Of a DNA stretch of 34,482 bases, positions 1 to 34,482 are shown piece after piece. Both the position numbers and the translations under genes were made by a program. Under the pieces are notes generated by a model that saw only the letters and a list, made by a program, of their open reading frames with translations, was not told where the DNA came from and searched no databases. The DNA comes from a virus. Positions within the stretch are counted from its first letter, which is position 1. Each line of letters begins with the position of its first letter. The stretch covers positions 1 through 34,482 of the IMG/VR virus record IMGVR_UViG_3300023235_001348; one strand, 5' to 3'.

Positions 1-233
1 TCATCAATATCATTTATATCTACTATATCAGCAAAAGTATTTAAAACAGATGCCATTCTATTCTTATCTTTTTTTTGATTTCTAAATATTATATTTTTTC
101 CGTCAGTAAATGGTAACTCTTTGTTCTTAACATATTTATAATATAAATAAACAATTCCTCTACAATCACAAAATTTAAAGTCTTTATGATTTAATTTAAA
201 AGGGATGCCAATAAGTTTATTTAAATCTATCAT
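1..233 (-). CDS. NlpC/P60-like tail-assembly peptidase, N-terminal part only
   Basis: This gene runs off the left edge, so only its first 77 codons are visible. The ATG (233-231) overlaps the TGA of the preceding DUF2163 gene in an ATGA arrangement, which fixes the start. The peptide begins MIDLNKLIGIPFK and contains FCDCRGIVYLYYK near residues 22-34. That resembles the catalytic-cysteine segment of phage NlpC/P60 peptidases, where a Cys sits in a D-C-x-G-[LIV]-V-x-L-x-Y setting. Two things support the call: this motif, and the position straight after DUF2460 and DUF2163 genes, as in gene transfer agents and many siphophages. Such peptidases sit at the tail tip and are thought to help cross peptidoglycan. 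The catalytic His lies outside the window, so activity cannot be judged. Confidence 0.6.
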   Translation of the reverse strand, partial: MIDLNKLIGIPFKLNHKDFKFCDCRGIVYLYYKYVKNKELPFTDGKNIIFRNQKKDKNRMASVLNTFADIVDINDID

Positions 234-1090
234 TTTGTTAAAGGTATTGTATGGAATCCATGATAATTAATAGTATTAGAAAATATTGTATCACAAGAAT
301 TTAATGTTTTATCACAGCCACGATATACTGCAAATGCATCAGTAGCAGTTGGAGCAACGTCTAAAGCATAATCTAATGTTAATGTATGCGTAGATGAAAC
401 AAAATCTAATATCTTTCTCGATGAACCATTATTGTTTCCTGAAGTAAATGTAATTATACCCCAGTTCCAATAATCATCTGCTTGGTCTAAATTAACAGTA
501 TCTATAATAGTAGTAGTTGTTCCGCCTGTAACTGCACCTATTACTTTATTAGCTACTGCATCTTTATCTATTTGACAATAGCTATCTCCAAATCTTGCAT
601 TACATTCAATTTGGTAGGGCCACCCAGTTTCAAAACTTAATGACCCTAAAACGGGGGTACAGTTTGCAGCCATTTTTTTTCTAGAAAAAGATACATTCTG
701 GATAAAGCCATCAAAAACTATTTTAGCATCTAAGTAAGAACTTAAATGATCTCTGAATATTAGCCTTGTAACAATTCGTTTATTTCTTAAATCATGAGCT
801 GCTGCATAAACAGACATTGCTTTTGTGACATTATCTATTTGGTATCCAACACGCTCTATCTCGCCATGTGTACTTTTTTTCATTGCACTTCTTGACACGC
901 CTACAGGAGTATATTGTTGTGATGTATGGCTAAGGTAATTAAAAAAATATAATGGAAAATAGAAGTTAATGAAATGAAGGGTATTAGAATCTTCGGCAGT
1001 TTGCGAACCTAAATAAATGTCATGTATCTCTACCGGCTTATGTTGCAGTTGATTCTTAATAGCTATTAACGTTGCAGATAAACTCAACAT
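230..1090 (-). CDS. DUF2163 / BR0599-family tail-tip protein
   Basis: This 286-residue protein is probably a baseplate or tail-hub component. The C-terminal half shows the family's cysteine pattern: Cys-x-Ala-x-Phe-Gly-Asp-x-x-Cys (ECNARFGDSYCQID, about residues 163-176), followed by a beta-rich region ending in further Cys residues near YRGCDKTLNSC. In gene transfer agents the equivalent (gp13) binds iron-sulfur through cysteines. Whether that holds here is unknown. It lies between the DUF2460 gene upstream and an NlpC/P60 gene downstream, with which it shares an ATGA overlap. This order is the classic tail-tip set, and the neighbours reinforce the call. No poly-serine tail is present, unlike the upstream DUF2460 protein. 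Confidence 0.75.
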   Translation of the reverse strand: MLSLSATLIAIKNQLQHKPVEIHDIYLGSQTAEDSNTLHFINFYFPLYFFNYLSHTSQQYTPVGVSRSAMKKSTHGEIERVGYQIDNVTKAMSVYAAAHDLRNKRIVTRLIFRDHLSSYLDAKIVFDGFIQNVSFSRKKMAANCTPVLGSLSFETGWPYQIECNARFGDSYCQIDKDAVANKVIGAVTGGTTTTIIDTVNLDQADDYWNWGIITFTSGNNNGSSRKILDFVSSTHTLTLDYALDVAPTATDAFAVYRGCDKTLNSCDTIFSNTINYHGFHTIPLTK

Positions 1091-1101
1091 TTTAAACCCC
1101 C

Positions 1102-2043
1102 TTAACCGCTAGAGCTACTTGATGAACTAAAGCTACTTGAGCTGAAAGAACTGCTTGAACTAAATGAGCTACTTGATGAACTAGAACTACTTGAGCTGAA
1201 AGAACTGCTTGAACTAAATGAGCTACTACTTGATGATGAACTAGAAGAATCACTACTGCTTGATGATGAACTAGAATTACTTGAACTTGATGAGCTCGAA
1301 GAACTTGATGAAAGAGAAGATGAACTCGATGAGCTAGATGAGCTAGAACTTGAGCTAGATGAGCTAGAACTTGAGCTAGATGAGCTTGAAGAAGATCTAC
1401 TTGAACTAGACGATGAGCTGGAACTCATTGAACTAGAAGAACTAGAAGAACTAAAGTTTCCTTCAGGAGGATTATAAGAACTCCACCTAATCTCTTTTAA
1501 ATTAATACCGGAATGCAATAACTGATACGCGGCTAATTCTCTAGTTAATTTATCATCAGTAAACCTAACTTTAAAATAATATTCATAAGAAAGTAATATC
1601 GCGCCACTTGCCGGAATAGGATTGAATGTTATATATGATTTTTCAGTGGTAAAATTATTGCTTAAAGTGTAGTTTGTATTAGCAACGCCACCAACAGTAC
1701 AAGAACTATTTGCAGAAACATCAACAGGAAAATTATGAAGTAAAAAAGCGGCTGTTACTCCATCAGCTGACCCTAATGCTTCATCTGTTATTTGATACTC
1801 GGTAAGAATTTTTAATAAAAAATAATCATAAGCGCCTAACCTTGCAATATAAAAATCCCAAATTACATTCATTGCTGTTTGGGTTAGGAATTTACAAGTA
1901 AGGTTATAATCTCTTAATCCATGATCCCATAAAGCATCGCGTTGTTCTATGCCACTTTCAGAATCACTTATATTGGTATTAAAACTTATAGTTTCTTTTA
2001 AACCAAATTCAGGTGTTAATGTTAGTATATTAGTATTAGCCAT
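1102..2043 (-). CDS. DUF2460-family distal tail protein with long C-terminal poly-serine tail
   Basis: This protein has 313 residues. Residues 1 to about 197 look like the DUF2460 (TIGR02217) tail-tip family: an early region with SESGIEQRDALWDHGLRDYNL, then FYIARLGAYDYFLLK, matching the usual 'short insert, aromatic, F-x-D/Y' core. Residues from about 198 to 313 are almost pure Ser with scattered Met, Arg, Leu, Asn, Asp and Phe, ending in Gly. The known family has no such tail, so this is an appended module of about 115 residues. The serines use mixed AGY and TCN codons. The start ATG overlaps the last codons of the tape measure gene, implying translational coupling. In the gene-transfer-agent comparison this is gp12, the distal tail hub. 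A surface-exposed tail at the tail tip would be well placed to contact the host. Confidence 0.75.
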   Translation of the reverse strand: MANTNILTLTPEFGLKETISFNTNISDSESGIEQRDALWDHGLRDYNLTCKFLTQTAMNVIWDFYIARLGAYDYFLLKILTEYQITDEALGSADGVTAAFLLHNFPVDVSANSSCTVGGVANTNYTLSNNFTTEKSYITFNPIPASGAILLSYEYYFKVRFTDDKLTRELAAYQLLHSGINLKEIRWSSYNPPEGNFSSSSSSSSMSSSSSSSSSRSSSSSSSSSSSSSSSSSSSSSSSSSSSLSSSSSSSSSSSNSSSSSSSSDSSSSSSSSSSFSSSSSFSSSSSSSSSSSFSSSSSFSSSSFSSSSSSSG

Positions 2044-3979
2044 ATTTTTGTGTAATTCCTCTTAATGATTGATTATCCATTATGCTTCTTCCGGAAGCAT
2101 TTGCATAAATATCTCCGTTCTGCTGTAACCTTTCTCTGAATGATCGTTCATCAATAGTTTGAATATAATAATTATTTACTACTCCGCCGCCGCCGCCGGA
2201 ACCTTCTCCGCGATTAAGCTTATTCAAATTATCTACACCTAAATTGCCCATTGCTCTTCGGTTTAATACACCCTCACCCTCAAGTAATGTTGCGGGAACT
2301 TCTCCTCCAGAATGAAACTTCTTTCGATACCCAAAACTATTTTTTGAATCCATAATATACCCACCAGAATGAGCGCGTGCAGTTCCTGCATTAATAACGG
2401 CACCAACAACCCCTCCTGAATATCCTAATAGCCCAGCTGCTTTTTGCCATATTGACATTATTATTAAATTAGCAATAATATCTGTAATAGTTTTTAACAT
2501 TGCATCACCAAATGACACTAATACATCTTTTAATGATTCAAAATCTCCTTTGATAACCTTAAAAAAACCATCAGACATAGAATTACGCATATTAACAGCA
2601 AATGATTTCGTCATTACTTCCATAGCATCGTATTGATCTTTGGCATCTGTTAACGCAAGCTTTCGTAATTTTGTTACTTTAGCTTGATACCATTCCTCTA
2701 TCTCTAATTTTCTAGCTGCATTATCTTCAAATACTTTTAGGTATAAAGCATACTCTTGATTTAATTGTTCTATTTGATAATCAGCTCGAGTTCTTTGAAA
2801 TATTGAATATGTATCTGCCCATTCTTTTTGTGTTGCCATTTTAGCTTGTTCTGCTTCTATTATTTTACCTTGTTCTTTAAGTCTAATTGAATCCATAAAT
2901 GATTGAATTTCTAACTGTGTTTTTCTTGTTATCAAAGCAAGTCTTTCTTGTTGTTTCTCTGCAATCTTATTTGTAAGATTATCAGGTTTCATGAATAAGA
3001 AATTTTTCCCACTTATATTCTTGCTAGTTTTAATTAAAATTTGTAACGATTTATCAACTTTGCTTATTTCTTTATCTAATACCATCATTGCAGTAGAAGC
3101 ATTTTTACCAGACCACGTATCAAACATATCTTTCATTATTTTCATACCAGCCTGCAAATGAAATGTTTTATTAAGAAAAAAACCTAAAGCTTCTTTTGCA
3201 TCACTCCAAGCGTTAGCCATCTGCGCTACGCTACCTGCATAACTTTTTATATCTCTTTGAGCTCTTCCAGCCATCTTTCCTTCTATCAATCCAAGAACCA
3301 TTTCAAATTGTTTGGCTACAGACATGCTTTTAGGTATAGTAACTCCGAACAACCTAGATATTTGCATTGTATATCCAACAGCACTTTTTGCTATTAGCTC
3401 ACCCGCTTCTGATAGGCTTCTTCCGGACCCTGCTGCAAAATCTACAACAGCTTGGGTTGCTCTTTTTAATTTAGAAGGTACAACTCCGCCTACAGTAATT
3501 AATTTTTCCATTACTTCCAATATTGCTTCATCACCGTATCTAGTTGTTTCTTGAAAAGCAGCAGACAATTCTTTAAGATTATTTTGCATAAATTTAGAAG
3601 CAGTACCTTGGATTTCCATAGCAAAGCTAAGACGCTTTACAGCATCTTCTTGTATCATCATAGCTTTGGTAGCTGATTTAAAAAGATTGATTAATGGTCC
3701 TAAAGCAAACATCCAAACAAGTATTATGTTACGCATAGAACCAATAGATCCTATTAGCTTACCTATTTGAGCGTTGTGGAATCTTGAAAACCTTCCTGCT
3801 TTTTCATGTCCTTGCGCCATTTTATCTAAAGCCATAGCAGTTTCAGCCCCAGTTTTTTGAAATTGGACTCCTACCTTCTTCATGGAATTAATCATTGCTG
3901 CATTAGCTTTTATGACTTTACCAGAAGCTTTATCAACAAATGTTGCTCTAACTGTAAAATTTTGATCGCCTACTGCCAT
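2036..3979 (-). CDS. Tail tape measure protein
   Basis: This 647-residue protein lies directly after the tail assembly chaperones and before the tail-tip genes, the standard place for a tape measure. It is helical, with a hydrophobic segment at about residues 83-100 (MRNIILVWMFALGPLINLF). An N-terminal stretch resembles tape measures that act on membrane insertion. There are charged coiled-coil segments at about 340-450 and a glycine-rich run near residues 595-601 close to the C-terminus. At 647 residues it predicts a short-to-medium tail if the usual roughly 1.5 angstrom per residue rule applies (established for siphophages; inference here). No lysozyme or peptidase motif was recognised in it. 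It is followed with an 8-base overlap by the DUF2460 gene. Confidence 0.8.
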   Translation of the reverse strand: MAVGDQNFTVRATFVDKASGKVIKANAAMINSMKKVGVQFQKTGAETAMALDKMAQGHEKAGRFSRFHNAQIGKLIGSIGSMRNIILVWMFALGPLINLFKSATKAMMIQEDAVKRLSFAMEIQGTASKFMQNNLKELSAAFQETTRYGDEAILEVMEKLITVGGVVPSKLKRATQAVVDFAAGSGRSLSEAGELIAKSAVGYTMQISRLFGVTIPKSMSVAKQFEMVLGLIEGKMAGRAQRDIKSYAGSVAQMANAWSDAKEALGFFLNKTFHLQAGMKIMKDMFDTWSGKNASTAMMVLDKEISKVDKSLQILIKTSKNISGKNFLFMKPDNLTNKIAEKQQERLALITRKTQLEIQSFMDSIRLKEQGKIIEAEQAKMATQKEWADTYSIFQRTRADYQIEQLNQEYALYLKVFEDNAARKLEIEEWYQAKVTKLRKLALTDAKDQYDAMEVMTKSFAVNMRNSMSDGFFKVIKGDFESLKDVLVSFGDAMLKTITDIIANLIIMSIWQKAAGLLGYSGGVVGAVINAGTARAHSGGYIMDSKNSFGYRKKFHSGGEVPATLLEGEGVLNRRAMGNLGVDNLNKLNRGEGSGGGGGVVNNYYIQTIDERSFRERLQQNGDIYANASGRSIMDNQSLRGITQKYG

Positions 3980-3980
3980 A

Positions 3981-4286
3981 TTACACCTTATGTTTACTGT
4001 TCATTACTTTTATCTCAGCTGATTCTAAAATGTCGAATATATCTAATAGTTTTGCTGGTTGCTGTGCAACACTACCGGGGAAAGGTAACAATCCTTTTTT
4101 ATAATATTCATAATATTTTATATACGTTTTTACCTCTGGTGGTAGCATTTTTGCTATGCACCTATCCGCTGGCTTACCATCTATTAAATATGGCTGAATT
4201 GGTTTGCCATTACACCCACGAAATTTCTTTTGATGTTCATTACAATCGTGGCAATTAAGGCCTAAGCTTGACACCTCAACTGCCAA
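3981..4286 (-). CDS. Tail assembly chaperone T-like extension, reached by -1 frameshift
   Basis: This is a 101-codon frame that has no ATG. Its only nearby start is a TTG at 4286-4284, and no ribosome binding site precedes it. It lies in the -1 frame relative to the upstream chaperone gene, whose stop codon is three bases away and is preceded by the slippery heptamer A AAA AAC. The natural reading is that this frame is translated only as the C-terminal part of a G-T fusion of about 239 residues. It contains a Cys cluster (NCHDCNEHQKKFRGC) that might bind metal. In lambda the T region recruits the tape measure protein, and the tape measure gene follows directly here. Independent TTG initiation is possible but less likely. 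Confidence 0.75.
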   Translation of the reverse strand: MAVEVSSLGLNCHDCNEHQKKFRGCNGKPIQPYLIDGKPADRCIAKMLPPEVKTYIKYYEYYKKGLLPFPGSVAQQPAKLLDIFDILESAEIKVMNSKHKV

Positions 4287-4288
4287 TA

Positions 4289-4699
4289 TTAGTTTTTTTC
4301 TAAATCTTCACCAACCTCGTTTTCACCCCAAATTATTGCGGCTAATTCATTTATTACAAATAAAGGAATTGCTCTCATAGTTTCATCAGCAACAACTTCA
4401 ATTTCAATATTGAAAACTTTTTCTTTTTTTGTTTTAAACTCTAATTCTTTTCCATTGATCTTGAAGTTTTTAAATCCTTTTAATCCATATTTTAAGATAG
4501 TAAAATTATTTTGTGTATAATCAATATCTCCTTGAACGTAAACTGGTTTATCATCTTTTATCTCAATTTTACCAAAGCTTGAAATAAACTTTGATTTCAT
4601 AATAGAGTCTAATGGACCTATTAACCAAATTGTAGGATTTACTTTATCCTTTTCTAATGTGTATTCTTTTGTCATTCCGACACTGATTGGATCTACCAC
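4289..4699 (-). CDS. Tail assembly chaperone, G-like
   Basis: This 136-residue protein sits between a gp10-like gene and the tape measure. The start is GTG (4699-4697), with AGGAGGG five bases upstream. A later ATG (residue 9) has no comparable site. The sequence includes KVNPTIWLIGPLD, similar to the 'x-T-x-W-x-L-x-L-L' opening of phage tail assembly chaperones, and ends GENEVGEDLEKN. The last three codons GAA AAA AAC plus TAA form a perfect -1 slippery site, which identifies it functionally as the G half of a G/GT pair. G and GT coat the tape measure during tail tube polymerisation. The sequence-level family match is modest. The context and frameshift site carry the call. Confidence 0.75.
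   Translation of the reverse strand: MVDPISVGMTKEYTLEKDKVNPTIWLIGPLDSIMKSKFISSFGKIEIKDDKPVYVQGDIDYTQNNFTILKYGLKGFKNFKINGKELEFKTKKEKVFNIEIEVVADETMRAIPLFVINELAAIIWGENEVGEDLEKN
4292..4298 (-). other. Programmed -1 ribosomal frameshift site (A AAA AAC)
   Basis: On the minus strand the codons GAA AAA AAC TAA end the G-like gene, so the heptamer A AAA AAC is in the exact X XXY YYZ phase for -1 slippage. After a slip the reading continues CTA ATA TTG GCA and enters the downstream 101-codon frame with no stop. This is the standard arrangement for lambda-type tail assembly chaperones. No strong downstream stem-loop or pseudoknot was confirmed by eye. Confidence 0.8.
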
Positions 4700-4710
4700 G
4701 ACACCCTCCT

Positions 4711-5187
4711 TTAATAACTATAGGTTGATTTAGTTCTTTTAGCTTTTTCTTTTCTCTCTTTCATCCATCGTCTAAATCTTTCTTTAGACCATTGCCTAGA
4801 TTTTGCATCAAATCCTAAAAACGCTCTTATTATAGGGTATATTTCCTGATGAATATACCCTACTAAATCTCTTTTTGGTTTACCTCTAGGAATTATACCA
4901 ACTTCAAATGCATTTTTACTTCTTTGATAAACATGAATTGCACGATACATAATTCCTTTTCTATACAATGCTCTTGTAGGATAGTCACTTCCTTCTCTTC
5001 TTTTATCTTTAATTGTTTTTACTGATAAACCTTTAAATGCGTGTCCTTTAATGCTAGTTTGTGTGCGTATATTCCTTCTTGAACTTTCAGCAATTTTTCT
5101 AGCAACTTGACCTAATGGAATAGATGCATCACTATAATCAGGATTAGAAACATCAATATCTATTCTGCATTTAAAACTACTAGGCAT
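4711..5187 (-). CDS. Virion morphogenesis / gp10-like head-tail joining protein
   Basis: This 158-residue, very basic protein (C-terminus WMKERKEKAKRTKSTYSY) has a central segment resembling HK97 gp10-like and Mu gpG-like morphogenesis proteins: FKGLSVKTIKDKRREGSDYP, then a small conserved core RALYRKGIMYRAIHV. It ends in a positively charged tail. These proteins act in tail completion or head-tail joining. It lies after the tail tube gene rather than before it, where gp10-like genes are more usual, so the functional assignment is tentative. The call rests on size, charge and neighbourhood. It could instead be another neck protein. Confidence 0.5.
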   Translation of the reverse strand: MPSSFKCRIDIDVSNPDYSDASIPLGQVARKIAESSRRNIRTQTSIKGHAFKGLSVKTIKDKRREGSDYPTRALYRKGIMYRAIHVYQRSKNAFEVGIIPRGKPKRDLVGYIHQEIYPIIRAFLGFDAKSRQWSKERFRRWMKERKEKAKRTKSTYSY

Positions 5188-5197
5188 TCATATCCTT

Positions 5198-6217
5198 TTA
5201 AGCACTCTCACTACTAGAACTTGACGAACTAGAACTGCTTGAACTATTTGAACTACTTGAGCTAGATGAACTAGATGATGTTCCCATAGTAATTGTTATC
5301 TCATCATTACCCGCGTCTGAATTCTTACAAATTTCGCAAGTAGCACTTAACGCCGCAATACCACTTCTATCAGCTTCTTTTAATCCTGTGTACCTTACTG
5401 CCGGCAATGAAAAAGTAATATTATTTCCATTGCTATCATTCATATTAATCACTACAGCCATTGTAGAACGAGAAAGTATCTTTGAATAAAAATCATGGCT
5501 AGCAATAGAAACTAATTCAGGGTCAAATGACATTTGTGGATTTCTACCAACTATTTTAGCATAATCAATACCAGATGAATCTTGAGGTCTAGGAGATATA
5601 ACAACTTCATTCTGCATATCAATTTCTAAAGTATCCATTACTAAACTATCACTGTCAATAGTAACAGTTGCACCCATAAAAATTAAAGGAACTTGTTCCG
5701 GGTATGTAGGAGTTAACAGTGCAGTATCGCTATGTTCGTAATATTTACCTTCCATTGCAAATTCACAAAAAACAGGTTCACCAACTTTAAACTGAAATTT
5801 AACATTACCGGCACAACCTGACATTGTTTTTCTTATTCCATCTAAGTATTTAGCTACTGTACAGGTAACAAAACTACTTGATACAGGAACATAAATATTA
5901 GATGTTCCAACTGAAAGGCTTTCTGACAATCCACAAGAACGAAGAAACGGCGTTAGTGGTAGTGTTGTTCCTTTTGATCCGGATATTGGCCCCATTAACT
6001 CAGCTTTAAAAGCAAGCGACATTTTCCTTGCACCAGGCTCAGAAGCAAACCTAGACATATGCTTCACAACAGGATTTCTTTTATACTGTTCAAAATCAGC
6101 ATCTAACACTGGCTCATATGACAGTATTGTAGCTTGTGCTGCTGCTAATGTTTCTGCTGTTCCACTAATAGTTTCTACTTTTCCTGCTAATTGAGCAACT
6201 CTTGATATTTTAGCCAT
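5198..6217 (-). CDS. Major tail tube protein with short C-terminal poly-serine tail
   Basis: This protein has 339 residues. Residues 1 to about 312 look like a phage tail tube protein: it opens AKISRVAQLAGKVETISGTAETL, followed by a beta-rich body with EPGARKMSLAFKAEL and EFAMEGKYYEHS, and it sits just ahead of the tail assembly chaperones. An AGGGAGG ribosome binding site precedes the ATG. The last 27 or so residues are Ser interrupted by one Asn, ending Glu-Ser-Ala. The same Asn-then-Ser-then-Glu-Ser ending closes the decoration protein at 7846-8400, which hints at a shared tail module. If the tube has the usual hexameric rings, a Ser tail on each subunit would line or coat the tail in many copies. 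The tail tube call is good. Which face the tail occupies is unknown. Confidence 0.75.
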   Translation of the reverse strand: MAKISRVAQLAGKVETISGTAETLAAAQATILSYEPVLDADFEQYKRNPVVKHMSRFASEPGARKMSLAFKAELMGPISGSKGTTLPLTPFLRSCGLSESLSVGTSNIYVPVSSSFVTCTVAKYLDGIRKTMSGCAGNVKFQFKVGEPVFCEFAMEGKYYEHSDTALLTPTYPEQVPLIFMGATVTIDSDSLVMDTLEIDMQNEVVISPRPQDSSGIDYAKIVGRNPQMSFDPELVSIASHDFYSKILSRSTMAVVINMNDSNGNNITFSLPAVRYTGLKEADRSGIAALSATCEICKNSDAGNDEITITMGTSSSSSSSSSSNSSSSSSSSSSSSESA

Positions 6218-6231
6218 TTTCTTTCCCTCCT

Positions 6232-6678
6232 TTAAATAATTCTATCATCAATATTAATTGTTATATCGCATTTATGACATAAAACTGCACCTAACATTAC
6301 CATTGAAAACTCTCCGGTAATAGGAATATGCACGATATTTGCTGTTCCGCCTAATGTTGGATCACTGATAAAACTAGCACAAATAGTTTCAATAAGGTCT
6401 TGAAATGTTTTTTCTGTGGCTAATTCATCATAAAAAGAATAGAAACCACTAATTATAAAAGTATTATTTACATCTTCAACATCACCTGACCCCCCATGCC
6501 CAATCCTTTCAAAAGAAGTCCTTTCTATTTCCCAAGTGTTTACTTTAGAATCCTTAACAAACAAGGTATTATATGTAGTAAGGTCGCTACAGAAACGTTT
6601 ATAATCATAAACATTTTCTACACCTGATATTGCTTCAAGCTTAGTTTTTATTTGTGTTCTAATTAATGCTAATGACAT
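6232..6678 (-). CDS. Tail terminator / head-tail joining protein (probable)
   Basis: This 148-residue protein directly precedes the tail tube gene, the position of tail terminator or tail completion proteins. It starts MSLALIRTQIKTKLEAISGVENVYDYKRF, an N-terminal helix followed by a strand typical of minor tail terminator folds. It ends in a beta pair, ITGEFSMVMLGAVLCHKCDITINI. No catalytic motif is seen. The assignment is from size, predicted fold pattern and gene order, not from a recognised signature. A 13-bp interrupted stem-loop lies just upstream (6689-6734). Confidence 0.5.
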   Translation of the reverse strand: MSLALIRTQIKTKLEAISGVENVYDYKRFCSDLTTYNTLFVKDSKVNTWEIERTSFERIGHGGSGDVEDVNNTFIISGFYSFYDELATEKTFQDLIETICASFISDPTLGGTANIVHIPITGEFSMVMLGAVLCHKCDITINIDDRII

Positions 6679-6688
6679 GCATAATAAA

Positions 6689-6734
6689 GCGGAAGGATAG
6701 ATGTAAAAATCACCATATGTTCATCTATCTCCGC
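6689..6734 (-). other. Intergenic stem-loop between connector and tail terminator genes
   Basis: Bases 6689-6693 plus 6696-6703 pair with 6722-6734 (8 bp plus 5 bp stems separated by a two-base bulge, 18-base loop). No T-run follows on the minus strand, so it is not a normal intrinsic terminator. It may be an RNA processing or stability element between co-transcribed genes. Confidence 0.4.
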
Positions 6735-6762
6735 CTTCTCCTAAATCTCTTTGCTTGGGGAA

Positions 6763-7485
6763 TTATCGCCATCTAATAGGATGTGTTAACATATCTTCTT
6801 TCCATGAGTATTCCATGTCAAGATCTTTAACCGCAATCCCAGCAGAGGCCGCACCTGAATTCTTAGATTCTATACCTAGACCCATTAATGAATTATAAAC
6901 TGACATCTTCTCTTTTGCTAAGGATGCATAAAGATCAGATTTCCGTTGATAATCAATAACATCAGCTTCGATAGTAGAATCAGTAGTTTGTGCAAATTTA
7001 GCCGCGAGAGCCCAAAAACAAAGAGCGGCAGTTAGATTAGTAACTGCCTCTATATAACTATCATTTATAGTACAAGTTTCCTCATTTAATATTTGAGGTA
7101 ACGCATATTCATATTTTAATATTTTACCATTCGCAGGGATGAAACTTAAAATGCGAATATAAGTAGTCATCACACTCTCAACGTTCTTTTTAAAGAACTT
7201 CCAATCTATCTGTTCAAGATAACTAGGATTTTGATAATCATCAGCTGGATATTCAATCTGTCCAATAATATAAGAAGTACCTTCTACCCAATCGCTAGGA
7301 AGAGCAAAATCATAAGAAGAACCATCTCCTGTTGATTCTTTTATCTTAGTGTTTGGTTTATCTTTAGAAAAGATTACTACAGATTGCGTTAAAATACGAT
7401 ACTTATCATCAGGTTGCAGTTTTTCAGCATCATCCTGTAGTGCAGTTTCTAATCGTGTTAAATAATCTTCTCTAGTATAAGACAC
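6763..7485 (-). CDS. Head-tail connector / adaptor protein (probable)
   Basis: This 240-residue protein lies between the capsid and decoration genes and the tail terminator, where head-tail adaptor proteins are encoded. The N-terminus (SYTREDYLTRLETALQDDAEKLQPDDKYRIL) and the central helical segment (SYIEAVTNLTAALCFWALAAKFAQ) followed by YQRKSDLYASLAKEKM suit an all-alpha adaptor of the gp6 or gp15 type with an inserted beta region (FALPSDWVEGTSYI). No specific family signature was recognised, so the call is by position and general fold. There is no poly-serine tail. Confidence 0.45.
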   Translation of the reverse strand: MSYTREDYLTRLETALQDDAEKLQPDDKYRILTQSVVIFSKDKPNTKIKESTGDGSSYDFALPSDWVEGTSYIIGQIEYPADDYQNPSYLEQIDWKFFKKNVESVMTTYIRILSFIPANGKILKYEYALPQILNEETCTINDSYIEAVTNLTAALCFWALAAKFAQTTDSTIEADVIDYQRKSDLYASLAKEKMSVYNSLMGLGIESKNSGAASAGIAVKDLDMEYSWKEDMLTHPIRWR

Positions 7486-7494
7486 AATACCCCC

Positions 7495-7788
7495 TTAAGA
7501 AGAACTCGAACTCGACGAAGAAGAACTCGACGAAGAAGAACTCGACGAAGAAGAACTCGACGAAGAAGAACTCGAGCTATATGAACTCGAACTAGAACTA
7601 GAACTCGAACTAGAATAAGTATTTGTATTAGGAACTACTTTACCAGTTAGCTGATGTTTTCTTCGTTCATTCATAATAAAATTGCAGTCATTTTCAACAA
7701 CGTTGAACAATCCACATGCAATATTCTCACAAACAATTCCTGCACCGGCATTATTTTTAAAAGGGCATTTATAAGCGGGATATGCCAT
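7495..7788 (-). CDS. Small Cys-rich protein with poly-serine tail
   Basis: This 97-residue protein has a strong AAAGGAG ribosome binding site. Residues 1-57 contain four Cys: C8 in YKCPFKN, C20 in IVCEN, C25 in ACGLF and C35 in NDCNF. The spacing could hold one zinc ion or two disulfides. Residues 58-97 are Ser with a single Tyr interruption. The DNA for the C-terminal tail holds a perfect 15-bp tandem repeat (four copies at 7511-7570), so this tail appears to have grown recently by duplication. It lies among head and tail structural genes, which suggests a virion component. I do not recognise a family. Confidence 0.7.
   Translation of the reverse strand: MAYPAYKCPFKNNAGAGIVCENIACGLFNVVENDCNFIMNERRKHQLTGKVVPNTNTYSSSSSSSSSSSYSSSSSSSSSSSSSSSSSSSSSSSSSSS
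7511..7570. repeat. 15-bp perfect tandem repeat, four copies, encoding serine
   Basis: Four identical 15-base units (ctcgacgaagaagaa on the plus strand) run head to tail and encode five Ser each on the minus strand. A partial unit continues past 7570. This is the only exact tandem array seen in the smaller serine tails. The others are degenerate. Confidence 0.85.
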
Positions 7789-7806
7789 TATCTATCTCCT
7801 TTAGTA

Positions 7807-7834
7807 ACCCTTGGCGGAGTTTACCGCCAAGGGT
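7807..7834 (-). other. Perfect 11-bp stem-loop ahead of the Cys-rich gene
   Basis: Bases 7807-7817 are the exact reverse complement of 7824-7834, with a six-base loop. The hairpin sits between the poly-serine decoration gene and the next ribosome binding site. On the minus strand it is followed by TACTAAAGGAG rather than a T-run, so termination is unlikely. It may protect or separate neighbouring mRNA segments. Confidence 0.6.
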
Positions 7835-7845
7835 AGGTTTAACTT

Positions 7846-8400
7846 TTAACTAGATTCGCTTGAGCTCGAACTAGATGAGCTAGAACTACTTGAGTTTGAT
7901 GAGCTTGAGCTTGAGCTTGAGCTACTTGAGCTACTTGAGCTTGAGCTACTCGAGCTTAATGAACTACTTGATGAACTTAATGAGCTACTTGAGCTACTTG
8001 ATGAACTTGATGAGCTACTGGAAAAAGATGATGAACTGGATGATGAACTAGAAGTATTTCCAGCTACAGTTACATTTAATGCGTACCAATAACTGCCGTC
8101 ACACCAAAACTCAGCAGATTCATACTTTCCTATATTAGCAGTATCATAACTAGCTCCCCCACCACCAAATCCGGCAGCAACATATACAATGCCTTGATCA
8201 GATGTATTAACATAAACACTAGCGCCTTTTAAACTATCACTAGCGGCAGGTAAAGTTAGTGTATTTCCTGAAGTTAATTTAACAAATAAAGATCCACTTC
8301 TTTCAACATCATTCTCTGTCAGAGAGTAATCTGCGGATTTACTTAGGGTTGTACCCCTACGGTTAGCGACACTATATTTATATCTGGTAGGTTTTGGCAT
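7846..8400 (-). CDS. Capsid decoration / head-fibre-like protein with poly-serine tail
   Basis: This protein has 184 residues. Residues 1-116 form a beta-rich domain with KLTSGNTLTLPAASDSLKG, VAAGFGGGGASYDT and EFWCDGSYWYAL. The last motif, ending in an aromatic-rich strand, is typical of small phage head-fibre or decoration domains. It is clearly paralogous to the next gene upstream (8418-8759), sharing TRYKY-VAN-RGT-LSK-ADY, GFGGGGASYDT and FWCDGSYWYAL. Residues from about 117 to 184 are Ser with a few Phe, Leu and Asn, ending Glu-Ser-Ser. The paralogue lacks this tail. It lies two genes after the capsid gene, and decoration of the head is the best guess. No enzyme motif is present. Confidence 0.65.
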   Translation of the reverse strand: MPKPTRYKYSVANRRGTTLSKSADYSLTENDVERSGSLFVKLTSGNTLTLPAASDSLKGASVYVNTSDQGIVYVAAGFGGGGASYDTANIGKYESAEFWCDGSYWYALNVTVAGNTSSSSSSSSSFSSSSSSSSSSSSSSLSSSSSSLSSSSSSSSSSSSSSSSSSSSNSSSSSSSSSSSSESS

Positions 8401-8417
8401 AATTGTCCTCCTTTATT

Positions 8418-8759
8418 TTAGCTAGCACCAACCGCATTAGATAATGCGTACCAATAACTGCCGTCACACCAAAACTCTATAGTATTATATGCTCCTACGG
8501 TTACAGTATCATAACTAGCACCACCACCACCAAAACCAGCAACAACAGCTACTTTAGATGAACCGCTACTTCCAAAAACATATACACTTGTACCTTTTAA
8601 ATTTCCACTAGCGGCAGGCAATGTTAACTTATGACCATCAACTTTAAAAAACTGACCGGATCTTAAAATATCATTTTCTAATATTGTATAATCTGCTGTT
8701 TTAGAGAGAACAGTACCTCTTTCATTTGCTACTCCATATTTATATCTTGTGAATTTCAT
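8418..8759 (-). CDS. Capsid decoration / head-fibre-like protein without serine tail
   Basis: This 113-residue protein is the paralogue of the product of 7846-8400 and ends just after the shared FWCDGSYWYAL motif (final residues SNAVGAS). The two proteins are collinear throughout, with small differences in the loop after GxxSVYV. It is the first gene after the major capsid gene, with an AAGGAGG ribosome binding site, consistent with high expression as a head decoration or fibre protein. Because it differs from its neighbour mainly by lacking the poly-serine module, it is a natural control for the tail's function. Confidence 0.65.
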   Translation of the reverse strand: MKFTRYKYGVANERGTVLSKTADYTILENDILRSGQFFKVDGHKLTLPAASGNLKGTSVYVFGSSGSSKVAVVAGFGGGGASYDTVTVGAYNTIEFWCDGSYWYALSNAVGAS

Positions 8760-8806
8760 TTAAAAAATCCTCCTTAATATTAGGTATTTTCCAACCTAAC
8801 AGCTGT

Positions 8807-8828
8807 GTCGGGAGATTTCTCCCCCGAC
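8807..8828 (-). other. Stem-loop after the capsid gene
   Basis: Bases 8807-8812 pair with 8823-8828, and an alternative register extends pairing through 8811-8815 with 8818-8822. It lies 20 bases past the capsid gene stop. No T-run follows on the minus strand, so it is more likely an mRNA stabiliser or processing site than a terminator. Confidence 0.4.
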
Positions 8829-8848
8829 CATCGCCATTAATTCGGTTA

Positions 8849-11431
8849 TTAAGTTACAATCGCCCCTGCAAACGCTCTGAAATCAACAACTGCTCCGCCG
8901 TATTCATGACGAACTTTGTAGCGGATCGTATCATAGGTAAATACGTTTCCGACAGTAGGTTGATCTTGAACCAAAATTTCTGGTTCTTCTTTACCATTTA
9001 AAAACCCTATTTCTATTCCTTCTACGTCAGAAATCTTAGATGAAATATAGTAATTATTTTCATCACCACGTAAGAATGGGCTTTGTTCTACTTCAAACTG
9101 ATTTCTCAGTGTATTAATTCCACCTTCAGCATTCTCTGGATGTTTTTCTGATTTCTGTAATGCCAATGCAGTACCATTCAAAGCACGAGGTACCCATAGG
9201 ATAGGTTTCTCTAATGCTAAGAACTGAGTAACTTTTCTTACATCAACTGCAACTAAATGCTGAGCATCAGTTGTTCCAAACATTCCTCTTGCAATAGTCA
9301 ATGCATCAGTAGATACTGAATCTACACGAACAATTTCTCCGTCTAGCCAGGCATAATCTCCGGCTTTGAAATACTGACCAGTTCCAGCAGTAACATCTAA
9401 TGTTGTAGCAGCTGCTTCTAATTGTGTTGCCACGTCAGTTTTATATCCTAACTCACACTGATACCACATATCATTAAGCAAGTCCTGAAGATTATCGTAA
9501 CCTAATGCACCTGTGCGATAATTCTTATGAGATGCAATGTAAAGAACTGCACTATCATAAATAGTAGCAGTATTGATTCCAGAAGCTCCATACCCTAACA
9601 TTAAATCAAACGCAAATTGATTCAAAGTATATCCAGCTGCTTTCCCAACTCTTTTAGGAATTCCTGTCAATACTTTCAAATCATCATCAATGATTGATCT
9701 TCTTGTTACTGTGATTACTCCACCTTTAGTCATCACAGCGTATGTTGCCTCGGTATCGCCAGGGAACCCTAATTCAGGGTATGTAGGAGTTGCACTATCT
9801 ATTGGTGTTCCGGCAACTGTTCTAGCTGCTTGCACTGTAGGAAGCACTCCAAAACCACCCCATTGAATTCTTTCCTGTAATTTAAAATCTTTGATAGGTG
9901 TTGACACTGCTATCTTTTTCCATAGTTCAGGTATTGCTCTATATTCAGGAAGCATTCTTCTTTGCATAGAATAACCTAAAGCGTAGGAAAATGTAGTGTT
10001 ATCATCAACAACTGATTCGCTTAATCTAGACAATGCACGAGGTCCTAATCTTCCGGATACTTCTGCATCATCAGTAAAAGCAACATAAGCTTCTTTTAAT
10101 GATCTAAAACCATCAATATCTTTGTACTTATCTTTATCTACGTCACTAGGTTTGTAACCTAACATTAAATCCATAGATGCTTGAACGCGGGTGATAGGAT
10201 CTCTTTTCACAAAAGAGCCGTCAAAATCACCACCAAAATCAATAACTGCTTTGCTTTCAACTAATTTTGCCAATGTATCACGCTCTGCTTTAACAGATTC
10301 TTTTATCTCTGATTCTTTAAACACCTTGTTTTTAAAGGAATTACGAATTTTATGTTTGATTACTTCTGGCAAGTTGCTTTCAGATAAAGCAACTTCTAAT
10401 AGCTCTTTGCATTCTCTAATAGCTAGTTTGCTATTTATAGCATCTAATTTAGATTCTAAATCTTTATTTTTATTCTCTAAATCTTCTTGTTTCTTTGCTT
10501 CTTTTGCAGCAGCATCTTGTTCCACTTTTAGCAAAGCTTTCTTTTTCTTTAAATCTCCGGGGCTTAATGTTTTATCATCAGCATTAAGCAAATCATTATC
10601 TGACATTTTTTGTTCATTTGTTATAGCATTAAGTAAAGCTTCTGCTTCCTCATATTTCTTGTCTTTCATTTTACCGACAATCTCTTCAAGGTTATCAGCC
10701 TTGTCTGAATTTTTCTCTTTAGCTTCTTTAGCTAATGATTCAAAAATACTTACTACTTCTTCTTCTGTGATATTAGCGATATCTACGCTTTCTAATATCT
10801 TCGAATTAAACCTTTTCAACGATTCGATAATCTTCTTAAACATCTGTTCCATACCTCCTTTTGTATTGAAACTTTCAATTATTTTTAGTAACCCGCCGCC
10901 CGCCGCAGGCTGAGTCACGAAATCGGTACTGAAAACCTTACTTATTCCATTGACAACTGTTATCGGTTGCCCATTCATCATACGCACGCTTGACGGCCCC
11001 TCAGCATTTATGGAAAGTCCAAGTAGGTTTTTTAATCCTTTTTTCCAAGCATTTGTAAGCATTTGCTTCAAATCTTTAACTCTTGAGTTTTTTTCTAATA
11101 AGTGTAAAGATGCAGTTAAACCAGCGACTTCTCTACCTTCAACCTTAACTGTTTCAAACTTCACATTATCAAGGTAGCCGGCTGTTTGTAGAGGAAATCC
11201 TTCCGGACACATCTTTTCAACGGATAAAGGTATGTGGTCAAAATGCTTGTCTTTCCACTCATAAAAACAAACTTTTGATTTTTCAAATAAAGGAATAGAT
11301 TTTTGGAGGGCTTCCTTTGTATAGTATTTGCCGTTTTTCGACAGTCCTTCTTCGATCACCATTACTTTCCACTTATCGCCAGAAGAACTACTTTCTAAGA
11401 ATGAAGCAATATGTAAATGATTATATTTCAT
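8849..11431 (-). CDS. Prohead protease-scaffold-major capsid protein fusion
   Basis: This 860-residue polyprotein appears to have three parts. Residues 1 to about 190 resemble a prohead serine protease: EEGLSKNGKYYTKEAL, His-containing KDKHFDHIPLS (63-66), GLSINAEG (138-145, candidate Ser140) and FSTDFVTQPAAGG (167-179). Residues from about 195 to 400 are charged and coiled-coil-like (KKKKALLKVEQDAAAKEAKKQ), as expected for a scaffold. Residues from about 410 to 860 look like a capsid protein, with VRLMLGY-type N-arm, SMQRRMLPEYRAIPELWKKIA and TYAVMTKGGVITVTRRSIIDDD. Separate genes are the norm; three-way fusions are unusual. An internal site AAGGAGG followed ten bases later by ATG (Met197) could allow separate synthesis of scaffold-capsid. 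The start overlaps the previous stop (TAATG). Confidence 0.75.
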   Translation of the reverse strand: MKYNHLHIASFLESSSSGDKWKVMVIEEGLSKNGKYYTKEALQKSIPLFEKSKVCFYEWKDKHFDHIPLSVEKMCPEGFPLQTAGYLDNVKFETVKVEGREVAGLTASLHLLEKNSRVKDLKQMLTNAWKKGLKNLLGLSINAEGPSSVRMMNGQPITVVNGISKVFSTDFVTQPAAGGGLLKIIESFNTKGGMEQMFKKIIESLKRFNSKILESVDIANITEEEVVSIFESLAKEAKEKNSDKADNLEEIVGKMKDKKYEEAEALLNAITNEQKMSDNDLLNADDKTLSPGDLKKKKALLKVEQDAAAKEAKKQEDLENKNKDLESKLDAINSKLAIRECKELLEVALSESNLPEVIKHKIRNSFKNKVFKESEIKESVKAERDTLAKLVESKAVIDFGGDFDGSFVKRDPITRVQASMDLMLGYKPSDVDKDKYKDIDGFRSLKEAYVAFTDDAEVSGRLGPRALSRLSESVVDDNTTFSYALGYSMQRRMLPEYRAIPELWKKIAVSTPIKDFKLQERIQWGGFGVLPTVQAARTVAGTPIDSATPTYPELGFPGDTEATYAVMTKGGVITVTRRSIIDDDLKVLTGIPKRVGKAAGYTLNQFAFDLMLGYGASGINTATIYDSAVLYIASHKNYRTGALGYDNLQDLLNDMWYQCELGYKTDVATQLEAAATTLDVTAGTGQYFKAGDYAWLDGEIVRVDSVSTDALTIARGMFGTTDAQHLVAVDVRKVTQFLALEKPILWVPRALNGTALALQKSEKHPENAEGGINTLRNQFEVEQSPFLRGDENNYYISSKISDVEGIEIGFLNGKEEPEILVQDQPTVGNVFTYDTIRYKVRHEYGGAVVDFRAFAGAIVT
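10841..10860 (-). promoter_or_regulatory. Possible internal ribosome binding site and start in the capsid polyprotein
   Basis: AAGGAGG (10860-10854) precedes an in-frame ATG at 10843-10841 by ten bases. An earlier ATG (10852-10850) is too close to be used well. Initiation here would begin at Met197 (MFKKIIESLKRF), just after the protease domain, giving a 664-residue scaffold-capsid product. Lambda uses a comparable nested start (Nu3 inside C). Chance occurrence within Lys-Gly-Gly codons is possible. Confidence 0.45.
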
Positions 11432-11748
11432 TAAATTATCACACCTGATAACTCTTTAGTTATCCTATTGATAATGTCAGCTCTTGTTTCTTTCTTATCC
11501 GGGCTACTAGCAGGTTCAAACGCAGTATATTCTATACTATGTTTTTTTAACCATTCTTTAGCTTCAGTATGAGTGAATTGGTGTTTTCCAAATCGATAAG
11601 ATTGAACCTTCATAGGAGAGTTAGAATCTCCTTTAGATTTTTGCATTACTATGCTTATACCAGAAGCAATTGATTTACGAGCAAAAATACCAGAGTTCTG
11701 TGGTAATGGTTCTGCGACCCGACAGGTGTGTTCAGTTGGATAAGGCAT
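11431..11748 (-). CDS. Small conserved phage protein of unknown function
   Basis: This 105-residue protein opens the capsid operon, with AGGAGG ahead of the ATG and a strong promoter immediately upstream (11791-11819). The sequence includes PYPTEHTCRVAEPLPQNSG, SYRFGKHQFTHTEAKEWLKKHSIEYTAFEPA and a C-terminal helix KKETRADIINRITKEL. The middle part resembles the short 'W-L-x-x-H' segments often encoded next to phage prohead protease genes, where a helix is followed by a Glu/Phe strand. I do not recognise a named family. Its stop overlaps the start of the capsid polyprotein, so it is probably made in proportion to it. Confidence 0.6.
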   Translation of the reverse strand: MPYPTEHTCRVAEPLPQNSGIFARKSIASGISIVMQKSKGDSNSPMKVQSYRFGKHQFTHTEAKEWLKKHSIEYTAFEPASSPDKKETRADIINRITKELSGVII

Positions 11749-11790
11749 TTTACCTCCTGTGAATAAACTGTTAAAAACCTATACACTTAA

Positions 11791-11819
11791 AATATAGTCT
11801 TATTTTTTATAAATGTCAA
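11791..11819 (-). promoter_or_regulatory. Sigma70-type promoter for the capsid-tail operon
   Basis: On the minus strand TTGACA (11819-11814) is followed after 17 bases by TATATT (11796-11791). The spacer is AT-rich. It lies in the 83-base gap between the methylase gene and the first gene of the capsid operon, with a predicted start of transcription near 11784. Confidence 0.7.
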
Positions 11820-11831
11820 GGAAAAAATGAT

Positions 11832-13658
11832 TTATTTTTTCAAAACCCAAAAGTCTGAGTTCTCATTTTCTCTCTTAGCTGTAAAAATACCTTTAATTTT
11901 TTTACCAGAAAACTCTATTATTTTCTCTAACTCTGTGCTTTCAAGAATAGATATATTTCCTCTATCTATTACTTTAATCCAAGAAAGCATATCAGTAATA
12001 TTAAAATCACTATGAGGTAACATAAATGATATTCCCTCTGAAAGTTTCCTAACAGAGTATTCTGAAGGTTTTATATAAAAAGTTGATTCTTTGAATTCAT
12101 CTTCGATCAAACTTTTATTTTCAGACAAATGAATATCTATTCCTAAATCAGTAGAAACAGTAAAATTATCTATCTTATCATTTTTGTTTCTCCACCATTG
12201 ATTATAAAAAGTAAAGTTACCTATCTTCTTTTCTGCTTCTTTCATTTTTATATTAAACTTATATCCGCGATAATCAACATTGCTGTCTTTTAATTCTTTT
12301 AATGTTTTAAATGATTGTTCAGATTTATCAGGTTGCACAACAGTATATTTATACTCTGTGTATTTATCAAACAACTCTAAAGCAAACGGAGAAAGCTTTT
12401 CTGGATGGAAATCAGTAATACCAGATTCTATGATGTCAGATACACAACCACGAAATGAACTCTTTAACTGCTCGAATGTTTTATCAACATCATCACCTCT
12501 TCTTTTAGCCGCATATAACTTTAGTATATCTTTTAAATCATCAACTAAAGATTCTTTGTTATCAACTTTTCCTATCATTGGTGTTCCGCACTTAGGACAT
12601 TTACTTTCATTACAAGGAGTTCCTCTGTTATGTTTAATTTCTTCTTTACACTTAGGGCAAACACAAACATCTGTTCCAGCATCACCTTGTCTAGGACCAC
12701 CAACGCCTAATCCTAATCCACGTACTTCCGATAACCTTAGGTTATCAACAAAGTCAACTATTGATTCCTTTATATCATCATCTATTTCAGATTCTAAATA
12801 AGTTGAGTTCTCTTTTATTGGATAATTAGAAACCATTAATTCTGATTTCCTAGCCATATGACCTGCTGATGGTGCAGCAATATTATATTGAGAAAGTATC
12901 TTTCTATCATACTTTGATTCTTTCCAACCGTCACAAACTTCATACGTAACCATCCACTTACCCGGAACAGTTTTTGTAAATGATTCAAATTCATTTTGTG
13001 TCGGACACCACTTCCAATCCATCTTAGCTGACGGATAAGGAGGATCCATAAAAGTAAAAGATTCTTTGTTCGCATATTTTTTAATAAAATCTCTGTAATC
13101 CATATTTTCTATTGTTACGTCTTGCAGACGTTCTTTTATCTTTAGCATTCGTGTAGTTACTTTCATAACATCACCTTCAGATCTATTATCAAAGGAACTC
13201 ATCTGACCTGCATCTGAAGCTCCTTTGATATAAACATAACGATAGAACTGATAAACAGGGTCGTTATGCTGACTACTTTCTTTCCACTCAGGAAGCAATT
13301 TATTAAATGTATCTTTAGATGTTTTCCAATCAAGCTTATTTAATGATTCAACTTGTTGTTCTGTTATGTCTTTCATAAACTTAAAACAAGAAGCAATATC
13401 ACTATCTCTATCGTTTATAAATTCTTCTTCACTTCTCTTTTTTCTGAACAATATAGATCCACCACCAATAAATGATTCAACGTATCTTTTATGTTCTGGA
13501 AACAATCTTATTAGTTTCCCGGCAACAAAAAATTTACCACCGGGAGAACCAAACGCAGGCTTTACACCTTCCATAAAGTTATCGTTTTTAGAAACGATGT
13601 CTATTTTATCTAAAGAGAAATCTTCTAACAAAGCAATCAAAAACCCTTTATTCTTCAT
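11832..13658 (-). CDS. Adenine-N6 DNA methylase (D12/Dam class) with zinc ribbon and long C-terminal domain
   Basis: This 608-residue protein has an N-terminal part (about 33-285) that is a D12-class adenine methylase: AFGSPGGKFFVAGKLI binds SAM, VESFIGGGSILF follows, FINDRDSDIASCF is the acidic loop, and the catalytic DPPY is at 205-208. A linker contains GLGLGVGGPRQGDAG, then a zinc ribbon with Cys334, Cys337, Cys354 and Cys357 (two CPKC pairs) plus Cys332 and Cys349. Residues from about 365 to 608 are unrecognised. Stand-alone Dam proteins have about 270-300 residues, so this is roughly double length. The gene lies between portal and capsid, where morphogenesis rather than DNA-modification genes are expected. 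Likely roles are protection from host restriction or marking DNA for packaging (inference). Start ATG overlaps the portal stop. Confidence 0.8.
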   Translation of the reverse strand: MKNKGFLIALLEDFSLDKIDIVSKNDNFMEGVKPAFGSPGGKFFVAGKLIRLFPEHKRYVESFIGGGSILFRKKRSEEEFINDRDSDIASCFKFMKDITEQQVESLNKLDWKTSKDTFNKLLPEWKESSQHNDPVYQFYRYVYIKGASDAGQMSSFDNRSEGDVMKVTTRMLKIKERLQDVTIENMDYRDFIKKYANKESFTFMDPPYPSAKMDWKWCPTQNEFESFTKTVPGKWMVTYEVCDGWKESKYDRKILSQYNIAAPSAGHMARKSELMVSNYPIKENSTYLESEIDDDIKESIVDFVDNLRLSEVRGLGLGVGGPRQGDAGTDVCVCPKCKEEIKHNRGTPCNESKCPKCGTPMIGKVDNKESLVDDLKDILKLYAAKRRGDDVDKTFEQLKSSFRGCVSDIIESGITDFHPEKLSPFALELFDKYTEYKYTVVQPDKSEQSFKTLKELKDSNVDYRGYKFNIKMKEAEKKIGNFTFYNQWWRNKNDKIDNFTVSTDLGIDIHLSENKSLIEDEFKESTFYIKPSEYSVRKLSEGISFMLPHSDFNITDMLSWIKVIDRGNISILESTELEKIIEFSGKKIKGIFTAKRENENSDFWVLKK

Positions 13659-15066
13659 TTGTCGCTACTCCTTTTTCTTCTTCTTTCTTATTATCATCAG
13701 CATCACTATCTACATTATCATCAGCCTCACTATCTACATCTACACCTAATTGTGATATTACTGCATTAATAATAGTTTTAGCCTTCTTATCACTAACCCA
13801 TTTTTTATCAGATGCTTGAACCAATCCAGATATTAATCCTGACATAGCTTCAGCAGTTCCTTTGCTGCTATCTCTAGAAACTATTGGAGAAGGAATAACT
13901 TTAAAAGTCTTATCAACACCCTCTTTTAATACACCAGCTATTATTGCTTGGTCAATGACAAAATCAAACATCCGCTTAATTAGAAACTTTATTTTTTTCT
14001 GTTTAGTCTTTAAATTTTTAAGAGTAGGAAGCGACATTTCCATAGCTGTTGCACGTGTAGTTTTATCACCTTCAGCAAACCAATGCCCCGGGAATCCAGC
14101 ACCACCTAAAATCTGGTTCTTAAATAAGGCTGCTTCACCTGATGCATCAGCTGATTCTAATTTAGGTGTTTCTGACTTCCAGGTGATTTTTTCATTATGA
14201 GCTCTTATAGAGCCAGGTCTAGGCGGCGCTAATTTTTTTACAAATTCTTGAAGCTCTGATTCATTCATTCCTTCACAAGCAACATCCCAAATAAACGAAT
14301 TCAACAAGAATGCTCTTTCTAACCTTGTAAAAAGAAATTGATCATATCCATCTAGCCAATCAGCTAATCTTAATAACACACTTCTACCGCGCGTTGCTGA
14401 ACTTACTTTATTTATTGTAAAGTAAAAACAATCTCCAACTAACTTCCCATATGTTTTTGACCTAAGATTTCTATCAACATTTATTATACTCATTTCTTGT
14501 TCTTTAGAAGAACCACTTAATCTTTTCCATATTAATGATTTTTGTATCTTTGGATTATTTCTATCTTTTCTAATTTTTAAAATTGTCTTTGGATCTATAT
14601 ACCCTAGCTTAACTGCACCGTTAGCTGAATTAACCCAAGTCGGTAAACATAACTCACCAAACAAATATAGTTCAACAACATTAACATTCATTTCTTCATC
14701 AAGGTTATTATCCGGATCGTTCCAAAAATTATCGATAACTTCTTTTACATTAGGATCTTTGACTGAATAAGTAAATCCGTCACCAATAACAAAATCTTCT
14801 ATAATCTCGATAATCCTGCCTGCCATAGGATTGCTATCATATAAATAGAACGCAATATCCTGCATTCTATTCTGTGTAAGGAGGCTCAAATCCCTGAGTG
14901 AATTAGATGTCAAAGAACGCCATTGAGCATCTTCACCAGTACCCCCTACCATTGGGTATGATTCAGCTATTCTTCTCTGTAACTCTATTGACCTTTTTTT
15001 ACGTTCTTTAAAATTCAATATAACATTACTTGAATCTTGTTCTGGTTGATCTTTCTTTCTTTTCAT
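13648..15066 (-). CDS. Portal protein
   Basis: This 472-residue protein follows the large terminase directly, the standard position. The core shows portal features: RMQDIAFYLYDSNPMAGRIIEIIEDFVIGDGF near the N-terminus, NVNVVELYLFGELCLPTWVN, then GYIDPKTILKIRKD and the helical clip region FPGHWFAEGDKTTRATAMEMSLPTLKNLKTKQK. Twelve copies would form the DNA entry channel at one capsid vertex. The C-terminus carries an acidic near-repeat, VDSEADDN then VDSDADDN, followed by KKEEEKGV, which may be disordered. Its start slightly overlaps the end of the large terminase gene. Confidence 0.85.
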   Translation of the reverse strand: MKRKKDQPEQDSSNVILNFKERKKRSIELQRRIAESYPMVGGTGEDAQWRSLTSNSLRDLSLLTQNRMQDIAFYLYDSNPMAGRIIEIIEDFVIGDGFTYSVKDPNVKEVIDNFWNDPDNNLDEEMNVNVVELYLFGELCLPTWVNSANGAVKLGYIDPKTILKIRKDRNNPKIQKSLIWKRLSGSSKEQEMSIINVDRNLRSKTYGKLVGDCFYFTINKVSSATRGRSVLLRLADWLDGYDQFLFTRLERAFLLNSFIWDVACEGMNESELQEFVKKLAPPRPGSIRAHNEKITWKSETPKLESADASGEAALFKNQILGGAGFPGHWFAEGDKTTRATAMEMSLPTLKNLKTKQKKIKFLIKRMFDFVIDQAIIAGVLKEGVDKTFKVIPSPIVSRDSSKGTAEAMSGLISGLVQASDKKWVSDKKAKTIINAVISQLGVDVDSEADDNVDSDADDNKKEEEKGVATNEE

Positions 15067-16646
15067 AATATATGGCTCCTTCTTGCTATTCTTCTATCAC
15101 CAATAACGCTGGAAACAGAAGTTCCTTTAAACATATTTCTTCCAATTCTTCTAACAAAATTCCCTTCATTATCTCTAATATCATCCCCGGGGTCTAAACT
15201 AACAACTACGCCTGATGCTTTTGTTACAGGAAATAAATAATTTATTCCATACTCAACAGCATTAACAGCATGAGTAAATTTATTATCTATATGATCTTCC
15301 CTAGATTTATTAAGCGTAACCCCATTGATACATTGTGCAAAGTTTAAGCAAGTCGGTTCATTTGATATATTAAATTGTGGTCGTCCATTAATATATCTTT
15401 TAAGGCAAGTTCTTACACACTTCATCTTTTCATAATTAGAAAGTTCTCTAGATTTAATTAATATTTGATTATTAGATACTGTTTTCCAATCGCTGATTAC
15501 ACTTGTCTTGGTAACTCTATTTCTTTTGTTTCCTGACTTATCACCTATAAATATTATATCCTTAATCTCTCCTGAATATCTAATAGCATCTAAACACTTT
15601 TTAAATTCTTGATATAATTCGGTAGTTAACTTATCTCTATATATTTTATAATAGATTATAAATAATCTATCTTCAAAATCTTTTTGTGCAAATACAAATG
15701 GCTCACCGTCAAGACCAAAATCCATAAAGCAATATAATTTTGATTTTGGATTAAGATATACTTTATGACTTAATAAATGTAATTTCTTATCATACTCTGG
15801 ATAAGAACGATTTGTTAAAGCCTTATCGTACTGACGTAATATTTCTTGTGCTATTTCCTGTTCACTCATAGAAGCAGTTTTTTTATCATACCAACCTTGT
15901 GTATGGTCTGGGTTTAAATTCCAGTCAAAACCAAGTTTAACAAATCCAGAGTTTTTCATATCTTTTACTTCCGCAAATTTATTATTCACACTTTCTTTCG
16001 GAGGTGTAGAATTTAAGCATAACGTATTTGTAGCATTCCTTAATCCTTTATACATTTCATCTAAGCAATCAACAAAAGCTGCTTCATCAACTAATATAAA
16101 TTTATATTGCGTATCCCTTCCGGCTTTAGGATTAGCTGATTCACCCTTTATAACAGAATTCATTAAAGGAACTGAAAAAACTAAAAAAGGATTATGTACC
16201 TTTGGTTTAATGAACGGAGGAAGCCGTTGATACATAAATGCCAACCTACCATGCAAAGAATGAAAAGTATTACCGTTATCTTGCACTTCTGATTCTTTTC
16301 TAGAAATATTTAATGCGGTAAATCCTTTAGTGTAACAAACTTGATGTAATTCCCACCCCATAACTGACCAAGAAATACCCATATCTCTGCATTTATCAAT
16401 AAATACATCTTCATACTTATCTAACTGATTGATTAATTTAATTTGATAATCACGTAAAGTAAATGGGAGAATCGATGGCGTTTTACGAGTATCTATCGTC
16501 CATACATAATTATTAAACCAATAAACCTTATCTTCTACACAACGCCTATACTCACTAAACTGCCACTTTTTTGCATCCTTTGGAGATCGTGTAGCAATTT
16601 CTTTTTTCCAATCAATTCTTTCTGTATTATGTATCATCACTTGCAT
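15063..16646 (-). CDS. Terminase large subunit
   Basis: This 527-residue DNA packaging motor protein has a deviant Walker A-like motif, KCRDMGIS (85-92), as found in many phage terminases (the adenine-binding RDYQ lies just before, at 65-68). Walker B with the catalytic Glu is FILVDEAA (183-190). A coupling motif, LNSTPP, follows near 211-216. The C-terminal nuclease has CFMDFGLDGEP (Asp309 region), FIGDKSGNKRN (Asp369) and an Asp/His-rich segment, DHIDNKFTHAVNAVEYGI. ATG at 16646 has GAGGAG ten bases upstream, inside the end of the small subunit gene. It pumps DNA into the prohead through the portal encoded next to it. All key residues appear present. Confidence 0.9.
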   Translation of the reverse strand: MQVMIHNTERIDWKKEIATRSPKDAKKWQFSEYRRCVEDKVYWFNNYVWTIDTRKTPSILPFTLRDYQIKLINQLDKYEDVFIDKCRDMGISWSVMGWELHQVCYTKGFTALNISRKESEVQDNGNTFHSLHGRLAFMYQRLPPFIKPKVHNPFLVFSVPLMNSVIKGESANPKAGRDTQYKFILVDEAAFVDCLDEMYKGLRNATNTLCLNSTPPKESVNNKFAEVKDMKNSGFVKLGFDWNLNPDHTQGWYDKKTASMSEQEIAQEILRQYDKALTNRSYPEYDKKLHLLSHKVYLNPKSKLYCFMDFGLDGEPFVFAQKDFEDRLFIIYYKIYRDKLTTELYQEFKKCLDAIRYSGEIKDIIFIGDKSGNKRNRVTKTSVISDWKTVSNNQILIKSRELSNYEKMKCVRTCLKRYINGRPQFNISNEPTCLNFAQCINGVTLNKSREDHIDNKFTHAVNAVEYGINYLFPVTKASGVVVSLDPGDDIRDNEGNFVRRIGRNMFKGTSVSSVIGDRRIARRSHIL

Positions 16647-17226
16647 CTTGCATTATCTCCTCTGCAGTTAAGATCTTTCTTTCTTCTGTTTTTTGAGTTA
16701 CTCCACCAGAAAGAAATACTTCTAACCTAGCTAATCGTTCAAAATCTTTCATTGTTGTTTTATCCATTAGTTTGCTAGTGATTTTTCCTTCACCGTTACA
16801 TGCTTGGCATAAATCCTTCTGACCAGTTTTACCATTTAATTGTGTTCCTTCTCCTTTACAACATTTACATTCTTTATCTTTTATTCTATCTTCTATATTA
16901 TCTAATGTTTCCCTAATAATGTACAGCATCTTTGTCCTACGTTCCTCAAGCAAAACATTAAATTTCTCTGATATTCTATCCTGAAACATAGTAAGTCGCC
17001 ATTGAAGTGGTTTTATTCCGCGTTTGCTATCTCCTTTATTAAAGTATTTCCTTGCAGTTTCAAAACATATCTTTGTATTCTTAGCTGCTTGTTTTAATGA
17101 AATACCTTCAGCTAAATGGCTAAACAACTCATCAATCTTTTCTTGAGGTAAAGAATACCTATATCCATATCCTTCTTTCTTATCCTTATTGAATCTTAAA
17201 TTTTCTAATGATTTTGGATTTACCAT
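16627..17226 (-). CDS. Terminase small subunit with zinc-finger-like insert
   Basis: This 199-residue protein sits directly before the large terminase with an overlap. A predicted helix-turn-helix covers about residues 40-61 (EGISLKQAAKNTKICFETARKYF), typical of DNA recognition by small terminases. Two CxxC-type clusters follow: Cys120, Cys122, Cys123 in CKCCKGEG and Cys140, Cys143 in CQACNGEG. Together they resemble a DnaJ-type zinc finger, with the characteristic C-x-x-C-x-G-x-G pattern. Zinc insertion is not usual in terminase small subunits and may aid DNA or partner binding. The C-terminal part should contact the large subunit (inference). Confidence 0.75.
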   Translation of the reverse strand: MVNPKSLENLRFNKDKKEGYGYRYSLPQEKIDELFSHLAEGISLKQAAKNTKICFETARKYFNKGDSKRGIKPLQWRLTMFQDRISEKFNVLLEERRTKMLYIIRETLDNIEDRIKDKECKCCKGEGTQLNGKTGQKDLCQACNGEGKITSKLMDKTTMKDFERLARLEVFLSGGVTQKTEERKILTAEEIMQDASDDT

Positions 17227-17227
17227 A

Positions 17228-17533
17228 TTAATGCGCCTCTTTCTTTTTTACTAAAAATTCTATTGTTCCTGTACGTTTATCTGCCCCTGAATTAAATGTT
17301 GCGTAAAAAAATAACGCAAATGATCCTACTATCAATGGAGTGTATTTATATCTTATTTGTGTGCCGGCAATCGTAGCTGTTGTTTCAGCTAACACTGCAG
17401 TAGTAGAACCAACCTTCCATATTTGAACTTTGGCGCTATTAGTGTCCGGTGTTTGCGCTTCACCAACAATCTCGAATGATCCGCGGAATGTTACATCATC
17501 CGCAACGTAATATAAGTTTTTTCTGTTTGGCAT
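17228..17533 (-). CDS. Small beta-rich virion-type protein, unknown
   Basis: This 101-residue protein is predicted almost wholly beta (VTFRGSFEIVGEAQ, AKVQIWKVGST, AVLAETTATIAGTQIRYKYTP, GSFALFFYATFN). The pattern fits a single immunoglobulin-like or small beta-sandwich domain. It is encoded between the giant poly-serine protein and the terminase small subunit, with short gaps on either side. No Cys and no enzyme motif are seen. A role as an accessory structural domain, perhaps with the giant serine protein, is only suggested by position. Confidence 0.6.
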   Translation of the reverse strand: MPNRKNLYYVADDVTFRGSFEIVGEAQTPDTNSAKVQIWKVGSTTAVLAETTATIAGTQIRYKYTPLIVGSFALFFYATFNSGADKRTGTIEFLVKKKEAH

Positions 17534-17547
17534 ACTATATCTCCTTG

Positions 17548-20469
17548 TTATTGTTCATCAAATTTATAATTATATGTTTTATTATCAAATTTATAATTGC
17601 TTGTATCATCTTTAAATTCATAATCATATGTTTTATTAACAAAATCAACTTGATATGGTAATGATGAAGCCGAGCTTGATGAACTAGAAGAACTTGAGCT
17701 TGATAATGAACTTGAACTGCTTGAACTACTTGAAGAACTAAAAGAACTTGAACTACTTGATGAGCTTGAACTGCTTGAACTGCTAGATGAGCTAGAGCTA
17801 CTTGATGAGCTAGAGCTACTTGAACTGAATGAACTGCTTGATGAACTAGAACTACTTGAACTGCTTGAACTGCTAGATGAGCTAGAGCTACTTGATGAGC
17901 TTGAGCTACTTGAACTGAATGAACTGCTAGATGAACTGGAACTACTTGAGCTACTTGAACTGAAAGAACTACTAGATGAACTGGAACTACTTGATGAGCT
18001 TGATGAGCTTGAGCTACTAGAGCTACTTGATGAACTTGAACTAAAGGAACTACTAGACGAGCTTGATGAGCTTGAGCTACTTGATGAACTCGAAGAAGAA
18101 GAACTTGAGCTGAAAGAACTACTTGATGAGCTTGATGAGCTTGATGAACTAGAGCTGAAAGAACTGCTTGAGCTACTTGATGAACTAGAACTACTTGAGC
18201 TGAATGAACTGCTAGAGCTACTTGATGAACTGGAACTACTTGAACTGAAAGAACTGCTAGAGCTACTTGATGAACTGGAACTACTTGAGCTGAAAGAACT
18301 GCTAGAGGAACTTGATGAGCTTGAGCTACTAGAGCTACTACTTGAGCTACTTGAACTAAATGAACTACTTGATGAACTACTTGAGCTACTTGAACTAAAT
18401 GAACTACTTGATGAACTACTTGAGCTACTTGAGCTGAAAGAACTACTTGAGCTACTTGATGAACTGCTCGAGCTGAAAGAACTACTTGAGCTACTTGATG
18501 AACTGGAACTACTTGAGCTAAAAGAACTGCTTGAGCTACTTGATGAACTGGAACTACTTGAGCTGAAAGAACTGCTAGAGCTACTTGATGAACTGGAACT
18601 ACTTGAGCTGAAAGAACTGCTAGAGGAACTTGATGAGCTTGAGCTACTAGAGCTGAAAGAACTGCTAGAGGAACTTGATGAACTGGAACTACTTGAGCTG
18701 AAAGAACTGCTTGATGAACTAGACGAGCTTGAACTGCTTGATGAGCTAGAACTACTTGAGCTAAAGGAACTACTTGAGCTACTTGAGGAACTAAAAGAAC
18801 TATTTGAACTACTAGAACTACTTGATGAACTGGAAGAACTTGAGCTAAATGAACTACTCGATGAGCTTGAACTGCTAGAACTTAAAGAACTACTTGAGCT
18901 ACTAGAAGAACTAGAACTGCTTGAACTGAATGAGCTACTAGAAGAACTAGAACTGCTTGAACTGCTTGAACTAAATGAGCTACTTGATGAACTAGAACTA
19001 CTTGAGCTACTTGAACTAAATGAGCTACTTGAGCTACTTGAACTACTAGAACTATATGAGCTACTTGAGCTACTTGATGAACTAGAACTACTTGAGCTAC
19101 TAGAACTGCTAGATGAACTACTTGAGCTACTAGAACTGCTAGATGAACTAGAACTGCTTGAGCTGAAAGAACTACTTGAACTGCTTGATGAACTGCTTGA
19201 GCTACTTGAGGAACTAGAAGAACTTGAACTAAAAGAACTGCTAGATGAACTGCTTGAGCTACTTGAACTGAATGAACTGCTTGATGAACTGCTTGAGCTA
19301 CTTGAGGAACTAAAAGAACTGCTTGATGAGCTAGAACTGCTAGAACTGCTTGAGCTACTTGATGAGCTTGAGCTATATGAACTACTTGAGCTACTAGAAC
19401 TGCTAGATGAACTAGAACTGCTTGAGCTGAAAGAACTACTTGATGAGCTTGATGAGCTTGAGCTACTAGAGCTAAAGGAACTACTTGAGGAACTTGATGA
19501 GCTTGAACTGCTAGAACTTAAAGAACTACTTGAGCTACTTGATGAACTAGAAGAACTGAAAGAACTACTTGATGAACTGGAAGAACTGCTTGAGCTGAAT
19601 GAGCTACTTGAAGAACTTGAACTGAATGAACTGCTTGATGAGCTTGATGAACTAGAACTACTTGATGAGCTAGAGCTACTTGAGCTAAAGGAACTACTTG
19701 AGCTGCTTGAGCTACTAGAACTGCTTGATGAGCTAGAGCTACTTGAACTGAATGAACTGCTTGATGAGCTACTAGAGCTACTTGAACTTAATGAACTGCT
19801 TGAGCTACTTGATGAGCTTGAACTACTTGAGCTGAATGAACTGCTAGAGCTACTAGAAGAACTAGAAGAACTTGAACTAAAGGAACTACTTGAAGAACTA
19901 CTTGAGCTACTTGAGCTGAAAGAACTACTTGAGCTACTTGATGAACTTGATGAGCTAGAGCTAAAAGAAGAACTTGATGAACTGCTTGAGCTACTTGAGC
20001 TAAATGAGCTACTTGAGGAACTAGAAGAACTAGAGCTACTAGAACTTAATGAACTACTTGAGCTACTTGATGAGCTTGAACTACTTGAGCTGAAAGAACT
20101 ACTTGAGCTACTTGAAGAACTAGAGCTACTTGAGCTGAATGAGCTACTTGATGAACTGGAACTACTTGAGCTATATGAACTGCTTGAGGAACTAGAAGAA
20201 CTAGAGCTACTTGAACTTAATGAACTGCTTGAGCTACTTGATGAACTAGAACTGCTTGAGCTGAATGAACTGCTAGAGGAACTTGATGAACTTGAACTGA
20301 TAGAACTTAAAGAGCTACTTGAGGAACTAGAACTGCTTGAGCTTAATGAACTACTAGAACTGCTTGAGGAACTAGAAGAACTAGATGAACTAGAACTTCC
20401 TAACGTTCCGTCATAGCTTAGGTTGCTGTCATCATAAGCATTACTACTCTGGTCGTATATTATTGCCAT
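17548..20469 (-). CDS. Giant poly-serine protein (about 909 residues of Ser with periodic Phe/Tyr/Leu)
   Basis: This 973-residue protein has three parts. Residues 1-24 (AIIYDQSSNAYDDSNLSYDG) contain Tyr-Asp at seven-residue spacing. Residues 25-933 are Ser interrupted almost only by single Phe, fewer Leu and Tyr, and one Ile and one Asn. The breaks usually come after 12 or 14 serines, giving 13- or 15-residue periods. Residues 934-973 are charged and aromatic and carry an internal repeat (NKTYDYEF, DNKTYNYKF). All six serine codons occur, with AGY and TCN boxes mixed, and both ends stay in frame, so the open frame looks selected. There is no signal peptide or enzyme domain. It lies between fibre genes and terminase. 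A long, heavily modified virion fibre is the best hypothesis. Function is not known. Confidence 0.8.
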   Translation of the reverse strand: MAIIYDQSSNAYDDSNLSYDGTLGSSSSSSSSSSSSSSSSSLSSSSSSSSSSSLSSISSSSSSSSSSSFSSSSSSSSSSSSSSLSSSSSSSSSSSSSSYSSSSSSSSSSSFSSSSSSSSSSSSSSFSSSSSSSSSSSSSSLSSSSSSSSSSSSSSFSSSSSSSSSSSSFSSSSSSSSSSSSSSFSSSSSSSSSSSSFSSSSSSSSSSSSSSFSSSSSSSSSSSSSSLSSSSSSSSSSSSFSSSSSSSSSSSSSSSSSSSSFSSSSSSSSSSSSSSSSSSSSFSSSSSSSSFSSSSSSSSSSSSFSSSSSSSSSSSSLSSSSSSSSSSSSSSFSSSSSSSSSSSSSSFSSSSSSSSSSSSSSSSSYSSSSSSSSSSSSSSSSSSSSFSSSSSSSSSSSSSFSSSSSSSSSSSSFSSSSSSSSSSSSSSSSSSSSSFSSSSSSSSSSSSSSSSSSSSSSSSSSSSSSSSSSSSYSSSSSSSSSSSFSSSSSSSSSSSSSSFSSSSSSSSSSSSSSFSSSSSSSSSSSSSSLSSSSSSSSSSSFSSSSSSSSSSSSSSNSSFSSSSSSSSSFSSSSSSSSSSSSSSSSSSSSFSSSSSSSSSSSSSSFSSSSSSSSSSSSSSFSSSSSSSSSSSSSSFSSSSSSSSSSSSSSFSSSSSSSSSSSSSSFSSSSSSSSSSSSFSSSSSSSSSSSSFSSSSSSSSSSSSFSSSSSSSSSSSSSSSSSSSSSFSSSSSSSSSSSSSSFSSSSSSSSSSSSSSFSSSSSSSSSSSSSSFSSSSSSSSSSSSSSFSSSSSSSSSSSSSSSSSSSSSSFSSSSSSSSSSSSSSSSSSSSSSSSSSFSSSSSSSSSSSSSSFSSSSSSSSSSSSSSSSSSSSSSSSSSSSSFSSSSSSSSSSSSSSSSSSSSSSSSSSSSFSSSSSSSSSSSLSSSSSSSSSSSASSLPYQVDFVNKTYDYEFKDDTSNYKFDNKTYNYKFDEQ
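17560..17640. repeat. 27-bp imperfect direct repeat in the 3' end of the giant serine gene
   Basis: Bases 17560-17586 and 17614-17640 are near-identical (about 24 of 27 match), 54 bases apart (18 codons), and encode the repeated peptides NKTYDYEF and DNKTYNYKF. Confidence 0.7.
17671..20397. repeat. Degenerate low-complexity repeat tract encoding poly-serine
   Basis: This is 2,727 bases built from short AGY/TCN combinations, on the plus strand reading like gaact, gagct, acttg and gatga blocks in varying order. Units of 39 and 45 bases recur wherever a Phe or Leu codon is inserted, for example around 18356-18500. Copies differ at many synonymous positions, so it is not an exact tandem array. 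Confidence 0.85.
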
Positions 20470-20519
20470 TATTTACTCTCTATATTTAAAAATTGCACAC
20501 CCCATTCCCATACTGACGG

Positions 20520-21017
20520 TTATTTATTGCTGATTTCTCTTTTTGCGTTCTTCTCGTTATAATCCGCAATTACTTTTGGTGTATGTAATCCCATTGCTAA
20601 TGCTTTTGAAATTATGTCATTATTGTCTGGATTATCCCCTGGGTTTATCCAACTGCGATGATACTTCTTATCAATTTCTTTTCCATTATCAAAAATTCTA
20701 GTTATTCTACGAACGGCTATACAACCAGACTCTTCTACTATGCGATCGTGAGTAATTATTTTCTCAATTCCATTGTTTGTTCTTATTTTATTTTCTAAAA
20801 GGAATGCATCTTTAACTTCTTTGGGAGTGATTACTGAAACTATATCTTTACTTTTTTGGTCAAAGCCTTCCATGTTCTTAATGCTCTTAGATGTATATGC
20901 TTGACCTCGTGTGGAACTTATTACTTTATCTTCTTCAAGTATTTCTATTATTGGATAGACTTGTAAATTCCCTAATTCTGATATTCCATGTTTTAGTTTT
21001 ATTTGTTTTTCTAACAT
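20520..21017 (-). CDS. Phage protein of unknown function
   Basis: This 165-residue mostly soluble protein begins MLEKQIKLKHGISELGNLQVYPIIEILE. It has a middle DGKEIDKKYHRSWINPGDN segment and ends in basic NEKNAKREISNK. The KYHRSWINPGDN stretch resembles the short region in phage proteins that flank tail-fibre genes, but I cannot name a family. It lies between the fibre genes and the giant poly-serine gene. A small leader-like frame (21011-21070) overlaps its start. Confidence 0.55.
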   Translation of the reverse strand: MLEKQIKLKHGISELGNLQVYPIIEILEEDKVISSTRGQAYTSKSIKNMEGFDQKSKDIVSVITPKEVKDAFLLENKIRTNNGIEKIITHDRIVEESGCIAVRRITRIFDNGKEIDKKYHRSWINPGDNPDNNDIISKALAMGLHTPKVIADYNEKNAKREISNK

Positions 21018-21070
21018 TTATTTTCTCCTTTGATTAAAAGTAATCCGATTGTGATTGATAGTATTTTCAT
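21011..21070 (-). CDS. Possible 19-residue hydrophobic leader peptide
   Basis: A short frame (MKILSITIGLLLIKGENKC) has a good AAAGGAG site upstream, and its stop overlaps the start of the next gene. It may be a translation-coupling leader or a tiny membrane peptide. It is too short to be certain. Confidence 0.3.
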   Translation of the reverse strand: MKILSITIGLLLIKGENKC

Positions 21071-21080
21071 ATTTCTCCTT

Positions 21081-22253
21081 TTATATATTATATTGTCCTG
21101 AAACTCTTAGATATATAGTTGCTCCCAAATCAGTATCTGTTACATCACCATGACCAGCCGTACTCTCTGGTTGCATAGTGAAAAGAATAGATGTTGAGTT
21201 TGGGGACTTTACAGCACAGAATGTTTCATCTGTATTTCCTATTGCAAAAATAGCTGTTGCAACGGCTGAATATAGATTTGATAAATTTTCAGACGTAAAT
21301 GGCAACCCAGAAAGAGAAAGAACCCCTGTTCCAGTTCCTTTTACAAATCCTATATTGCCATGGAAAAAAACTCTATTACCTATTTTTTGGTATCTACCTA
21401 ATTGGATAGAATGTGAGCTATTTCCTGGCGTCACTAATGCTAATGTAGGAGTCCAAGTTCCTTCCTCATAATCATCTAAAGTATTTGCATCTGATGAGGC
21501 TACTTGAGTTGCAGGGAAACCTATACCATCCAATATTTGTAGGGATGTGTTATTTCTTGCTGTTGGGGCTAAACCTATTCCAATATCACCACCATTCTTA
21601 TTCAGAGTTAATGAGAACTGTGAAGCTAGATTATCAGACCTTCCAGATTGAATCCAAAGTCCATTTCCTCCATTTGAACCAAAATCTATCATAGCTACAT
21701 CAGCACCTTCTAATCTTGCTATTCCACCAGTTTGTGTTGTTCCTGATGTTGCAGGCCAAGAGATAGCTGAATCTCCTTTCATTTCTAATATAAAAGACGG
21801 AGTTGCTGTACCTATCCCAACTCTGCCATCACTTCCTTGAACAAATAAAGCATTTGCATTAGTATCACTCTCAACTCTGAAATCTACATCAGTACTATCT
21901 TCATTGAAAATTGCACCACCAGTAGCACCTAAAGTTGTAAAACTTCCAGCAGCAGGTGTCGTTCCACCTACTACTCCGTCAAATGTTCCTGCGTTTATAT
22001 CTGCTGTATCTGCAACTAATGAATCTATATTAGCAGTACCGTCTATGTAGAGGTCTTTCCATTCTTTAGCTGCACTTCCTAAATCGTCTGTAGAGTCTGT
22101 ATCTGATATAAGGTCAGTGTTTATTGCTACTGTTCCAAGATTGTCTAATTCTACTGTAGCTCCTGGGCTTCCATATAAGGAAGATAAGTCTGTAGCATAG
22201 GAGTTAAGTGATATTGTTAGTAAGAATAGTGTTGTTATGATTAGTTTTTTCAT
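21081..22253 (-). CDS. Fibre / receptor-binding protein with a signal peptide
   Basis: This is a 390-residue protein. The body is fibre-like: a repeated 'DLGSAAKEWKDLYIDGTANIDSL' region, GTFDGVVGGTTPAAGSFTTLGATGG, VGIGTATPSFILEMKG, and the tail-fibre signature DDYEEGTWTPTL with GRYQKIGNRV (about residues 258-296). Unlike normal phage fibres it begins MKKLIITTLFLLTISLNSYA, a classic Sec signal peptide with an Ala cleavage site. That would send it out of the cytoplasm, so it may be displayed on or secreted from the host, or it may be a recent cell-to-phage capture. It lies directly after the adhesin gene 22263-23264. Confidence 0.75.
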   Translation of the reverse strand: MKKLIITTLFLLTISLNSYATDLSSLYGSPGATVELDNLGTVAINTDLISDTDSTDDLGSAAKEWKDLYIDGTANIDSLVADTADINAGTFDGVVGGTTPAAGSFTTLGATGGAIFNEDSTDVDFRVESDTNANALFVQGSDGRVGIGTATPSFILEMKGDSAISWPATSGTTQTGGIARLEGADVAMIDFGSNGGNGLWIQSGRSDNLASQFSLTLNKNGGDIGIGLAPTARNNTSLQILDGIGFPATQVASSDANTLDDYEEGTWTPTLALVTPGNSSHSIQLGRYQKIGNRVFFHGNIGFVKGTGTGVLSLSGLPFTSENLSNLYSAVATAIFAIGNTDETFCAVKSPNSTSILFTMQPESTAGHGDVTDTDLGATIYLRVSGQYNI

Positions 22254-22262
22254 TTATCTCCT

Positions 22263-23264
22263 TTATTCTGTTTCATAAAAAAATTGACCGTTTATTGTTT
22301 TTGTTCCAGATGTTGTCCACGCATTTCCTGCCAAATTTTTTGCAAAACCTATTAATGACGCTCCTGTATCTACTGCGACATAACCCGTAACAGCAGTTCC
22401 CCCATTATCAATAGAACGATTTAAAAGTATCTGGTTAAAACCAATTATTGCGTATGGTACAGTAAAGTTAGTTACAGCAGAGTTACTTGTTCCAGTAATA
22501 GTATAAGCAACAAATACCGTCTTACCTATCTTCTTAGTATAAATGTTTCCTGTTGGGGTTGCTGCCCAACCATTAATAGTTGAAGTAGCAAAATAATCAG
22601 CCCACACTCCTTCTTCTGCTGGTTTAGGAGAGAACGCAAAAGCAGATGAACCTTCTACAAGCATAGCACCGTCGAAGTATCCTGAAGTATCGCCAGTATC
22701 TATAAAACACAACATTCTTCCTTCAGTTGCTCCAGCAGCAAATGTTTTTGTAACTGTAAGCCATTCCCAAGTAGAACCCCCTGTGTGAAAAGATGACCAA
22801 CTATTAGTTAGACCATCTCCTATACCTAATTTAGCTCTATCAGCTACGGTGGCGTAGACCCAAACACCAAAAGTAACAGTTCTACTTTTATAATAATCAG
22901 CACCTTTAGCTTCGTGAAAGGTTGTATGTATATAAGCATTTGCCCCTGCTCTCGTAACTTTAGCAGAATATGTTCCTACTTTAATTATTGTTCCTTCTCT
23001 TGCTACACTTGCACTAACACCTGCTAATGCCCACCCATCAGGAGCAACTGCTGTTCCTGCTGTCCAAGCTTCAAAGTTTCCGTTAGATAATAAGTTAGTG
23101 GGGTTAATAGTGCTAAACAAAGGTGTGCCTCCAACAAGAACGCCACTTGCATCAACGGCTATACTCTGAACTGGAGCAGATGCGTCAGCTGCTATTATTC
23201 TATGCTGTAATGAATGACTTGGTACATTTAAAGGATCACTTGCAACTGGTTGTTCTATAGCCAT
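22263..23264 (-). CDS. Tail fibre / adhesin with carbohydrate-binding-like domain
   Basis: I start it at ATG 23264 (MAIEQPVASDPL), because AGGAGG lies six bases upstream. An in-frame ATG at 23306 would start inside the terminator stem. The 333-residue protein begins with a phage-type head, DPLNVPSHSLQHRIIAADASAPVQSIAVDASG. It then has a jelly-roll-like carbohydrate-binding module (NLLSNGNFEAWTAG, PDGWALAG, GTYSAKVTRAG, FGVWVYATVADRA, about residues 60-210), followed by a C-terminal domain with IGKTVFVAYTITGT and TINGQFFYETE. The layout fits a receptor-binding tail fibre. Which glycan it sees cannot be told. Confidence 0.7.
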   Translation of the reverse strand: MAIEQPVASDPLNVPSHSLQHRIIAADASAPVQSIAVDASGVLVGGTPLFSTINPTNLLSNGNFEAWTAGTAVAPDGWALAGVSASVAREGTIIKVGTYSAKVTRAGANAYIHTTFHEAKGADYYKSRTVTFGVWVYATVADRAKLGIGDGLTNSWSSFHTGGSTWEWLTVTKTFAAGATEGRMLCFIDTGDTSGYFDGAMLVEGSSAFAFSPKPAEEGVWADYFATSTINGWAATPTGNIYTKKIGKTVFVAYTITGTSNSAVTNFTVPYAIIGFNQILLNRSIDNGGTAVTGYVAVDTGASLIGFAKNLAGNAWTTSGTKTINGQFFYETE

Positions 23265-23286
23265 TTTAACCTCCTTATTTAAGACC

Positions 23287-23323
23287 AAAAAAAAGCAGAG
23301 ATACATTATTCATATATCTCTGC
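23287..23323 (-). terminator. Intrinsic terminator after the glycosyltransferase cassette
   Basis: On the minus strand a nine-base-pair stem (23323-23315 with 23303-23295, perfect) is followed at once by eight T. It lies 26 bases past the stop of the GT9 gene and directly upstream of the fibre gene, separating the two units. There is no room for a promoter between it and the fibre gene, so readthrough or antitermination is implied. Confidence 0.85.
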
Positions 23324-23348
23324 CAAATTAAAGTTTGGTACTTTATTC

Positions 23349-24191
23349 TTATTTATCTAAACTTACAAGCCAATCTCTGACTTCGTTCTTATATTCATTA
23401 GGCATAATTGATGCCCTAGCAATTTCTAATTTTGTGAATGATTCTAATTTAAAATGTTTTTCTAAAAAGAATATCCTTTCCGGAGGAAGCACAGAAATCG
23501 CTGTATGAAGATTACCGCTAACTACACAAATAACTCCAGCACACTGTTCGATCAATCCTACTAGTGTGCTTACTTGAGGCTTTACTTTTCTTACATTGCT
23601 ATCAACAAAATCAAACTTCTTATTTACAGGATTGTGAAAGACATGTTGGAAATGCATTTCTATCGGAATAAAACCAGCACCTAAAACATCATCCCATATT
23701 CGTTTAGCAGTTTCTTCGTCTGGATTGCACGCATCAGGTAAGCAAGTTATAAAATAATGTATTCCTATTAGTCTATTTTTTCCGCAAGTTATCTTTTTAT
23801 GACCATTCACAGGATCAATACCTAATTCATGAACACAACAATATTCACCCTTAGTCAATTTTATCTGCCCCTCACTCATTGGAAAATCAATATCTGCAAT
23901 AATGTCATATCCAAGTACCACTTCGTTGTATGACAAGTCATTAGTAAACACAACATCAATATTATTACTAAGTATATCTTTCTCTATTTCTTCAAAGCCT
24001 AAACCTTTCTGCATTATTAAAGTAAACTTAATTTCTGGATATTTTTGACATAAAGATTCGAAAGGAGACATGAACATAACTGTATCGCCTAATCCGTGCC
24101 CAAAACATAATCCGATCTTTTTTGGATTATGTTCTTTAATGTAATCTACTAATTTTTTATTGCCTTTCCAGATTTGTTTTATCCTCAACAT
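23349..24191 (-). CDS. GT9 (heptosyltransferase-like) glycosyltransferase
   Basis: This 280-residue protein has GT-B-fold features: KKIGLCFGHGLGDTVMFMSPFESL near residues 24-47 is the GT9 N-terminal motif (G-D-x-v-m), and VSTLVGLIEQCAGVICVVSGNLHTAIS near residues 203-229 is the nucleotide-sugar-binding end. Heptosyltransferase-family enzymes transfer ADP-heptose or related sugars to glycans. The substrate here is unknown. At 280 residues it is shorter than the roughly 320-350 usual for the family. It starts MLRIKQIWKGNKKLV after GAGGAG. A nearly matching 5' end lies upstream beyond the HNH gene, so a tandem copy was probably lost. Confidence 0.75.
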   Translation of the reverse strand: MLRIKQIWKGNKKLVDYIKEHNPKKIGLCFGHGLGDTVMFMSPFESLCQKYPEIKFTLIMQKGLGFEEIEKDILSNNIDVVFTNDLSYNEVVLGYDIIADIDFPMSEGQIKLTKGEYCCVHELGIDPVNGHKKITCGKNRLIGIHYFITCLPDACNPDEETAKRIWDDVLGAGFIPIEMHFQHVFHNPVNKKFDFVDSNVRKVKPQVSTLVGLIEQCAGVICVVSGNLHTAISVLPPERIFFLEKHFKLESFTKLEIARASIMPNEYKNEVRDWLVSLDK

Positions 24192-24196
24192 ATTAC

Positions 24197-24225
24197 TTGA
24201 CTCCTCGCTGTCCTATTGCTACAAT
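24197..24225 (+). promoter_or_regulatory. Possible promoter for the HNH gene, overlapping a hairpin
   Basis: TTGACT (24197-24202), 17 bases, then TACAAT (24220-24225), only seven bases before the HNH ATG, so transcription might start at the initiation codon (leaderless). The -10 overlaps a perfect 9-bp inverted repeat (24210-24218 with 24222-24230). A chance match is possible. Confidence 0.4.
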
Positions 24226-24230
24226 AGGAC
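24210..24230. repeat. Perfect 9-bp inverted repeat at the HNH gene boundary
   Basis: gtcctattg and caataggac are exact complements around a three-base loop. They sit between the GT9 ribosome binding site and the HNH start, at one edge of the apparent insertion. There is no T-run, so it is not a terminator. Confidence 0.7.
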
Positions 24231-24231
24231 T

Positions 24232-24666
24232 ATGGTTATTAAAAAATGTTCTATTTGTGGTAAAAGAATTGAAAGATTCCCTTGTCAAATCAAAAATAAA
24301 AAAGATTTTGTTTGTTCTAGAAAATGCTCTATTAAATTGTTTATTAAAAATGTTCCTAATGGTAAAAATCATTATAGATGGAAAGGAGGACGAAGAAAAA
24401 GAAATGGGTATGTACAAATCCTTTCTAAAGATCATCCATTTAGAGACAGCCATGGTTATGTAATGGAACATCGATTGGTAATGGAAAAGAAACTTGGTAG
24501 ATATCTTAAACCTGAAGAAATAATTCATCATATCAATGGTATTCTTAATGATAATAGAATTATAAATCTTGAATTGACTACGCAAAAAATTCATGGTCAT
24601 AATCATAACGTTGGTCAAACTCATTGGAAAAATAGAAAAAGAAATAAACTTGGTAGATTTAACTAA
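24232..24666 (+). CDS. HNH homing endonuclease-like protein
   Basis: This is the only rightward gene. I start it at ATG 24232 (MVIKKCSICGKR), giving 144 residues. The N-terminus has a zinc-ribbon (CSICGK, then CSRKC about 20 residues on). The C-terminal half carries the HNH pattern EHRLVMEKKLGRYL, then EIIHHINGILNDNRIINLEL and HGHNHN, the usual form in phage free-standing HNH endonucleases. Such enzymes cut DNA and spread their own gene. It lies antisense inside the glycan cassette between two related GT9 5' ends, which supports invasion. Intron or intein borders were not seen. Confidence 0.85.
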   Translation: MVIKKCSICGKRIERFPCQIKNKKDFVCSRKCSIKLFIKNVPNGKNHYRWKGGRRKRNGYVQILSKDHPFRDSHGYVMEHRLVMEKKLGRYLKPEEIIHHINGILNDNRIINLELTTQKIHGHNHNVGQTHWKNRKRNKLGRFN

Positions 24667-24705
24667 TCTTTTTTCACTTGCCCATATTCTTTTAAGTCTC
24701 AGCAT
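24660..24705 (-). pseudogene. Relic of a GT9 gene 5' end
   Basis: On the minus strand, after a GAGGAG site, codons for MLRLKRIWASEKRLV closely match the start of the intact GT9 gene (MLRIKQIWKGNKKLV). The similarity stops where the HNH gene begins. It appears to be the first few codons of a former or duplicated GT9 gene cut off by the HNH insertion. The frame continues only as antisense to the HNH gene. Confidence 0.6.
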
Positions 24706-24707
24706 TA

Positions 24708-25745
24708 TTACTCCTCATAAGGCTTTTCGGGATGCCTATAGTTTATTATAGGTATCTTTATCCTAAAATTCAACATTTTCTTGAAATTCTCATAAAGTAA
24801 ATTCATCGAACCTTGAGCTTGACTATCCATATGTTCCTGAGTTTCTTTATGTTTATTAGCTTTTAAGTATCTAGCAGCACAGCCATGCCGATTCTCTATC
24901 TGGCAATTACGCCACTTTTTATGGTAATATTGGCCATGATAAGAGTAAATTGGGATTCCACACTCAGTCTTTATTAATCCTCTATCTTTAACGGCACGAA
25001 TATATGGCTTGAGTAATTGCTCGTTGGTCGATAACCATTGAATCCCTGCCAAGACAACTGTCTTATCTGCTGAGCCAGCTTCTAACAAACATAAATTCAT
25101 TGCGTCCATATCTGGAGCTTTGAAATTAGTGCCTTTCATTTCATCAAAACCGTCCATAAATATAGAAAAACTTTTAGCTAAGCATTCACCCCATATCTTC
25201 ATATCAACGAACAGCGGACAATTACATAAATCAACAGGATTATAATAACCCTTCGGCATTAACCATTCTCCTTTGAATTGATGGTGCGGATCATCGTAAA
25301 CTTTATTCTGCTCTTTACCGGCACATAATACCAATCCAGTCTTTGCTGCCATTGTAAAGTAATGTATTGGGTTTCGGCAGAATATCATATCAGCATCTAA
25401 AACACATATTGCATCATAAAGTTTACCTATCTTATTTGCAAACCAATATCGCTTACGACAAACAACTTCACTAAGACCATGAGATTCTTTTATTTCTTCC
25501 TCACTAATGTCATGAAAAATAATTCTATAATTAAGTAATTTGAATTGGTCTTTAACTATCATTGGAATTTTAGAACCATAGAAATGAACGTCTTGAGTAT
25601 TGCCAACATAATCTAAAGAATTCAATTCGGCAACAACTTCTGGAAGGTATCGTATATCTGCACAAACTACATACGCATACTTACTTCTAGGCTCGTTACA
25701 TTCTACTGAGAAAACTTTTCCAGGGTTTGTATTTACTTCTTCCAT
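24708..25745 (-). CDS. GT-A-fold glycosyltransferase, GT8-like
   Basis: This 345-residue protein has a nucleotide-sugar transferase layout: YAYVVCADIRYLPEVVAELNSL near the N-terminus and the metal-binding DxD in ICVLDADMIFCRNP (about residues 113-126). This is followed by CNCPLFVDMKIWGECL and a later substrate region, PIYSYHGQYYHKKWRN, with a conserved His. The order suits GT8-type retaining transferases. No signal peptide or transmembrane region is seen, so it is probably cytoplasmic. The donor is unknown. It sits between a methyltransferase and the HNH insertion, in the same direction as the rest of the cassette. Confidence 0.65.
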   Translation of the reverse strand: MEEVNTNPGKVFSVECNEPRSKYAYVVCADIRYLPEVVAELNSLDYVGNTQDVHFYGSKIPMIVKDQFKLLNYRIIFHDISEEEIKESHGLSEVVCRKRYWFANKIGKLYDAICVLDADMIFCRNPIHYFTMAAKTGLVLCAGKEQNKVYDDPHHQFKGEWLMPKGYYNPVDLCNCPLFVDMKIWGECLAKSFSIFMDGFDEMKGTNFKAPDMDAMNLCLLEAGSADKTVVLAGIQWLSTNEQLLKPYIRAVKDRGLIKTECGIPIYSYHGQYYHKKWRNCQIENRHGCAARYLKANKHKETQEHMDSQAQGSMNLLYENFKKMLNFRIKIPIINYRHPEKPYEE

Positions 25746-25758
25746 TTGTTATCTCCTT

Positions 25759-26364
25759 TTACATTATGCGTTTCATAAACATGCAACCTCTACCACATGG
25801 CTCAACGTCAGGGAAAATATAATAATCACGATAACCTAATACTTCGTCAGCGGCTTTCCTAACATCCTCATGCCACTTATCAACACCATCTAAATAAAAA
25901 TCATGTCCAACAAACCAACCACCTTTTTTTACTTTAGAAAGCCATGCCACCATATCTTCTTTTGCATCTTTATACCAATGACAAGCATCAACAAAAACAA
26001 GGTCCAGGGAATTATCTTGAAAATCTTTAACGGCATTTATTGATTTAGCACAAAGAAAAGTGCTTATATCAGAATATTCTTTTGCAAGTTCTAAGCATTG
26101 TTTCGAAGGTGAATGATCTATCATGTAGTAATGCTTAAATTGTAAAGGGCTACCCATGTTTCCTTTATCAAAGAAAGAATGATGTTCTCTCAATATTCTT
26201 TTTGCAGTATCGCCTCGATAAACTCCTACTTCAGCTATTTGCTTTAAATTATATTGTCGTATCAATAACGTCAGCAAATCCCAACGCATTAAATTCTGAA
26301 TTGGGAATAATTTATAGCCTTCAGTTAGTTTCTCAAATTTTAGATTTCTTTTTATTTCCCACAT
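25759..26364 (-). CDS. Class I SAM-dependent methyltransferase
   Basis: I choose ATG 26364 (MWEIKRN) because it follows the stop of a short truncated frame by one base (TAA-T-ATG) and has no ribosome site of its own, so it probably depends on reinitiation. A longer start at 26427 would overlap that frame. The 201-residue protein has motif I IAEVGVYRGDTAKRIL (about residues 44-59), the acidic LDLVFVDACHWYKDAKEDM, then KKGGWFVGHDF, matching the Methyltransf_24 type. Small-molecule or sugar O-methylation in the glycan cassette is likely (inference). The substrate is unknown. Confidence 0.75.
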   Translation of the reverse strand: MWEIKRNLKFEKLTEGYKLFPIQNLMRWDLLTLLIRQYNLKQIAEVGVYRGDTAKRILREHHSFFDKGNMGSPLQFKHYYMIDHSPSKQCLELAKEYSDISTFLCAKSINAVKDFQDNSLDLVFVDACHWYKDAKEDMVAWLSKVKKGGWFVGHDFYLDGVDKWHEDVRKAADEVLGYRDYYIFPDVEPCGRGCMFMKRIM

Positions 26365-26365
26365 A

Positions 26366-26530
26366 TTAAAATTGTTTAATTGTTGTAACCCTAGCACCAT
26401 GCAACACCTTGCATGCCATGTCTGCATGGAAAATACCTATCTCAGCTATTTTCCTAAGATCATATTTATTAATTAAAGTCTCAACAACCTCCCACCTAGG
26501 AGTTTCTATTTTACCAAACAGTTCTTTCAT
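26366..26530 (-). pseudogene. Truncated methyltransferase N-terminus (54 codons)
   Basis: A clean small frame starts at ATG 26530 with GGAGGATT upstream and ends at TAA 26368-26366. Its PRWEVVETLINKYDLRKIAEIGIF aligns with LMRWDLLTLLIRQYNLKQIAEVGVY of the next methyltransferase, which sits directly after it. It holds motif I only and is broken after about 45 residues. The start lies inside the end of gene 26511-27386. It probably is the remnant of a tandem methyltransferase copy, now acting as a translated leader for the intact gene. Confidence 0.65.
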
Positions 26531-27386
26531 AATCCTCCACTGCTATTTCTGGACGCATTGCATTGAACTCAGCCATATAGTCACGAATTAAATTCCAGTT
26601 AGCTATTGTGATTGACATGTCTTTTCCAGGATTATTCCTTAGCTCACTATTAGCCCTTCCTTTCTGCCACCAACGGTTGTGGATCCCTCGAAGCCTAACG
26701 TCATTATTCGTTAAGATATTATTTCCGCTTCTACGTAAAGGTATATTATTAAGATTCTTTTGGAACGCCCATATATGACGCTCAAGAGTAATCACTTCTT
26801 CAAAAGGAACAGCTGCCTTTACAACATTGTTGAGAATTATAACCGGATGGTTTCTATCTCCCTCTAACTTCTGATCCATTGTCTCAGCAACAGTGGAAAA
26901 GATATTCTTATGTGTTGGATTTGCAAAAATGAATTGGTCTGTCAACGAACACTGCCCTCTATCAACAACAGGAGAATTTCTTGCGTATAAATCTTCTATA
27001 GTGTTAGAATAATTGAAATGTTCTGTTAAAACAAGACAGCCATCAGCAGCCGCTTTGAAAAGAGCTGTCATATTGCTTAAAGGCATATGGTCTGCTTGAG
27101 TGTGGCATATAGCGTCATAATTATTAATAACTTTCTTTGTCATCAACCAAGTTGCGATCCAATGCCTATCAGCTATCTTATTTGTTCCCTCGATCAATTC
27201 TGGTATAAACGTCCAATTAACTTTAAATGGAAAAGAGCAAGATATTTTATTTCTCATTTCTGAAGGTATATTGGCATAAGCAACTTCCCAATCAGCTCTT
27301 ACCCCAAAATGAGCCATAGCGTTCATGGCACTTATCATACCGAACAAATATCCACCAGTGCAAGAAAGTGTAAATGCGTATTTCAT
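26511..27386 (-). CDS. Glycosyltransferase-like protein of unrecognised family
   Basis: This 291-residue protein starts MKYAFTLSCTGGYLFGMISAMNAM, a Rossmann-like opening, followed by a WEVAYANIP region. NYDAICHTQADHMPLSNM (about residues 88-105) is similar in position and shape to the DxD region of GT-A enzymes such as its neighbour 24708-25745, although Asp-His replaces Asp-x-Asp. The late segment NDVRLRGIHNRWWQKGRA is aromatic and basic. The evidence for glycosyl transfer is the layout and the cassette, not a family match. Confidence 0.5.
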   Translation of the reverse strand: MKYAFTLSCTGGYLFGMISAMNAMAHFGVRADWEVAYANIPSEMRNKISCSFPFKVNWTFIPELIEGTNKIADRHWIATWLMTKKVINNYDAICHTQADHMPLSNMTALFKAAADGCLVLTEHFNYSNTIEDLYARNSPVVDRGQCSLTDQFIFANPTHKNIFSTVAETMDQKLEGDRNHPVIILNNVVKAAVPFEEVITLERHIWAFQKNLNNIPLRRSGNNILTNNDVRLRGIHNRWWQKGRANSELRNNPGKDMSITIANWNLIRDYMAEFNAMRPEIAVEDYERTVW

Positions 27387-28024
27387 CGTGCCCCCTCATG
27401 TTTGAATTCTTCTTTTAAAACCTTTTTATGGCTGATAAGACCCCATTGACCGCCTCTCGGAACTTTCCAATTGCCCCAGAGGTATGTTAAAAATTCTTCT
27501 GGCGGATTAGGCACAAAATACTTCTCTCCTTTAAATTCTATTTCTTTCAAATTGTCAAAGTATTTTTGAGGATATGGTATATACAAATCATATCCGTCTT
27601 TAACAAATCTGTAAAAACAACGTTCTCCGCCAAAAGAAAAAAGAACATAAAAATCTATTTTCTCTCTATGCTCTTTTCTTGCAATGTATCCAGATGTTCT
27701 GCGACCATCGATTGTCTCACCGAAACAAGTATAGTAACCCATTTCTTTAAAGATTTTCTCAGCTTCAACAAACTTATCTGCATCTTCGAAAAGAACACCA
27801 ACGTCAGCATCATCGTCTAGCCAAGGGAAATCATGATCGCGGATAGCCCCAACTAATGTTCCGCAGAATAAAAAGAATTTTATTCCTACTTTTCCAAAGA
27901 CTAATCTTAAATCTTGTAAATATTCATTAGTCCTCTTAAAATTCATTCGTTGAGGATGACCTTCGTATTTCTCCTTACTGGTCATTTCTTTATACAACGC
28001 GTCGTGCGAAGACCATTTTTTCAT
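27383..28024 (-). CDS. LicD-family nucleotidyltransferase-fold transferase
   Basis: This 213-residue protein shows the hallmark LicD/fukutin core: FLFCGTLVGAIRDHDFPWLDDDADVGV, with GTLVGA at residues 55-60 and the acidic cluster Asp70-Asp74 for metal binding. LicD proteins transfer phosphocholine or similar phospho-groups from CDP-linked donors to glycans; fukutin-type relatives transfer ribitol phosphate. The nearby cytidylyltransferase and the CDP-sugar epimerase make CDP-linked donors plausible. It has no membrane segment. Start overlaps the DUF2061 gene end (ATGA). Confidence 0.75.
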   Translation of the reverse strand: MKKWSSHDALYKEMTSKEKYEGHPQRMNFKRTNEYLQDLRLVFGKVGIKFFLFCGTLVGAIRDHDFPWLDDDADVGVLFEDADKFVEAEKIFKEMGYYTCFGETIDGRRTSGYIARKEHREKIDFYVLFSFGGERCFYRFVKDGYDLYIPYPQKYFDNLKEIEFKGEKYFVPNPPEEFLTYLWGNWKVPRGGQWGLISHKKVLKEEFKHEGAR

Positions 28025-28425
28025 TTTTTACCCCAATTAATCTTATCCCAGATAAACTCATTAAATACATAAAGAAAATGTTTGATTAGAATATAAGTAA
28101 TGGTTATTTTATTCATAGTCTGAACATCCCCAGTGACTATTAAGGTGATTACACCTAGGATTAGAAAACCTAGTATGCTCTCATATGTAATCATCTTTAA
28201 AATTTTTCTCTTTAAACCAACAAAATCAGTATGTAAATAAAATCTCTCATGTGCCCAGAATACAAAAAAGAACACTCCATGATGTAAAAAAGTTATCCAA
28301 GATGTTTGTACCCATTGTCTAGTATAAAAATAAGTTACGGCTCCAAGTACGAGCACTCCTACAACACGCCAAATTGCACTTTTTACTACCGACCTTGTTT
28401 CAGTTTCTTTTATTTTAATTTCCAT
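28021..28425 (-). CDS. DUF2061 small membrane protein
   Basis: This 134-residue protein has four likely membrane segments (VVGVLVLGAVTYFYT, WITFLHHGVFFFVFWAH, ILGFLILGVITLIVT, KITITYILIKHFLYVFNEF) and the family signatures RSVVKSAIWR near the N-terminus and HERFY, WDKINWG near the ends. DUF2061 proteins are often found next to or fused with sulfate or sugar activation genes, but their job is not established. Its first codons overlap the lipoprotein gene 28410-28586. Confidence 0.7.
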   Translation of the reverse strand: MEIKIKETETRSVVKSAIWRVVGVLVLGAVTYFYTRQWVQTSWITFLHHGVFFFVFWAHERFYLHTDFVGLKRKILKMITYESILGFLILGVITLIVTGDVQTMNKITITYILIKHFLYVFNEFIWDKINWGKK

Positions 28426-28586
28426 TTTATCCCCCCGGTATATTCAACAGCGTTGTAATTATTATTTGGATCTAAATCTCCTGATATCCATATCTCGTCT
28501 GGTATTACTGTGCATTTTTTATTTAAACCTAACCCAGCGCAACCATTAACCATTATTAGAACTATTGCCATTATTATTATCCGCAT
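28410..28586 (-). CDS. Small lipoprotein, 58 residues
   Basis: A short frame is missed by size cut-offs. ATG at 28586 has AAGGAGAA five bases upstream. The N-terminus MRIIIMAIVLIMVNGCAG is a lipoprotein signal peptide with lipobox VNGC (Cys15), and the mature part is about 44 residues with KKCTVIPDEIWISGDLDPNNN. It overlaps the end of the cytidylyltransferase gene and the start of the DUF2061 gene, which fits a dense operon. A cell-surface role such as superinfection exclusion or an anchor is conceivable but unproved. Confidence 0.6.
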   Translation of the reverse strand: MRIIIMAIVLIMVNGCAGLGLNKKCTVIPDEIWISGDLDPNNNYNAVEYTGGIKWKLK

Positions 28587-28989
28587 TTATCTTCTCCTTA
28601 ATGTTTGTTGAACTCTGTTCACTGAAGTAAGGCATTACAATAACTCGACCGCCAATCGATTTCATAAAGTTATTAGCTGGATATTCTGAATGCGAAGTTG
28701 ACTCAAATAAGATATCTGGCTTGGTTGCCTTACAATTCCCCAAAGGACTATAGTCATCCTGACATATAGCACAAGTTACAAACTTCAAACTGTTTATAAT
28801 GTAAATGCGTTCTGCTAAAGACATTATTGGGCTAGGCTTCTTTTCCATTACTGCCTTCTCCGATAATACTCCTACAAAAAGCGCATCACATAATTTTGAA
28901 CAGTTTTCAAGATGTAATAAATGACCTGTATGAATTATATCTCCCACTACGTATGCGTAACCTATAATTTTATTTTTCATTTTACTCAT
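28546..28989 (-). CDS. Cytidylyltransferase-like nucleotidyltransferase
   Basis: This 147-residue protein has the HxGH motif HTGH (residues 20-23) after an IIGYAYVVGDI strand, then LCDALFVGVLSEKAVMEKKPSPIMSLAERIYIINSLKFV. This matches the nucleotidylyl transferase fold of glycerol-3-phosphate, ethanolamine-phosphate or phosphocholine cytidylyltransferases. The fold activates a phospho-group to CDP-X. With a LicD gene four steps on in the same unit, a CDP-donor for LicD is a likely product (inference). The C-terminus is Asn-rich and disordered-looking (ADNNNGNSSNNG). Confidence 0.65.
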   Translation of the reverse strand: MSKMKNKIIGYAYVVGDIIHTGHLLHLENCSKLCDALFVGVLSEKAVMEKKPSPIMSLAERIYIINSLKFVTCAICQDDYSPLGNCKATKPDILFESTSHSEYPANNFMKSIGGRVIVMPYFSEQSSTNIKEKINADNNNGNSSNNG

Positions 28990-28994
28990 TAATA

Positions 28995-29645
28995 TTAGTC
29001 ATTCCAAAGTTTCTTAGAATAATCAAAGCCTTCCATTTTTCTAAACATACCTAATCCATAAATACCTTCATCCAAATTAATATGTTGAATATCTATATTT
29101 TCTTGTTTTATATATTCTAAAATCCTTTTATAACCTTCTTCAGCCGGACCTCGCGTGTCGTGCATAATCCAATAGCCTAAACCATTACCTTTTAATAATG
29201 GCCAGAGAGTTTTAAACTCATGAAATACATGAGTTGCTTCATGACAGCCGTCTTGGAATACTAAATCAAATTTAGTATCTTCAAACACTTCTTTCCCCAA
29301 AGTTATTGTGTCTATTGGTAACATAGTATTCGGAAGATTATGGTCAGTTAAAATTTTTTCTACTTCACCTATCTTAACAATATCTATTCCATAATACATA
29401 ACGTCTTTAAAGTTATGCCTTATAGCATTATCTCTGACACCATTAGCCATATACCATGCTGAATAACCTTCTGCGGATCCTATCTCTAAAACTTTCTGAC
29501 ATCTGAATGCTCTAATTAAAAAATAAAGCATACAGCCAAAAAAAGAATCAGTCGCATTTATATTAGTAAAATGTGCTGAATGAAATAATTCCATTAGCGG
29601 TGCTGGGTATTCTTTAAAGTATTCAATGTCTTTAGGATGTTGCAT
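28995..29645 (-). CDS. Class I SAM-dependent methyltransferase
   Basis: I choose ATG 29645 (MQHPKDIEYF), which follows the epimerase stop by one base. An earlier in-frame ATG at 29675 would overlap by 29 bases. The 216-residue protein has KVLEIGSAEGYSAWYMANGV (about residues 50-70), MYYGIDIVKIGEVEKIL, then FDLVFQDGCHEATHVFHEF and GYWIMHDTRG, a Methyltransf_24-like layout with an acidic and a His-rich loop. Sugar or O-methylation of the glycan is a likely job. The substrate is unknown. Confidence 0.7.
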   Translation of the reverse strand: MQHPKDIEYFKEYPAPLMELFHSAHFTNINATDSFFGCMLYFLIRAFRCQKVLEIGSAEGYSAWYMANGVRDNAIRHNFKDVMYYGIDIVKIGEVEKILTDHNLPNTMLPIDTITLGKEVFEDTKFDLVFQDGCHEATHVFHEFKTLWPLLKGNGLGYWIMHDTRGPAEEGYKRILEYIKQENIDIQHINLDEGIYGLGMFRKMEGFDYSKKLWND

Positions 29646-29646
29646 T

Positions 29647-30684
29647 TTAAATAAATATTTCCTTATTATTATCAATCCAATTTATAACTTTTTTTATACC
29701 TGTAAGTGTATGAATCTTAGGCTCCCAATTAAGAATTTTTTTAACCTTAGATATATCTGTAATATATACCTTTTGATCAGACGGCCGCCAATCAGCATAT
29801 TTCAATTGTGTAGATCTATTCGTCAGAGATTCTAAGTGTGTTATGAATTCCTTTAAAGACTCCGTATTCTCAGAACCTCCACCTATGTTGAAAACATCTG
29901 ACTTAACATCGCTATATATAAATTTATCAAAAGCATCTACTAAATCAGTAACATAAAGAAGATCTCTAACTTGCTTACCATCGCCAAAAATAGTTATTTC
30001 TTTCTTTAATAAATTAGCAATTATAAACCAAGCAACCCAACCTTGATCCTCAAAGCCAAACTGTCTAATCCCATAAATACAAGACATTCTAAATACACCA
30101 GTTCGCATCCCATAAATATGTGCATATTCCTGAGCATATAAATCTCCGACTAATTTAGAGACACCATACGGAGTATGTCCTGTTAAATCAACAGGCAGAG
30201 TTTCTTTAACTCCTTTAGTACCTAAATAATTATATCGTGTCCTTCCTTCTTCTAATGGTATCGTGTCTACATTCTCGCCATAAACTTTATTGGTAGAACA
30301 ATAACAAAATGTAGCTTTTGGATTTATTTTTCTCAAACACTCAAGAACGTTAAGAGTGCCGAATGCGTTTATCTGAAAATCTTCTATCGGCATTCTTGTA
30401 GAACTAGGAACTCCCGGCTGGCCAGCGGTATGTATAACTGCATCAACACCTTTACTCATAGAGTTGTTTACATCTTCAACATTTCTAACATCGCCTTTTA
30501 TACGTTCAATATTATCAAACGAACCTAAAAAGTTCCAATTAAACTCAACTGACTCTTTATCATATCCAAATAACTTAGAGCGCATTAAATTATCAAGGAT
30601 AACAACAGAATCTCCTTTATTAGCAAAATGTTCCGCACAATGACTTCCAACAAGACCTGCTCCGCCAGTAATTAATATTTTCAT
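29647..30684 (-). CDS. CDP-paratose 2-epimerase-like NAD-dependent sugar epimerase
   Basis: This 345-residue extended short-chain dehydrogenase has the NAD motif TGGAGLVGSH (6-15) and the catalytic CSTNKVYG (Ser130) with TPYGVSK (Tyr173, Lys177). The stretch RMSCIYGIRQFGFEDQGWVAWF followed by TIFGDGKQVRDLLYV and FNIGGGSENT is typical of CDP-paratose 2-epimerase (tyvelose route). The enzyme acts on CDP-linked sugars, so the phage may remodel a host CDP-sugar. The exact substrate is inferred from family likeness. Its start overlaps the preceding fusion gene (ATGA). Confidence 0.75.
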   Translation of the reverse strand: MKILITGGAGLVGSHCAEHFANKGDSVVILDNLMRSKLFGYDKESVEFNWNFLGSFDNIERIKGDVRNVEDVNNSMSKGVDAVIHTAGQPGVPSSTRMPIEDFQINAFGTLNVLECLRKINPKATFCYCSTNKVYGENVDTIPLEEGRTRYNYLGTKGVKETLPVDLTGHTPYGVSKLVGDLYAQEYAHIYGMRTGVFRMSCIYGIRQFGFEDQGWVAWFIIANLLKKEITIFGDGKQVRDLLYVTDLVDAFDKFIYSDVKSDVFNIGGGSENTESLKEFITHLESLTNRSTQLKYADWRPSDQKVYITDISKVKKILNWEPKIHTLTGIKKVINWIDNNKEIFI

Positions 30685-32456
30685 ATTTTTTTAGCTACGC
30701 CTAATCCTTTACCGTCATGATTCTCCATGAAATTAAAAGAGGCATTGTTATTTGTTTTAAACTCATCCCATACATCTTGGAGTGAACAGCCGTCAGGTGT
30801 TATATCATCAAAGACAATGTAACCGCCTTTTTCTATTAATTGAACTGCATTAATTAAATCTTTTCTTGCATAATCTTTATCATGATTTCCATCAACAAGA
30901 ATATAATCGAAAGTTTGCTTTCCAATAAATTTAGGTATTTCATCTAATGAACTGCCAACAATGAATTTAACTTTATCAGTTGGAATATTCAAATAGTTCA
31001 AAGCATTTAAAACGCCTTGAGGCGTTGCTAATCCATCATTAAACAAATCACAAAGTATTATTTCTTCTAAACTATCATAATTAGTATAGGCTGATAATAA
31101 TTGGCAAATTGATATACCAGTGCGTGTTCCTATCTCTAATATTCGTTTAGGTCTTACATTAGCACCAACCCACTGCATAAAATGATACGTATCCATAAAT
31201 GTATCTTTACGCTTATTCAAATGCCAGTGATACGCCTCGAGAAATGTATCGCTATCATTTAACTTCTTTAATATCCTTAATATATTAAATATCGAAGATG
31301 TTGCTTGTGGAGAATTAATACCGACAGGAAAAGATTCAGAAACGGTTATTTTATTAACATCTATAATATCTTTGTTTAAATTGCTATTATCAGCGTTTAA
31401 TATATTTGGAACTGCAGTGTTATCACCAGTATTCTCAGGAACAATAGCGTTAAGAGTCACTTTATCCATTTTATTTACTCCTTCTTTTTGGTTAAGAATA
31501 ACCGGGTTTTCTTTCTCATACTTCAACACTCCACCTAAGTAATACAACTCTACCGCTCGCGCGATGTCCTCCGGGCGAATTAATTCCATGCACATTGGAT
31601 TACCTTCAGAAGATTTGAACGTGCATTCTTCTATCTTTGACCGCCAACAGCCGTCATACTTTGCACATTTAATTGCGCCATTAGTATATAGGAAGCGATG
31701 ATCTGGATTTAATTGCCACCTAACCCCCTCTCTGGCGCCGGCAACCACTACGCAAGGCTTACTTAACGATGCCATTATAACCATTTGCAACGAAACTGGG
31801 CATATAGCCCCTTCTGCGTACTTAGACAGTAGAAACAGTTGCCTTAGGTTAGTTTTCCCCCTTAAATCCAATACATTGTCCAATAGTGGGTGGTTGTGAG
31901 CTGTATGTCCAACTTGAACGACTTGAATCTTATCTTTTAGCAGATTTACCACTTCTTGATAGTAAGGATAGTATTTTAAGGTGTAGTCATTCTTGATTCC
32001 AGCATTTATCAGCCAATATTTGCCTTTTATCTGCCTAGGTAGTGCCAATTCCTCGTTTGAAAAGAAAATATCTGGCTTCATACCTGTTCGCGGTATTTCA
32101 ATCCCTAGCTTCTGCGCCAAAAACATTCGATGCCCATCAGCAAAAGGAAGCCCTGACATGCCAGAAATATGGATAAGAGGGTAGTGGGATATAATATATT
32201 TAGTATCTTCCACCAATATCGGAGGAAGGTTGTCATTTTTCTTTAATTTCTCGATAGCCTCATTGACTTTAGCATTATTACTTATCGGTATTTTTTGAAT
32301 ATAAGGATTATTATTGAATATCTCATTGCATGGCGAACGAACGTCAATCATATACTTATTAGGGTAAGCTTTATACAATGACCGGATCGCCACTGACATT
32401 ATTAAAATATCGCCCGGGGATAAATCGTTTACTAAGACTACTTTCTCTTTATCCAT
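30681..32456 (-). CDS. GT9 glycosyltransferase fused to a methyltransferase
   Basis: This 591-residue protein has two domains. Residues 1 to about 310 are GT9-like: VVLVNDLSPGDILIMSVAIRSLYKAYP at the start, KYWLINAGIKNDYTLKYYP, NLRQLFLLSKYAEGAICPVSLQMVIMASL and KPCVVVAGAREG. A Cys-rich segment KCAKYDGCWRSKIEEC follows. After a linker (about 320-390, rich in Asn and Asp), residues from about 395 form a class I methyltransferase: RILEIGTRTGISICQLL, IILCDLF, FDYILVDGNHDKDYARKDL, KGGYIVFDDI. A bifunctional enzyme that adds a sugar and methylates it would be efficient for capping (inference). The start overlaps the upstream methyltransferase end. Confidence 0.75.
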   Translation of the reverse strand: MDKEKVVLVNDLSPGDILIMSVAIRSLYKAYPNKYMIDVRSPCNEIFNNNPYIQKIPISNNAKVNEAIEKLKKNDNLPPILVEDTKYIISHYPLIHISGMSGLPFADGHRMFLAQKLGIEIPRTGMKPDIFFSNEELALPRQIKGKYWLINAGIKNDYTLKYYPYYQEVVNLLKDKIQVVQVGHTAHNHPLLDNVLDLRGKTNLRQLFLLSKYAEGAICPVSLQMVIMASLSKPCVVVAGAREGVRWQLNPDHRFLYTNGAIKCAKYDGCWRSKIEECTFKSSEGNPMCMELIRPEDIARAVELYYLGGVLKYEKENPVILNQKEGVNKMDKVTLNAIVPENTGDNTAVPNILNADNSNLNKDIIDVNKITVSESFPVGINSPQATSSIFNILRILKKLNDSDTFLEAYHWHLNKRKDTFMDTYHFMQWVGANVRPKRILEIGTRTGISICQLLSAYTNYDSLEEIILCDLFNDGLATPQGVLNALNYLNIPTDKVKFIVGSSLDEIPKFIGKQTFDYILVDGNHDKDYARKDLINAVQLIEKGGYIVFDDITPDGCSLQDVWDEFKTNNNASFNFMENHDGKGLGVAKKI

Positions 32457-33030
32457 TATTCCTCGTCGTTGTAGTAACCCAATCAGATTTCTCGAAAATC
32501 AATGAATGCACATCGCTTCTTGGAGGACATTCAATCATTTCATCAATTTTTAATGAAAAACCATACAATCTAAACAATGCTTTTAGTAAATCAACTGTAT
32601 AATAATGGAGATGCTCGCCCGGCTTAAAGTGTTTCCACGAATTCCACCTTATGCTATCAGGTTTAATCGGAATAGTCATCGCAACAAAATTTGTCCGATT
32701 AATCACATTCTCAATATCAGTAAAATCCGCAATATGTTCCAGCACATCCCAAAGCGTTACAACGCTATACTGAATCCTTCTTATCCCTGTCTGCGGAACA
32801 GGCATAATATCGAAAGTATCAATGTTATTCTGCCTAATGTAGTCAGGCTTAAATGCAGCAAACCAGCCCGGACCGCACCCATAATCAAGAACTGTTGCAT
32901 ATTGTCTAGCGATTTTATCAATCATTGTATATTTTGCGACAAAATTCCACCGCAAGTCATTAATTTCCTTTGCTGTACACGTATGAATCTTCAAAAGATT
33001 GTAATAGTAATCAACATTATATTTAATCAT
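32449..33030 (-). CDS. Class I SAM-dependent methyltransferase (Methyltransf_23-like)
   Basis: This 193-residue protein has motif I VLDYGCGPGWF (about residues 47-57), an acidic turn FDIMPVPQ, VVTLWDVLEHI (about residues 90-100) and the late HFKPGEHLHYYTVDLLKALFRLYGF, the pattern of sugar or small-molecule methyltransferases. It opens the glycan cassette. Slightly short for the family. Substrate unknown. It overlaps the GT9 fusion gene by eight bases. Confidence 0.7.
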   Translation of the reverse strand: MIKYNVDYYYNLLKIHTCTAKEINDLRWNFVAKYTMIDKIARQYATVLDYGCGPGWFAAFKPDYIRQNNIDTFDIMPVPQTGIRRIQYSVVTLWDVLEHIADFTDIENVINRTNFVAMTIPIKPDSIRWNSWKHFKPGEHLHYYTVDLLKALFRLYGFSLKIDEMIECPPRSDVHSLIFEKSDWVTTTTRNNG

Positions 33031-33034
33031 TTTA

Positions 33035-33268
33035 TCATTTCCTTTTGCTATAAGTTAGCTGTTCTACTCTTAACCCTGTATCTAGTGTCTTTTCCAAACC
33101 ATTTAGCATCGATTTAGCTATTCTCACCCTATTATCCTTGCTAATAAGGACGTTATTCTTGAAATCACATTTGTGGTGGGTAACATAAAATATTCCTTCC
33201 AACACCACGAACATCCCGAATGTATCAGATCCTTCATCGACGTCTATCTTAATCTGTTTTTTTACCAT
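33035..33268 (-). CDS. Small protein of unknown function
   Basis: This 77-residue protein begins MVKKQIKIDVDEGSDTFGMFVVLEGIFYVTHHKCDFKN and ends NGLEKTLDTGLRVEQL. It has a beta start and a helical end, one Cys, and no recognised motif. It lies between the unknown 33272-33682 and the methyltransferase gene, with tight spacing. Confidence 0.5.
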   Translation of the reverse strand: MVKKQIKIDVDEGSDTFGMFVVLEGIFYVTHHKCDFKNNVLISKDNRVRIAKSMLNGLEKTLDTGLRVEQLTYSKRK

Positions 33269-33271
33269 TTG

Positions 33272-33682
33272 TCATAGATATTTGATGCTTCCATCAGATA
33301 ACTTATAACTTCCAGAAGCATGAGTTTTAGTAATTGAGTTATTTACATCAGTAGATCCTTTATCTGCCTTTCCTTTCAACCCATACAAGATAAACCAAGG
33401 CGCTGAGGGTTTTTGGTCCTTAATCCTTTCAATACAAACTGCACTCAACTCCTTTGATCTCTCATCTATCTCGTGACGCTCGACTATCCTGTCCAACCGC
33501 CCATCCTTCAAATCAAATAGGTCGTGTTTCAATATCTTAATGGCGCCATGTATAATTTGCTTTTCCTTCTCTAGATCTTCTAGTTTATGCAATGTTTCTA
33601 AAACAGCTGATTTTATTGCTGCTACTTGGCTTTCTCTTAGATCTTCTCTTTTTTTTCCTAATGTACCGTTTTTATCGTCCAT
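33272..33682 (-). CDS. Coiled-coil protein of unknown function
   Basis: This 136-residue protein has a long helical region over about residues 12-85 (LRESQVAAIKSAVLETLHKLEDLEKEKQIIHGAIKILKHDLFDLKDG), rich in Leu, Lys, Glu, with a likely coiled coil. This is followed by a short tail region, PSAPWFILYGLK, and a polar C-terminus (KLSDGSIKYL). No enzyme motif. It follows the GroES gene closely. Confidence 0.5.
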   Translation of the reverse strand: MDDKNGTLGKKREDLRESQVAAIKSAVLETLHKLEDLEKEKQIIHGAIKILKHDLFDLKDGRLDRIVERHEIDERSKELSAVCIERIKDQKPSAPWFILYGLKGKADKGSTDVNNSITKTHASGSYKLSDGSIKYL

Positions 33683-33693
33683 TATTCTCCTTT

Positions 33694-33996
33694 TTAACTT
33701 GGTTTGATAACGGCAAGTATATCCTCTTCCTTTATAATCTGTAATACTTTATCTTTCCCTTCTATATCTAATGGTGGCACGATAATCTCTGTGCCGGCGA
33801 ACTTCGGGAAAATAACCAAATCCCCTTTGCTTAGCCGAATCTTTATAGCGCAGTCACTCGCTATTGAAACGACCCTACCTTTCGTTGGTGCTTTCTGGCT
33901 GGCAGTCTGCGGTATGAAAATCCCACCTTTCGATACACTTTCCTTTGCATCTGGCTCAACTATTATCCGCTTATTTAACGGTTCAATTATATTCAT
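33694..33996 (-). CDS. groES: GroES-like co-chaperonin
   Basis: This 100-residue protein has the GroES fold signatures: PLNKRIIVEPDAKE near the N-terminus, a mobile-loop region about residues 18-35 containing GGIFIPQTASQKAP, GRVVSIASD, KGDLVIFPKFAGTEI and ILAVI at the C-terminus. It would cap host GroEL; phage T4 gp31 shows such use for capsid folding. No GroEL is in the window. It is the first gene downstream of two leftward promoters and a terminator hairpin in its leader. Confidence 0.85.
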   Translation of the reverse strand: MNIIEPLNKRIIVEPDAKESVSKGGIFIPQTASQKAPTKGRVVSIASDCAIKIRLSKGDLVIFPKFAGTEIIVPPLDIEGKDKVLQIIKEEDILAVIKPS

Positions 33997-34021
33997 ACTT
34001 CCTCCTTTTTGCTTACAAAAT

Positions 34022-34045
34022 AAAAAAACCCTGAATTATTCAGGG
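34022..34045 (-). terminator. Terminator / attenuator hairpin ahead of groES
   Basis: On the minus strand CCCTGAA-TAA-TTCAGGG (34045-34029) is followed at once by seven T. It lies 26 bases before the groES start and downstream of both leftward promoters, so it sits in the leader rather than after a gene. A 29-codon frame (34082 to 33993) runs through it and overlaps the groES ATG, which could couple translation to readthrough. Confidence 0.75.
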
Positions 34046-34138
34046 CTGAACTTTTGCTTTCATTTGTTTTTATCTTATTCATTATATTTTCTTTTAGCTT
34101 TTATCGCCACATAGGTCTACACTTTTATCAATACACAA

Positions 34139-34167
34139 AATATATACCAAATTTGATGTTAAGTCAA
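34139..34167 (-). promoter_or_regulatory. Leftward sigma70-type promoter, proximal
   Basis: TTGACT (34167-34162), 17 bases, TATATT (34144-34139) on the minus strand. The predicted transcript starts near 34132 and reads through the leader hairpin into groES. Confidence 0.7.
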
Positions 34168-34390
34168 GTGTTTTTTTGTTTTTTTTATAATGCTTGGAAT
34201 TCTCGCTATACCTTTTTTATGGGAAATCAAAGTCTAAGCTAAATATAAAAGTAGGGAAATGGAAAAAAGGCAATAAGGTGCGAACGATTTTTAGTTGAGA
34301 GAGAATGTTAGATGTGCTGAAATGAGAGTTCTAAGCTATATAGGGGAGAGGAGGTGCGGATTTCTTATAATCTTTTTTCTAACTTTTCAT

Positions 34391-34419
34391 CTTATAGCAT
34401 ACATATATAGTTATGTCAA
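34391..34419 (-). promoter_or_regulatory. Leftward sigma70-type promoter, distal
   Basis: TTGACA (34419-34414), 17 bases, TATAAG (34396-34391) on the minus strand, the best -35 in the region. The transcript would start near 34384 and include the proximal promoter region. Confidence 0.7.
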
Positions 34420-34450
34420 GTAATATAATCCCAGCGGTAAAAAATATATA

Positions 34451-34478
34451 TTGACAAGATATATATATATGCGATAAT
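34451..34478 (+). promoter_or_regulatory. Rightward promoter at the window edge
   Basis: TTGACA (34451-34456), 16 bases, GATAAT (34473-34478). It reads out of the window to the right, divergent from the leftward promoters. The gene it serves is not visible. Confidence 0.55.
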
Positions 34479-34482
34479 GATG

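Follow-up and report, generated by a model that had tools for sequence, protein, structure and literature searches.

Poly-serine proteins and sugar-attaching enzymes shared by unrelated uncultured phages suggest sugar-coated stalks on virions

Why would the head, tail and baseplate genes of one phage carry long runs of serine codons, and do these runs belong with the glycan genes of the same genome? The window analyzed here is the whole 34,482-nucleotide stretch of IMG/VR record IMGVR_UViG_3300023235_001348. As the first-pass annotation had stated, five structural-type genes carry poly-serine tracts (scoring runs of at least 10, with Ser +1 and any other residue −3), all of them in frame, on the minus strand and 23 to 909 residues long. 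A DUF2460 baseplate-type protein (313 aa, 1102-2043; Pfam DUF2460, 4.9e-21) ends in the tract at 1108-1452 (105/115 Ser), and a probable tail tube protein (339 aa, 5198-6217), whose gene precedes that of the tape measure, ends in the tract at 5210-5278 (22/23 Ser). Poly-serine C-termini are also found in a small Cys-rich protein (97 aa, 7495-7788; tract 7498-7614, 38/39 Ser) and in a probable head decoration protein that adjoins the capsid gene (184 aa, 7846-8400; tract 7858-8052, 61/65 Ser). A paralogue of the latter without poly-serine (8418-8759) is 63% identical to its N-terminal domain. The fifth is a giant protein of 973 aa (17548-20469; tract 17671-20397, 852/909 Ser), earlier described as about 93% low-complexity serine; the tract does make up 93% of its length, whereas serine accounts for 88% overall. 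The names "tail tube" and "decoration", taken over from the first-pass annotation, rest on gene order and are given as probable. The former is supported by PHROG 290 (minor tail protein, 2.8e-14) but had no match among PDB sequences (limit 0.1), and the decoration protein has no solid family match and PDB sequence matches of E 0.14 or worse.

Background serine in the window is 6.7% of 9581 residues, from which a run of 15 serines at one site has a probability of about 3e-18, so that a chance origin of the tracts is excluded. The tract DNA has a 9-base and a 45-base periodicity, and its serine codons mix TCN with AGY (54% AGY in the big tract). Besides serine, the five tracts contain 73 residues, namely F (50), L (11), Y and N (4 each), and I, M, R and D (1 each), with F, L and Y in the big tract showing a spacing peak of 15 residues. 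Thr, Gly, Pro, Ala and Cys are absent, versus about 36 expected from one-step codon changes with transitions weighted 2. Given this codon mix and a residue spectrum unlike that of one-step changes, a simple DNA microsatellite was rejected as the whole story. An assembly or translation artefact was also rejected, because the tracts recur in 11 loci with 100% identical TerL and in divergent relatives; the big protein is encoded in all 11 (973 aa in 10, 867 aa in L004). Poly-serine is absent from two TerL outgroups (28-29% identical; L025, 13.2 kb, and L026, 4.4 kb), which are too short for the cassette to be judged.

Four of the five window tracts form the end of the protein, with no domain behind them. 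Among relatives, the tract often lies between a virion-anchor domain and a sugar-binding domain, and it joins two folded domains in G002, G003, G006 and G007. In the decoration proteins of G002, G003 and G006 it is followed by an F5/8-type C (galactose-binding) domain, and in the DUF2460 relative of G007 by a galactose-binding-like domain (GBD_T9SS_assoc, 7e-6, just under cut-off). Relatives of the giant protein have variable N-termini, with a LamG domain in G004 (1.9e-19), and share its conserved C-terminal tip of TYxYKF-type repeats. The tract is conserved in the tail tube protein of G002, G003, G005, G007 and G008 and in the Cys-rich protein of G002, G003, G005 and G006. Since tracts in relatives often link an anchor to a sugar-binding domain, "stalk" fits better than "coat"; of the first-pass proposal, the pairing of tracts with a glycan cassette gains support, and the mucin-like coat stays hypothetical.

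Tracts that follow LamG, or that lie between an anchor and a domain of F5/8C or galactose-binding-like type, would also suit plain flexible linkers or spacers that display sugar-binding domains as in Saccharophagus polysaccharidases, with the cassette serving something else. More than one in four S. degradans depolymerases have domains set apart by poly-serine regions, and glycosylation goes unmentioned in the passages of that paper on bacterial polysaccharidase linkers (PMC2386152). Saccharophagus and Cellvibrio linkers resemble the phage tracts in lying between functional domains by carbohydrate-binding modules (PMC2386152), whereas the phage tracts belong to virion-type proteins, reach 909 residues, are often terminal, contain spaced Phe and are accompanied by a sugar cassette. 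Plain linkers appear unlikely as the explanation, as terminal tracts without a domain behind them and the spaced Phe would be left unexplained.

Candidate enzymes for the preferred reading, in which the stalks are glycosylated, are encoded by a cassette at 23349-33030 on the minus strand. It belongs to the same genome as the tracts but lies outside the interval (1102-20469) in which the first-pass annotation had set the two side by side. GT9a (23349-24191), a GT9-like glycosyltransferase by alignment that matches the GT9 protein 3tov weakly in sequence (PDB, E 0.009), is present across phage groups. It is followed by GTA1 (24708-25745), a GT8-like GT-A glycosyltransferase with an LDADM motif, the methyltransferase MT24a (25759-26427; Methyltransf_24, Pfam 5.9e-17) and GTA2 (26511-27386), labeled a second GT-A-like protein in the first-pass annotation, which has a 34% identical relative in G007 and no Pfam match at 0.01. 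Accessory genes encode a LicD-like phospho-substituent transferase (27383-28024; Pfam LicD, 1.3e-11; BLAST relatives in L364, L365 and L371), a DUF2061 membrane protein (28021-28425; Pfam 3.5e-10; relative in L364) and an NAD-dependent sugar epimerase/dehydratase (29647-30684; Pfam Epimerase, 4.3e-47). The CDP specificity once assigned to this epimerase was not recovered: its matches to dTDP-glucose dehydratase (3e-43, the best) and GalE (4e-38) models are all below cut-off, and among relatives it has no match in G006 and only 25% in G007. The supposed cytidylyltransferase at 28546-28989 appears instead to be a nucleotidyltransferase closest in sequence to heptose-1-phosphate adenylyltransferase (rfaE_dom_II, TIGR02199, 7e-20, below cut-off; PHROG 7878, 5.6e-14), with relatives in L364 and L371. 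The core cassette genes are MT24b (28995-29675; Methyltransf_24, Pfam 2e-12), found in 16 of 25 GT9b-bearing records, and GT9b-MT24 (30681-32456), in which a GT9 heptosyltransferase-fold domain is fused to Methyltransf_24 (Pfam 1.4e-15). The last gene encodes the methyltransferase MT11 (32449-33030; PHROG 6564, 2.5e-12; relatives 47% in G007 and 64% in G012). A Pfam scan of 30 window proteins, in which more distant relatives could be missed, gave no GT1/GT4-type match.

The predicted fold of GT9b (AF2, mean pLDDT 82) is that of the GT9 heptosyltransferases, with Z scores of 22.1 to 3tov, 21.1 to 1psw and 18.9 to TibC; in Foldseek, TibC had the highest query TM (0.61-0.68 over the listed chains; 3tov 0.61). 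GT9b has the GT9-type GT-B catalytic fold in common with TibC, a bacterial autotransporter heptosyltransferase (BAHT; PMC4358343) that acts on protein. Across 11 sequences, GT9b has four invariant clustered Cys (264, 270, 278, 289) and a fifth apart at 235; the cluster, in its C-terminal part, has a spacing of 6-8-11, versus 3-16-12 in the four-Cys iron finger of TibC (339, 342, 358, 370; PMC4358343). The N-terminal beta-barrel domain of TibC is absent from GT9b, whose model (1-311) aligns from TibC residue 92 on. Assignment as a clear BAHT member was not kept, because TibC scores lower than 3tov by Z, and LPS heptosyltransferases and a plain GT9 enzyme reach an equal or better Z. A first GTA1 alignment found no match among PDB sequences (limit 1), and the GTA1 model (AF2, mean pLDDT 85.5) is GT8-like in fold, matching WbbM (Z 18.7), glycogenin 3u2t (Z 18.0, rmsd 3.8, 231 aligned) and GlyE (Z 17.8), the last from the pneumococcal Ser-rich repeat protein system.

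Glycosylation of mycobacteriophage virions involves phage-encoded glycosyltransferases, and the window likewise encodes its own, with GT9 and GT8 folds (GT9b, GTA1). Glycans are reported at the C-termini of mycobacteriophage capsid and tail-tube subunits (PMC12619734, citing Freeman 2023), which makes the earlier statement that no such system had been described too strong. The window differs in its near-pure, long poly-serine on five proteins and in a cassette common to otherwise unrelated phages; no homologs of GT9b or GTA1 were found in 50,697 phage records (tblastn, 1e-5). Fap1-type Ser-rich repeat adhesins also combine a long Ser region with a dedicated glycosyltransferase cluster (PMC5207161), whereas the window has phage virion-type proteins, near-pure Ser, GT9 and GT8 types and no recognized Gtf1/2 pair.

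Cassette and tracts are nearly all that the unrelated phages share, which plain linkers would leave unexplained. With tracts masked and ORFs of at least 80 aa compared at E 1e-5, the window genome (G001) has only cassette genes in common with G017, G018 and G021 (6, 5 and 8, respectively), which belong to two unrelated groups, and four cassette genes plus one 131-aa ORF in common with G025. The portal is SPP1-like in the window genome and P22-like in G018. The contiguous order in G025 is capsid, poly-Ser gene, cassette, poly-Ser genes and virion genes, and the same order, cut by record ends, is found in G018 and G020. As in Ser-rich repeat protein systems, Ser-rich genes adjoin glycosyltransferase genes, an adjacency that says nothing of substrate use.

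Poly-serine is present in 21 of the 25 GT9b-bearing records, or in 18 of 21 after merging four near-identical pairs (G012/G013, G015/G016, G026/G027 and G032/G033, at least 95% identical; five pairs compared), with kinship uncorrected. The 10-11 window copies count as one record, and the jumbo G030, read in part, lies outside the 25; among the tracts counted, those of G026/G027 (18 residues), G031 (37) and G017 (27, where the record is cut) are short. The overlapping set of GTA1-bearing records gives 21 of 23, also uncorrected for kinship, and 9 of the 10 outside the GT9b set. In the podovirus family (80 of 106 relatives kept in the capsid scan), to which G018, G020, G021 and G025 belong as one group, six of 14 loci of at least 15 kb have both traits, eight have neither and none is mixed (Fisher 3e-4, kinship uncorrected). 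The L122 cassette is weak (GT9b 37%, GTA1 and GT9a absent). The podovirus control loci (n=63, 617 kb) include L138, with one MT24a match, and L178 and L182, which end inside the capsid gene. This co-occurrence across unrelated phages, a check proposed in the first-pass annotation itself, supports its view that enzymes and tracts belong together.

The search was also run from the poly-serine side (tract score at least 20). GT9b, Methyltransf_24 or GT2 is found in 15 of 25 such records versus 3 of 25 controls (p 9e-4, kinship uncorrected), both sets being a sample among the DNA pattern matches listed and biased to alternating TCN/AGY codons. The controls were hand-chosen pattern matches whose examined locus lacked any poly-Ser ORF, long records being favored; one of them (G066, 197 kb, with a GT9b relative) was read in part. 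Loci scoring 10-19 fall in neither set, L220, L245, L249, L252 and L253 were left out as window-family or repeated, and the poly-Ser-first records G048 and G054 are similar by tract size. Tails without a cassette, named at the outset as the finding that would speak against the pairing, do occur in part: all three enzyme families are missing from 10 of the 25. Since all 10 are only 4-31 kb and two (G042, G045) are incomplete records from the family of the window itself, enzyme absence there carries little weight. GT9b is absent from 18 of the 25, among them the 31-kb G057 and the 108-kb G058, whose locus L289 has three poly-Ser ORFs, and a search of both sets together (50 records), made without a positive control, found no GTA1; a strict cassette requirement was dropped for these reasons.

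The pairing could stem from a common host type, perhaps Planctomycetes-Verrucomicrobia-Chlamydiae, with the cassette altering host surface glycans for receptor masking or superinfection exclusion. The LicD, RfaE-II-like, epimerase and DUF2061 genes of the cassette are typical of surface-glycan loci, and 20 of 21 GT9b-relative loci in a bacterial genome collection bear the title of a MAG from that superphylum. However, the podovirus cassette lies among virion genes with poly-Ser genes on both sides, and the wider cassette is found in only one of the 21 genome loci, L191, together with two poly-Ser proteins, one of which matches minor tail protein families. With a cassette and a poly-Ser, tail-like protein, L191 looks like phage DNA, and we consider host-glycan alteration quite improbable. 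L191 is an Anoxychlamydiales MAG contig, and a firm host was not deduced from it because the binning may be wrong. Elsewhere among these loci, L201 has a 136-residue Ser-rich ORF by its GT9b relative, on the opposite strand of a DNA repeat with QP spacers and possibly no gene, and L195 and L200 have 12-residue Ser runs only.

DNA-modifying phage glycosyltransferases are well known. They are named in PMC12619734, and the cassette might likewise glycosylate phage DNA bases; against this, no base-hypermodification gene was found among the window proteins scanned, which represent half of the genome, and the cassette sits by virion genes and pairs with Ser tracts. This function is extremely improbable.

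Judging from sequence, the window probably covers much of the genome of an uncultured tailed phage that bears poly-Ser stalks on its head, tail and baseplate proteins and O-glycosylates them with its own cassette. Encoded on the same strand beside virion genes, the enzymes would modify the tract serines inside the infected cell, before virions are assembled. Either or both of GT9b and GT9a would start or extend from Ser, possibly with heptose, as the RfaE-II-like gene hints; GTA1 and GTA2 would extend the glycan, and the methyltransferases and LicD would cap it. Bulky sugars would make the tract a stiff, hydrated, protease-resistant stalk that keeps the sugar-binding F5/8C or LamG tips at a distance from the particle, and in the window genome itself mostly a naked brush. 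We infer Ser as acceptor, and likewise the starting enzyme, sugar, expression time and stalk role. More tentatively, phages with unrelated heads and tails may swap poly-Ser stalk genes and a matched cassette as a mobile kit, with GT9b as a Ser O-heptosyltransferase, bottlebrush, mucin-like, lectin-tipped stalks and Planctomycetes-Verrucomicrobia-Chlamydiae hosts.

Virion glycosylation has already been reported at mycobacteriophage protein C-termini, and the window system is most likely a new, transferable form of it. Taken together, the long-Ser proteins and sugar-attaching enzymes shared by uncultured bacterial viruses of unrelated groups suggest sugar-coated stalks on their particles. The acceptor (poly-Ser) is simple and the enzyme set compact, and both could be rebuilt in E. 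coli, so that the question of a mucin-like phage surface is directly testable. There is also reason to retain giant Ser ORFs that might otherwise be dismissed as low complexity. If the proposal is true, virion glycosylation would extend beyond the mycobacteriophages, as a transferable trait that has an acceptor polymer of its own.

Five ORFs in the window, encoding the DUF2460, tail tube-type, Cys-rich, decoration-type, and giant 973-aa proteins, carry poly-serine tracts, which confirms the first-pass annotation on this point. Both kinds of serine codons are used in these window tracts, where nearly every residue other than serine is Phe, Leu, Tyr, or Asn. When 55 tracts of relatives were pooled, 7313 Ser residues were counted versus eight Thr, three Ala, and one Gly. 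Based on the mixed codons and the near-absence of Thr, Ala, and Gly, serine in the tracts seems to be kept by selection. Within the giant protein, a large hydrophobic residue recurs approximately every 15 residues. Tract length varies, given that locus L004 (3300035698_008150), with an identical TerL, encodes a giant protein of 867 aa rather than 973 (106 residues shorter). The tracts at L191:7046-10320, on an Anoxychlamydiales MAG contig, are rich in Cys (SSSSCSSSC), compared with a single Cys in the pooled phage tracts.

The whole IMG/VR record is the window (34,482 bases), and its minus strand holds nearly all of the long genes. The TerL gene (window 15063-16646) has matches in 270 phage records, of which the ten listed carry terminase annotations at 25-28% identity. 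A 100% identical TerL occurs at eleven loci in viral_contigs, and nine of these loci belong to records of 63.5-64.0 kb. Because six of the TerL-identical records have exactly 63,847 bases, each opened at a different point, this is probably the complete genome length. One of these records, G001, serves as the window genome here. The window portal is of the SPP1 type and the capsid belongs to Phage_capsid_4. Between the portal and capsid genes lies a D12-class adenine methyltransferase gene (window 11832-13658) with a long C-terminal region; a D12-class methyltransferase occurs near the same place in relatives G002, G003, G004, G006, G007, and G008, and was not seen in G005.

Among 12 TerL relatives at 55-76% identity (L012-L020 and L022-L024), tracts are present in all except L018, a 6.5-kb piece, and in the mapped relatives they are on the same proteins as in the window. 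In G002, G003, and G006, the tract of the decoration-type protein is followed by an F5/8-type C galactose-binding domain (2.6e-7 to 2.8e-6). The giant protein of relatives has a variable N-terminus, which in G004 is a LamG lectin domain (1.9e-19), and a conserved C-terminal tip. Four tandem DUF2460 paralogues of 623-705 aa (G007; L038:9032-17006) resemble a set of exchangeable adhesins. Two of the four carry poly-serine linkers, which in G007 connect DUF2460 to a C-terminal region about 430 residues long. Since the tract in relatives is often a linker, the tracts are read here as stalks, and the naked window tails as stalks without tips. The fibre-like proteins of the window (22263-23306) and of record G044 (L346:10090-11526) have in common an N-terminal stretch of the SDPLNxPSHS type (by eye). 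A protein of podovirus record G020 (34677-35519), with poly-serine at its end, matches the window fibre-like protein at residues 1-41.

The cassette (window 23349-33030, minus strand) includes GT9b (30681-32456), for which a GT9 heptosyltransferase fold was predicted by modeling and whose window copy carries a fused methyltransferase. The fold matches of GT9b are 3tov (Z 22.1), 1psw (Z 21.1; rmsd 3.6, 261 aligned), WaaC (19.6), and TibC (18.9). GTA1 is GT8-like, with matches to WbbM (18.7), glycogenin (18.0), pneumococcal GlyE (17.8), and LgtC (17.4). Glycogenin initiates glycan synthesis on the side chain of a protein; GlyE comes from a serine-rich repeat adhesin locus. Across 11 GT9b sequences, four invariant Cys are clustered in the C-terminal part. 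In TibC, a protein heptosyltransferase, iron is bound by four Cys (PMC4358343). GT9b differs from TibC in Cys spacing and has no beta-barrel. The gene previously labeled a cytidylyltransferase is instead nearest to heptose-1-phosphate adenylyltransferase; this RfaE-II-like enzyme is an accessory gene, with relatives in L364 and L371. Taken together, these enzyme assignments hint at a heptose-type glycan, which may be taken as a lead only. An HNH endonuclease gene (Pfam HNH_3, 5.9e-10) is found beside GT9a on the opposite strand (window 24160-24666, plus strand). The reverse-strand reading of 24193-24705 begins like a second GT9a start (MLRLKRIW...), and an HNH-like ORF (by eye) occupies the corresponding position in G006, flanked by GTA1 and GT9a. 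A small GroES-like protein (labeled by eye; window 33694-33996) adjoins the cassette and is kept in G006, G007, G012, and G023.

The first-pass annotation proposed that these enzymes decorate the serine tails, and co-occurrence in relatives was among its suggested checks. A GT9b-alignment scan found 36 loci, corresponding to 25 records after window copies were counted once and the jumbo record was left out. In raw record counts, uncorrected for phylogeny here and below, poly-serine is present in 21 of these 25. The exceptions are G014 (16.5 kb), G028 (8 kb), and the duplicate records G032 and G033, whose GT9b relative is only 30% identical. After merging four pairs at least 95% identical, the count is 18/21. 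The GTA1 scan yielded 33 loci in 23 records (window copies merged), and 21 have poly-serine (all except G014 and L380, a 10.5-kb contig); ten of these records are outside the GT9b set, nine of them with poly-serine. In the podovirus capsid family, poly-serine was found in none of 63 comparison loci (617 kb) outside the cassette clade; L125 and the more distant members have none. Within the near clade of this family, as defined by a capsid scan, 12 of 15 additional loci (L111-L124 and L162) encode a poly-serine protein, the exceptions (L113, L115, and L121) being short pieces. Among the 14 podovirus loci of at least 15 kb, cassette and tracts are both present in six and both absent in eight.

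In the converse direction, poly-serine records were sampled by scanning for a pattern in which serine codons alternate, and 25 of them with clear tracts were compared with 25 controls. GT9b was found in seven versus one, Methyltransf_24 in ten versus two, GT2 in seven versus two, and any of these in 15 versus three; for records of 13-110 kb, at least one of the three was found in 12/16 versus 2/20. Ten of the 25 poly-serine records lack all three families, which counts against a strict rule. A GTA1 search of these 50 records, run without a positive control, found none. These counts suggest that the cassette in its exact form is the mark of one large pool, and that, more widely, sugar enzymes tend to accompany poly-serine in phages. 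The jumbo phage record G034 (547,943 bases; L329 and L210) has eight GT2 matches and a GT9b relative (3.5e-107) in addition to poly-serine ORFs; the 18 kb around its GT9b relative contain no tract.

An all-against-all comparison (tracts masked, ORFs of at least 80 aa, E 1e-5) was conducted on G001 and on records not known to be complete, such as G021 (26 kb). All genes that G001 has in common with G017 (six), G018 (five), and G021 (eight) are cassette genes. With G025, four cassette genes and one 131-aa ORF are common; with G044, only GT9b; and with its own relative G007, 36 non-cassette genes. Capsid, portal, and terminase are common to G018, G021, and G025, which therefore form one podovirus group, and G018 has a P22-like portal and a phrog_334 capsid. 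The tape measure of G017 is of the PhageMin_Tail type, and neither a terminase nor a portal was recognized in this record; G044 has a phrog_371 capsid and a phrog_332/1216 portal. Because the overlap of G001 with G017, G018, and G021 is limited to cassette genes in the compared set, phages with unrelated virion genes appear to have in common the cassette, the serine tracts, and little else. In G025, the capsid gene is followed by a small gene, a poly-serine gene, another small gene, the cassette, poly-serine genes, and further virion genes; G018 and G020 have the same order, cut by record ends. In the window group, the cassette, the giant poly-serine gene, and the terminase genes share one strand, with the cassette upstream of the others.

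Related features are described in other systems, including glycans on the C-termini of mycobacteriophage capsid and tail tube proteins (PMC12619734), Fap1-type adhesins with dedicated glycosyltransferase clusters (PMC5207161), and poly-serine linkers in polysaccharidases (PMC2386152). In a survey of 102 phage proteomes, low-complexity regions reached a maximum length of 115 residues, and the three residues enriched most were Ala, Gly, and Pro (PMC6821194). A poly-serine virion system was not found in the literature searched, mostly open-access titles and abstract openings. No GT9b or GTA1 relatives were found in 50,697 phage records (tblastn, 1e-5). Among 21 GT9b-relative loci in the genome collection, 20 (two from one MAG) bear titles of Verrucomicrobia, Planctomycetes, or Anoxychlamydiales MAGs, and the remaining one that of a delta proteobacterium. 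The Anoxychlamydiales MAG locus L191 encodes two poly-serine proteins, of which one has matches to minor tail protein families, along with five genes of the cassette type. These titles, a basis for a guess only, and the content of L191 make a host in the Planctomycetes-Verrucomicrobia-Chlamydiae superphylum the leading guess. On a 178-kb Verrucomicrobiia contig, a serine-rich ORF with S-tracts and QP spacers (L201:9376-9834, minus strand) lies beside a GT9b relative and may be a DNA repeat rather than a gene.

The best reading is that the cassette would O-glycosylate the tracts stepwise in the cytoplasm, before assembly. The initiating enzyme may be GT9b (core, and methyltransferase-fused in the window) as a first guess, with GTA1 second, and the Methyltransf_24 methyltransferases may cap hydroxyls. 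Such glycosylation would give stiff, hydrated stalks, which may serve to present tips, to protect against proteases, or to bind glycans in the environment. Of these functions, tip presentation is favored by the sugar-binding tips in relatives.
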